This document shows, one piece after another, positions 1 to 64,000 of a stretch of DNA of 64,000 nt. Source of the DNA: Trebouxia sp. TZW2008 (lineage: Eukaryota > Chlorophyta > Trebouxiophyceae > Trebouxiales > Trebouxiaceae); the NCBI GenBank assembly GCA_002118135.1, contig BDIU01000383.1, positions 335 through 64,334 on the forward strand, read 5' to 3'. The first letter of the stretch is position 1, and each line of letters starts with the position of its first letter. The notes below the pieces were generated by a model. It saw only the letters and a program-made list of their open reading frames with translations. It searched no databases and was not told where the DNA came from. Made by a program: the position numbers and the translations under genes.

Positions 1-435
1 ATGTCAGCAAGCCATTCAGTAAGCTCAAGCCTGTTCTGCTGAGCTTTGGAAACTCCTGCACATTAACATAATCCGTTGGACAAGCTTCGTTCTGTCAAGC
101 ATGTGCCTGAGGGCCAGCCAGGCTTTGAGGCACTTTTCCGGGTCGTGTTTCAGCAAGCCGTTCAGCAAACTCAGGCCTGTTCTACATCGTATGTCAGCAA
201 GCCATGCAATAAATTCAACCCTGTTCTGCTGAGCTTTGAAAACTCCTGCACACAAGCACAATTCATCAGACAAGCTGCATCCTATCAAGCAATGCCTTAG
301 TGCTTGCCAAGCTCACCCCATTGGAGATACATGGGCTGCATGGCGCTTTTCTGGGTCGTATGTCAGGCACCCAGTCAGCAAGCTCAGGCTCGTTTTGCCA
401 AGCCTTGGGCACTCCTGCAAACTTACAACATTGAC
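1..435 (-). repeat. Decayed tandem copies of a CDK10-like C-terminal exon 5' part
   Basis: Read on the minus strand, at least three units carry an acceptor-like cag followed by E(C/F)(P/S)(R/K)L, a Leu-rich helix and a TYDPEKR-like motif, the end of a CDK kinase domain. The unit at about 414-330 reads [20 protein letters not shown]. The unit near 250-180 stops soon after LLTYDVEQA. Another begins near 55 and runs off the left edge. A shorter fragment with HDPEKC lies between. Spacing is roughly 170-185 bp. The functional exon is probably the copy at or beyond the left edge, so these would be upstream decoys. Confidence 0.7.
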
Positions 436-3400
436 ATGCCTACAACACCCGTGGCATTGCTCTATCACACATCTTTTGCACACAGTTGACAATCAATGAC
501 ATGTTTGTGATGTGACAATGCACAGATTGCACAGCTTGGTGAACAAGAATCCATTGGATCTCAGGAGGACTGCATACCTTTTCTAGGTAGTTGTATGGCT
601 GGTGTAGAAGCTTGAACTGGGCAACTCCTGGCAGCTTTGCAAACCCCTGCATGCAGAGACAAAGCATTGACTGATCAGTAACAACTCGTGAACAGATCAG
701 GCTTTGCTGTTGAAAGTTTACCATGACATATGACAGACACAGTCTCTGGCATTGCCGTCTTCAAAAGATGACAATCAGCGCAATTGCAGAGGACACACGA
801 CTCCTATAGCAATAGTCAATTCTTGCTAATTGCTGAAGGCTGCCAGTGCTCATTTGTCAACACCAACAGAGCTTCATTTTGTGGGCTTGCCATAGTCATT
901 TTGTTGTTTGAGCTGCATGACTTCTTTGATTAACAACTGCTTTGATTCCCAAGGAAGTTGTCCTTATATCGAAGTTGTCATTACTCAGAGGTGCTACGGC
1001 AGGCAGAATGCAGTGATTGGTCGCCAGTTGCATTGTCGCTACATCAAGAATTTTGCTACACTGAGTGCCCATACAAAGACAAGTTACTGTACTGGCTCAA
1101 GCTGCAAGCTTCATAGCACAGGCTTGTGTACAGAGGAGTATGTTCTGCTCAAAGATATTGCTAGCAGTGCAAGGCTTCCAAATCAGACCAGGTTGCCGTG
1201 ATTTCCAGCCAAAGCAACATGCTGCACGGTGCTCTTGAGGAAAGGTGCAGGGCCGTTCACATGCTACAGGGTACAATACTATACAGACACGGGGTACACA
1301 GTATATACACAAAGACATCTGCATGATACTCACCGGCCAGATTCTTTCATTGGGGTTCCCAAGCAGCTTGGTCATCAATCCCATGATCCCTAGCTCAGAT
1401 TTGGAGGGAAACAAAGGCTCATGCTGTAACAGTTCTGCCATGATACAGCCCACAGACCACATGTCTATGGCCTCTGTGTATGTCTCCAGACCCAGCAATA
1501 TTTCAGGTGCCCTGCGAACGACAATCGTCATAGGCCTTCTGATGTTTTCACGCTTTCATGTAGGCACATCGTGTCTGTAAGCGGGCCTAAAGCGACCATA
1601 AAGCTGCCATGATACAGCCCACAGACCACATGTCTATGGCCTCTGTGTATGTCTTGAGACCCAGCAAAATTTCAGGTGCCTTGCAAATGAGCATCATTTT
1701 TACAGGCTTGTGATAAGTTTTCAAGTTCATGCACGTCATGTCCGCACTCAGGTCTGATGCAATCATCATGCTGCTATGATGCAGCCCACATGTATGTGTC
1801 CCAGCAGTATTTCAGGCGCCCTGCAAATGACAGTCATTTTGGCTATTCCTTTAAATCATTCAAACAGTGGCTCAACAGGACATCACACTGCTGTATGGGA
1901 TCAATATTACCTGTCATCAATGCAACAAAGGCTTGAGATACTAGACAGTCGTAGGCGTGTCAGTGCGTTGACTGGAAATGCATCACATACCTGTACCATA
2001 GTGTGACTACTTTTGGAGTGTAGGCTTCCTCATACGCTTTGAAGTAGCGTGCCAGGCCATAGTCGCACAGCTTCAAGACGCCATCATTTGTCAACAGCAG
2101 ATTGGACAGCTTCATGTCTCTGTGAACAATCCAATGGCTGTGCAAGTATTGCATGACCTCCAGCAACTGCAAGGCGGCTACAGTTGCGTCATTGTCTCAA
2201 GTGCTTGTATCATGGTTATTGGTCAACAGCAGGTTGGACAGCTTCAAGTCTCTGTGAACAGTCCAGTGGCTGTGCAAGTATGCATGACCTCCAGCAACTG
2301 CAACGAAACCCACAGTAATTCAGTGTCTCACTTGCTTGACTTATGCTCTTCAGCGCAAATGTGCAGCTTTGATTTACCAATTGCCTGCCACAAGTGGCGG
2401 CTCTGGATTGCTACTTTGTTGTACTTGTAGGTACAAGCCGCCTCTGCATCTGAGGCAACTAGTTGCAGATGTATTTGACACGACTGCATCTGTCAATTTG
2501 CACGTTGTCAGGCAGATGGCAGCAAGCAACGTGTGACACCTGTATCTGTGTAGCATGCCCAAGGACTCAGCCATCCAACGCAGCAAACATTCATGTCAGG
2601 CCATGTCAGCTCGGGCCAGCTGCTTTGTCATGATGAACAGGCCTGACCACACTTGATCACATCCAGCATGCAATTGCAACTGCTTTAGAGACAGCATGGT
2701 GGCAAAGTGGCTTTTCAGCTGCGCTGCCTACAGCATTGACACAGACTGGCGAGACGCACCTGCTTGAGCAGACACTTGACCTCAGACTCATGGAAGCGCC
2801 TTGGCATGGTGTCCAACAGCCGCCCAAGGTCATGCGCACAGTACTCAAACACCAGGAACACACTGCAAGACACCATCAACATGCCAAGACTTGCAGACCA
2901 TGCTCAGACACCAGACACTGTGTTGCATGTTTGTGCCCAGTGACGTAAATCGCGAGCGAATGTACGCCTCAACTGGTGAGTTGAGTGGATCTGAGGGTGT
3001 CTGCAGCTGAGATTGTGGCGAAGCTGTCACAAGACACTGTGTTGCACAAAGGGACATGTCAAGACACTGCACAAAAAGGCATCTGAAATCATCAAAATGA
3101 TATTGTGTGGCATACTGCAAACGAGACACAACAACACAAACGAGACAGCTGATGCTGAATCACTTGGCAAATGGCCAATGCTGGACTCATTACCTGCACG
3201 TCAAGGCTTATTGCAACAGAGTTGCCCAGGTCACAGCATGAGAAGCAGGCGCATGAACTGCTGCTAAATCTTTCACTGCTCCTGGATGAGTCAGCACAGT
3301 GACATCTGCATCAGTGCAAACCATGCAGAAATTTAAGTACCTGTCAAGCTTGCTGCCTGTCACAACCTTCTTCAGTTGGACCAAGTTGGGGTGCTTGCAT

Positions 3401-4035
3401 TGCTGCAGGACTCTCAGCTCACGCACAGAGGTTACAGGCATGCCTGTTGCAGTGCACACACACTCTGCTGCTCAGAGCATCAAGGCATTATGGCTGCAGT
3501 CTAGCACAAAACTTGAAATGTCATGCAACGAGCTGTAGAAGCAAAATGATGTGCAGATACAGCAGCCAATTTCTGCTTGAATCTGGCTTGAGTATGACTA
3601 CAATTTGGCTGCATCACTGCCAATCAAATGACCAGGTACTCACATGCCAAAAAGTGATCAAATGCAAGCAACAAGCTTTGCAGGATCTGCCGATTGAAGC
3701 CCAGCTGACTAAGACTTGTTGTCATATTGTGGCTGTACACATTTTTGTATCCAGTAAGTAGCAGTTGATGCAAAAAGCCATGCACATACTCACCGTCCCT
3801 TTCTCTGTCCATTCTGAGCTTCTTTAGGGCAACAATTTCTCCAGTCTTTCTGTCTCGTGCTTTGTCTGCGTTAAGCCGGTACAGATATTGCGTGTTTGAT
3901 GCCAGAGGCTGTGACTTCTGAAAAGTGCTTTGACTTACAGACAACGCCGTAGGTTCCTTCGCCAACCCGTTTGATCTTCTCGTAGTCAGTGACTGGATGC
4001 AACACAGGTAACGCCTGCTCTTGCTGGTGAGCCAT
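1..4035 (-). CDS. CDK10: CDK10/CDK11-family cyclin-dependent kinase, 3' end off window
   Basis: This is a Ser/Thr protein kinase of the CDK10/CDK11 group, which pairs with a cyclin and acts in transcription, splicing and cell-cycle control. Exons, 5' to 3': 4035-3939, 3865-3794, 3443-3341, 2862-2760, 2166-1991, 1511-1334, 646-578, then C-terminal exon(s) at or beyond the left edge. All phases join. Visible motifs are the Gly loop GEGTYG (26-31), ATP lysine K47 in IVALKK, the PSTAIRE-equivalent PVTSVRE, HRD (140-142), T-loop Thr175 in [30 protein letters not shown] and IWPGFAKLP. The DFG motif reads DYG (160-162). An in-frame ATG lies 27 nt upstream at 4062. It is divergent from the PP2C gene. 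CDK10 is preferred over CDK11 because no long N-terminal extension is visible, but the subgroup call is uncertain. Confidence 0.88.
1587..1850 (-). repeat. Two decayed copies of the 5' part of CDK exon 6
   Basis: The unit at about 1690-1590 repeats the start of the exon at 1511 ([20 protein letters not shown]), then loses the frame after GCIMAAL. A second, shorter unit at about 1830-1775 keeps only the first codons and the edge. Both lie upstream of the true exon on the coding strand. Confidence 0.8.
2205..2310 (-). repeat. Partial copy of CDK exon 5 start
   Basis: About 90 nt repeat the sequence of 2166-2094, the exon carrying the HRD motif ([11 protein letters not shown] to SNLLL). The copy sits upstream on the minus strand and lacks the donor half of the exon. 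Confidence 0.75.
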
Positions 4036-4842
4036 GGCTCTTTCAGTTGCATAGGCAATCAATCAATGAGCGAATGCTGGCATCAATGGCGAGTGTGCTT
4101 CTACGCACAGCGTTGATCGCATTGTTTCAGCGACCCGGTTATGCCTAGTTGCAAACGCTGCACAGATCGCAGACCCATCGACGTGCCCAGGCGAGGGCCC
4201 TTAGCTCAGTACGTTCAAGTTGCATATTTTTCTCGCCGTTGCAAATGACTTGATAGAGGCACTCCGATGCGACGATCAACGAGACAACTGCGATCCTCTC
4301 AACGCGTTCAAAGTTGTGTGAGTTACGCCGTTCGGCTCACACGCACGGACACACTGTGCCCTGCGAATGTGCTGAGTGCAAGCGCTTAAGCGCTGAAGTG
4401 GGCAGCCAGACAGCGCTACGACAAGGCATTTCAATATCACACATTGTCGACGGCATTACAAACCAAGAAGAGCGTTGAAATCTCAGTTGCCTGCGCTGGC
4501 TATCCCGAGGATCCCAGGGGGCCTTGGGAGGTTGCTGCACCACACACCACCCAGGGTGAGCAGTCACTCAAGTCGAACAGATCAAACAGATCTAAAATTA
4601 TGGAGCAAGACGCTGCGTTGTTTGCATGAGCCAATGATGTACTTATGACTGCCCATGTTCACCGATCCGGCATATCTTGATTGACTGATGGTGGTGGTAC
4701 CTTCCGGTGTTTGAGCCTGTCGGATCGTTCCTGCAGCACGGAAGACGGTCGAACTTGTGAAATCTGCAGCACAGATCAAGCTCTGTGGTTTAAATGTTGT
4801 CTGACGTTTACGCACGCCTTTCTACAGGTGCCTGCACGTCGG
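4036..4842. promoter_or_regulatory. Divergent intergenic region, CDK10-like / PP2C
   Basis: About 800 bp separate the two start codons, which point away from each other, so both promoters and 5' UTRs must lie here. An acceptor-like tctacag just before 4829 suggests the PP2C 5' UTR may be spliced. I see no recognisable core-promoter motif and no convincing ORF. Confidence 0.5.
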
Positions 4843-7800
4843 ATGCAGCCACAGCCGGCTGGCGGGCAATACTCCTCAGACAATACATCAAACGCACGAA
4901 GAAGATCATCGAATAATGATAAGGTATCTCTTGCTGATGAACACTTGATGCAGAAGTTGACTAAGCTGAGTCCTTTGCTTTTGTTTGACTTCACTGCATA
5001 GCTAATGCGCCATAGAAACCATGCTCTCAGGTATTGTGTAAAGGTTCTCCACGCACTCTTAATGGTCAATTGCACTGACATGCCAAACAATGCCTAAAAC
5101 AATGCTTTGCATGGTTAGAAATGCCTTGCATAGCTAAAGGCAGCGTCTTTTCCACACAGGTCTCTGCTCTAGCATCCCCATCAGGCACTGTTGGTGCGTC
5201 AAAGCTGCCCTCATTCCCTAGCAGCAGAGCAAGCACAATCAGCAGCAGGGCACGCAGCCAGGCCTCCTCAGCAGGCCTTTCCAGCCTACTGCGCTCTGGT
5301 CTCGACCTAGCGACACATTCCAACACCTCAAGCACCGCAGCGAACGGCACAGCCACCAGCAACCCGGGCTTTGGTAGCATGCACAGACGGTGGACCACTG
5401 ATGCTGAGAGCAGCAGCCCAGCAGCAAAACCCCGTGGCAGGGCAGCTGCTGGGTTGGGCAAGATGCGGCACACTGCAGACTTGCCTTCAAGCAAGTGAGT
5501 GTGCAGGCCACCTGCATCATGAATGCTTTGCATGCTTGTGGCAATGGGCTGTGACATGTGCTGCTGAGCTGCGTCATACGCTTGCACAGTTGCCTGTGGG
5601 TCAGCTTGGCCTGTGAGCAGTTCAGCACTTTCCCAAGCTCCTTCCCTGCTGCATCTTTCAGTCAGGCACTTGTCAGCTGCATGCAGTCTGTGGTGTCATG
5701 CATGAATAGAGCTGGTCTTGACAGGACTCTAGGTACACAAGTAGGCAATGCATCCTCTACTTTGTGCCTTTTGGTACTGTCAAAGTCAGGGCGGAATGCA
5801 TTGATCAGGCTCAGTCCATGCCAGAGTGCCCTAGTCAACAAGACAGGCTTCCGACCACATAGCAGTACAGATTGAGGAGTGACTTTGTTGTCTCTGACAG
5901 TCAGCAGTTGAGGTCCTCAGCGTGGCGCCCAAAACAAGCCATCCTGGCAAGGCAAGACTCCTGCCACACACATCTCACACCTTGGTTAGAATGTGTAATC
6001 TATCATCATTATTGGTGTTGTGCATGCTTGGTCCTTCTGCACTGTAGGCCTTCTGGGAGACCATCAGCTTGAAAGCAAGGGCAGGTCCATTTGACCAGGT
6101 CCAGCCTGGACTCAAAGGCCCCAGTCAGCAGTAAAGGCCTTTTGTCATTAGCGATGATGATTCTGCATACTTTTTCCTTGTGCAGGTTCTCTGATAGGGC
6201 AGGGCGACAAAACATCAGCTTCAAAGCAAGGGCAGGCCCTTTTGACCAGGCCTACTCTGCTTTGCAGGGCCTAAGTGAGCAGGACAGGCCTTTTGTCCTT
6301 AGCAATGATCACTGCGCAAGCTTGTTTTCTTGTGCACTGCAGGCCTTCTGGGATGGCAGGGAGACGAACCATCAGCTTGGAAGCCAGGGCAGGCCCAGTT
6401 GACCAGGCCCAGCCTGCACCAAAGGGCCCTAGTCAGGACAACAGCCCTGCCCCTGGTAGCAACAGCAATGGTTCCCTCACTGGTGAGACAACAAATCCTT
6501 TGCACCATGCCTCTCCCCCCCCACCCCTTCCCCTGTCTGCTGACCACCTGCCTTCAACCTGTGATTAGCCGCTGTGCCCTTTTCCTCTGTCACTGTCCAA
6601 GTGAAAAGCAGGTTGGCACCAGCAAGCTCTACTTGAGAACGGCAAGCCAACCAGAAGTAACGAGAAAGGTGTCTTCTATTTTATTGGGCGTAAATTTTTT
6701 AGTTCAATACTGCAGCGTAGGTTTGATAAAGCATTTTGCCTTTTCCAGGTAGTGCTGATGGGTCGGGGGAGTCTGAAGTGCCCATCATCTTGCCTGAAAC
6801 CCCAACTGCCAGCAGCGCTGCAGATATAATGCAGTCTGCTGATGATGACTTGGACCCAGATGCTGTGAGAGCCAAAAGTCATGAGGAGGTAAGCAGTATC
6901 TCTTGGACTCAACTCGTTGCAGTCCTGCACCGTCCGACTGTACAGGATTGTATGGAAGGGTCACTTGATGGCAGCTGGAGAATTGCTTGTGGAGTGGCGC
7001 CTTAAGTTCTGTTACAGCTTGAGCATGTGGGCCTTGCAGTTCTGTTACAGCTTGAGCATGTGGGCCTTGCATTGCATGCTGTAAACGAGATTTAGGTGAC
7101 AAGGACACTAAATTGGAGAGTGTAAGCACGCTGAGGCAATCAATTTGACGCTCTGCGTTTGGTACATTACAACACCATACGCCTGTCCAGCAACACATGA
7201 TAGACCACTAACTGCCTTCCATCTGTCATTCAAATCATTGCTATGAAGTCATGGGGCGCTGGATCATACATTCGACTTGTTCAATGGATGCAGGCATCTT
7301 CAAGGGGCAATCCAGACATGGTAGTGAAATGGGACACTCAGCAAGCCATGAAGCCGCCAGCCTTTGCACAAATGACCATGTCAGGTCTGAAGACTCCTTG
7401 TGGACATTGGTCAGTCTACTCAAAACAACGATTTAGTGGCTCACGTCATTCACCAGACTCACTCAATGGCTGCAGGCGTCTACTAGAGGCAATGCTGACA
7501 TGGTTGTCAAGTGGGGCACTCAGCAAGCTATAAAGCCGCCAGCCTTTGACTAGGATGATTATGGCAGATCTGAAGACTCCATAGACCTTGGTCAGTCTAC
7601 CCAAAATAATGATTGAGTGACCTGGGTCACTGACCAGATTCAATCAAAGGCTGCAGGCGTCTACAAGAGGCAACCCGGACATGGTGGTCAAGTGGGACAC
7701 TCAGCAAGTCATGAAGCCACCTGCTTTTGACCAGGGTGACCATGCAAGGTCTCAACACGCCGCCCTAGACCTTGTTCAGTCAACTGAAAACAATGGTCAG

Positions 7801-10800
7801 CTGACCTGGGTCACTGACCAGACCTAGTCAATGGCTGCAGGCGTCTACAAGGGGCAACCCAGACATGGTGCTGAAGTGGGACACTCAGCAAGCCATGAAA
7901 CCGCCTGCCTTTGACCAGGATGACCATGTCAGATCTGAAGATTCCTCCCTGGATATTGCTGTTGTGTCAAGAGGCGGCAGACTCAATTCCATGTGGAAGA
8001 AGGTACAGTTATGCTCACCTAATTTTTTTTCCATCTTTTCTGTGAACCTCCATACACAAAGTCATTTCATCTGCACTATTGAGCAGCAAGCGTGACAGCG
8101 TTGCTGCTGTGCGAAAGGACTTGTCTTCATAGACTACTGCTTTTTTTCAGAGCAGTCTTCCCCACATCGAGCCAGATAACCCTGACTGTTCCAAGCAGTG
8201 TGTTACCATGATCTCCTGTTCTGCCGTTGATACTCTGGCAAACTGACAAATCACGTTTGATGCATCGACGCCAGTATATTGTGCATTTCACAGTTCACGT
8301 TGCATCTCAGCAATCCATACTCTCCAGCAGTTGGCTATCATGTACTTCATTTGGTGATTTGCTGGTTTTGAGTGCAAATTGTGTGCAGGAAAATCAAGAC
8401 AAGTTCCTGTTACAGCTTGATAGGGAAGATGGATGGTCTGTCATGGGAGTCTTTGATGGGCATTCGAAACGCTTTTTGGATGCAGCCCGCTCATTTGTGT
8501 TAATCCAACTGCTGTTTGTATGCAGGAAAACCAGGATAAATTCCTGTTACAGCTAGACAGGGAGGATGGGTGGTCAGTCATGGGGGTGTTTGATGGGCAT
8601 GGCATGTGGGGAGGAAAAGTGGGCACCATTGTGAGAGATGGAATGAGACAGGCCATGAAGGATGTTGATGGCCGCAAGATGAATGGCTCAGACCCTGAAG
8701 CAGTAAGCACACTTTGCTCAGCAGCCAAAAGAAGCTTTGTTATTCCTGCAGTCGTTGCTGATTGTTGCCTTGTTTTTGGCCTCATCCGCACTGTGTCTGC
8801 CCTGCCGTCAGGCAAGGGCCTACGCCATTCCCCAAAATTGATGTGGCAGCCGCTTCGCACGTGGGGTCTATGTTGTCTTATACATCAAGTACTAGAATAT
8901 CTGCAAATCTATTGTCACTCCTTCCATCGATTTTAGGAGGTTAACGCCGTGACCGGCAACAGCTGATCATGATGCTAAGACACGCACTGGAAGAGCAGGC
9001 TTGGAACAATCAGCCGGCCAGTACAGCAGATCAAAGGATGCAGGTGTCTATGTCAAGACCGCCGCAAGCACTTATCAGACCGCTTTACCTCACAAATGTT
9101 GACTCTGCTGTCAGCGCACGAATGCACATAAATCACTTTCATGATATGCCCTACTGATGCATGACCCACGGCAGGCGCGACCATTTATGGTCGTATTCCA
9201 CCTGTTGACAAGCATGATTGTGTGATAATAAATGGCTGAGATGCTGAAGCAGTAAGCACAACTTGCTCAACAGCAGGGTCATGCCCTGACTCGCCTGCAA
9301 TGGCTGCCAAAGTGCCCTGCAATGGCTGCCAAAGTGCTCTTTTGTTCAAATTCGACTGTGATTGGCAGTAGTGTCGGTGTACAGCAATGAGAGACTTTGG
9401 TCTTGAGACAGTAAGCATGGCTTGGCCAATGACAGAAAGATGCTTTGCAATTGTTGCTAGAGATTCTTTGCGCACCTTTGGTCAAAACTGAGTTGTCCCT
9501 GACAAGCATATTTGTACAGCGTCAGTGGTAGTATGCTGAATCTGTGCAAAACGCATGTGCTGACTCAGTATTCGGCTGAGTGCATCAGGAGCTCAGTCAG
9601 CGGCTCCAAATCAAGCCTGCTGCCTGGGCTAAGAAGGAGGATGAGGCGTACTTGTTGTCAACTTTGCATCTGAAATCAGCAAGTTTACAAACCGAGAATG
9701 AGCACAAATGGGTTCAGCGCATCAGCATGACATGTAGTCACATGTGCAAGCACAAGTGCAAGGTAAGTCTGCCACAAACAAGACAGGCTTACTGCACACA
9801 ATCTGCATCAGACAAACCTAGCTTGCACAAGCGCAGATGCAGACATGGTTGCTGCCAAGCTTTTCTGGTCTGGCTTCTGAAACCAAGTCATTTGACAGAT
9901 GCCACATCCAGAAAGCTTAGCAGCACTCACGTGGCTTGCATCCACACCTGTGCAAAGCAAGCTGCTCAAGGCCTTGTCTGTTGTGATGGACGCTCTGTCA
10001 AGATACAGCAGCTTGCATGAGTGCAGATGCAGCCTGCATGGTTGCTGCCAAGCTTTTCTGGTGTGGCTATTGAGACTGAGTCCTTCAACAGATGCTATAT
10101 CTAAGAAGCTTGGCAGCACCCACTGGCTTGCATCCATACCTGTGCAAGCATTCCCTGCAAGCCCTTGTCTGTTGTTATGGACGTGCTATCAAGACCCAGC
10201 AGCTTGCACAAATGCAGATGCAGTCTGTATGGTTGCTGCTAGGCTTCTTTTGTCTGCCCACTGAAGCTGATTTGTTAAGCACAGATGGTGGTGAAGCGCA
10301 GCCTGGCAGCAGCCAGTGTCCTGCATCCACATCTGTGCAACGCGTGCCTTCCAAGCCCTTGCCTGGTTGTGATAGACATGCTGTCAAGCAGCTTGCATAG
10401 GCACAGATGCAGGCCTCATGCTTGCTGCTAGGCGTCTCTTGTCTGTTTACTGAAGCTGAGTTGTTCAGCACAGATAGCAGTCAAGTGAAGCATAGCAGCA
10501 CCCAGTGATTTGCTCCCACACCTGTGCAAAGCATGCTGTCCAAGACCTCGTTTACTGTGATGTGTGCGCTGTCAACACATAGCAGCTTGCACAAGCACAG
10601 ATGCAGGCCTCAAGGTTGATGCTAGGCTTCTCTTGTCTGCTCACTGAAGCTGAGTTGTTCAGCACAGATGGTGGTTAAGCGAAGTAAAGCAGCACCCAGT
10701 ACTTTGCATGCACCCTTGTACAAAGCATGCTGTTCTCTCAATGTCATGCCAGCATTAATGCACTTGCTGCTGAAGCATGTCTGGACTCAAACAAGAGCCC

Positions 10801-13800
10801 AAACAGATCTTCCTGTTGGAAGACATCATCTCTTGCAAGAAGGGACTGTGCAAATTTCTTCCTTTGTACCCCTGACAGCTCGTACTCAGGCTGCCATGTG
10901 TGTTCTTGACTTTCAGATGCAGCTCAGTTGGGCAATTGTGGGGTGAACTTTTGTGCAATCACTGATTTGATGCTACACCAGGTGGTCCAGCAAGTTATGC
11001 TTTGCTTGCACAGCAGTGCGCATAGGAGCTGCCTGCTGCTCTATCTAGCTTGGTACCCCAGACAGTGAGTTTGTTGGTAACTTAGCTGTTAGCTTAGCTG
11101 AGTTCATTGGCCACAATTGCACCGCCGGATGCCCTTGGCCACTCTCAACACACAAATCTGCATTGCTTGTTCCATTGCTATGTTTGGTCTTTGTGAAGCA
11201 GCCCTTTTCAGGTCTACCAGCGCATTCTGTTTGGCTTGTCATACTGATTCTGGCATTGTCTGCATAGATCTTGAGGCTTGACCAATCACGCATGACGCTG
11301 TGCTTGGTCAATAAGACACAAGCTGGGATGACTCGTTTTACGGCTTGTAATGAGTTTGTGATTGTTTGCATAGGTCTTGAGGAATGCACTTGACCAGGCT
11401 GAAGCAGAGCTGATCAGTTCTCCTCGCTCATGTTGCGTGACTTGTTATTGACTTATGATGTCTCTGTACAGGTCTTGAGGCATGCATTTGACCAAGCTCA
11501 AGCAAAATTGGACAGCTTTGCTGCTTCATAAGAAATGGCTTGCTGTCCTGAATGAAAGTGCAGGATTACTGATGTCGTTTTTGTCTGTACAGGTCTTGAG
11601 GCATGCGTTTGACCAGGCTGAAGCAGAACTGGACAGCTGCGCACTTGACCTCACACGCAGCGGCACCACAGCTGTGCTCAGCATTGTCACCCATGACTGG
11701 TGAGCCATTCTGACAAATACTGTTTTTCCAGTTTGTTCATAACGATACAGTGTTTAAGATGAGGCTCCATCAGTCACTGGGCACAATGCTGTGCATAGCA
11801 TGTGCTTGAAGTCACATGCAGCAGCACCGCAGCTGTGCTCATTATTGTCGCTCACAATTGGTCAGCCATTCTGCCAAATGCTGTCTCCCCTTCTACCATG
11901 CCACAACCTTTAGCACGGTGGTCCATCAAGACCTGAGCACAATGCTGTTCAGTATTGTCACAGAAGGCTGACAAGGCAGTCCAAGTCACATGCAGCGGCA
12001 CCACAGCCATACCCAATGTTGTCATTCACGCCCGCTGAGCCATTTTGCTAGATATTGCGCATCTCTTTGTGTAGCACTGTGGAACATAGGTGTGGTATTG
12101 GCACAGTAACTCAGCAGTGTCTGAAGAATCTCCTGCGCTCAGCATTGTGCTTTACAACTGCTGCTGTTGGTGGACGCTTTATGTGTGGTCAATCTTGTCT
12201 GCATTAAATGTAGATTATGCTCTATCCACCAGAGTTTTGCCAGAAAACATGTCTTACAGCCACTGTCTTGTGCTTGCAAGGCAACCTGAGCAAACTGTCT
12301 CTGAAAGCAAAGCAAGCACATGACAGCTGTGCTCGTCGTCAGCAAGCATGCTGTTTCTGCAGGATTGCCACAGCTTGGGCGGGTGACTCCAGGATGGTCC
12401 TAGGGCGCCAAGTGTCCATTGGGGAAGGCGACAGCTACCTTTAGGAAGTAGATCTCACAGAGGACCACAAGCTTGCATCAGTGCAGGCTGAATTGCTCAA
12501 AAAGCTTTCACAGCATGGCAGTGATAAAATGAGCACGCCATTGCTGCAGAATTGCTACAGCATGGGCAGCTGACTCTATGATGCTGATAGGGCGGCTCTT
12601 GGCCAATGTCAAGCGGCCAACCTATCAAACAGGCTCTGAGCTTCACAGGAGCTTGAGATTTAACAGCATTCACAGTACGCTATGAACAACGTTAACTGTC
12701 CCTGCAGGATTGCTACAGCTTGGGCAGGTGACTCTAGGATGGTTCTAGGTCGCCAAGTGTCCACTGGGGAAGGAGACAGCTACCTTAAGGCAGTAGACTT
12801 GACAGAGGACCACAAGCCAGACAATCCTATTGAGTGCAGACGCATTCATGAGGCTGGAGGGCGAGTAGACAGGCTGGTCTCAGGTAAGCTCAAAACATGT
12901 TGGGCTGCCCCAATTTGACGTGATAGACAGCTGCGGCTGCACACAACAGGGTTTGCCAGGTCTTTGTACGCACACAGCAGCCACGGGTTAAAGATTTAAG
13001 TTGGTGGAGTGTCCAACGATACAAGAGTTGCATCTGGCTTCCTACCCTAAACCTCTATGGATTCTACTAGCAGCTCTCACACATCTACATCAACATCACA
13101 CTTAGCAACCCCAGTACAACACATTTTTGCTATTGCTGCATAGATGCTTCCGTTGTGTGGCACACGTCTGATCTTGTCAGGCTGGCTTCACCCATGCATT
13201 CGCAGCAAGGACACTCACATGACACAAGTCTCGCATCTGGCTCCCCACCCTGGAACTCTATGGATAATACCAGCAGCTCCTGACACATTGATTTGAACAT
13301 CATACGTCAATCCCAGTGCAACGCATTTTGATTGTGATAGTGATTATGTGACAAACTTAAATTGAAAGGTAGTAGTTTCATTGTGGCAGGGTGAGCGTGG
13401 TGTAATTTCAGACCCATAGATCGTATTACATGTCAAGTAACAGCCAGAACGTCACAGTCGTCCTCCTTACGATGCACTCATCCCCAAGTGTTGACGGAAT
13501 TTGGGCACGTGCAACTGCAAGCCACGTGACCTCTGGAAGCCCAGACACCGCCGCATTCCTCTGTTGCAAAATTGTACAGAGCAGGAATTGAACTTGGGGC
13601 CATGCTGTACCTGGCTGCATGGACTCTCCCCTTGTGTGTCAGTCTGGTCATGTCAGGCTGGCGTCACTCATGCATGCTTTGCGGTATGGACAGTGATCTG
13701 TCTAAAGTGCAGCAAGTCTGCATCATGATCTGCTTCTGATGCAGACAGGACAAAGGTGCCGGTTGATCCTTCAGAGTATACCTGCAGGGTTCCTGGTGCC

Positions 13801-15481
13801 CAGGCTCGGAATACTTTTGATTTGGATGAGACAAAGCAGCCTGCGGGTCCCTTCACTTGCCGTTGTTGCCCTCCAATGAGTGGTTGCATGGGTCTGTTCA
13901 GGGCAAGTCTCTCGAATATGGTTGGCTGTCGGTGCAGAGAGGACAAAGGAGCCTGTGGGCGCCTTCAGGATGTATCTGCAGTACTCCCTGCTGCCAGGCC
14001 TGGCCTGCTTACGGGTTTGTGGTGACAAGATGGCTACAATAGTGGGCGGCACCTGCCGTTTATAATGTACATTGTAAAACTCGGCTTGACTTGGTGAGAG
14101 GACGAAGGAGCCTGTGGGTCCCTTCAGTGTGTAGCTGCAGCACTCCTGGTCCTCAGGGTTAGTCTGTTCTCGAGCATTTGAGAGCAGGCCAGGCCTGGAC
14201 ACCAGGAGTGATGCAGGTATACTCTGCAGGGTGTACCTGCAGTTCTCCTGGTTCCCAGAACTGGCCTGCTCCCGAGGCTTTGCCGACAAGCTTTTAATCT
14301 CTGTCAACGAGAATAACTTCTACTGTTTTGGCCTCTCTACATCAAATACAGATTTTTTTGTTGCAGAGAGGACAAAGGAGCCTCTGGGTCCCCTCAGGGT
14401 GATGACAACCAATGGGGTTGCTGATCTCACAGACAGGACACCTGAATTGCTTGTTGTGTTGCGAGTTGCTAGACTTTGACATCAAAACTGACTGTTACTG
14501 CAGAAAGGACAAAGGAGCCTGTGGGTCCCTTCAGAGTGTATCTGCAGTATTCCTGGTCTCCAGGACTTGCCTGCTCGCGGGCCTTTGGTGACAAGATGGC
14601 TGTGGAAGTGGGTGTTACTTACAAGCCAGATGTGATCATCCACAAACGGCAGCCTGAAGACCAATGGCTCATTGTTGCATCTGATGGCGTCTGGGAGTTG
14701 GTCTCATCCCAGGCAAGTTGTTGCTGCAACTTGGAAGAGTCTGATTGCACTGAATTCATATTGATATTGCTTACATGCCTGGCTTATTGTCCACAAGCGG
14801 CAGCCTGAAGACCAATGGCTCATTGATGCCTATGATGGTGTGTGGGAACTGCTCTCATCTCAGGTCAGCTGACAACAGCTGGTTTTACGGGCAGTGTGTC
14901 ACTGCTATCTGTTTGTTGCTGGCTAGTTGCACAGGCTAGCTTGAAAAGCATCAGTGGACTAGTGGCTCACTGGTGCTTGTGATGGAGTCCTGGAGTTCGT
15001 TTCGTCCCAGGTAAGTTGTTACTACAAGTTGGAAGAGTCTGATTGCAGTGTATGTGTGCTGGCGTCATGCACAAGCCAGACATTGTCATCTGCAAGCGAG
15101 ACTCTGAACACCAATGGCTCAGTGTTGCCTCTCACGATGTATGGGATGAGGCATCATCACAGGCAATGCAAGCTCTGGTGTAAGTGTGCCTTGTTCCCAT
15201 GGTGATGTGATTGCATCTTTTCATTGCATGTCCCCATGGCGATGCAAACTTGTGATGGTGGCTTGCAGGAGGCCATTGATATTGTGGCTCAGTACCCAGA
15301 TGCTGTTGAGCAAGGGGTGGCCAAGCTGTTGCGGATCTCCAGGGAACGATGGGCAGCAATTCAGGGTGGACGCACATGTGATGACATTACTGCAATAGTC
15401 ACAAAGCTGAATCCCAAACAGCCTGCCACCGATTCTTCTGAAGGCGCACAGTCCGCTGTTGCAAGTACAGCAAGTGCTTGA
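4843..15481 (+). CDS. PP2C-family Ser/Thr protein phosphatase
   Basis: This is a metal-dependent PP2C phosphatase, about 604 aa. Exons: 4843-4923, 5160-5494, 6343-6482, 6749-6888, 7841-8002, 8151-8225 (uncertain), 8526-8702, 11593-11699, 12708-12883, 14504-14712, 15269-15481; all phases join. The first ~310 residues are Ser/Ala-rich and poorly conserved. The catalytic domain fills the C-terminal half: ENQDKF, then GVFDGHG with a metal-binding Asp, SGTTAVLSIVTHDW, AGDSRMVLG, DHKPDN with RIHEAGGRV, PGLACSRAFGD, ASDGVWEL and CDDITAIV. The intron after 14712 has a GC donor (CAG|gcaagt). Introns are full of decayed exon-edge copies. The exon 6 boundary is a guess: a phase-0 end at 8225 fits but has no motif support. 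The start at 4843 is the first ATG after an acceptor-like site. Confidence 0.9.
6050..6260 (+). repeat. Two upstream copies of PP2C exon 3 5' edge
   Basis: Units starting near 6049 and 6186 repeat the acceptor and first ~50 nt of the exon at 6343 (coding PSGMAGRRTISLEARAG in the true copy). The reading frame is altered in both, and neither has a matching donor. Confidence 0.8.
7285..7800 (+). repeat. Three upstream copies of PP2C exon 5 (about 185-bp period)
   Basis: Units starting near 7290, 7476 and 7657 precede the true exon at 7841. Each has a ctgcag/gcag-like acceptor and the stretch coding NPDMVVKWDTQQAMKPPAF. The first has a 1-nt deletion after PPAF, the second an in-frame TAG, and the third diverges and lacks a donor. 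Flanking intron is duplicated with them. Confidence 0.88.
8389..8465 (+). repeat. Upstream copy of PP2C exon 7 5' part
   Basis: After an acceptor-like gtgcag the sequence codes ENQDKFLLQL and GWSVMGVFDGH, as in the true exon at 8526, then diverges just after the catalytic DGH. No donor follows. Confidence 0.88.
9235..9440 (+). repeat. Two downstream copies of PP2C exon 7 donor edge
   Basis: Near 9240 and 9395 the sequence repeats the end of the exon at 8702 (coding ..DPEA) with its gtaagca donor and following intron. These are 3'-part copies lying downstream. A short duplicated phrase (caatggctgccaaagtg) lies between them. Confidence 0.6.
9830..10720. repeat. Purely intronic tandem array, about five ~190-bp units
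   Basis: The phrase beginning cagatgcag..ggttgctgc recurs near 9836, 10022, 10213, 10402 and 10597, with intervening blocks mentioning ttgcatccacacctgtgcaaagc. I could not match the unit to any exon, so it shows that the duplication process is not confined to exon edges. Confidence 0.8.
11370..11520 (+). repeat. Two upstream copies of PP2C exon 8 5' part
   Basis: Units at about 11372 and 11472 repeat an acceptor followed by the codons for VLRHAFDQAEAELDS found in the true exon at 11593. The first is altered (NALDQAEAELIS) and the second reads LRHAFDQAQAKLDS before decay. Confidence 0.85.
11800..12050 (+). repeat. Two downstream copies of PP2C exon 8 3' part
   Basis: Near 11806-11880 and 11985-12045 the sequence repeats the second half of exon 8 (coding SGTTAVLSIVTHDW in the original) plus its donor and following intron (gagccattctg). 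Together with the upstream copies this exon is bracketed on both sides by copies of its matching half only. Confidence 0.8.
12361..12620 (+). repeat. Two upstream copies of PP2C exon 9
   Basis: The unit at 12361 codes RIATAWAGDSRMVLGRQVSI, then reaches an in-frame TAG after GDSYL; it retains a strong ctgcag acceptor. A more decayed unit starts near 12550. The true exon begins at 12708. Confidence 0.88.
13738..14410 (+). repeat. Five upstream copies of PP2C exon 10 5' part
   Basis: Units near 13738, 13935, 14094, 14205 and 14366 repeat the start of the true exon (14504), coding ERTKEPVGPFRVYLQYS and sometimes PGLACS. Most keep a gcag-like acceptor, and several carry stops or shifts. None reaches the exon's donor. 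Confidence 0.88.
14785..15175 (+). repeat. Three downstream copies of PP2C exon 10 3' part
   Basis: Units ending near 14862, 15010 and 15161 repeat the end of the true exon (HKRQPEDQWLIVASDGVWEL) and its donor. One donor reads gtcagc, one gtaagt and one gcaatg. Only the 3' half of the exon is copied on this side. Confidence 0.85.
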
Positions 15482-15510
15482 TTAGCCGCCGCGTCAGCAG
15501 TTGCACCAGT

Positions 15511-15515
15511 TGTAA
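15511..15515 (+). terminator. Putative TGTAA poly(A) signal for PP2C
   Basis: TGTAA is the usual polyadenylation signal in chlorophyte algae. This copy starts 30 nt after the stop codon. A five-base match is weak evidence alone. Confidence 0.3.
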
Positions 15516-16969
15516 TGCCGAGAAGTAATCATAACAATTCAAAGATTGTCTATATGAGCCTCTTCTTGAGATACAAGAACTGAGCTAGGTATTCTTTTCA
15601 TTTCATTTGCCAGGGAGATTCATAATTGAAGTTTTGACAATTGCAAAGGATGGTTGCTTCCATGTGAATTTGTGAGTTCAGCAAAGGCTGTAGGCAGCAA
15701 TCATGTCAAGGGTCCAAAGCAACGAGCTTGCAATTGTTTCAGGACACAGAAATGTGTCAGGTCGTCTTTGAGCCAGCAACAAGCTGTCACAAGTCGCAGT
15801 CAAGTGAAATTGCAAGGGTACTCATTGCTGAGGAATAGAACAGTCTGTTTAGTTGTACTCGAGAGAATGATGAGAATGCATCAGCAAACATTGTGCAATA
15901 CTGTTGTTACACTGTCGCAGTGGGTACCATAACACGAAACTACCTCAACACTTGCAAGTCAGCAAAAAAGATGCACGACGTCAGAGTGCACACACCATAA
16001 CAGATAACAGAATATAGAATGGTAGAATGTCATTTGCGCCCTCCCTGACTGTGCATAATATCATCATCCAAGAACAATCGGAGTCCAGTTCAGCCCAGCT
16101 TATGCTGTGCACTGCACTGTCACCAATCATTTGCGCACAGGATCTGTATTTGAGACTCAAAGGTCACTTCAGCATGAGAGTATCTGGGACTCCACTTACA
16201 CCTAAGCTGATGCATATGCACCACAATTCCGCGCAGAGTATAGCCATTTCAATGGTTGCAGGGTCTGCGTTACCTAGCGTGCGCTGTACAGCACCGCAGC
16301 TCCAGAATGCTGCTGAACCCGCCTGGCATACTTGAGCAGGAGAGCTTCCACAGACTGGCCTGGACCCTGTCAATCAGACGCACGCTGGTCAAGTCACAGG
16401 TCACAGACGTCATGTGTCAAAATCATTGACACATAATGTTTGTGGCATGCCTGGTGGGCTTATCGACCACACGTGCTTCATAATGGTATTTTTGTCGAAA
16501 CACGACTGAAACAAAGCAGCACAAGGATGGGTGCGGCAGCATTACATGGCAAGATAAGATGCGCCTGGAGATGCAATGCAATGCGTGTTGTGAATCAGAG
16601 GCAAATGTTGACAGTCACTCAGAAGTGTTGACAGGACAAGTGCATTCAGAGATGACTTGCCATTCATAATCTTATGCAGCACAGCATAATGTAATGTGAC
16701 GAGAGCAGGGCCAATTTGATACAGCAGAGATACGTAGAATATGCATGCGGCAGTCAGGGACGTTGAGCCATGTTGAGTGCAATGACCAGGGCTCTACAGG
16801 AGCTCTGATATGTTGGGGACTGCCCACATACAACATTGCGAAATTTTGTAGGGTTGCAAGGCAATATGTGTGGGCTACAATAGTAATGCACTGATATTCA
16901 GGCAATTTTGTGTGGGTTGCCTGCGCACAGCCGCAGATGATGATGCTTGCCTGCAAGTCGTCAACATAC

Positions 16970-17165
16970 TTTTAGGGCTGCAGGTCCTGCCAGCCCCACT
17001 GGGCCCTTTCCTGGATCACCACCTTGAGCCTTGCAGCTGCCCTCAAGGCATCTGCTTTACACTGTGCATGATCTAATTTACACAACTGGTGTAGTTACAG
17101 TTGGCTTGCCTGCAAGCCTTCTACGTAGGGCTGCAGTTCCTGCCAACCCCACTGAGCCCTGTCTG
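16970..17165 (-). repeat. Two downstream copies of the DCC1 last-exon 3' part
   Basis: Units at about 17045-16970 and 17165-17105 repeat the part of the terminal exon coding QERAQWGWQDLQPYVEDLQA. Both lie beyond the true stop codon and carry substitutions. Confidence 0.75.
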
Positions 17166-17249
17166 TATGTGTTGTGATTAGTATTATCAACGGCCTGCAG
17201 GGCAGATTGCATGCGCTAAAAGGCGCATGTACTCAGTGTTATGCAGTTG

Positions 17250-20200
17250 TCACGGTTGGCTTGCCTGCAAGTCTTCTACGTAGGGCTGCAGGTCCTGCCA
17301 ACCCCACTGCGCCCTCTCCTGGAACAGTGCCCTGAATCTTGCAGCAGGCTCCTTTGGCAGCTGCTTTACATTGAACAGCTTCACTGATTTGCTGGACTCT
17401 TCTTGCAGCGCCAGGCCCTTCAGCATGCCTAGGTCAGGCATCATACCCTGCAAGTACATAACAAATTTCCTACAGAATATGTTTACATGCTGCATGGATG
17501 GCAGCTGCTTTGCTTTGAATAGCTTGGTTGCCTTGATGTTGCGTGAGCCTTTCTGCAGCACTAGACGCTTCAGCATGGCTAGGTCAAGGATCATGCTCTG
17601 CATGACAAGCATGCTCATAAACGCAAACGTATGTCTGTCAAAGTCAACAGGCAGAGGACTCTGCTTCTCGTGATTGTTATGTTGTCTGTCGTATGCCCCC
17701 GTCACCTAATCTGCAATTTATGAACATACTTCACATCTTCTTTTGCTGTTGAGGAATGTGATTGTGATCCTTTCACTGATCTTGACACCACCAGGCATCA
17801 CATTGTAGTAAGAATTGCATGCGCTCAATTGAGCAGATGTAACACCACCAACAACAGGGACATGCCTATGCCATCAACGACTGTGGCTGAAGCCTCCATA
17901 GTGAACCATACTGCTGTCAGGAAGTTGTAGGAAGCTCGCTGTATTCACAAGCAGTACACACGTACCTGAGGCACAGCATTCTGCCAGGGTTCCACAAATT
18001 CTTGTTGCTGCTACTTTGCACTGTAATAAGTTGACACCACATGGCAACCAAATGGAAAGTATGCTGTTAAAATTCTTGATGGGGTCTGTTTCAACAAATT
18101 GGAGGAAATCACACAAATCTGAGGCACAGCATTCTGCCTGAATTCCATGCATTCATGTTGCTGCCACTTTGCCTTGTTAAGCTGACTCCACATGAACAAC
18201 CAGATAGAAAGTATCTTCCATAGTGTGCCATTGCAATTTATGATAGGGTCTGTTCCAGCAAACTGGAGGAAATCACACAAATCTGAGGCACAGCATTCTG
18301 CCTGGATTCCATGCATTCATATTGCTGCCACTTTGCCTTGTTAAGCTGACTCCGCATGAACAACCAGATAGAAAGTATCTTCCATAGTGTGCCATTGCAA
18401 TTCATGATAGGGTCTGTTCCAGCAAACTGGAGGAATCACACATACCTGAGGCACAGCATTCTGTCCGGATTCCATGCATTCATGTTGCTGCCACTTTGCC
18501 TTGGACTGTAATAAGCTGACTCCACATGAACAACCAGATAGAAAGTATCTTCCATAGTGTGCCATTGGAATCCATGATGGGGTCTGTTCCAGCAAGTTGG
18601 ACGAATCACACATACTTGAGGCACAGCATTCTGCCAGGATTCCGTGAACTCTTCCTGCTGCCATTTGGCCTTTGACTGTACTAAGTTGACCTCACATAAA
18701 CAATCAAATAGACAGTATCTGTCATAGTATGCCACCAAGTTCACGATGGTGTTTGCTTCAACAAGTTGGAGGAAATCGCACATACCTGAGGCACAGCGTT
18801 CTGCCAGGATTCCATACATACTTGTTGCTGCTACTTTGCCTTGGACTGTAGTAAGATGACTCCACATGAACAACCAGATAGCAAGTATCTGTCATAGTAT
18901 GCCATTGGAACCCATGATGGGTTCCAACAAGATGGAGGAAATTGCACATACCTGAGGCACAGAATTCTGCCAAGACTCCATGAAATCCTCCTGCTGCCAT
19001 CTAGCCTTTGACTGCAGTAAGCTCTCTGCAAACACCGTGCACACCTGCAGTGCAATCAGAGCACTCAAAAGCGTCCTCTGTCTACACTGTGCATGCACAT
19101 GATACAAATATGTGCTGTGGCTGCACTGCAAAAGAACACAGCGCACGCAAAATCAGACTGCTTTCTGGTTTATGTGGTGTATTTGAACCCTGCGTTTTAC
19201 AAAAGTGTCTTGCTTGGATAGGCATTCATGCCAGTCTTGGGTGGGTGGCCTGCAGAGACGACCATAGGCTGTCATGGGTTGCGCAAGAAAAACACATGAA
19301 GCAAGAGATGACTTTCCTCACGAGGCTATCAGAGAGTCAGCAAGACAGAAAGTTACCTTGGCAGGATTGAGGCTCCAAAGCTGGTCAGCTTGCTGCTGGC
19401 CATAGACAGACAGGAAGTGCAGCACCAGCCTGCAGCACACACCAAATTATGAAGCAATAGAGCAATAGAATTTACAGTCCAGGGTAGGGAGCCACGTAAC
19501 TCATTGGACTTCCTAGCTCGAAAGCACAGGAGAATAGGTCTGGCATCCAAGCGCAGCTGATCAGAGTTTGCCTGAAAGAAAAGGCAAAAGTATAAGTGAC
19601 ACTCAGTCCCACCCCACCTCTTTCTTGAGTTTGAAGCAGTTTCAGAAATTTTCAGTAGATATGACAATTATTGCGGTGTCTCTCTTGTACATCAATATGC
19701 ACTGTTTGAGCCCTGGATGCTCACAGCAGTCTGAGTGTCACAGTATAATTCCACTGGGCAGCTGTCTTCCGGTGGCAGTTTTGTGCGGTGACAGTTTTGT
19801 GCTTGTTTGACATTCAACAGTTTAACAAAGCTTCTATAGCAGCTGCTTGCACATTGTAATTATGCGCGTCACCAAGCATCATGATTGTTGGCGCATATGA
19901 CTCCACCAGGTCTTGCTGAGGCAGGGTATCACGGGCCCTGCTGAACAGCTAAGCCCACGGCCATCTCCAGCAGCCCTTGCACACCTTTCATACAATACAA
20001 ATTTGAGACTTTCCATTATACCTGGCGTCATGACCGTTCGCTTTCAGACCTTCCACCAGGTCTTGCTGGGGCAGGGCATCATGGGACCAGCCCTGCTGAA
20101 CAGCCAAAAAGAGGCCTGTTTCCAGCAGCCCTTCCATGTAGGCTTTGTCAACTATCCTCCAAGCGTAGTCAAGTTCAACGGCGTGCCTGTCTTGCAAGGC

Positions 20201-21852
20201 TTGCCTCAGCTCTTCTGGGCTGGCCTGCATGCAAACACTGCTGATAATCCTCATGACAAAAGTGCTAACAACAGCAATGAAGCTAAAAGTGATACAACTC
20301 ATCAGCGTGCATGATCTGTCAGTAGTTATGTCATCCGTCATACAAGTCATCAGTGGTAGTGCGACTTGTCAGTAGTAATGTCATCCGTCTGAAAGTCAAC
20401 CCAAATCCAACTTTGCACAGCAGCTCCACAAAGTCCTCTGTCAACCACTCCTGTCAGGAGTTTTCAAGCTCAGAAGTGTCACATGTGTTGCAAAGTTGGA
20501 TGTGCAGACTTGCACAAGTGTCTCTCAGCAGAGCTTAGTCATATGCAGTATTACTTACCTGTACTTGATCAAGCAGATCCTCAAAGCTGTATGTCAGCTT
20601 GTCTGACATGTTGGCATCTCCACCTTCCAGCTGAATGTCATCCTCCCCATACTTGCTTTCCTGTCATCATACTCAGAAGGCTTGAGACAGGCTGAGGCAT
20701 TGACCTTGGTGTGATGGCCATACATGTGCTGCACCTGCTGACAGAGCATGTTTCGGCTAAACTATGCAGCAAGCTTTGCACATTGCTGCCAATCAAGTAA
20801 CAGATACATACAGGGGCTCCTATCAGTTGCTAGGCATGATGACACCTTGACCAGTGATATGTGTATTTGTCTGTTAGTGAGTGTCTGTCTCATGCAATGT
20901 ACATATGTATGCATGTGTGAATGGTTGATGGACTGGAGATTGCACCTCCAGAAGTGTATCCAATTTCTGCAGTCGCGGAGCAATCTGCACCATCTCCAAA
21001 TGGCTTGCAGCAGCAGGGATAGCTGCAATGGGATGCAATGATGCTCCAGACTTCATCTGCAGGCAATTTCATTTGCAAACATCACATAAACAATCAATAA
21101 ATCAATCAACATACATTTACTGTCATGGGGACCCAGCAGGGGGTCATACAGACAATACACATGAATATGGCGGTCTGAGCAGCCTTGTTGGTGTGACAAG
21201 GACTACGAAAGAGTCACTTGCAATGACTTGTTGATTGGCGAGAGTACTGTGAGACAGCCTGTCTCCAAGAGCAAAAACCTGCAGTCGTAATGCCTACCGC
21301 TTGAGTTTGAAAGGCTGGTGCTGGGCTGATGTTGCCAGTAGTGTTTTCTGCATCTGCAGCAATTCGTCAAGTCAGACGGTGATAAACAGTCAAGGGATGC
21401 GTTGCTGGTAACCTACTCACCTCTGTGAGGGCTGCTGGCTGAGGCCTCTGCATCCTGCAGATGCAAACACAAGCATTAGAAGAGCCCAGGACATTGAGCA
21501 AGGGAGGTGGATGTTGCCCTGGTGTACCTGCACTGCTGGTACCAGTAGCAGGCTATTGGTTGTTTCCACAATTTTCAAGGCGTATGTGCGGGTAGCGGAG
21601 CACAGCACGGCCTCTGCATTGGCGGCACCCTTGATAACGACGCTGTTTAGGTCACACTGGTCGTCAGCAAACAAGAATGACAAGAACGGTGGCAACAGCA
21701 TCTAGACAGCATTCAAGGTATGCTGTCAACCTGCCGTCTTGTATGTCGCCGAGTGTGCAAGCGTCCAGCTCTAGCAAACGCATTCCCGACTGAGGTCTCT
21801 TGGCGCACTTAAGCAGCCTATGCTGACCGACGTCAAAAGCAAGCGTGCTCAT
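17250..21852 (-). CDS. DCC1: DCC1, sister chromatid cohesion subunit of CTF18-RFC
   Basis: DCC1 (DSCC1) works with CTF8 and CTF18 in the alternative clamp loader that loads PCNA and supports cohesion in the nucleus. Exons: 21852-21731, 21642-21528, 21454-21421, 21022-20946, 20660-20559, 20224-20050, an unresolved exon near 19575-19490, 19429-19357, 19044-18952, 17447-17250. Recognisable blocks are LLELDACTLGDIQDG, SVVIKG with AVLCSATRTYALKIVETTN, LLLVPAVQ, HLEMVQIAPRLQKLDTLLE, FEDLLDQVQ, AWRIVDKAYM, FMESWQNSVP and a C-terminal winged-helix region with MLKGLAL, RFRALF and YVEDLQ. The start at 21852 fits the family N-terminus; an ATG 21 nt upstream is possible. The joint after 20050 is unresolved: phases do not fit a simple next exon. 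The gene is divergent from GPKOW. Confidence 0.85.
17500..17600 (-). repeat. Upstream copy of the DCC1 last-exon 5' part
   Basis: It reads ILDLAMLKRLVLQKGS and KLFKAKQLP, against MPDLGMLKGLALQEESS and KLFNVKQLP in the true exon that starts at 17447. The frame is open over the copied part, but no donor is evident. Confidence 0.85.
17960..18875 (-). repeat. Six downstream copies of the DCC1 penultimate exon 3' part
   Basis: The motif coding QSKAKWQQ..ESWQNAVPQ with its donor recurs with exon ends near 18786, 18616, 18446, 18283, 18119 and 17966; the true exon ends at 18952. The period is about 153-170 bp. The first copy has an in-frame TAG. The copies ending at 18616 and 18446 keep an open frame and a gtatgt donor. 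The next two have lost the GT (atttgt). The last keeps gtacgt but is shifted. Confidence 0.92.
19905..19985 (-). repeat. Downstream copy of DCC1 exon 6 3' edge
   Basis: It repeats the sequence coding AVQQGW..DALPQQDLVE at the end of the exon that finishes at 20050. The copy has lost its reading frame and its donor. Confidence 0.8.
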
Positions 21853-22600
21853 AACTGCGTTCAGACTGCACAACGATCAGAGGCAAGACACACTGTCTTG
21901 GCGCCCAGCGAGTCAGCTTGTGCTTTGATCGGTAGTGCTGAGCAAGCTGGATCAGCACTGATCACTGCTTTCGAAACCACAGTGTGTTGTCTTGCGCTGG
22001 TGAACGCCCTTGGTAAATGGTCCAGCTAATTCACGCCGCGGCAATACAAAACACGCAAACTGCACCGTCTTGATGCCAAAGGCGTAGCCCTTTACCCCGA
22101 GCATCAGCTGCCTGCACTCTGCAGGGCTCCTGCGGTGCAACGCCCTGTGAAACGCCCTGAGACCTGCTATAAGAAGAAGACTGCCGCAGTCAATGGCAGA
22201 CGCACTACAGCTTCTGCTCGCTGTTACTAATAGGCAGCTGGTCCAGCGAATGCCGTGAGCTCCGCACATTGCAATCGGTCAGACAGGCGCTACTACCTGA
22301 GTAACTCCCGCGATAAGGAAAGACATTCTTCAGGGTGTAGCGACGCACTATTGCTTTTTTAATTTCGCAAGAAGTTGCAGATCATAGCTGCTGCACACTT
22401 CAGAGGAGCCTCTGTTGCGCATGTCTGTCAAGTGTTCAAGGTAATCAAGATTGCATGCGTCATAGTGACGCTGGTACACAGAGGCGTCCGCACAAGCTGT
22501 GTTGTCCGTGAGCACGAGATGATCTGCTGCTCTGACTCTCGCAGGGCTTAGTGCATCTGGCATAGCAGGGCGCTGAGCGCCGGCGCTTTTCTGAAGCAGC
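21853..22600. promoter_or_regulatory. Divergent intergenic region, DCC1 / GPKOW
   Basis: About 750 bp lie between oppositely directed start codons. Both promoters should be here. A minus-strand ORF overlaps the GPKOW start (see 22348-22602). I see no clear core motif. Confidence 0.45.
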
Positions 22601-22602
22601 AT
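22348..22602 (-). CDS. Uncertain 84-residue ORF
   Basis: This ATG-to-stop frame begins one base from the GPKOW start on the opposite strand. It contains an acidic/aromatic stretch, YQRHYDACNLDYLEHLTDMR, and ends LLAKLKKQ. I recognise no family. It could be a small real gene sharing the promoter, or chance. Its base use does not differ visibly from its surroundings. Confidence 0.2.
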   Translation of the reverse strand: MLLQKSAGAQRPAMPDALSPARVRAADHLVLTDNTACADASVYQRHYDACNLDYLEHLTDMRNRGSSEVCSSYDLQLLAKLKKQ

Positions 22603-24130
22603 GCCGTCGTCCCAGGCTGCTGCCGTACCTGTCGACGAGTCAGCTCAACCTGCCAAGTTCAGCCTCAGCTTGGGTGGCAAAAGCAACAAAGCCCCACGTG
22701 CAGTTAGCAAAAAGGAAGCTGCATCAGCCAATGATCAGTTTGTGAGCAGCTTTGATCCCAATGAGGCAGCTCCAGTTGCTGGCCAGCGCACCATTCCCAA
22801 GTTAGCAGACACATTCAGAGGCCCTGCAAGCAAGCCCCAGCGTTTCCTGCCAACACCTGGAGAGGCGATTGTTGCCTCCACATCAGAAAGATTTGAAACC
22901 GCTGCACCTGAAGCCACAGACACCTCCATCAAGTACGGCCTCAGCGTTCATGTCAAAGAAGAAGACAACAGTGCCAGCACCGTCACAACCATTGAAGTCA
23001 CTACTACAGAAGTGGATCCCCCTCAGGCTGCTAAGCTTTTGCCGCCAGAAGACGAGTTGCACCGCTATCAGCAGCAGCTTGAAGCAGCAGCAGAGGAGGC
23101 AAGCTTGGATGACTACGCCAACACGCCAATTGAGGAGTTTGGCGCTGCATTACTAAGGGGCATGGGCTGGCAGGAAGGAAAAGCAGTTGGGCGGCGTAAC
23201 ATCAGAGGCACTGTTCCTCAGGCCATTGAGTTTGTGCCTAGGCCTTCTGGACTTGGGCTGGGAGCCAACCCAGCGCCAGCACCTCCAAAGAAGGAGAAGA
23301 AATACATCAAGCCAGGAGAGTCCCGGCAGGCCAAACCAGACCTGGTTTCCTTAGACGCTAGCGGCAACATCAAGAATGTCAGGGGGCTAGATGATAAGCT
23401 AGTAGAGAGAAGCTCCCTTGGGCCCAAGCCCGGCAAAACAATGCGCGTTGTGGATGGCCGACACAGTGGCTTACGCTGTGTTGTGCTTGCTTTGGAGCCT
23501 CACATTGAGGGCAGATCAGACAGAGCAACAGTCAGATTGATGCCTAGTGAAACCACTGCCAGCGTACGCTGCAAAGAGTTGGCAGAGCAGGGATCACAGC
23601 CAACCAAAGAGCACAAGGGTAGCAATCACAGCTCTCACAAGAAGCGCTCCCACGCACAGTCGGACAGTGATCTGTCAGAGACTCATCGCATCTCAGACAA
23701 CAGCAAGAAACAGCGCACAGCACCCACTGAAGACAAAGAGCCAGCGGCACAGTCTAGTGAAAAGCCTTGGCTAGCTCACCACATTCTAGTGAAGGTTGTA
23801 GACAAGCATTTGCAGGGTGGCAAACTGTACCTCAAGAAAGCTGAAATCATTGAAGTCCTGCAGCCCAAGCTTTGCACTTTGTATAGCAGAGACACTCGCA
23901 AGTATTACTCCAATGTGCATCAGCATCAGCTTGAGACAGTAGTGCCTCAGGATGAAGGGGCCAGGGTGTTAGTCATTCAGGGCAAGTATAAGGGCCAGCG
24001 CGCTCGCCTGTTGAAGAGAAACAAGGAAGCGCAGCTTGCAGTTGTACAGTTTCTGTCAGACTTTCAGGTTGAGAAGCTGCCGTTTGACGATGTGTCTGAG
24101 TTTGTTGGTGACAGGGGTGAAGATGAGTGA
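22601..24130 (+). CDS. GPKOW: GPKOW/MOS2 spliceosomal G-patch and KOW protein
   Basis: This 509-residue protein is the plant MOS2 / animal GPKOW / yeast Spp2 relative. It binds RNA and the DEAH helicase of the catalytically activating spliceosome in the nucleus. Order seen: a disordered N-terminus with FSLSLGGKSNK; a G-patch-type segment at about 176-222 (IEEFGAALLRGMGWQEGKAV, then GLGLGANP); KOW1 at about 278-298 (MRVVDGRHSGLRCVV); a charged Ser/Lys linker; a domain starting HILVKVVDKHLQGGKLYLKK; and KOW2 near 462-490 (VLVIQGKYKGQRARLLK). Length matches the family. It has no introns, unlike most neighbours, and none of the local exon-edge repeats. Retroposition or intron loss could explain this. 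Confidence 0.95.
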   Translation: MPSSQAAAVPVDESAQPAKFSLSLGGKSNKAPRAVSKKEAASANDQFVSSFDPNEAAPVAGQRTIPKLADTFRGPASKPQRFLPTPGEAIVASTSERFETAAPEATDTSIKYGLSVHVKEEDNSASTVTTIEVTTTEVDPPQAAKLLPPEDELHRYQQQLEAAAEEASLDDYANTPIEEFGAALLRGMGWQEGKAVGRRNIRGTVPQAIEFVPRPSGLGLGANPAPAPPKKEKKYIKPGESRQAKPDLVSLDASGNIKNVRGLDDKLVERSSLGPKPGKTMRVVDGRHSGLRCVVLALEPHIEGRSDRATVRLMPSETTASVRCKELAEQGSQPTKEHKGSNHSSHKKRSHAQSDSDLSETHRISDNSKKQRTAPTEDKEPAAQSSEKPWLAHHILVKVVDKHLQGGKLYLKKAEIIEVLQPKLCTLYSRDTRKYYSNVHQHQLETVVPQDEGARVLVIQGKYKGQRARLLKRNKEAQLAVVQFLSDFQVEKLPFDDVSEFVGDRGEDE

Positions 24131-24793
24131 CATTGTCCCTGCGACGTGATGTGATGAACATTTGCTGCTGCAAATTTGTGTGTGCTTTGCTTTGTATAGC
24201 TGTCCCATTTGATTACCTATTGTTTCGCTGTGTCACACATGATTGCAGTCGGCCTGCATTTCTTTTCAATGACTTGGTCAGTCCCTTGTTTATGCGAGTC
24301 AGGTCGGTACAGACTGCTATGCTATGTTTGAAGAAGGGGTTGTCTTGCTTGTTGAGCTGCTTTGATTATTAGGTACTTTATTGTTGGCAATGCGTTTGGC
24401 CTGCCTGCCTTCAGCACATGCCAGCACACACACCATGTTGAGTGCTTCTCAAATGTTTGCACGATCATTGCCAGGTGCAGACATGCAATTTGCCCTTTTA
24501 CTTGCCTGGCCAAGTGCTGTGGCCAAATGGGAATACCAGTCAAATAGTATCACAATTACTTACTGACAAAGTATTGAAAGCTCCAGGCTCGTAGTACTAT
24601 GTCTTGCACTATCTGTTCACTATGCACTATTATGATACACACAAAACTTGACTGTCACACAGCTCTCCCACTCAATCTTGACACAATAACAATGCTCATT
24701 GTCACACGCTTGCTGCTGATGTTATGCACAGCTATACTGGTCATCGAGCCTGCTGTAGGTGATGTAGCAGGTTTGAACAAGTTGCCATGGCTG
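24131..24793. other. Convergent intergenic region, GPKOW / FLU
   Basis: About 660 bp between facing stop codons hold only 3' UTRs as far as I can see. Short ORFs on both strands show no family motif. Confidence 0.6.
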
Positions 24794-27700
24794 TCATGCA
24801 TCCCAGCTCTGAGTTACTATCCCCTCCGCAGCTGTGCTGTCCCCTGCCATGGCCTCAATGCATCTATCGTAGAACTGCACAGACCAGGACATGATCAGCA
24901 ACTGAGTGTGTTTCAGAGTAGTGATTCATGTCTAGCCTCTGCACACTGTATAGGTCACAGCATGCAGTCCATAGCAGCTACTGACAGGTAAGCTAAACAG
25001 AACCTGCAGCTGCCTTGGCTTGCAAAAGCAGCAAGCAAAAATGCATTCCAGTGTAGACATGGACAAAATGGCCTTGATCTCCAACGCATGCACAGGTGAT
25101 AGAGTATAAGTCAAATTGCATACCTTGCCAGCCTTCTCCATGTCACCCATTTCAGTGTACACATCTGCAATTTCTCCTAGCACATCAGAATCCCGCACAG
25201 TGTCACCAATCTGTCCTGACAGATCCAAGCTGAAGTTTAGTGACCGTAAACACATGTTCAAGTCCCCAACCTGCAGTGCATGCAGATTTCTGGCACATTC
25301 AAGATGGAAACAATGCTTCACAACCAGCAGTTGCAGCAGCTCCAGGCAAGCCTGGAGCCTGGTGCTGTATCATGCTGTCATCAAGAACTAATGCACATCA
25401 GTCTTTGTGAAACTGTATGAACTATTTGCAATGTGAGGGCACAGTGACATCATCTGCAGTATGAGTGACATGCTTGCTGATAAGATTCTAAGGCCATAAG
25501 TGTTGCATGAAAATACGGGACATGGCGCCATACGCCTGAACTACACTAGAATGTTGTAGCCAAGCCTGCGCTACGCGTGCAGCATCCAGGCAATCACATC
25601 AAATCTTGCTTTGTCTGTCTGATGCTTTGCCAGCAATAACTGGTCAAAGAAGGCAGTCATGTACTTCAGGAAGATGTCAAACAGGGATACCTCTTTGTAA
25701 GCGTTTGCTGTGGCCCTGGCAACAGCACGCTGAGCTCTCTTATCCCTCAGGTCTTCACTCAAGCGCCCAGCCTGAACGACGCACACCTTGTTGTGTCAAG
25801 CAGAACCAACGTATCAAAGGTAGAGTTGCATATCAGTGAAGACAACATTTGACAATAGTACAGGCAAAACCCATCAGCAGAGGTAGGACTGCTTGTCAAC
25901 GCTGTATCACTTGCAACAGCATCTGCACAGCTCAAGAGCAAGCAATCGTCTGAAACTCCTCACATCAAGACGGGAAGAAACCTTCGCATCAAAGGCAGAG
26001 CCGCATTTCAGCAAAGGCAGCACTTGACACCAACACGGGCAGAACACATCAGCAGAGGCTGAACTGCATGTTGGCGACAGCCAAAGCAGTCATCAGCAAA
26101 GACAGCGCACATCAACATTGATAAATCCATCAGCATTGGTCAGGTCATGCCAATCAAGACACAACTGGGCATTGTGAAAAGCACGCAAAAGCTGCTGCAC
26201 ATCACCTGCTTGAGCAGCTCCAGAGCTTGTTGTGCTTGGCCTTGTCGTATGCTCCCCTTGCCTTGTTTCAGCAACTCTGAAATTTGCCGCCTGGCCTGCG
26301 CATCACAGATGAGCCCTTTTCATGTACAAGTAAGGGACTGAACATGTGTTCAGTCAGCACAAACTGCCTTCCCAAATTAGGCTGCAGGCAAGCCTCATGC
26401 ACATGACATCATGGGCAGTGCTTGAGGGGCTGACAGAATGAGTGATTGAGCAGGCAAGTGGGATCTTGCGGCCTGATGCAGTCAGGATCCCTGTGCACGA
26501 GCCGCATGCTTCAGCTGCTGCTTTGAATATAGGCTCCCAGAGTTCCCTCTCATACTGTTGACAGATGACAGATTCCGGCATACATGCAGCAGGCATCCCG
26601 CTAGCATACAAATAATATTGTATGATCATGATATGATTGCTACATGGCCACTGCATCATACTATATTGCATCACAATGTGCCATGTCATGTGAGGCTACA
26701 TTGATTCATGCTGAGCACTTACAGGTATATTGCAGGATATGAAGTCATCTTGCATCATACTGTGTTTGTGTCGTGATGTCTTACAGCAAGGGGACTTTAG
26801 CTAGGCTCAGGTGGTCGGAATTATAGCCTCCAACTTGATGGGCAGCCGTGGGACCCGCCATAGCACTTTCCATTGCTTTGCACTGCATACCTCTGTCTCA
26901 TGCAATGGTCGTGTGAAAGTAGACATGTAGTACAAGAATACCTTTGCAAGATTCAAGTTGTCAGTGCGGTAGCCTTCCACTGGATGGGCAGCAGACGAAC
27001 CCGCCATTGCATTTTGTATTGCATTGCAGTGTATAACATTACATGACATGACATTACATGACGTGAGGATCTGCTTTGTCACAAATGTGTCATGAGCGCA
27101 TTATGAGTAATAGTAGTAGGAAATACCTTAGCAAGGCTCAGGTTATCAGTGCCGTAGCCTTCCACTGGATGGGCAGCAGACGGACCCGCCAAAGCACTTT
27201 CCATTGCTGCTCTGTTGGCTTGAACCGCCTCCAAGCTGTTGGACAGTGCATCTGCATCATCACCCTGAAAGATCATATGACGCTTTTGGCTTTATTTTGT
27301 TGTTGCCATGAGACATATGCAATCAGCCTTGTTGGCTGGCCAAAGTACTCTCCACTGCTGCTCTGTGCCAAGCATGTATGGCCTCCTTTTCTTGTTTGGA
27401 TGTTGCATGCCTCAAGGCAAGCTGTTGGACAATGCATATGCATCATCACTCTGAAGGATTGTGTGCAGCCCATTGCTGCATTTCAGCAATAAGCTTTGTT
27501 GTTATCAAAACGATTCAGATGTTGAACAGTGAGATTCAGTCTGCCTTCATTTGAGCTCAGTGTTGTTGATCGAACATCAATGTGCAAGAGGAATGAAAGT
27601 ACAGGAATGATGTAATAGGAATGGATTTGAGACCCAACTCAACTAGACTTGCTCGCTCAGTGTTGCTTGACAGTACTGGTAGTTTGAGGAAGGTGTTCCC

Positions 27701-28367
27701 ACGGACAGGATTGGAGCAAAGCACACCTCAGTCTGCCTCCGTCTCAGTTCAGTGTTGATGTGTCGTAATTTTCTGTTGGTGCTCTCAAGCTCAAGCCTTC
27801 TTTGGCGAGCAAGCCAGCCTCCCACAAATGCACCAATGATTGCCAATGCCTGCAGCAATGGCATACACCTTTGAGGTATGACTTTGACAGGGACTGCAGC
27901 AATCTTGGGCAAGCCAAATTCTTGCAAGCTATGCTGCATGAATGAGGCCGCCGAAGATGACCAGAGTTGTTTCAAGACACTTCATTGCTTCTACACGCAC
28001 CAAGCAGGGTTGTAGAGCTCAAGTTCGAGGCATGTACATGATGACAACGATGGAAAATGACCTGTAGCGCTATCAGGGCTGTGGCTGCAGAAACACCGGG
28101 AGGACCTCCAGGTGTCAAGCGCTGTGGCGCTGCTCCTGTCTGCGTTTGCTGTATTTGTTGCCCTCTGTGACTTTGTGCATGTGCCGTATTGATGGATCTG
28201 CGGAAGTGTCTGCAGCATGCGGGGATGTCGTCAAGACGACCATCATGCAGATTCTGCTGGGTTGCGTGTGCAGAAACCTTTGCCCCGGGTCCTTGGGCTT
28301 CTTTGCGTGCAGCACCGGCGGAGCTAGTGACCAAGGTTGTCTCACAGGTACATAAATCTGCTGGCAA
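24794..28367 (-). CDS. FLU: FLU-type TPR regulator of chlorophyll synthesis
   Basis: FLU (FLP in Chlamydomonas) sits on plastid membranes and represses glutamyl-tRNA reductase, preventing protochlorophyllide build-up in darkness. Seven exons, all phase 0: 28367-28062, 27849-27727, 27264-27127, 26295-26206, 25771-25691, 25270-25124, 24874-24794, giving 321 aa, close to the ~316 of Arabidopsis FLU. Residues 1-~95 look like a transit peptide. A membrane segment follows (ALAIIGAFVGGWLARQR), then a coiled coil (NRKLRHINTELRRRQ). The C-terminal TPR domain includes ISELLKQGKGSIRQGQAQQA, LGEIADVYTEMGDMEKAGK and FYDRCIEAM. Exon 3 codes about 46 residues that I cannot align to Arabidopsis FLU. The gene is divergent from PYM with only ~320 bp between. 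Confidence 0.92.
26797..27020 (-). repeat. Two downstream copies of FLU exon 3 3' part
   Basis: Units at about 27020-26937 and 26880-26797 repeat the region coding AHPVEGYGTDNLSLAK at the end of the true exon (27127), plus intron. The first reads AHPVEGYRTDNLNLAK and keeps a gtattc-like donor. The second is more decayed. Confidence 0.88.
27330..27450 (-). repeat. Upstream copy of FLU exon 3 5' part
   Basis: The segment repeats the acceptor side of exon 3 (coding DDADALSNSLEAVQAN in the true copy), including the cag acceptor, but as a degraded frame. It lies upstream of the exon. Confidence 0.7.
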
Positions 28368-28689
28368 AGCTTTGAGCTGTGCACATGCATCGGATGACTG
28401 TCGCTGTCATGCACTCCCTTGCATCACATCCTTGATCGACTCATCATTTGAGGGCTGGCCGCGCCAAGCCCTACTGCACGAGGGCTGCTGTAGCCGGGAG
28501 AAAATTAGAAATTCAGGGCACCTGACGCCGCGTGATAGACGCTCAGTCTTTGATTTGCAGCGTGCTCGCAGTGGTTCCGGAGCTACTCATATGAACCAGC
28601 ATGGTTGACTTCCCTGCGCTGCAAATCGACACAAGCAACCTCTTCCACCTTTGTCTGGCGGATCTTGACTGGTGTGAGACTGTCACATC
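28368..28689. promoter_or_regulatory. Compact divergent promoter, FLU / PYM
   Basis: Only about 320 bp separate the two divergent start codons, so the promoters probably share elements. I see no perfect CACGTG box or clear TATA box. Confidence 0.5.
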
Positions 28690-30247
28690 ATGTCAGAGCA
28701 AAATGTCGAAGAAGGCGAGAAAGTTATAGCAGCATCAAAACGACCGGATGGCACATACAGGAGGGAGCGACGGGTGCGCGCAGGATACGTCCCGCAGGAC
28801 GAGCAGCCTATATATCAGTCAAAGGGAGCGCTGGTCAGGTTTTGAATGCACAGACCTCATGCTTGGCCTGGCGACCAGATCTGTGACACGCATGTTCTTG
28901 TGTGCAGTTTAAACAAAACGTGCCAAAGTGTCCAGGATTGGACGAGGCAGGTCAGTTTCCAATAATTCCTTTTCGATGAGACCTACTGATTCAAAATGCA
29001 ATGTGCCAATACATCGTGCCTGTTTTAGATGCAGCCAAAAAGCCAGCTCTGAGCAAGGCTGCCAAGAAAAACGCCAAGCGCAAGGAAAAGAAGCAGTCAG
29101 AAGCAACTGATGTAGACATTGCTACACAGTCTGTCAACGACCTTAGGTAAGCAAGAAACTTCTTTGCTTCCATAACGTCACTGGCAGACTGTCAAGAACA
29201 TGTCTAGAATGTCATGCCACCTTGCTATGGAGAATTCAGGGATTACGGAGGCAAGATCTCACAGCAAACATCACCTGATAACTCAAACAAATGGAGCATG
29301 ATAGCAGCTGTTTGTAGCTTTGACTGAATGAAGATGAAGCTTCAAGACCGTTTCGTCTGCAGTGTGTCTGAAGCACCAGTCACCAATGACAGACCGCCTG
29401 GTTTGACCAATGACAGACCTCCTGGTTTGGGAGGAGCTACTCAGTCTGCTACACAGTCAGCCAGAACCTCAGACCCACACAACGGCGCATCCAACAGCAG
29501 CTCCAGCACATCAGCAGCGACCAGCAACGCTGTGACCAGTGCAGCAGATATCTTGCAGAACTCAGGGGCTGCTGCACCAGCTGCTGCGTCAAACGCTGCA
29601 CCAGCTGCTGCGCAAGATACTGAGAAACAACTGAGGAACCTCAGGAAGAAGATCAGACAGGCGGAAACTACAGCCAAAAAAGCTGCAGAGGGCAAACAGC
29701 TGACGCCTGAAGAAGAGGAAAAGCTTCAGAAGCTCAAACTCTGGTGAGCGCACTATGACTAGCATTTGCTGTGTCTGTTCTTATGTTCCTCATTGCTGGT
29801 AGTGGTGAAAAGTTTGGACACAACAGTGAGCAACGCATCAGTTTTCTGTACTCTGTATCATGCCGAAGCTTTGATCCATGTGTCCTGTATTGTGTTGTCA
29901 GCCAATGCTCAACTTAAAGCTTTGCTCAATGCTTTGTGGGTGTATTTTGTATTGTAATGTATGTTGAGGCCAACAGCATGGTGAGCATGCTATAGCTTGT
30001 GCTCTTTTGCTCAAGCTGAGGCGCTGCTGAGCATTGCGGCTATCACAGCATGTTTGTACAATGTCATGTTCTAGGGTCAGCATTTTGCACAATATGTCAA
30101 TGACACTGCCAATCTAGTGCTGCACAAAAGCAGTTCACCATGTATGACTGATGAAGCCTTTGCCTGGGGATTGAATGAGTGACTGACTATGACTGGTTTG
30201 CGCTTCACTGCAGGCAGGCTGAAGAAGCAGAGCTTGCAAAACAGTAA
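28690..30247 (+). CDS. PYM: PYM, exon-junction-complex disassembly factor
   Basis: PYM (WIBG) binds the Mago-Y14 dimer and the small ribosomal subunit to strip exon-junction complexes from mRNA in the cytoplasm. Exons: 28690-28833, 28908-28950, 29029-29148, 29363-29743, 30214-30247; all phases join. The Mago-binding N-terminus is clear ([20 protein letters not shown]), followed by PGLDEA and a basic segment ([14 protein letters not shown]). A Ser/Ala-rich linker contains a direct TNDRPPGL duplication. The C-terminal helix ([24 protein letters not shown]) matches the family. Exon 3 has two in-frame acceptors 6 nt apart (29029 or 29035). The gene has no evident exon-edge repeats. Confidence 0.93.
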
Positions 30248-31084
30248 GCAAGCTCACAGCTGCCGTACAGATGCAATGTCTTAGGTGAATTGAACAAAAT
30301 CTATTTCATTGATGTCGGGTCTCATTTCCCTCGCAGTACAGCTGCAGAACAGACTCAGCTGTCGCAGATGTCTATTACTGAGGCCAGTAATCTCAGTCAA
30401 ACCATACCATCTATTGTCTGAAGCTCTGCTTCAATATTTTGGATTGTTAGGGCAAAGCTGCCAAGTTGATGCCCATTTCATGCATGAGCTGTCAGCAGGC
30501 ATGCTGCTTCCGCATTGCATGAAAACATTGCAGCTGACGCAACTGCTTTCAGAACAACAATTCAGTGACCTGCACCTGCTGACTATTGACTGAGAGTAAA
30601 TGTGGGGCAGATGCAGCTTGACCACATGCATGTGTATGACATGCTGCACCATCTGCTGACACAGGACATGCATCATTGTTGCTGCTCTGCTGTGCAGACA
30701 CTTGGCCACTGGGCCAGGTAAAGCATTGAGCTGACCTTGAAAAGGCAGTGCTAGATGCTCAACAGGCATGCATGGTAAGACGTATGTATTGCTACGCAAT
30801 GCGGCCAAGCCTGGGTGTTGCCTGAAACTTTTCACAAGGTACATCACGCAGGCTTTGTTGGGTGCAGGGAGGGCATCAGCTGTGATTACATATTGTGAAT
30901 CAATACAAAATCAGCAAAGCTGACGCAAAAGAAGTCTAGCGAGGTCACGTCCAGCCATCATCTGCAGTCAGCAGGAACACACTTAAAACACTGACATGGT
31001 TTTGCCTTTTGTGATGAAGATATGCGTGTTATGTGGCAGCTGAGAGGCGTGGGACTATAAGGGCAGCTACACCAGACAATTTGC
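30248..31084. other. Convergent intergenic region, PYM / small TM protein
   Basis: About 840 bp between facing stop codons. Short ORFs on both strands have no recognisable motif. It presumably contains 3' UTRs only. Confidence 0.55.
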
Positions 31085-31699
31085 TTACTTGAAGCCAAGG
31101 TCACGGGACTTGTCGTCAGCTCGTGCTCTGAAGTCACGACCATGGCGAGTCAAGTCGTTCTCCAGGCCTGCACAACACCTTTTGGGTTTGAAGAAAGCTT
31201 GATCTGAAACTGAGTGTGCATGCTTTGCACCTTGGAGGCTTCCAAATAACGCTGCATATGTTTGGATCTGCCATCCCATGCACCGCTCAAAATGCGACTT
31301 GCAAGATCACCTCTGGCATCCCTCCTGACGTTGCTACCAAATCGATCTAGGCTGTCTACGACATCCTTGTCCTTGTTGAAGTAGGCCAAGCCAGCGTAAA
31401 CAGCGCCTGCAACAGCTGCTCCCACAACAACCTGCATACAATGTCGCAATCAAGACTCATTGAGCCGCCCAAACGCCGTTTATCGGTGCACTAGCGCGCA
31501 GCAAGCGCGATTAGGCGGCATGCTGAGTCAGCTGAACACAGATCTGGACCAGAGTAAGACCAGATTTGTGAATCAGTAGAGCGACTCGTGAAAGGTCTGC
31601 ATGAAACTCGCAACAGATCATCATGCAGGGACTTGTGCGCACCTTGCCCCAAGGGTGTGGCAGACCGAAATAATCATCGTTGTCTGCGCGGCGAGACAT
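31085..31699 (-). CDS. Small single-TM protein of unknown function
   Basis: A three-exon model (31699-31643, 31431-31284, 31167-31085) joins cleanly to give 95 aa. It starts MSRRADNDDYFGLPHPWGK. A Gly/Ala/Val-rich membrane segment lies at about 20-36 (VVVGAAVAGAVYAGLAYF), and the remainder is charged, with NVRRDARGDLASRIL and a basic C-terminus. A short N-terminus, one TM and an Arg/Asp-rich tail would suit an organelle membrane protein, but I do not recognise the family. Exon 2 could instead continue past the weak gtgcat donor. Confidence 0.55.
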
Positions 31700-32281
31700 T
31701 TCGCAGCCTAAAAAGGACAAGCAGCGGCAGCTGGCTTAGCAAAATGTGCTTTGGTGTGTTCTAGTAATCACGCCGGCGCAGTGACGCACGAGCTTGGTCT
31801 GGAAAAATACACCTGCTAGCTCGCTTCTATCGACAGCTCTGAGGCATCTCATCTCACTCACTTGAGCCTGAGCGCTTTCCAAATTCTGTTCTTCTTCGCT
31901 TGACGCTGTCAGCATTGTGAACAAGTGTGAAAACTTTTCAAGGTCAGATGCAAAAGCTGCACAGCAAAGCTGTACACAGACCAAATGCCTTGGCCTTTCA
32001 AAACGTTGTACAAGACAGCGGGAGAGCGCTTTCAGCATCACCTATAGCTATAACAGCAGTGGTGGCAAGTTTAATGTCATAATTGCATGCCAGCATTGCC
32101 ACCCATCGTCTGCATGAATCTGCGAAGCCTATACAATATCCAGCGCGATTCTCCGTACCCAGCAAACAAGCAACAAAGCTGCTACAGAATGTCGTCAACC
32201 ATGAAATAAATCAAATGCAATGGTTCATTTCGATGAGTTATGTTGTATTGAATTCCACCTTCCGGAATTCTCCCAGTGCTG
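31700..32281. other. Intergenic, between small TM protein and HflX-type gene
   Basis: About 580 bp lie upstream of the small gene and downstream of the provisional HflX stop. They should hold one promoter and one 3' end. A minus-strand ORF of about 100 codons (31736-32041) shows no motif and is probably chance. Confidence 0.45.
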
Positions 32282-35200
32282 TCAACTTCTGGGCACAGCA
32301 GCTGACAAGACCGCAGCCCAGCTGTCGGCATCTTTTGCGCCTACACCAGAAATGCTCCAACATGTTGCACTAGCTGAGTCAGTGCTCTGATCTCTGAGGC
32401 TTTGAGTCAGAACGGATTCCCATTCACCACGGCCTTGCCATTTGGCCCTTTTGTGTTTGCTTGCAGGTCCTACAATAGTGCTGGTGAGCAGACGAGGGCC
32501 CAGCCTTGCTGTGCCGTCAGCTAACTCCCTTGCTGCACACTTGACACTGATCTGCACATCATCAATGTTGCGATCAGAATTCATCTGTTTGCTAGTGAGC
32601 AGGCCAGGCCTTAGCCTTGCTGTACCGTCAGCTAGCTCCCTTGCTACACTGTAGACACTGATCTGCACAGGTCAAGCAGCATCCTAGCAGTATAGCTTTG
32701 CATAGATGATTATTATTTGCAAAGCAGGTGATGGGCGGAGGCCTCATTGACTGCACATCTATATTCCTGGCATGCGTTGCCCAGCAAGGCAGGCTTCTGG
32801 CTAGGTCACATGGTAATTTTGATGCAAGGTTACTCTCAAGCCATCAGCAAGCTTCAAGGCATCAACAACGCCAGTGACAAAGCAGTGGTTCAATAGATGC
32901 GCATGACACCTCAGATGAAGATCAGTGACTGCAGGTCTCTCTATCATGCATATTTTGGGCAATATTGACAGCTGGCAGCAGCAAGCAAAATGCTTGCTGA
33001 TGCCAGATGCTGTGAGCTCATGACACAGCACAGCACAGCACAGCGCAGCACAGCACAGCACAGCACCTTGCGATCCAGCTCCAGCAGTAGCTCATGCAAC
33101 CCAGCGCCGGTTGCAGCAGATATGTGTACCGCCGCTGGCAATCTGCTTGTTTGGCCATTGACCGGGCTTTGATGCATGTGTGATGCATTCTGCTGTGCAT
33201 GTGCCATGTGATGCAATCCTGGCGTGCCTTCATTATGGGAAACACTGCTTTGCAAAGACGGCGGCTGCTGCTGCTGCTGCTGCCGCTGCTGCTGGTGGTG
33301 GTTATCATCCTCTGGCAAAGCTTGATGACCATTATGTTGGTGTTCAAGCTGATTGCTGTTGTCACAGTCACTGCGCAAGTGCTGTGGCAAGTCTAAGCTC
33401 TGATGTGAATCTGAGCCGCCTTGCAGATGCTGCTGCAGCTGATCTGACTGTAGGTGTTCAGGTGGGTTTTGCTGTTTAGCATTTGTGGGCTGCTGACTCA
33501 CAGGCTCACTCTGGTTTGGCAAAGTCTGCTGTTGTGACGGTGCTGCCGCAACTACATTGTCTGTGCCTGCACCATGTCAGAGTATGACTTGACCTCAAGC
33601 AGCAATGATACAACTTTGTACTGCATCGTCAGCATAGGTGCCAAGTCTGTGGTGCTCAACTCAAACACTACCAGGCTAACATGACTACTGGCATCAAAGC
33701 TTCCAGCTCAAGCAAGCCATGTTGTGCTTGATTTGCAATGAAATGTGCAGAAGCAGTGTGCCAGAGAACAACGACTACAGCATTCCATCTGCTGAGTCTG
33801 TCACCTAAATGCTTTCCAAACAAAATCTGTTGCCAGCATGCATGATTGTACCATCAAGCCAACAAAATGCGCATATGTCTTGCGACAAATTTGAGCCTTT
33901 ATGCACTCTTCTCTGACGCCCGCTGTATGCAATCACATATCCTGCTGCTATCGCCTCACAGTTCTGATGCATATTTTTGGCCAGCAAGCTCTTAGGCCCA
34001 GTAGGTGAGAGCAAACATGCCGTCATATAGAACTTGTTGGACAGTTTGAGGCACACCTGAGGTCAAGTTTGCATCACTGTCTGCCTGGGCTTCAGGGTCA
34101 GAAGCTGACTGAGAGGACAGCAGATCTGTCTTGTTCCACACCTCAATCAAGCCAGTGTGTAGCCTGGCTTCAGAAATGCCCAGATCGCGCAATACCTGCA
34201 TGCGTTCAAGTCACATTTAAGCAAAAATGAGTAGAAACCAGAGGGGCAAGTACATTGTAACTTGAGCAGAATCTGGGGAGCAATAGAAAGTCCAGAGCAA
34301 CCAAAGGCACTAGCAATTGCAGATGAAGCTGCTTCAGCAGCAAGCAGGGTAGAGAGCACATGGGGAGGCAGATACAAGGAACATTCAGTAGAAAGCAGGT
34401 CAGAGGCAGATGCAGGCAACGCTAGGTAAAAAGCAGAGGGAGAGGGGTCAAGCAGATGCAAGCAACAGGTGCAGGTAATGAGAAAACCTGTAGCACTGAG
34501 GCTCGCTGGTGTTGGACATCAGGTGAGCTGGCATCCAATACATGCAACAGCAGGTCAGCCTCGCGCACCTCCTCAAGCGTTGCCTGTACAAAAGTCCACT
34601 TGTTATGCACTTGCTTCAATGAAATGCGTACTAGCAAGGTTGCACAGACCTGCCAAATGGACACAGAAGCATTGCAGTGCCCAGAACATGGTTCATTTTT
34701 AGTATTGCTTGTACTGGCCCCTTTGGTATTGCTTGTACTGGCCCCGTTGCAGACTGCTGCAGTGGCCTCAACGCAGCCACACTTTGCCATTACTGCTGCA
34801 ACATGATGTCTTGAATGCTGTACGCACATGACAACAGCTACACCACGCTGCTGATGAGGTCATGGATGTGCAGCATGTTACTATTGCACTGATTGCGTCT
34901 GTGGGGCAAGAATGGGCATAGTTTCAGCCAAAACCCACACTGTTGCCATAATTCTTGGGCACAGAAAGGTAATGGGACCAGGGTATTGCCTCATGTTCTC
35001 AATCCCTCACCTTGAAAGCATTGACAAGCTGGTGGGGGAGGTCTGAGATGAAGCCAACAGTGTCGCTGAGGATGGCCTCACGGCCTGAAGGCAGGTGCAC
35101 CCGCCTCAGAGCAGGGTCCAGTGTCGCGAACAGCCTGCATTAAATAAATGACTGAAGTCAGACAAGCGTGTAAAGACATAGACAAGCTGGACTGGAGATA

Positions 35201-37714
35201 CCCATCTTCAGCACTAGTGAGTACTTATACCAGGGATGGATTTTCAGCAGTGCTTGGGTCACAAACACTGGCACGTGCTAGTGTTTGAGCTTGTTCATAG
35301 ATGCTTGCAATGGACAAACAAGCAGGCTGGACAACAGATTTTTGTCTCAATGCCTGTGTCTCTGAAGGCGAAGGCTTATCAGAGGCAAGCCGTAGAAGCA
35401 TTGGTGCAGCCTAAGGCATCAAATTCACGCCTGAGATCAACCCCCTCAGCCAGCATGCATGCTTGAGAACAACTAGACAGGATGAAGTGAAGATACCTGT
35501 CTTCAACGCCTGTGTCTCTGCGGGTGAGGGCTTGCAGTAGGGATGACTTGCCAGCATTGGTGTAGCCCACCACAGCCAGCACAGGCTTGCCAGATCGGCG
35601 CCGTCCTGCCCTTTGCACTTCTCTTGTGCGCTGAACCTGTATTGAACATTCTCAGCGCTCTCAGCATGGTCTGAGATAAGACTCAAATGCACAGCCCATT
35701 TGACACTGATGAGTGCATTCCTCTACCTTACAGGTCGGATGTTGAGGCCTGATATGCTGTCCACAAGTCAATTGTGCATGAATAGTTCGGCCAAAAAATC
35801 GACAAGATGCTGCAGGCAAGACGCGTGCAACAGCTTTCACCTCAGCCAGCTTCTTCTGGAGAGCCTTGCGGCGGGTGATGAGTCGCTGGCGCTGTAATTG
35901 CAGCTCAGACTGACCTCCACCTCCCGCCCCACCCAAACCTCCTGAACTGCTGCCACTGCGCCCCCTCTCCCTGCAGCAGTCTAATACTTGAGCAATCTGA
36001 GACATGAAACAAGATCTTGACCAAGAGAAACAAGGTGAAGAAGAAGAAGCAGGTGTCAGAGGAAATCATGAAGGCACGAGCAGCATGGGCTCAGAGCGGC
36101 CCCCTCCTCCTGCCCCACCCAATTCTCCTGAACTGCTGCCACTGCGCCCCCTCTCCCTGCACATGTCAAATTGATGTGCAATCTGAAGTATGACACAAGA
36201 GCTCAAACAGGAAGCAATCAGCAGTGAGCAAGAAAGAGGCAATCAAGACCGGCAAGCAACACAGACATTTACAGATGGAACGTGACATGGCTTCAGTATC
36301 AATGTTATCATTGTCATAACCATTGCTACTGGTCGGACTGCTAATATCATGTCTATGATCATCGTCCTTGTCAGCCTCACACACCTTGCGCTGACAACTT
36401 CTGTGGCGCCGCCTTCACCAAAGCCGAGTCTTTGGCCAGTAGCAGCGTCCAGGACACGTACCAGGCGGGAGGACCTGTATTCCAAGGCTGCCAATTCCAC
36501 CTGAAATGACAGCACTTGCAGCAAAAAAAACTCATGGAGTTGCTGAGTCTCTGATGCAGACTCATCAAGGCAGTTCAGACTCTGCCTTGATGAGTCTGCA
36601 TCAGAGAGCAGGGGATGAGCGGTATGTGTTTCAACCAATGTCCAGGCTAACCCCCTCGAACATGCGAGCCAGAGGCCCTGATATTCTATGCCATTGGTAT
36701 ATACAGCTGTGCGGGTGCAACCCAAGGCCACAACTGCATTTGGGGAAGCAACGCAAGCTGATTTGCAAGTGCTGCAAATAGGGTGAATGTACAGAATGTA
36801 CATCAACATGTAAATTGTAGGCGGAGCTAAGCTCCAACTCTTTCAAGGCCAAATGACAGTGACTGGGTGACTAAAAGACTACAGAAGACTTGCACCAGAT
36901 GACTGATGTGCAGCTGAAATGTCAGCATGGTTGACTGTGCATGATATTGGCCAGACCTGTGGCATGCACCACAGGCCCGTCACTTGCTTGAATGTTCTTA
37001 TCATGCATGGCATCAGGGCGTGCAAACATTAGAAAGAAGCGCAGTCAGAGGCAATCAGCTGTCCCCTGCACACTCACCTGCAAGCGAGCTTCACGTGTAC
37101 GCGCCCGCTGAGCAAATATGTCAATGATCAGCCCAACTCGATCCAACACTGGCAACCCCACAGCAACCTCCAGATTGCGCTGCTGCACGGGGCTGAGTGC
37201 AGCGTTAACAAACAGCTTGGACGGCTCATGGGCAGTGCAGGACTCTTGAATGTTGTTGATCACACCCGAACCAAAGTATGTGGAAGGAGTCACGTGGTGA
37301 TGCTTGGAAGGACCTGCTTCAATGTGAGGGCAGGGTGCACCTGAACATGCATTGCAACATGTCACCTGAATTGCCAAGGCAGCTTGAGGAGGCTGTGTAT
37401 GCACAACACTCAAATGCAAGTTTTGCATGAAGCTGCGTTAGTCTGTGGCACATGCACAATCTTGGAAATCATGTCTTGGCAAACTCACAAGGAGACAAGC
37501 AAATGCTGCATAGGATATGCATGAGGCACAGCTGACCTGCATATGACTCTGCCAGGCGCAAGGCCTCGTGCAGCACTCCGGGTGCCTTCTGCTTCGGGTG
37601 AACCACCAGCAGCTTAGGCTGTTGTGCAGAAACAGACACGAGCGCACGGTGTTGCTGTGCTGGCGCAGGTGCAAGCGGCAGGCTGAAAAGCTGCAAGCCA
37701 AGTTGCCGAAACAA
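32282..37714 (-). CDS. HFLX: HflX-type GTPase with Q/H-rich insertion
   Basis: HflX GTPases act on ribosomes; plant versions are organellar. Exons: 37714-37537, 37340-37078, 36500-36385, 35970-35841, 35636-35497, 35134-35011, 34583-34488, 34195-34057, 33566-33067, then a provisional last exon 32662-32282. Through 33067 phases join. Visible blocks: [12 protein letters not shown], VDAxP-like [48 protein letters not shown]-loop [22 protein letters not shown]3 [20 protein letters not shown]4 NKTD and G5 ISAATGAG. Between G4 and G5 lies an insertion of about 160-170 residues rich in Q, H and S, partly from a CAG-type repeat. The canonical GPGETQLE motif is replaced by GEGGATEVV. The C-terminus after LELDRK is uncertain. 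Confidence 0.87.
32430..32662 (-). repeat. Tandem duplication in the provisional last HflX exon
   Basis: Two units of about 110 bp each begin with a tgcag acceptor-like site and code [19 protein letters not shown]. They are similar enough to read through in one frame. Either may be the used acceptor. Confidence 0.8.
33024..33066. repeat. CACAG pentanucleotide microsatellite at an HflX donor
   Basis: About eight units of acacagcac-type sequence adjoin the minus-strand donor that follows the exon ending at 33067, so the intron begins with repeated gtgct. Slippage here could change the donor. Confidence 0.85.
33262..33296 (-). repeat. CAG-type trinucleotide run coding poly-Gln
   Basis: On the coding strand it encodes [10 protein letters not shown] inside the HflX insertion and is broken by one CGG codon. 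Confidence 0.9.
35230..35430 (-). repeat. Downstream copy of HflX P-loop exon 3' part
   Basis: The stretch GCTNAST followed by remnants of RRDTG and the exon end repeats the exon at 35636-35497, with the nucleotide-binding GKSS lost. It lies downstream on the coding strand. Confidence 0.7.
36090..36175 (-). repeat. Upstream copy of HflX exon 4 5' part
   Basis: It repeats the acceptor and the codons for [17 protein letters not shown] of the true exon at 35970 (the copy has E in place of the second G), then diverges before the Gln/Arg helix. Spacing to the original is about 190 bp. Confidence 0.85.
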
Positions 37715-38237
37715 AGTGGTCCTGCAGTGCGAATTGAGCAGTCCATCACGCCATATACAACAGCGATGCGTATTTGTGTAGAGCTAGCAAGCTCACGGGT
37801 CTTGGCTAAGCAATGTCTGAGCGCAGCCTGCTCTCCGAAAGCCGACCAGCATGCCCGGTCAAACCCTTTGTGGTTGATCGTGAAGCTTTTCCGCTTGCGT
37901 ACAGCCAGTGGAACACCTGGATAACGCGCTCTCAATCCCTTGTAATCGGCCTTGTGCGGAATGCCTCTTGTGGAAGGTGTCGTGGGACCGCTTTTCGCGT
38001 CAAAAGTGCAACGTCGACGAAAGCTGCCGGGCTAAAGAGTTGTCGAGGAGGTTGCAATACTCGGTTGCCCACTGTGATGCCCAGTTTGACTTTCAGCAAA
38101 AGAAGTGAATGAAGGCATGCATTCAGTGGGGAACTCGTCAGGCGCAAAGTAGCTGTTTGTTGCGATCACCTCGGCTGATTCATAATTCACCTTCGATCGC
38201 TGTTTGCTCAGCTAGCAGGATCTCTGCGTCAGGCGTG
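37715..38237. promoter_or_regulatory. Divergent intergenic region, HflX / lipase-like gene
   Basis: Divergent start codons are about 520 bp apart. The first part on the minus strand (up to 37935) is open in another frame and could be 5' UTR; the first part on the plus strand could encode a longer lipase N-terminus from 38109. Confidence 0.4.
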
Positions 38238-40446
38238 ATGCAAATTGCAGACTCGCATCGCCTCAATGCACGGCAGCAAAAGCTCCACATTAGGTCTTTT
38301 AAGCCACAGGGGACGCCAAAGGCTTTGCTCATATGGCATCACGGTATGCAACGCCAGGCATGGGTCAAGATCACTGTAACCTTGCACCATGCTGAGTCTG
38401 GGCTGCTTTGCAGGATACGGAGAGCACATTCTGAGGTACAACAACTGTGAGACCCTTGCCAATGCTTTCATGAGCGTCTGTTGTGATGCGTCTGCTGCTC
38501 CAGCATACTGGAGTATGCAGTTGTAGACACTGTGCCTGCTGTGCCTGCAGTTCTTTCCAAGCTAGCTGAAACTGGTATTGCTGTTGAGGCCCAAGAGGCA
38601 CATGGTCACGGCACATCAGAGCCAACAGCTCCTGACGACAGAGCACTAGTTTGGGACTTCAATCACCTGGTGTGTTGCCACGCAACCAAAATGCTTGACT
38701 GTCACAGCAGTTTGCCACACAGGCACAAAACCTTGCGCAGCAGACGCTTTGGCATTGCTTCTTGATCATTTTCAAATAGTTTGTTGTAGACACAAGATGC
38801 AGCAGGGTTTGCTGATGAGGTGAAGCAAAGGCATCCCAACATTCCAGCCTTCCTTGGTGGTCAGTCTTTGGGAGGCTTGATTTCCGCTCATGTGGCTTTG
38901 CAAAACCAGCCAAGCTGGTCTGGCCTGATACTGTGTTCAGCTGCCATGAACATTGAGTGGACTTTGACACTCAGGTGCGCTTTACATGTGTGCATTTACA
39001 CATGCCTGAACTCTCTTCACATGGCATGGCAGAAGTCTGCAAGATGACGCTTTGCAGCGGCTGTCAAATATTGCTTGCTACCTTTTGTGTGATGCCATCA
39101 AGACAGTGTCTGCACGTACAAGTGTTTCTGCCTTTTCCTGCTAGCAAAAGCATGCCTGAGAAACATGACACTGCACGGGCAATCACAAACTCTACCCATG
39201 AAAGCTGAAAGTCGATCTCAAATGGTTTGACTGACTGTGTCCTTTTGCTGATGGATGCAGGCTGCAAGCGCCTATTGGGGGACTGCTTGCCACATTAGTT
39301 CCTAGAAAGCGACTTGTGCCTGCTGTCAAGCCAGAGGACATGAGTCCGGACCCTAAAGTGGTATGCTTCAGCTGACATGTCAGTGTTCAAGCTGATGCAA
39401 TTGTTGTTACGCCTTGTGATGCTCACTTTACATCCTATGCTGTTTGGCATCAAGAATCGTGTGTGAGTAGAAGCAGCGCAGTTTGAATGCTCACTTGCAA
39501 GCATCAAGTCATCAAGTGACAGTGTTTCTGACTGTTGCGCTGACTCAAGTCATGCTGCCAGGTGGAAGACTATGTCAATGACAAATTGAACTTTGTGGGA
39601 CCAGTGCGGGCAAGGACAGCTAATGAGATCTTGAAGGGCTTCCGTTCACTGGACAGGTCCCAGTCACAGCTTGCATTGCCAATCCTGGCTGTGCATGGCA
39701 CCAGTGATCGATGCACAAGCCTGCCGGTATGGGCACTCTATGGTTCATCCGCACAATCGTCATTGAGATGCTTGCTAATGAGGTGTCATGCCCTTGCTAG
39801 CTGCGTACAGAAGCAGTGAATTGCCTTCAAATGATGGTGTCCAAAGCAAAGTTGTGTCACTGCAAAGCAATCTATGCTTGCTAGCTGCATACAGAAGCAG
39901 TGTATTGCCTTCAAATGATGGTGTCCCCAGCAAATTTGGTTCACTGCAAAGCCCTCTTTGCTGGCAAGCTGACAATGCATGCTTATCAATCTGTTACTGC
40001 ATGTTCTGCATACCAGGCAGCGCACATGTGTGAGCTTGGTCTGATGCAGACAACACGGCTTTGCAAGTTTGAGTCTCAGCAGACCCACCTCATGCTACAG
40101 TGGGCTCTGTGTTTCCGAGATGACTTGAACTCATCCAGCATTGGCCAAGATTTGAATGTGCGACAAGATGATGCAATGAAATAACCATGCATTTAGGCAT
40201 GCATGCATGTACACGCATTCATGAATTCCTGCTGTCTGACCAAAATTGAAATCATGCACTGAATTGATGACTCATCTGCAGGCTGTCAAAAGGCTTTTGC
40301 AAGTTTGTCAAAGCAAAGATCAGACCCTCAAAGAAATCCCTGGGGGTTATCATGAGTTGCTGATGGGTCCTGAAAAGGAAGAGGTCATCCCGCTTGTGAG
40401 GGAGTGGATTTTGACCCACTCCAGCACCAATGCAGCCAAGATGTAG
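38238..40446 (+). CDS. Monoacylglycerol-lipase-like alpha/beta hydrolase
   Basis: A serine hydrolase of the MAGL / lysophospholipase family, likely acting on monoacylglycerols or lysolipids. Exons: 38238-38343, 38414-38446, 38521-38669, 38790-38974, 39261-39360, 39562-39726, 40282-40446; all phases join, giving 300 aa. Visible are the oxyanion motif HGYGEHILRYNN, the nucleophile Ser122 in LGGQSLGGLI, Asp240 in HGTSD, and His270 in GGYHELL. The AHGHGTSEP segment fits the family's DHxGHGxS region, with the Asp missing. An in-frame ATG at 38109 would add 43 residues, possibly a targeting peptide. The substrate cannot be read from sequence. Confidence 0.92.
39785..39965 (+). repeat. About 90-bp tandem duplication in lipase intron 6
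   Basis: Two adjacent units share ttgctagctgc.tacagaagcag and ttgccttcaaatgatggtgtcc. No exon sequence is recognisable in the unit. Confidence 0.85.
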
Positions 40447-41528
40447 CCCAATACATAGTCAGGACTTGTAGCTTTGAAAACACACCAGGCAGCAGCATGA
40501 GATTGCATGCCTGTGGCAATCCTGGTCATAATCATGTGACACCTGCATGACATTCAACGAAGGCTGCTACCTGCATGTATACTCTTTGCTTCAGGTGTTG
40601 TATTGTGTGGCTTGTCACGTAACATAGTGCTGGTGATTCACAAGAGTGCCCTGCACAACACTAGTTTCATTGACTTGCAAGACGGTTGAAAGGCACGTTT
40701 CATCAGGCTTTTGCAGACGCCTGAGGCTTTCACCAGACGCAAGTCTGACAGGGCTGGACATGCTATCTTCTGCAGCAGCATCGATGAGCACGATAGAAAG
40801 GAAATTTGCGCATTAAATAGTTGTGAATACCAGCCACAGAACAGAACGAAAGTCGCTTGGTGCAATGTTGATGGTTGTACTCTGCATTTCATCCTGGTGT
40901 ATGGGAGAAACGACCGTGCATATCCATGATTTGCATTGCAAGACGCAGATAGTAACAAAGGTGGGGGCAAAAAAGCCATGTCAAAGTTGATGCTGTGCCA
41001 TTGATGCTTCAAGTAGGACAGCTTAAAACAAAGTCTTGCTGCTGGCAGAGACTTGACTGCAGGCCACGGGTTGCTCATGACATCCTGAGCCATTGTTGTA
41101 CAGTGATTGAAGAATGGCTGTGGAAGCGCTACTGCCTTGCACGTACAGGTGACATACTATAGACAAGGAGTGCAAACACACTCGTGTTTGAGGAGGTTGC
41201 AACTAGCCGACACCATGACATGATGTGCAGGACCCATGGACACTCACAACTACATACATACTGGGGCTGACAAGCCATGCAAATGTCTTGTTCACCCAGC
41301 CAGCTCATGGCTTTGCAGGCTTGCAAAATCCAGGCAGGCTGAAAGGGCAAGACATACATTTCATATGTCAAAAACCCTCAACCTTCCAAGAAGTACACTG
41401 ACTGCATCATCGAACTAAACACGAAATTTGCGCTATTTCAGCCCCAGGCAAAGCATTGTGGAGATGTAAGGTTTCTCTTGACGCTGGCAGGACCATCGTT
41501 TCAGGGCTGCTCGCTGCCGCCACACAAC
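40447..41528. other. Convergent intergenic region, lipase / F-box
   Basis: About 1.1 kb between facing stop codons. A 151-codon minus frame at 40638-41093 has no recognisable motif. I treat the region as 3' UTRs and spacer. Confidence 0.5.
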
Positions 41529-42092
41529 CTAAAAGCGCGGAGCATACAGGCCTATACGCCTGCGCTTCTTGCTTTTCACTCCTGACAGAAGCAGGCTAGT
41601 CTCGTTCTGCTCCTGCTGAATTCGGACATATACTGCTTGCTCGTGTGTGTATCCACAATCTGGTGCGCAGTGCCGACAAAGACGTTTGCCAGCAGACTCA
41701 TACCATGGGAATCTGTCCCATCCAGGTGAAAAGCGCTGGCACTCCCCACAAATTTGCTTGTGGTGAATTGCAACAAGGCTGCGAAAGTCCAGATTGAAAC
41801 TAGGGGAATATTTCGCGCCCGGACAGTACGTGACGTAGATGTGTTGCCAGAAAGGATCGGTCATAAGATTCCGTAGCTGTCGACAAGATGCAGAGAGCCT
41901 GAGCAACGCCGTTACGCTATCCACTGCTTGTATGATCCGGACCAGGATTTCCTCAGGCATACTGCTCAGGTAATCAAGCTTATCATCCTTGGCGCTCCCG
42001 TCTGCGGCAGAAAGCTTGACCTTGCCCTTGACCTTGCCCTTACCCTTGCCCTTCCGTGGCTTGGCTGATGCAGCTCGTCTGCTGTCCATCAA
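41529..42092 (-). CDS. F-box protein with C-terminal Cys cluster
   Basis: This intronless frame codes 187 aa. The N-terminus is Lys/Gly-rich (KPRKGKGKGKVKGKVK), possibly nuclear. An F-box follows at about 39-86 (LSSMPEEILVRIIQAV, LLRLSASCRQLRNL, FWQHIY), expected to bind SKP1 in an SCF ubiquitin ligase. Downstream, CGEC and CRHCAPDCG with a His form a possible zinc-binding cluster at about 117-150 that could bind the substrate. The C-terminus ends with a basic SKKRRR patch. An alternative Met is one codon in. The substrate is unknown. Confidence 0.8.
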   Translation of the reverse strand: MMDSRRAASAKPRKGKGKGKVKGKVKLSAADGSAKDDKLDYLSSMPEEILVRIIQAVDSVTALLRLSASCRQLRNLMTDPFWQHIYVTYCPGAKYSPSFNLDFRSLVAIHHKQICGECQRFSPGWDRFPWYESAGKRLCRHCAPDCGYTHEQAVYVRIQQEQNETSLLLSGVKSKKRRRIGLYAPRF

Positions 42093-42963
42093 GTCGAAGA
42101 CTGCACAAGCAGCCGCTGTGGATCAAGGGCTACGGCATGGCATGTCGTCAGCTACTACATTTGTACACGCATTTCTGCAAAAAAATGACCTTGTTTTGAC
42201 ACATCCTGACTGCAAACATACTTCATGATCATCCGTTGCGCTATTGACTGGCCCGCTGGGCCCGAGCTTGCAGAACTGAGCTGGCAATTTGAAATGAGCC
42301 TAGGTGGTGGAGGGCTCCGAGACCAGACATCATCAGACCGCTTACTTTTGCATCATGCCAAGGTCTGGTCCAAGATGACAGTATTGCACACGTTGAGGAT
42401 CAGCTCGGTCATCAGAGGTGTAAATATTCAAGAGGACCTTGTTCTCTGCGATGCTGCTATGATGCAGCAAATGCACTTGTTGATGTCAATACAGGCCAAT
42501 TACAAGGTCACAGCAGAAATGTTTGGAATGCATCGATCACAGTGCATGTAGCTGAAATGAAGGCACGCTCCAGGGCAAGACGCCTTTCCAAAGCTCAAGC
42601 CAGCTTCACCACAGCGCTGGCTGCTGGATATGCAAGCAGCAATGCGTACGCCTTCAGAACATCAAAGTCTTAAGGCTGACGTGTTGCTCATGATCAGCCG
42701 TAATCCGTCTGGTCTTTAACACTGACCACTATAAACAAAGACAAACCAAACAGGGTTGTCAAGCGCTGCCAATATGCAGCAATCTACCTGCCAAAAGCAC
42801 ACCGTAATGCAGCGCGTTCTAAGGCCTTTGTGCTCCGAAGCCATTTGACATTGTTAGGTCTGAACTGTCTAGAAAGCTCGGGACAACTCGCTCACCCACG
42901 TTCTCAACCGCAGGACTGCAGCGTCAGTGTCAAAGTTGTTGCCACAGAATCGCATTGTTCGCC
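42093..42963. promoter_or_regulatory. Divergent intergenic region, F-box / DeSI
   Basis: About 870 bp separate divergent starts. A plus-strand frame of 108 codons (42225-42551) has no recognisable motif and no obvious exon structure. Promoter elements are not distinguishable by eye. Confidence 0.4.
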
Positions 42964-45900
42964 ATGGGATCCGACGAAGGAGAAGTCGTCCAGCTTTACG
43001 TGTATGATCTTAGCAATGGGTTGGCGCGTCAGCTGTCACCGATGCTATTGAACAAACAGGTATGTAAAGTGCCCACTCCTTCTGCAGTTAGATGACAAGT
43101 AACATGCCGTGAGCAATTTGTTCGTGCTTCCAGATTGATGGCATTTGGCACACAGCTATTGTTGTGGGGGGACTGGAGTACTATTATGGGGGAGGTGTCA
43201 ACCAGAGCAAGCCTGGATCGACGCCATTTGGGCAGCCTCTACGACAAGTCAATCTCGGGTACTGCCATGAGCTATAAAAAGTGTGCTTCATTCGTACTGA
43301 AGACTTGCTAACCCTTGTGTGCATTTTCACAGGAGAACCCAAATCCCAAAGGATATCAGAGATGAGTACTTGCGGGACATGCGGAAGATCTACACACCAG
43401 AGGCTTACTCGCTGTTCCACAATAACTGCAACAATTTCACCAATGACTTCTCTACCTTCCTTACAGGCTCAGGAATTCCTGTAAGCTCCCTGCGTGCCTA
43501 TTAAACTACTCACAATAGCTTGCTGCACACCTGTTTCAGTATCGCCTTGTTGACTTGCAGCGCTGCTCATGCCATTTTGCCTGGAATATGCACTACATGT
43601 TGGCGTCATTTTTAGTTGCATATTTCATTAGCTGCAAAAGCAGCGTCTTCAGCATCCAAGATGATGGCCATGCAAACGGAGCTGTTCTGCATATCTTGTC
43701 TTTGCCAGCATGGACCTTTAATATATGTGACTACACCCCAGCGACCTTACAGCATTTGCATCAAAAGCCTTGGCGTTGTCATCAAGTGGCATCACAGAAA
43801 TATATGCATGACCAGGCTTCAACTTACTTACGCTGACCAGCCACTGCACACTTGCCATTCGAAGAAATGACTGTAGTTCTCCAAGACATATCATCCAGAT
43901 CAACATGATCAGTTGAATCATCATGCAGGCGTACATCACAGGCCTGCCTCAGGAGGTCCTAGCTACGCCTCTAGGTCAGATGCTAGCGCCCATGCTATCC
44001 CCTTTGGAGCAGCAGCTGGGCAACATTCACCAACAGCCAGCAGGCGAGACTGGTGCTGCTTCCCAGAATGCTCAGGGTGCAACAAGCTCTGCTGCACAGA
44101 ATACACAGGGCCCGACTCCAGCGGCAACTTCCTCTGGATCTGCTGGGGCAACTGCAGCGCAGGTGTGACTGCATTGGGAAGCTGCATCTGTCAGAATGTG
44201 TTGTCATCTGTGGCATGTCTTCTATGAGACTCAGAGGGAGCAACACCTTCTGCCGCACCTCATGCAAAGGGCGCAAATTGTGCTAAAGCTAGGCCATGGC
44301 CAGGTATGGTTGCGTCGCTCACATTGCATACGATGTGCGTCTGGCATGTCGACCACTCTGCAGATGTTAACTAGCAGCCAGTAGGGGAATCTGATTGTGC
44401 TGCACAAAGTGCAGCCACCTCTGCTGCACATAACGTAACATGATAATAATCACATAACATAACATAATTTTAATGACAAAACATAACATAACCGCACAGG
44501 GTGCCTAATTTCTGCTGCATCTTCTTCTGGAGTTGTTAGGCCATCTCCAGGTAGCGGCACTTTCAGTTGATTTGGAAAACAGCATCATCAGATACAACAG
44601 CATTGTACTTTGCAATTCTCAATGCACTTCAACTGTTGCTTCTTCTGGAGCGGCTAGCCCATATGCTGGGAAGGTGAAGGGACTTTAATTTAAAAGCATC
44701 AACAATATGCCCTGCATGTGCTGCCTCAGTCAGTGCTTTTGAAAGACAACATGATCTGGACATATGACGTTGTGCTGTGCATTGGAGTGAATATTGCTGC
44801 GCACCATGTCCACACGTTGTCAAAACTGCAGCAGTGAGTGCAGCAGTGAGTGTGTGGACACTTGTGTCTGAGTAAGATGCAGCATGAGCCAAGTCCACAA
44901 AGCAAGCCCAAAGGCAGAGCTTGCCAAGCAGTTCACGCACAGATCTTGAGGTTGTCCTGTGATCAGCTGTCAAAGCTCAAAACCATCATCAAAATCCAAC
45001 CGGCAGCATCCTGCGCTGCTGGTTATGCTGTCCGTATGCTGTCACCTCTGCGCAGCATGCTCCTTGCAAACCACAGACTCCTTCAGAAATTGGACTGTGG
45101 GCATGTGCGCTGCATCTATGTGACGTAAGTCTTTCACAAACAGGAAGATCTCTCTGAAGATCATTTATGCTGTTTGGCAAGATCTGAGGACAATCACAAC
45201 CCACCTCAGCATTGTGTGAAAAGCAGTATTGACATGCAGGCGGCACAGATCCCATTAGCCCCAGCAGGGCTGCCACAACTGCCCTCACGACCCCCTGCAG
45301 CCACAGCGGCAGCAGAAGCAGCAGCTAAGCGAGCAGCTTCAGCCTCAATCGCAGCAACTGGTTCCAGCAACAACACCGCTGCTGCTGTTACCAGCACAGA
45401 CAATCAGTCATCTAACAATGGGCCAGCAATTCAGCAAGCTGCTCAAGAGATTGCTGATGCTGCTGGTTTGGCTATGGCTGATGCTGGTGTGCCTCAGACA
45501 CAAAGTTCTGCCAATGGGCGTTCTGCCAGTGGGAGTTCTGCCAATGGAGGTTTTGCCAGTGGCAGATCTGCCAAAGGGGGTTCTGCCAATGAAAATGCAG
45601 CACAATTGCCTCAAAGGCAAGCAGCTGCATCAGAGAAGATGAGCAATGGGCTTGCAAACAAGCCTGCCAAAGAGAACAAGCTTCCCAGTCGAGTGGTGCC
45701 ATCCCAAAAAGATGTGAGGTGTTCTTTGTCCTTGCTGCTTTTGCACAAATGGTGCTGATGTTTGCCTACAAGCTGTTGTCAAGATGACATATGGATCAAA
45801 TTTGGTTTTAAGTGTCTATGCGTGTTGAGTTTCTGAACCATGCACTTGCATGGTTGGCTTGCGACATACAGGCGCATCATAAAAACGCTATGTTGCTCTT

Positions 45901-46081
45901 GCTGCACTGCATTTGTTCTTGTTATCATTGTCTTGATGCAAGCTTGTTGCTGATGCAGTTGGCACTCAAAGCCAAAATTGAGGCAGAATTTGGCAAGTTG
46001 ATGGCTCAGGGGGGCCTTTCTGCAAATGAGGCAGCACTTCTTGCCGTGAAGAATGTCGGGGCAGCTCATGTCTCACAATAG
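42964..46081 (+). CDS. DeSI/PPPDE-type cysteine protease with low-complexity tail
   Basis: PPPDE (DeSI) peptidases remove SUMO or related conjugates. Exons: 42964-43059, 43134-43258, 43333-43480, 43929-44162, 45240-45713, 45959-46081, all in phase, giving 399 aa. The start has a good context (gccATGG). The catalytic dyad is visible: His in DGIWHTAIVV followed by EYYYGGGV, and Cys in HNNCNNFTNDF with FLTGSGIP. After about residue 125, GLPQEVLATPLGQMLAPML begins a long Ala/Ser/Gln-rich region with short repeats (SANGRSASGSSANGGFASG). The last exon codes KIEAEFGKLMAQGGLSANEA, which resembles the C-terminal helical motif of plant DeSI proteins. The 1.1-kb intron after 44162 holds decayed copies of the preceding exon end. 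Confidence 0.88.
44230..44670 (+). repeat. Downstream decayed copies of DeSI exon 4 end, plus CATAA repeat
   Basis: Segments near 44250-44305, 44376-44430, 44500-44555 and 44635-44665 resemble the exon end coding ATSSGSAGATAAQ (for example gctgcatcttcttctggagttgttag). A short cataacataac microsatellite lies at about 44430-44490. Confidence 0.6.
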
Positions 46082-47276
46082 CCTAATCAAAAGCCAGTCA
46101 TAGCCAGACTGAGCAAGACTCCAAATTTCGTGCAATTCGAATAAAGATGGTTGCTGAGGAATGCTGTTGCTGGCTGCACTATGCAATTGCAGTCTTTTGT
46201 GCAATTGCAGACACCAAGCCTGATGTAAGATATCACTGCTGAGTCGTCAGCCTTACGTTTACCGCAATGGCCTGCATTGCCACAGACATCGCTGTCATGA
46301 TGCAAAATGTTTTTGACACATCATGCACTTGACCTACCGTTGCAGGAGTTGTTGCCAAAGCTAAGGGTGACTGCTCGATTACAACATTGTTGCTCGTGGT
46401 CTTGATGGGTTTCGTCCAAGTGCACAACATGCAAGACCTGAACCTAGCTGGCATCACAGAGCAATCAGCTCAATTCATGCAGTAGCATGTTGAAAATGTC
46501 CTTTTCGTTCTATACATGTGGCGAAGCTTTGCATACCTAAGAGAAGACGTACGAAGAAGCCTAGTCACTATGTGCCCTGATATTTAGCAACACACTAAAG
46601 CACTGCAGCAGTTGGTCTGCACTTGGCTTCGCTTGACAGTAGTTACTATGGCGCGCCGCAATCAGGCGGCCACCATTCAATCTATCAATAGCGTTGACTT
46701 CACTTAGTTTCCTTTTACCAGGCATGCACGATACTGACTAGATGTGCGCAACTTGTACTTTAGCTTGAACATTATGGTTTACTGCCTATTCTGGCAACAC
46801 TTAGGATTCTGCACTTCAAGGTCATATGCAACCTTGTGCAGACCATTCCAGACAGTTGTGAACACTTAGACTTGCTACTCAACTCTACCTGCTATTCCGC
46901 CTTGTAATTATCTATCGCTTGCAACAAAAACTTTTCGCTCGTGTGCGCTGCATACTCACAGCATACACCTTCTGACGTCACATACATGGCCAATTGCAAC
47001 TTTATTAGCTTGGATGCGATTGTGATCACAGGCGGATAGTTGCTTGGCAAAGACAAGTGCGCTGTCTCTGCCAAGATCAATACATGCATGTGCCACTGGA
47101 AACTATAGAAAGATGAGCACGCATACATTCAGTGCTTTCTGTTTATATACCGGTAAGGCTCAGGTCACTCGACTACTGATCACTTGCATAGCATGTGTTG
47201 CTGACACTTCTGAAAACACTTGAGGACGTTGCTGTTGCACAGACAAACTGGCAGGATGACATGCCAGTCTGCTTTA
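46082..47276. other. Convergent intergenic region, DeSI / GH128-like
   Basis: About 1.2 kb between facing stops. A 78-codon minus-strand frame (46892-47128) has no motif. I see no repeats or RNA genes. Confidence 0.5.
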
Positions 47277-48210
47277 TCAAGAAGTGCAGTACTTGTCGCC
47301 CAGTGGAGTGCGTGTGCCTGTGCTGGACATTAAGGCTGACTGAGCAAGATTGCTGTTTGCATTGGCTGTCCTAGAGGCTGCAAACCAGAAAACGCCTGCA
47401 ATCCAGGATTGCTGGTCGCACCAGGCTGTGATGCTGGTCAAGAAGCTGGTCACTGAGTTGATGTCTGAAGAGGTGCTTGCCACCTCAGTGATATAGATGG
47501 GCAGCTTGTAGAGGTTGTACACTTTTGTCACGTACGTCTCAAATGCAGTAGCATCTGTGCCATAGTAGTGCAGAGCAATGTAGTCTGGCTTGACGTCGGA
47601 CACTGAGCTCATGAAGGCAGCCAGCCATGGAAGCCCAGTGGCTTCGTTGCTGGTGACCGCAGGAGACAGAAGCTTGAGGCCATTCTTCGTTCTGTACGGA
47701 ACAATGGTCTGGCGCCAGATTGCCGTTGCGTTCGCCACTGGCAACGATGTGGAGCCAAGATCTGGTTCCTGAAGAAGACAACAGGCAAAGTCAAATACAG
47801 CAAGGTCTCGTAACGCTACAACGGCGGACTCACGTTCAAGAAGGCGATCTTCTTAGCTTTGTCGCTGGGCAAGTATGTTGCTAGTGCGGCAACATCACCC
47901 TGCGTGCGAGCCATGGCGATGAACTCGAACGCGGGGTCAGCAGGACCAAAAGCCCAGCTCTCCCAATCTATGTACGCGACAGCTTTGGGGCATTTGGCTT
48001 TGGTAAAGCTGCCGCCGGACAGATCTGCTGCGACAGAGTCCCACGGAAACAAAAGTCCTCGCTTCTGGCCAAACACACCTGCACCGACTGAACCTGTCAC
48101 TAGGGTGATCAACAGGTGATCAAAGAAAACGGTCGAGGCTTTGACGCACCTGGCAGTGCCAGCACCAAGCCGACGGTGAGCAAAGCAGTCGCAAAGCGCG
48201 AGATCTGCAT
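47277..48210 (-). CDS. Secreted GH128-like (Asl1-type) glycoside hydrolase
   Basis: Three exons (48210-48150, 48099-47834, 47768-47277) join in phase to give 272 aa. The N-terminus is a signal peptide (MQISRFATALLTVGLVLALP). The rest matches the Glyco_hydro_cc (GH128) beta-1,3-glucanase fold: KRGLLFPW, WESWAFG, FLNEPDLGS with the likely acid/base Glu, SPAVTSNEATGLPWLAAF, DYIALHYYGTD, PIYITEVAS with the likely nucleophile Glu, and GVFWFAA. It should act on glucans outside the cell or in the wall. The family is best known from fungi and is patchy in algae, so transfer is possible, but the introns show a long nuclear residence. Confidence 0.88.
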
Positions 48211-48965
48211 GGGGACAGGTAAGCGGGAGAATCTTTCGTGCGACAGGAGAGCAGCGTTGCGCTTAAAGCTTGCCGAGAGTATATGACTGTCGAAACGAGT
48301 AACCCATTAGTCAATAGTAGGCACCACGTCCTTAGTAAGCGGCGGTTAATAATGGTAGGAAATTCGAGTCAGTCCAGCAAGCTCTGCCAGATTTTGAGCT
48401 TGCCGCGGCCCACTTACGGGGTCAGCACCGCTTTCATCATCTCGCTTTGGCTTGCTGTCTTGCAAAGTTGTGCCAACCTCCAGCTTGTATGGGTGAAGCA
48501 CCGTTGCTGACAAAGATTCCAGCAACAACAAGTTTCAGCCAAAAAGCAATTGTCCATGCATTACTGCCGCCGGCATGTGCGTTATCCACTGGGCCAGGCC
48601 TTGGTGCACATGGGAAGATTTGATGTCATACGAGGCATGGAGAAAATACCATAACGCATCGCCATTTAGCCAGCAAGTCTCTTGTCCGACACATACAACG
48701 CGATGCAATTGCTCCTGCTCTTGAAGTGTCACAGGCACATGATGAGACGCTACCGCTCTGCCATCTAATCAGACACAATTAAAGCTTTGAGTCATGGGTT
48801 CTTGCCTCACAGGCTAATCCAGAGACAAGTGCTTGACACAAGACAGTTGGCTACAGTCTGAGATTGAGAATGCCTGCACGTATGTCCTAAAACCCTCTAC
48901 AGACGCAGCAATGTATAACCGAAACAAACACTGACCGTATTGGAAAACTAGGAAATGTATCAGCT
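48211..48965. other. Intergenic, upstream of GH128-like and downstream of ACX
   Basis: About 750 bp between two minus-strand genes should hold the glycosidase promoter and the oxidase 3' UTR. No motif or ORF stands out. Confidence 0.5.
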
Positions 48966-51900
48966 CTAGTTGAACATCTGACCGTACAGCTCCCCTTGGT
49001 TGTCCACCTTGTTGTAGTCTACCCAGTTGGTAGCAATTGGGGCAGCAATGAGGTGATCTGGGATTCCAAAGCTTTCACACAATCTCTGTCCCGATGGTGC
49101 TAGCTGCTTGCAAAGATCCCTACAAAGCCCACTTAGTGTCAGGTCAACACAGCATCTCACACTGGAGTTGAGGCCGCTGACTGAACAAGTTTTCGAATAA
49201 ACATGTTAGGTTTTGCTGCGGACATGCTTCACTTATGTACCAGCTGCAGTGATGTATGCTGAAATGGCAAGCTTTGCTGACAGATGCGCTTTCAGCAAGC
49301 AAACAGTGTAGCCACCAGGGGTGTCAAGCTTTGCTGAGACAGCTTGCTTCCAGCTGATGAACAGTATGGCAAGCAGCAAAATCAGGCACCAAAACAATAC
49401 CTGATCTGGTCTGGCACTGCTCTGCCAGCTTCTGGTGTCAGTAAGCCCTCTGACAGGTACCAGCCCAGGTTGGTCTCTATGACTTTGAGGCCATACAGTG
49501 CCACCACAGGCTTCAAGATCCCAGCCACAGACTCTGGCGCCTGTCACACGAGCATAGTAGCTTGTCTATGGACAGCAGGCTGTGTGTACTGACATATGTG
49601 TACCAATCAATATGATGTCTCCATCAAGGGTAATGACAGTGTGCAATAGGGCGACAGATACCAGCCAAGGGTTGGTCCCTACAACTTTGAGGCCATTCAG
49701 TGCCACCACAGGCTTCAGAATGCCAGCCACAGACTCTGGCGCCTGTCATAAGCACACAGGCTGGGCACACTGCCTGTGCTACACGCGTCCAGGTCAAGCA
49801 GAACACTCTGATGCTGTTGGCTGTGGTTTTATTGTTCATGCAGTAAATCAACATTGAGCCAAATGATCTCTTGGCGTGACTTCTGCTGAGCTGACCAATG
49901 ACAAAAGAGGGCGCTCTGTCACTATCTGCACTTTGCATAAAATTTTGAAGAGTAATATCAAATGATTTGTGTTTGTGTGGGGCAGCTATGGCAAAACATG
50001 AGATAGAGCTGTCAGCCCAAAAATTTTGCATCTGTGCATAGCGTAAGCATTGCTGCTAGGTACCTGGGGTTCAAATTACACCCCTTCACAATGCAGACAA
50101 ACCCACCTGCTGGATAGCTCGGTAGGAGGCCTCTATGGTTTCCCTCTCAGCATAGGCCATGCCTAGGGCCTGCACTGTGTCAGATTCCTGCTTCATCCAC
50201 ACATCAAAGGTGTCCTCCTTTGCTCCTGCTGCACCCATCTTCTTTGCCTGCAGATTGAAGAAGCTTTGTCATCGAGTCTTTGACGCTTGGCTGCATACGT
50301 TGCAGAGACATCTGAGTTGGCATCGGTCAACTCCTTTGCCTTGAACAACTGGACAGGCTGTCAGCAAGTGGGCTCAAGATGCATACTTGTCGGCACTAAA
50401 CAAAAGCTGAGCGTGTACCAGAACAATTGCTTTGGCTGAGGCTTGACTAGTTTCTGCAAAAAGGGCGTGATGTTCTCACTGCACAGATTGAGCTTGCTGC
50501 TGCTCGGATGCCCCTGTCCGCTCAGACACACTTGGTTTACTGCCAAAGACTGATGTACCAGAAATTTATGCTGGAAAGTGGTCCCAGCAACAAAGCCAAG
50601 CCAGAACACAGGGCCCAGGTCACCAGGTTATGCTGAGCTCACGTATTTTAGCTGATCAAAGCAAGCACGCTCTTTGACGTGAAAGCATACAGCATGCTTG
50701 GTATGCAGCTGTCTGCTGCTGCTCTGTTGCTTACCAACAGGCCTAACAAGCGGCCATCCCTGGCAGCAAAGCACTGCCGGATGGTGTCAGCCTGTCCAAG
50801 GCTGCTAGCTGAGGCTTTGAGGGGGGTCTGGCCTGCCTTGAGGCGGGCCTGCACAGCTGGGCTGCGCATTGTGGTCATGTACTCCTTGGCCACCTTCTGC
50901 ATCAGCACCCTGCACAACAGGCAGATGACTGCATACATCTACCCAAAGAAACATTGAATGCAATGCAATACAAAATTGTGTGCAGGCAGATCAGTACACG
51001 CATTCTTGCTACTCATGCTCAATGTAAAAGCTTCATCCAGGGCTTCTTCTGCATCAGGACCCTGCACACCAGGCAAAACAAGTTCTGCTCCATTCTGCTT
51101 TGAGAGGGGTACAGCCTGTTGTAGGCTGCTAGCCAAGGCTTAGAGGACAGTCTGCCCCGCCTCGAGGCAGGCTTATGCAGATGGGCTGCTTATTGTGATC
51201 GTGCAACTCCTTGGCAACCTGTTGCATCAGCACGCTGCAAGCAAGGCCACATTGAATCTGTATCTTTAGTGACCCACATCTGCCAGGCCTTCAACAGATG
51301 CCATGACGTGACACACGCTCTCATTCATGCATTGCAAACCGGGGTTATGCAGGCTCAGCAGGCCCGTCCAGGTACGTACAGAAGCAATCAGCTGTCTCCA
51401 ACCACGCCCTCTGGCTGTAAGCAGATTCTGCTTGCTTTTGGCAAGAATACTCTGTACTCAGGCATATTAACATGCCCAAGCTGATGCATCAACACTGTCA
51501 CAACTGCAGCATAGGCTCTGAACCAACTGCCATAAGACACCAAATTTTGTCACTGTCTCTGCTTTTTACCTGTTGTCACCCTCAGCAGTCATGCCGGCAT
51601 GTGAGAAGCCCAGGATGGCTCCAAAGCGATTGCAGCTGAGATAGCCTTGGCCCCCACATCGCTCTCTACATGTTGTGGCTGTTTCCTGCAGAAAACGAGG
51701 TATTTGATGTGAGGCAATACCAAGTGATTTTCCACTGCTACAGCAGAAACAATGTGCTACAGGCCTAATGTTATGGCCTGGACGAGCCAAATTGAACCTT
51801 GTCATTGCTGTCACTGTGGTTAGCACACTTGAGAGACATGTCGCATACATTACATGTTCAGAATCAGTTGCACAAATTTCCTGAGCCACCACACTGAAAA

Positions 51901-54900
51901 CCTTGAAAGCCATCAGGCGCCAACATGCAATTCCCTATTGACAACTTGCCCTGTTGACAACTTGCAGTGCAAGCTTTGAGCAACAACAACAACAAGAAGA
52001 GGCAGGCAGAACAGTGGCATGCACACTAAATGCCATATACATGTGCACAAACACTTCTAGGATGCAGTACATAGGAGACATGTAAAAATGACATTGGACT
52101 GGAGGGCAGAGTCACACCTGACAATTCCAGGCGCAGAGGGGCTTGATCGCACAGCACAGCATGATGACCTCCTTGAACACCTCAGGGTCAGGCACAATGC
52201 CGTCAAACCCACTCACTGCTGCCCACCTGCAGTGTCATGAGGGACTTGCAGCTAGATGATCATAACTGTGTGATGATTTCCTTGAACACCTTGGGATCAG
52301 GCAGAGTGCTGTCACACACGCTTACTACTGCCCACCTGCAGTACCGTCAGTGACTTAATATTGATGGCAGGGTGATGATTTTGACTGCACTCGCTGCTGC
52401 CAACATGTCACACCATCAGAAGCTGTGTCAAACAGGTTACGCGTGAAGACTTTAGACCATGAAATGCAAGCAACTGCATGAGCTGCAGGCAAAGAGCATA
52501 CAGATGGCTCAGGCATTTGCAACTTGGGCGATGGGTACAAGATTGCAATGAGGAAAGAGAACAACACACAGCCATATGGCCATTGTCAATGTAGCAGGAT
52601 CATGTAAGGGTCTAGGGTCTCGCAAGGTTACGGCATCACCTGTCTTTGACATAGCTGAGGCCCAGGTTGAGGCAGATGGTCTGGGCCAGCAGGGGCAGTA
52701 GCGCCCTTTGTTGCAGCTGGTAGTCCAGGATGGCTGTGTCACTCTTGCCCCTGCACACATCAAGGAGCTTAATCAATTCTGCACCTCTTGTGCAAATTGT
52801 CTCGCCATGCGACAATGCTTGTAAGAGCAACTGCTGTGTTAGGCATGCCTCTGCATGCAACTTCAAGGGAAGGGGGGGTGCCAGGGTATTTAGCGCACTG
52901 GAGGTTGCTCCTGTCAAGGCTGAACATCATGATGTGTCATTAGCACTTGCTGTTGATGCTGTGCTCCTGTCAGCCCAAATGCGTAAAAGTTGGAAACACT
53001 GCAAGGGCTTGCAGCAATGCAGCAGACATGAGGGACCAAGCCTAACTGCCCTTGTGTAGGATTGGACCAACTGCTTTCCTGAGCCAAGACACCTCTCTCT
53101 ACGGCCTCTCATACATTGCGACTTGCAGGGTCAGGCATCAAACTCGGCATGGCAAAAAGTAGAATGCTTCAGGCAACCACTGCATGTGTTCTCTTGCATG
53201 ATTGTACTATGACTGACCTTGGACCGACTGCCAGTCTGCTAGCAGCATATCGGAAGGCAATGACTAAAGCTTCTTTAGACCCGCTCTGCATCATGCTGGC
53301 AATACAGATACGCCCACTCAGTAGCTGATCCGCAACCTTCAAGAACCTGTCCCTGGGCTTTGAGATCTTGGACTGAAAGGTGCCGTCCCGCTCAACTGTT
53401 GAGTTGGCGTTCATCAGATAGGCTCTTGGAATGCGTACATCTGTATGGCAACAGGCACAACACCAACTTGCAGAAAGCTCATCAAATTGTACAATGCATG
53501 AACAAAACAAGGTCAACTAAACAGATGTTGCAAAAAGAAATACATGATGGCATATTTGGCCCAGCAAATTGATCAGACCATTGCTGAGCATGCGGTTGAC
53601 GGGCACAAAGCTGCAGATTTGCAGCAGCCTGGCATGAAGACAGACGAGCTGCAGCCCCTGAGTGCCATCTGCCCTCTCAATCCTCCAAAAGAGGACATCA
53701 GACCTTGCACAAGCAATTTGCACGTGCCGCCTTGAGACAATTAAATGGTGCAGCTCTGGTTCAGCAAATATAACCATTTCATTTCATTTCATGCATTCTA
53801 GACGTGTGCTAGACAATTCAGCTCATTCAATCTGCCTAGCACAGAAATGCAAGACTGTGCAGTTGCAGCCATGACATACCATTGAACCAGAGCTTGCCGT
53901 TGTCCACTCCATTGCAGCCCATCTTGTGACCCATGTCCTCAATGCGCACACCAGGGCAGATTGACATGTCCTGCAACACATGCAAACATCATCACTTTGT
54001 TACCTTGAAATGCTTGCAACACTTTCAGCATCATATTGATGCAATGACATGCCTAACAACGCAAATCATGCTGTGTTGCCCATATCCATTGCAGACAAAC
54101 CCAACAAAGTTTGTGCAGATCTCATGGAGTAGTGAGCCACCATTGCAACAGAGCTTCACGAGACCAGGCAAGCTGTCAGTCTGGAATCATTGTGCAGGAC
54201 ATTATTGCTGTTGCATGCAAAAGGAAACAGCAAAGCTGCGCTTGCTAGATTTGCAATCTCCAGGCTTCTCTCAAAATTCTCATTTGCCATGACAAGCTGT
54301 GGGTGTGAACGATACAGGCAGGCAGGCAGGCAGGCAGGCAGACAGATGGACAAGCACCTGACAAACAATACTTGATGATTCCATGAGACCCACCTCATTT
54401 CTGATGCGGACAAGAAAGCCATGAATGCCGTGGTTCTTGCCATCAATCAGCAGCTGGGCAAAGCACGCACACCACTTAGCGTGCACTGCTGAGTTTGTGA
54501 TCCAGTACTTCTGTGCAACTGTGGTGGGTGTGTTGATGATGAACTCATCAGCCTCCTTGTCGAAGGTTGCTGTCGTTTCCATTTCCACAGCATTGTTGCC
54601 TGCAAGCAGGAAGCATGCAGGATGTGTTGTGCGCATCTGCGTACAGTCACATCATCACAAAAGGACTGCCTGGCTGCTGCGCAGGACGCTGCTGTAGTGT
54701 TGTCAAGCCCAACAAGAGTAACCGGGAAGTGCCCCTGATGGTGCCTGATAGCAAGCACCCAAGGCATACAATGCTGCAGATAAGTTGTGACATTGAACCG
54801 AGCAAGCAGACAATGCAGCAACATGCGGATTTGTGTTGCTGAAATGCCATGCATCAAACTCTTCCTTGGCGTTGTGCAATGCAAACGATACCGTGCATGG

Positions 54901-56113
54901 CAACAAGACTGGCATGCAGGTCTGCAACAAAATTTGCAGAATGTATAAGCTTTTGGAGATGTGGCAAGCAGAATGAAGCGCGTTGGCTCAACACGCAGCA
55001 TGTAAGCTTGCAAAATTGAGCATGCGTTTCAAAATGATCTGAGCAGTACTGGCGAGTGCCAGCAACACCAGCAGCAACACAAAGCAGGGTAGTAGCCCTA
55101 CCATAGCCGAGCTCTGTAAGGGCAAAGCAGCCAACTGCGTCCAGACTGTCAATGCCCTTGAGCAGCGCATCGTGGTGGACCTTGGTGCCCAGCTTCAGCA
55201 CAGTGCCTGTTTTGCAAGCAATTCAGTTCCATCAGCAAAGGGGCACACCTTGTCACTCTGATGCATATACATTGTGCAACAGAGCTTTGCCAAATAGGCA
55301 CGTGGGTCAAAGACTGTGAGTTGCACAGCAGCAAATGCCGTCTCTGCACACAGAGGACAGGAAAACAACTTGTCAAAGGGGACCCTGCAAAGCATGACAA
55401 CTGCACCGCAACCCAGCTTGGGTAGTCGCACCTCCAAACAGATTAAATTGCACCGTCATTTTGGTGGCCATTGATGGATCACAGAACCCAGCGATCTCAT
55501 GAGCTGCAAATATGTTCAAAGGGTTCGTCCTGCACATCACTATGCGTTTGCTAGTCACTCAGCACGGGAAAGCGGAATCGCCAGCACAGTCACATTTGCA
55601 GTGTACCTGAAATCCAAGATGGAAAACAGACCAGAATGGCACAATATACGCAATCGCTGAAGCGCGAGCTCCCGCTCATCTCTCAAGTCCATGTCATAGC
55701 GCCTGCATCACGGACGACATGAGCAGATGCAGCATCGATGAGCATGCCTGACATGCCAATTTGAGCATGTTGTTGATGGTGAAAGCCTTGAGCGTGAGGC
55801 TTGCTGATTGCTTGACTTACGGTATGAAAATGTCCTGTTTTGTGAGCTCCTTCAGCTTCGCTCTAGTGTCCCAGTTGTCATGCTCTAACAACTTCTGCAG
55901 CTGCTCCACGCTGAAGGCGATTCCCGCTGTTCCAAGCTGCTGCTGTGGTAGCCTCTGGTGAACGTCGAAGTGGTTGCCAACAACCTCGATGCGCCGCCGC
56001 ACAATGCCTTGCATGTTACCTTGCTTCTCAAATCTCAAAACACTTTGCAGGTTGGATCGGTGATCGATGCCGTGCTTTGGTGCCTGCAAGCGCGCAAGAT
56101 GCCACCGAGTCAA
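48966..56113 (-). CDS. ACX: Peroxisomal acyl-CoA oxidase
   Basis: A FAD enzyme that performs the first step of peroxisomal beta-oxidation, producing enoyl-CoA and H2O2. Fifteen exons: 56113-55821, 55702-55607, 55529-55432, 55206-55102, 54599-54394, 53970-53880, 53440-53218, 52750-52640, 52226-52118, 51685-51570, 50909-50735, 50348-50310, 50247-50107, 49540-49401, 49119-48966. All phases join, giving 698 aa. Motifs: [10 protein letters not shown] (flavin region), [59 protein letters not shown] and AEGDN (family catalytic Glu). No C-terminal PTS1. RIEVVGNHF at 41-49 fits a relaxed PTS2 and aligns with the ACX2 signal, so Met34 (56014) may be the true start (665 aa). The 13-codon exon 12 is the least certain. 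The gene is divergent from cpSRP43. Confidence 0.93.
49655..49745 (-). repeat. Upstream copy of ACX exon 14 5' part
   Basis: It repeats the tgacag acceptor and codes [20 protein letters not shown], nearly identical to the true exon at 49540, then diverges at the LGWYL region without a donor. Spacing is about 205 bp. It appears relatively recent. Confidence 0.92.
51020..51240 (-). repeat. Upstream copies of ACX exon 11 5' part
   Basis: The stretch 51234-51100 repeats the region coding VLMQKVAKE, then RLEAG and LASSL-like remnants; another fragment near 51065 repeats the acceptor edge. Both lie upstream of the true exon (50909). Confidence 0.8.
52255..52400 (-). repeat. Upstream copy of ACX exon 9 5' part
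   Basis: After a tgcag acceptor near 52340 it reads [15 protein letters not shown], matching [19 protein letters not shown] in the true exon (52226) but with an in-frame stop. A further edge fragment lies near 52400. Confidence 0.8.
54316..54341. repeat. GGCA tetranucleotide microsatellite in ACX intron
   Basis: About six perfect ggca units lie in the intron between ACX exons 5 and 6. Confidence 0.95.
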
Positions 56114-56142
56114 AGTTGCTGACGGGGCAGGGTGGGAAACTT

Positions 56143-56148
56143 CACGTG
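56143..56148. promoter_or_regulatory. CACGTG G-box 1
   Basis: A perfect palindromic G-box core (ttCACGTGgc), the known binding site of plant bZIP and bHLH factors in light-regulated promoters. Binding is inferred. Confidence 0.5.
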
Positions 56149-56163
56149 GCGGTCGGTGTGATA

Positions 56164-56169
56164 CACGTG
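56164..56169. promoter_or_regulatory. CACGTG G-box 2
   Basis: A second perfect core (taCACGTGca), 21 bp from the first, about two helical turns, placing both on the same DNA face. Confidence 0.5.
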
Positions 56170-56324
56170 CAAATGCAACATTTTTTTAATGAGACATACG
56201 ATCTTCTTCTTCTTTCGATAAAGTGCCTAGATCTAATCTAGCAGTCCTCGTCCTGCTGCACGCGGCTATTGCGTTGACGCTGACTTGGACGTGCAGGAGG
56301 GATAGCGGTGACATGCCGTAGAGC

Positions 56325-59300
56325 TTGCGGTCCCTTATGCTGATTGTAAGCGATCTAAGCATGGAGGCAAGCTGCAGTGGCAGGTGTGCATGCAATGCAC
56401 CTTGCCTGACAGCCAGGTATCAGCGAGCCCACTGGCCCCAGCCTGCTTGGCAAATACCACAGAGATATCGTCAGCAGCGCCCTCTTCCGCACGCCAGTGG
56501 TCAACATACACCATCGATCATTCGAGCAAAACGAAAGCACAGACAGTGCATAGCTGCTGCACAGAGTTCTGGCGAGGTTGCAGAGGTGCAAGAATTGCAC
56601 GGGGTCAGGCTGGTCCCAGATGCACAAAATAGACCGCAGGTCCAGTACCTCGTTATGTGGAAAGATGGCACTCCTGACACATGGCAAGTGCCTGTTGCTA
56701 TTTCGCAACTACACATTACACGGCCTGAATCCTTTTATAGCAGACTGACTCATCAGATATGCAGGGAGCCTGCACAAAACCTGGCTGACAACCTACTGCG
56801 TGATTTTGAGGAGCGTTGGTGGAGCATTTGCCGCAAGGTGGTCTTCAACCTGTTCAGCAGCGCATGCATTCCATCGCATCATCTTCCGCTCTGCTCTGTC
56901 AGCTTTCAAATGTCAGACTATGCTAGATCTGATGCATCAGCCAAAAGGAAGCTGGCTAGAGGCGTTGCTTGAGCGAAGCTTTGTGTTTGAGTTTCAGGGT
57001 GAAGCAGATGCAATGAAACAGATGCTCAGCAATGGTGCAAAGCTGCTGGCCACAACAGTAGATGACAAAAGGCGCAGGTACTGTCCAAGGCTCCATTAGA
57101 TTGCAAACATCTCACATGCTGACGCCCAAAGGCCTGACAACGTGAAGGCCTTGTCGCACATGTAGCAGCCAATCTCTGCTGTACTGTGCAAGGCCCCTTT
57201 CACATGTGCAGCAATCTGCTGATCTCCTGACTCAGTCATAAGAGCAGCCTGCAGTTACTGCTCTGGCTGAGCAATATGGAAAGTCATATCGCTGGATTTA
57301 TATTCAACAAAGATGAAAATATGATGTGGAAAGAGAATCTTGTCGCTCCCGATGCATTTGATTTACATAAATCAGTATTGTACTCTCTGCAGCTGACATT
57401 GCCTGCAACCAAAGCCTCGTGGCTGGCTGATTTTGAATCAGGATTCAGCCTTTGTTTGTGTTGTTCTGCAGTGGACTTCACTTCACAGCTGCCATTGGAA
57501 ACGCGGAGTGCACTCGAATGCTCTGCGAGGCTGGGGCTGACATAGACCTTGGTGACGTACAAGGTAAGACAGTCATTATTTGGACTGATTGAGTGATTGA
57601 CCAAGTCGTGGGGTGCTGCCAATGCTAGTTGCCAATGCTGCTTGCCATCAAGCAGTTGCTTGGTCACCAGCTCGAGCAAGTCATGGCATCACTCTCACAT
57701 GTTAAGCCAGGGCAGCAGCTTGATCTCACTCAAGAGTGTGCACTGAAGCTGGCCAGCATTGCGCGACCGTCCTAGCCATCTGCACGCATTGAAGGACATG
57801 CACCAAACAGCACTTGATGCACTCTATTCGCTGCAGTGCAAGTGCAGCATAGTGCCATGACAAGTGTCTGTAGCAATGCATGCAGAAGCATCAAATGCTG
57901 TAGCAATGCATGCAGAAGCATCAAATGCAATAGCAATGCATGCAGAAGCATCAAATGCAATCTATAGAGTGTGAAAAAGCGTCTGAACAGTCTCAAGGGC
58001 CCTTATGCTGCAGCAAGTGTAGCAATGCATGTGGCAACAGTGATTGTTGCTTGGTCTCAGTGCAAGTCTTGCAGGACAACAAACGACACATGAGAAAAAG
58101 AAAACCAGAGAGAAATGGTTTGTCATGTATTGCAGGCTACACTCCCTTGCACATGGCAGTGGGTTACTCACGCACAGCCACGGTTCAAGTCTTACTAGAC
58201 TTTGGAGCTGATCCGGAGACCGCTGACAAAGAGGGGCGTAATCCTGTGGACCTGGTAGAGAAGCTAAGGGGGGCGATGCCCCTTACTGCTGAGCTGCTGG
58301 GCAGACGAACCATGCTGGAAGATGTTGCAGCAGTCTTGACAGGCAAGCTCATTGCCCTCTGGCAGATGAAGAATACATTCAAACAAGATTCTTTGAGAAA
58401 GAAGTTTGTCTAAGATGAAGAGCACGGTGAATGCAGTTGCATTCTCCGTGTGGCACCAGCTCATGCTGCTGTGAGCTATTCATAGGCTCTGCATTGGAAA
58501 GCATGTGCTCTGCAGTCACTGGGCCAGTATGCTTTGGTGCAACCAATAGTGAGGGCCATCATTGTGTGCGCTGGTGCACAGTCAGATGAGTCTCACTCCG
58601 CATGCACAAATGGATTTGAGGATTTAGGCCTGACTTCTGCTTAATCAATGCAGAGAATCTATATGAGGATGTAGAGCCAGTTGCAGTTTTGGATGCGCGG
58701 GTGGGTGACTCAGGGCGAGAGTTCCTAGTCAAGTTCCCAGATGCACAAGAGGACTCCTGGGTAAGCTAATCAACCTGTGTGACCTTGCATGGCAAGTTTT
58801 CATGCTCTACAGCAACACAAGCCTGATTTTTTGGAGTGATGAGTGATTGAGGACGTGATAGAGGATTAGTCTGCTGACTTGGCAAGTTCTCTGTTTTGAA
58901 CTGCATTGCTACAGTCTGTACCTAATGCCACAGTGTCTTATGCATAACATGCAGGTCAACAGCAAATATGTGGCTGAGGACGTGCTAGAAGGCTATGACG
59001 CTGGCTTCAAAAGAGCTTTGTTTTGACTTGCATTGCTACAGTCAGTACCTCATGTAACACTGTCTGATGCATAACATGCAGGTCGACAGCAAATATGTGG
59101 TTGAGGACGTAGTAGAGGACTATGATGCTGGCTTCAAAAGTTCTTTGTTTTGACTTGCATTGCGACAGTCAGTACCTCATGTAACACTGTCTGATGCATA
59201 ACATGCAGGTCAACAGCAAATATGTGGCTGAGGAAGTGCTAGAGGCCTACATTGCTGGCTTGGAAAGTTCTCTGTTTTGACGTGCATTGCTGCAGTCAGT

Positions 59301-60153
59301 ACCTCATGTAACGCTGTTTAATGCATGACATGCAGGTCAACAGCAAATATGTGGCTGAAGATGTAGTAGAGGACTATGATGCTGGCTTGGAGTATGCAGA
59401 GGCTGACTGTGTAGTAGATATGGAGTCCAGAGGAGACTCAAGAAACTACCTCATAAGGTGACACTCACATCACTTGGGTTTAGCAAGCTGTTCACGGCTG
59501 CTGTTGCAGATGAACGTAAGTTGTGTTTTTGCACTAGAACTGCAGAAATGCTTGCTTGACAGTCAGGGCTGTGCCTTGTTTGTCAAACTGCATTGCTGAC
59601 ATGCTCCTGATGCCAAAGCGATGAGTTCTATTGATGACGCCAGAGTTGGTGTTTGACCAGTTTGATATGTCAAGGCAGATCCTGATACAGAAGAAATGGT
59701 TGCTATGTTTGGTGTCAATGTGGGTTGTCTTTTCTGCTGGTATGCGCCATGTTGCCGCTTCTTGCTCAAGAGAAGTTAGCCTAGAAGCAAACTGGGATCA
59801 AGCACATGCCCACTGCAAACACTCTGTGAGACAGAATATGAGTGAGTGAACTTTAGGAAAAAAATATGAAATGTCTATGCCGTTAGTCGTCACAATGGGA
59901 GCCTCTGTCTAAAGAGGCAGCCTGGGAAGCTCACAGGAGTGGACTCTACTGTTGTGCTTGTGACAGGTGGCAGGATGACTATCCAGACACCTGGGAGCCT
60001 GAAGAGAGTGTTTCAACAGACATCATAGCAGTTTGGGAAAAGAAACAAGAGCAGGCACAGCAGCCCCAGAACAAAGCAAGCAGCAATGGCAATGGCAAAG
60101 TGCCAAAAGTCAGTAGCCATGCATCTCCACAACTAGAACCTTCGACAGCTTGA
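56325..60153 (+). CDS. CPSRP43: cpSRP43, chloroplast signal recognition particle subunit
   Basis: cpSRP43 is a chromodomain-ankyrin chaperone that carries light-harvesting proteins through the stroma to thylakoids and also protects tetrapyrrole enzymes. Exons: 56325 (or 56361)-56683, 56765-56837, 56998-57077, 57472-57563, 58136-58342, 58654-58760, 59336-59457, 59967-60153; phases join, giving 396 or 408 aa. An N-terminal Arg-rich transit peptide is followed by chromodomain 1 (VQYLVMWKDGTPDTW), WW before the repeats, ankyrin repeats (GLHFTAAIGNAECTRMLCEA; GYTPLHMAVGYSRTATVQVL), chromodomain 2 (EFLVKFPDAQEDSW) and chromodomain 3 (NYLIRWQDDYPDTWEPEE). Introns after 56683 and 58342 use GC donors (gcaagt, gcaagc). 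The C-terminal tail is Gln/Ser-rich. Confidence 0.94.
57871..57960. repeat. Three perfect-to-near 30-bp tandem units in cpSRP43 intron
   Basis: The unit tagcaatgcatgcagaagca plus tcaaatgc and two variable bases occurs three times head to tail, with a fragment near 58019. Function unknown. Confidence 0.95.
58954..59280 (+). repeat. Three upstream copies of cpSRP43 exon 7 5' part (128-bp period)
   Basis: Copies begin after tgcag near 58954, 59083 and 59210; the true exon begins at 59336. Each codes V(N/D)SKYV(A/V)EE/DV.E, then Y(D/I)AG, and each ends at an in-frame TGA after LF. The following ~75 bp of intron, including a tail of pyrimidine and the acceptor, are copied too. None has a donor before its stop. 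Confidence 0.95.
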
Positions 60154-61036
60154 TTATTTCAGCATTTAGCTCACGTTCAGGGCGTCCTTTCGTCAAATCA
60201 TAAGCCTTCATGAGCTCCACTGTCGTCAAGGCAAGGCATGCACTGAGAAGCATGCCCGTTCTGAGAGCTACTGACAAGACATATTTTCAGCTCCAGTGCT
60301 CTTACCTGTCTTTGTGTTGCTCAACAGTTGCCATACATGCCGCTTCTTTCAAACACAAAAGCTGATGTTGAGCTGTGCATCAGCATTTGATGCTGACTAG
60401 GCCTCAGGGCCGCATAGAATGCAACCTCGCTTGTGGCTTCATCCAGCGGCAAGCAAAGTTTTGTGACATTTGACATCCATGATGACGCCGACAATTTCAA
60501 AAAATAAAAATGAGAAGGGCAACACTCGACTCTGATTTGGCGTTCATGAACTGAGATTAATTGACCTGGTACATGGAGTTCATGGACTGAAAATATTTTA
60601 TATGGCGTTCATGGAACCGAAACACTCCATTAAATGCCGCAAGCACTATTGCATTACTCAGAATCTATATTGCAAATTTATTTCGGTTAACATGCTACGG
60701 CCATATCATCCAGAACAAATCCCTTCTCGTCCGATCAGGGCAATCAAACTGGATTGAGCTCAACTAGTACTCGGCTGAGTGATCGCCCGGGAACCTTGAG
60801 TGCTGTAGTGTCATGCATCCCATTTTGTGATGGGAGCGCTTTGCCGTTTCATGCGCCCTCTGGATTTGTTTCTGTTTTGCCCATTCAGACTTTCATGCGC
60901 CGTCTGCATTTGATTCAAGAAAGAGTGCGACACAAATCTGCGTTGCCACAACCATGCTTGCAAAATTGAGCAAAAATTGCTGACGTCTCATTATCTGGCA
61001 GCTGTTCAAAAGCTGCAAAGCATCAGCTCATCCTGA
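60154..61036. other. Convergent intergenic region, cpSRP43 / EGY
   Basis: About 880 bp between facing stops. Near 60540-60625 a phrase like ggcgttcatggactgaaa occurs three times at ~35-bp spacing. No ORF looks real. Confidence 0.55.
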
Positions 61037-64000
61037 TCAAAACAATGAACTAGGCGCAGGACTGCTGCTCAAAGAAAACGGTAACGGCAGCAATACCAAC
61101 AAGGGCAGAAAAAGCAGGGCTACGGCAACTTTTGACAATTGCTTGTCTGGCTCACTGATCTCCTCTTGTTGGGGAACTAACGGTCCTCTCTGCAAAAACA
61201 GCACCAGCAGCACCCAAAATAAAGCCAGCTCATCGACAATGCCAGTCAACCCCAGAAGCAGTGTTGACACCACACCAATGCGGCTAGCTGCCCTTCTGCC
61301 CCAAATGGCAAATGAAATTCGCCCTCCATCGATCTCCCCCAGTGGGATGGTGTTGAGGGCATTTACAACCAGCCCTGCCCAGCCTGCTAGGGCTAATGGG
61401 TTCAAATTGAGGACTTCCTCCCCTGCTAGCTTGCTTCCCAGGAACAGCTTGCCTGCACAGAAGTATCTTGGCGCTTTACGCTCACGCATACATTCAGGCG
61501 TTCTTGCATGCCTTTGTACAACAAGACTGTAACTGGAAAAACGCCGACTATGCTGTCCGGAGTAGGTGCTTGTTGTGCGCGGTACAACTAATGTTCCAAC
61601 ACAAATTGCTTGTTTCAGCTAGGCACGCAAGATTGTGCAGTCTCTTCTGAGTTCAAGATCAGCTTGCCTATGCAGCACCCAGATAGTGTTCTTCTCTGCT
61701 GCAGGCATCCAGTAATAGAGATTGCAATAATGCTGAAGCCAGCAGCTTGCCTATACGCAGCAGCCACTGCGTGTTGCACTCTGAAGCAGGAGTCCAATCA
61801 AGAGAAAGGTGACAATGCTGAAACTGCAGACAGTCTTTGCCTATGTAGCAGTCACTTCACATACCACTCTATTGCAACTGACAAAGTTGGTAAACCATGA
61901 CACTCAAGACACGACTGGCCTATACAGCATTGACTCATTGTCACAACACATCTTGTACTTGGAATTAGACACATCCAGAGACAGACTTTGCAGTACTGCT
62001 CACTGAGACGCTGGTGAGACGGCGCATCACTGTCAAAACTATGACAGGAATGGGAAGACACTGCTGAAGGATGCGTGTCTCATTACTGAGTACGTCCTTC
62101 TGCTGTGTTTGGCCATTCCCTGCCACAAGTCCAACCTGTGATCAGCTCTCTTCAGAGCTGCGAAGATGAGCACTGAAGCACCTTGCAGTTAGACATGTCA
62201 CAGGTGACCTGAAACCATTACCAGACCATTTCACACAAGGGCAAGAGCAATATTGTTTTGACAGCTAGCAAAGTTGGGGCAACTCACATGACACCGCAAG
62301 TCAACTAGGGCAAGGCTCACAAGCATTCAATTGACGGATCTTAAACTCTCAATACAGAAGGCGCATGGGACCTTTTCAACTTCCTGTCACTCTGAGCTGA
62401 TTATGGCAGGGCTTGCCAAGCAAAGCAACCAGCAAGGAGTCCTCAGAGAGAGAGAGAGAGAGAGTCACTCTGCATTGATGTCAAAAGAGCAAGGCTTACC
62501 AATCAGGCTTACCAGCGGCGAGTCCTCAAAGGCAAACCAGATTGTCATAACTGATTGGAACTGTGACCTCAGAAAAACAAGACTTAGCTACCAGGCCAAC
62601 CGACACAGACAGCAAAATTGTACAAATCACTGTAAGATGCACTTTGCCATTATGATAGCACAATGTGCCAATTAGGCCAACCGATAGCTAGTCCTCAGAG
62701 GTAGAGGGCTGCACCTCAAAGGCTCACTAAGCACGGACTTGTTTGCCTTACATGTCCAATGTAGTTGATTCAAAACAGCTTCTGGCAGCATGTAGGCAGT
62801 TCATTGCGTCTGGACGCACCTGGTCGCTGAATGTCAAGGCATGTCTAGCAACCGCAAGCATTTAGTGCATGAATGACTAAGCACTAAGGTCACAACAGCA
62901 AGGCTTACCAATCAGACCAACCAGCAGCGAGTCCTCAAAGGTAGAGGGCTCGCCCTCAATGGCTCACTAAGCACTGACTTGTTTGCCTTGCATGTCCAGT
63001 GTAGTTGATTCAAAACAGCTTCTGACAGCATGTAGGCAGTTCATTGCGCCTGTAGGTACCTAGTTGCTGAATGTCAAGGCATGCCTAGCAAACGCAAGTA
63101 TCTCGTGTATGAATGACTACGCACTAAGGTCACAACAGCAAGGCTTACCAATCAGACCAACCAGCAGGGAGTCCTCAAAGGCAGAGGGCTCCACCTCAAT
63201 TCCCCCTTGCCCTGCCACAGACAGCCCCAACCCCACCAGCAGGAACAGCAGTGAAGCTGCAGCACCGGCAGCAGGACCAGCAGCTGACACCTCCAACAGT
63301 GTCTGCCTGTACATCAGATGTGGAACATGTCGCATACTGGGTGTGTGACACAGGCAGGACTTTGACAAATGCTGTGTCCAATCAGCTGTAAAGAAAGCCC
63401 CAAATCCACTGGCAAGAACAGCAGGGAAGCTGCAGCACCAACAGCAGCACTAGCAGCTGACACCTCTGACAGTCTTTGCCTACATACCACACGGGGATCA
63501 AGTCATGTACTGGTTTCACAGCCTAGGCAACAGGCAATTGCCTTGAACATGTGGTTGTATAGGGGAGCCCAAACCCACCAGCAGGAGAAGCCTGGAAGCT
63601 GTTGCGCCAGCAGCAAGACCAACAGCTGACACCTCTAACAGTGTTGGCCTGCATATCACACAGAGATCAGGTCACACAGTGATTACGTTTGGCTAAATGT
63701 TCACAGGCCCATCTGTGTAGACCGGCCCAACCCCACCAGCAGAAAGAGCAGTGAAGCTACAGCAACAGCAGCAGGGCCAGCTGCTGACACTTCCAGCAGT
63801 GTTTACTACACACCACACGGACATCAAGTCAATGTACTACTTTCACGATACAGGCAAGAGACAATTGCCTCAGATACGTGATTGTACAGGCAAGCTCAAA
63901 CCCACCAGCAACAACGGCAGAGAAGCTGTTGTGCCGGCAGCAGGACCAGCTGCTGACGCCTCTCACGGTGTTTGCCTATATACCGCACAGAGAACAGGTC
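61037..64000 (-). CDS. EGY: EGY-like chloroplast M50 (site-2-type) protease, C-terminal part
   Basis: EGY proteins are thylakoid or envelope intramembrane metalloproteases needed for normal chloroplast development. The window shows the C-terminal exons: about 63306-63149, joined in phase to 61452-61037; the N-terminus with HEXXH lies off the right edge. Visible: LLEVSAAGPAAGAAASLLFL (membrane helix with the conserved AGP), FEDSLLVGLIG, then NLNPLALAGWAGLVVNALN and IPLGEIDGGR, which holds the third zinc ligand Asp. Two or three further helices follow (VVSTLLLGLTGIVDELALFW; VALLFLPLLVLLPLPF). The intron between the two exons (1.7 kb) is filled by copies of the first exon's donor side. EGY subtype is undetermined. 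Confidence 0.85.
62410..63148 (-). repeat. Downstream copies of EGY exon 3' part, including a 240-bp unit
   Basis: The donor-side stretch coding FEDSLLVGLIG with gtaagcc recurs near 62931, 62691, 62515 and 62430. The 62691, 62931 and 63170 copies are spaced exactly about 240 bp and share almost all of the intervening intron, so they are recent. The 62931 copy keeps an open frame and donor; the 62691 copy has a TAG. Confidence 0.92.
62445..62464. repeat. GA dinucleotide microsatellite
   Basis: About ten ag units lie within the EGY intron, inside one decayed exon-edge copy. Confidence 0.9.
63380..64000 (-). repeat. Four upstream copies of EGY exon 5' part
   Basis: Units near 63390-63485, 63560-63660, 63720-63815 and 63885-63985 repeat the acceptor and first ~90 nt of the exon (coding LLEVSAAGPAAG..LLLVG in the true copy at 63306-63149). 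The period is about 158-172 bp. Frames are degraded, and none carries the donor half. Confidence 0.9.

Follow-up and report, generated by a model that had tools for sequence, protein, structure and literature searches.

In Trebouxia sp. TZW2008, 41 exons from 21 of 36 multi-exon gene models (at one threshold; 37 exons and 19 models without faulty exons) are accompanied by ghosts, i.e. decaying intronic copies that match the closer half of the adjoining exon. With a probability of roughly 0.83, these ghosts result from short tandem duplications across splice junctions, one intact exon being kept and the leftover half exon decaying. The copies follow a directional rule: those with the exon 5' part and the acceptor side (E5) lie upstream of the exon, and those with the exon 3' part and the donor side (E3) lie downstream. 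This rule, proposed in the first-pass annotation, holds for 47 of 51 edge events, the other four being E5 copies located downstream; no E3 copy lies upstream. It is real but geometric in origin, and provides no separate support for a special process.

The sequence analysed comprises the window (the whole stretch of 64,000 nucleotides, G000:C361:335-64334, from an assembly of 68.5 Mb in 527 contigs) and 250 kb of the same genome (C273:1-200000 and C100:200001-250000), i.e. 314 kb in total. C273 was picked for its length, and repeats played no part in this choice. An ab initio gene finder, self-trained on the three stretches without external annotation, learned a splice consensus close to CAG/GTRAG for donors and of TGCAG/G for acceptors. 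Over the 314 kb, it predicted 38 genes above the score cut-off and 358 introns, with a median length of 153 bp for exons and 307 bp for introns.

Proteins from the window exceed the curated cut-offs for Pkinase, PP2C, Dcc1 and HflX-type GTPase domains, F-box, Glyco_hydro_cc and the acyl-CoA oxidase families; the TPR family matches fall below them. Furthermore, the kinase aligned with CDK11B over residues 2-228 of 233, and the oxidase aligns to solved acyl-CoA oxidases. The window also contains an M50 peptidase gene (EGY in the earlier annotation), which lies amid tandem repeats and outside the classified edges, and a gene model (38946-40184) that matches Hydrolase_4. No cpSRP43 or DeSI gene was noticed in the course of these comparisons.

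Local direct repeats and exon-edge copies

Local direct repeats, defined as copies at most 1500 bp apart with a raw score of at least 36, number 89 in the window, 139 in C273:1-200000 and 32 in C100:200001-250000. An excess over controls was found in this self-comparison of 314 kb: 260 direct repeats, versus 10 inverted ones (4 in the window, 4 in C273 and 2 in C100) and three matches to swapped decoys (2, 1 and 0, respectively). Repeat density in the window is about twice that of the other two stretches. Detectable copies cover 18%, 8% and 13% of the intron bases (window, C273 and C100, respectively), 18%, 10% and 8% of the exon bases and 17%, 9% and 9% of the remaining bases. Since coverage is similar in introns, exons and the remainder, introns are not favoured by repeats.

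No gene model covers 64 of the 260 pairs. Both copies are exonic in 53 others, 49 are entirely non-coding, 17 correspond to a complete exon or to exon interior sequence, and one exon edge is concerned in the remaining 77. Most in-exon duplications conserve the frame: among the 23 same-exon pairs, many of which come from two repeat-rich exons, 20 have a shift divisible by 3. This is expected from the same duplication process filtered by reading frame. Spacings have a mode of 145-164 bp (32 of 113 primary spacings) while block length varies. A nucleosomal cause of this mode was considered and not established, the spacings of non-coding pairs being smaller than those of edge pairs (median 102 versus 153).

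An edge pair matches an exon edge to a second copy, which is intronic or flanks the gene. The rule is obeyed by 72 of the 77 edge pairs (32 E5 upstream and 40 E3 downstream), the five others being E5 downstream and none E3 upstream. Once collapsed to exon-edge events, 20 E5 and 27 E3 events obey (binomial p=2.4e-10 for 47 of 51); these similar numbers on the acceptor and donor sides agree with the 19.1% and 19.2% predicted by random placement. The window alone contributes 8 + 8 obeying events and three against, and all 26 events of C273 obey without any model correction. Moreover, six exons bracketed on both sides were found in the 314 kb, an arrangement that had already been noticed in the window.

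About twenty duplications could be placed in the window, as the first-pass annotation had claimed. Instead of the at least ten genes of that annotation, the placed edges belong to five genes that Pfam or PDB comparisons could identify (CDK11-like, PP2C, DCC1, HflX-type GTPase and acyl-CoA oxidase) and to one TPR-like gene. These loci are as follows.

1435..1790 (-): CDK11-like exon 1334-1511; real copy 1435-1623 (5' part and acceptor), upstream ghost 1604-1790; spacing 169, copies abutting; placed by eye
2086..2303 (-): CDK11-like exon 1991-2166; real copy 2086-2172, upstream ghost 2218-2303; spacing 132; placed by eye
6019..6448 (+): PP2C exon 6343-6482; upstream 5'-part ghosts 6019-6128 and 6062-6291
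7281..7953 (+): PP2C exon 7841-8002; upstream array of ~182-bp units with acceptor and 5' part; placed by eye
8379..8600 (+): PP2C exon 8526-8702; upstream 5'-part ghost 8379-8463, 11 of 11 differences synonymous
8679..9274 (+): same PP2C exon 8526-8702; 3' part and donor 8679-8725, downstream copy 9228-9274
11362..12047 (+): PP2C exon 11593-11699, bracketed; upstream 5'-part ghosts 11362-11412 and 11463-11517, downstream 3'-part ghosts 11805-11884 and 11986-12047
12351..12817 (+): PP2C exon within 12696-12883 (hand reading); upstream 5'-part ghosts 12351-12472 and 12544-12594; a false exception produced by the gene model
13740..14601 (+): PP2C exon read by hand, acceptor near 14503; upstream 5'-part ghosts only, at 13740, 13933, 14096, 14233 (partial) and 14362
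16945..17373 (-): DCC1 last modelled exon 17250-17597; downstream copies of the 3' end (17091-17163) and of the interior (16945-17064); a stop codon terminates this exon, which has no donor
17355..17602 (-): DCC1 last exon; copies 17355-17452 and 17499-17602, both within the modelled exon, outside the 51 events; the exon model probably includes a 5'-part ghost
17957..19023 (-): DCC1 exon 18952-19044; downstream array, 3' part and donor about six times with a period of ~150-170
19902..20136 (-): DCC1 exon 20022-20224; downstream copy of an interior stretch, 19902-19981 (class INT, outside the 51 events)
26794..27459 (-): TPR-like exon 27127-27264 (Pfam and repeat search; FLU in the earlier annotation), bracketed; downstream 3'-part ghosts 26927-27022 and 26794-26877, upstream 5'-part ghost 27418-27459
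35343..35567 (-): HflX exon 35497-35636; downstream 3'-part ghost 35343-35411
35903..36203 (-): HflX exon 35841-35970; upstream 5'-part ghost 36089-36203
49452..49748 (-): acyl-CoA oxidase exon 49401-49540; upstream 5'-part ghost 49653-49748, outside the 51 events
50788..51239 (-): acyl-CoA oxidase exon 50735-50909; upstream 5'-part ghosts 51046-51075 and 51112-51239
52162..52356 (-): acyl-CoA oxidase 58-bp exon 52169-52226; upstream whole-exon copy 52271-52356, for which no direction is predicted

The two CDK edges (1435 and 2086) were placed by eye because the CDK model is below the score cut-off; the C-terminal exon of this gene extends into bases read as N. The PP2C array at 7281..7953 is outside the 51 events since the model took two of its copies as exons. 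Likewise, the acyl-CoA oxidase ghost 49653-49748 was modelled as an exon; the alignment with the solved oxidases runs through the downstream copy.

Three of the four exceptions are in PP2C (12.3-14.5 kb of the window) and one is in a P450 gene of C100. In this part of PP2C, the ab initio model broke the gene and upstream ghosts were taken as exons. In the P450 gene, the third and most downstream copy continues in an open frame for ~50 residues. By hand judgement, we consider the four exceptions as gene-model errors in which an upstream ghost was used as exon. In all, eight events (four obeying ones and the four exceptions) lie on exons judged by hand to be mis-modelled, and without them 43 of 43 events obey (17 on the acceptor side and 26 on the donor side). 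Furthermore, trusted models provide an internal junction for 39 obeying events; five of the 47 involve a first or last modelled exon, a position without demonstrated splice junction.

The ghosts might also be artefacts due to assembly errors or wrongly assigned exons, since the models are ab initio and have known errors in PP2C, acyl-CoA oxidase and one P450. This explanation is extremely improbable: the copies differ from each other (182 of the 260 pairs are 75-90% identical and just four reach at least 95%), the key genes match Pfam or PDB families, and the model errors yielded both exceptions and obeying events.

Geometry and decay of the ghosts

According to the mechanism that we favour, short stretches (mostly 60-220 bp) would duplicate head to tail at many genome sites. 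If such a unit spans a single splice junction, the copy adjoining the remainder of the exon would stay functional and the other one would be stranded in the intron. The leftover of an acceptor-crossing unit, with the exon 5' part, would have to end upstream, and that of a donor-crossing unit, with the 3' part, would have to end downstream. Duplications that disrupt the exon or its reading frame would be eliminated by selection, and the stranded half exon would then decay, unconstrained. All units would have arisen in head-to-tail form, possibly through slippage during replication or through fill-in repair at staggered nicks.

A tandem duplication that crosses one splice site and leaves the exon intact permits only the predicted arrangement. 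A copy on the wrong side would require a unit comprising the whole exon or an insertion elsewhere. Being forced by geometry, the rule is therefore diagnostic of tandem duplication with an intact exon. Moreover, the mirror position is free (short exon) in 15 of the 47 obeying events, 10 of which are internal and in trusted models (p=0.002); hence, the rule argues against free local copying. The core of the earlier proposal, i.e. that small junction-spanning tandem duplications are tolerated because one exon remains intact, is thus supported, and the directional rule offered with it is its logical consequence only.

The ghosts decay as non-coding DNA. Most ghost-exon indels (27 of 31) shift the frame, and 10 stops occur in 962 ghost codons (8 when real stop codons are excluded). 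Splice sites of ghosts show no clear preservation above the dinucleotide background, AG being kept in 16 of 19 cases and GT in 17 of 24, versus 73% for other dinucleotides. Differences between ghosts and exons number 137, 99 and 201 at the first, second and third codon positions (~990 sites each). Between ghosts, they number 153, 110 and 179 for all 14 edges, and 89, 62 and 77 once the two largest arrays are excluded. The third-position excess comes mainly from the real exon, since it is lacking in the ghost-ghost comparison outside the largest arrays. However, the comparison of all arrays retains a mild excess (179 versus 153 and 110), which counts against the tandem-decay reading. The PP2C ghost 8379-8463 also counts against neutral decay, with 11 synonymous differences and no non-synonymous one.

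This PP2C ghost would rather suit functional alternative or decoy exons maintained by selection, as would the pooled dN/dS (0.30-0.38 by extension class), which is lower than the ~0.5 expected for one neutral copy, although transition bias, which is outside the dN/dS calculation, also lowers this ratio. Such a function is very unlikely, given the frame-shifting indels, the splice sites that are not clearly kept and the ghost-ghost differences without third-position excess outside the largest arrays. Recombination with a diverged homologue was also considered as a general cause and rejected, the synonymous excess concerning few events only.

Spacers and simulated tandem duplications

Some units abut or form arrays; ghosts and exons are mostly apart, the gap of the nearest pair being less than 25 bp in 12 of 47 events. 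Among the 29 events with a spacer of 25-170 bp, seven spacers resemble the predicted flank (z>1.645) and 22 do not. Intron-side homology is significant in 23 of the 47 events. A naive simulation predicts 28.9 homologous spacers out of 29, and the observed seven would require introns diverging ~4 times faster.

Non-tandem block copying therefore looked strong at first, at least half of the ghosts having no intron-side homology. It could proceed by local templated insertion, in which break repair would copy a nearby block 100-200 bp away and give gapped, non-tandem direct repeats. Besides the 22 spacers without flank homology, this process would account for spacings that cluster near 150 bp despite variable block length. 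It also has a vertebrate precedent, repair-mediated duplication capturing proximal DNA, in the available part of the source (PMC2671141). However, the homology tests concerned were conditioned on alignments that had already stopped near the splice site.

A forward simulation was run with tandem units of all ages, decay and a like detection, a local aligner being used in place of BLAST. With an intron divergence rate 2-3 times that of ghosts (a fitted ratio), 45-58% of the simulated alignments end within 15 bp of the splice site, versus 22 of 47 observed; equal rates fail, with 15%. At the same ratios, homologous spacers amount to 14-11% (7 of 29 observed). The simulated values exceed the observed ones for exon identity (0.886-0.887 versus 0.853), long intron extensions (42-31% versus 11 of 47) and gaps of less than 25 bp (49-36% versus 12 of 47). 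If introns do diverge 2-3 times faster, tandem duplication followed by decay would explain most, but not all, of the unrelated-looking spacers.

Non-tandem block copying was rejected on this basis, simulation with detection explaining most of the ghosts that lack intron-side homology. Templated insertion as a whole is unlikely: apart from the spacers, whose appearance is largely reproduced by simulated tandem duplication and decay, one would expect it to yield inverted copies, whereas 10 inverted repeats were found versus 260 direct ones. It would also be expected to place copies on both sides, whereas the 10 trusted internal events with a free mirror position have them on the predicted side.

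Intron length and comparison with known systems

At least 39 of the 358 introns carry a ghost (36 without faulty exons). The median length is 583 bp for introns with a ghost (n=39) versus 280 bp for those without (n=319), and 660 versus 415 bp when only introns of at least 300 bp are considered. The longer ghost-bearing introns are compatible with growth, though a ghost also needs room for its detection. The first-pass annotation had introns growing outward from exon edges like growth rings: their greater length agrees with this view, but a ring order with the oldest copies outermost could not be established. Among the 16 edges with several ghosts, the nearest ghost has the higher similarity in 11 cases (Wilcoxon p=0.21, not significant).

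Under random placement, 40% of the units would fall within introns only, 19% would cross an acceptor and 19% a donor, 15% would be internal to an exon and 4% would contain a whole exon. Observed clusters, counted at a spacing of 90-220, include 12 acceptor-side and 19 donor-side obeying ones (31 in total), one acceptor-side exception, 17 non-coding or intron-only, 18 exonic for both copies, 6 whole-exon or interior and 23 outside gene models. Hence, edge-crossing and intron-only units, which represent 38% and 40% under random placement, are observed 31 and 17 times, respectively. This excess at edges is no proof of a hot spot, since edge events remain visible longer, one of their copies being conserved. 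An exon-edge hot spot may exist but is not needed, and slower loss of detectability could explain the excess. It is conceivable, though rather doubtful, that intron length is set largely by steady tandem duplications of ~150 bp (roughly nucleosome-sized). Much of the old intron sequence would then be half-exon debris decayed beyond recognition, and the youngest ghosts would provide an edge-by-edge growth clock.

To our knowledge, intron lengthening without mobile elements is poorly documented. Ghosts can be used as a record of this lengthening, as debris that is located, and potentially datable, by its source exon. In a single genome, one could measure the mutational supply, the selection filter and how exon copies decay under neutrality. 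Ghosts are also a warning for annotators, the gene finder having taken several of them as exons.

Introner-like elements are near-identical copies dispersed across the genome. Internal gene duplication, i.e. within-gene duplications possibly including introns, was reportedly described by Gao and Lynch in 2009, a study cited in PMC4974935. Tandem duplication across exon boundaries is already known, and what is new and notable here is its density in one genome. Our literature search, in which subscription papers were thinly covered, found no report of half-exon ghosts with a directional rule.

'Doublets' (Thomas et al. 2004, as cited in the available part of PMC2671141) are short, close-lying duplications partly ascribed to break repair. 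The repeats described here are also short and close; unlike for doublets, a tandem geometry at exon edges is favoured. Capture of proximal DNA would presumably give copies in either orientation and on either side, whereas here direct repeats far outnumber inverted ones (260 versus 10) and 47 of 51 events are on the tandem side, 15 of them with a free mirror position. Tandem genomic duplication (Rogers 1989) is one of seven routes of intron gain covered by a review (PMC3443670, in its available part), which presents it as the duplication of an AGGT-bearing exon segment that creates both splice sites. The two processes share an intron sequence that originates from local tandem duplication. However, existing junctions are crossed here and intron number need not change.

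The closest geometry is that of the potato RdRp gene, in which, according to the available part of the source (PMC4974935), a boundary-crossing tandem duplication (3' side of the intron and 5' side of the exon) made a new spliced intron. The unit likewise crosses an intron-exon boundary here, with 47 of 51 events on the predicted side. In contrast to the potato case as described there, the extra half exon apparently stays in the enlarged intron, and this recurs at many edges.

A PP2C exon copy with synonymous differences only

One of the ghosts, that is, decaying intronic copies of the nearest half of a neighbouring exon, lies in the PP2C gene at window positions 8379-8463. Compared with the real exon copy (8516-8600), it differs at 11 sites over 25 codons and all 11 differences are synonymous; no significant homology was found in the intron flanking it. 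Neutral decay does not account for this all-synonymous ghost; it might be functional as an exon, or a diverged homologue might have been its source.

Gene models

The end of the CDK gene is unreadable since all 334 bases at the start of the contig (G000:C361:1-334, locus L035) are N. Elsewhere, a weak gene model (window positions 38946-40184) matches Hydrolase_4 (serine aminopeptidase S33).

Spacing and arrangement of repeats

In the window and two further stretches of the genome (C273 and C100), primary repeat spacings fall into two classes: short tandem units of 15-60 bp and spacings of ~105-210 bp, the latter with a mode at 145-164 bp (32 of 113 primary spacings). The window also carries longer head-to-tail arrays:

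9820-10733, period ~190 bp, PP2C intron according to the gene model
58848-59391, period ~127 bp
62668-63200, period ~240 bp, inside the M50 peptidase gene model
63219-64000, period ~170 bp, inside the M50 peptidase gene model

Furthermore, exon-internal tandem repeats occur at C273 125396-127452 (loci L021 and L022); the majority of same-exon shifts are multiples of 3.
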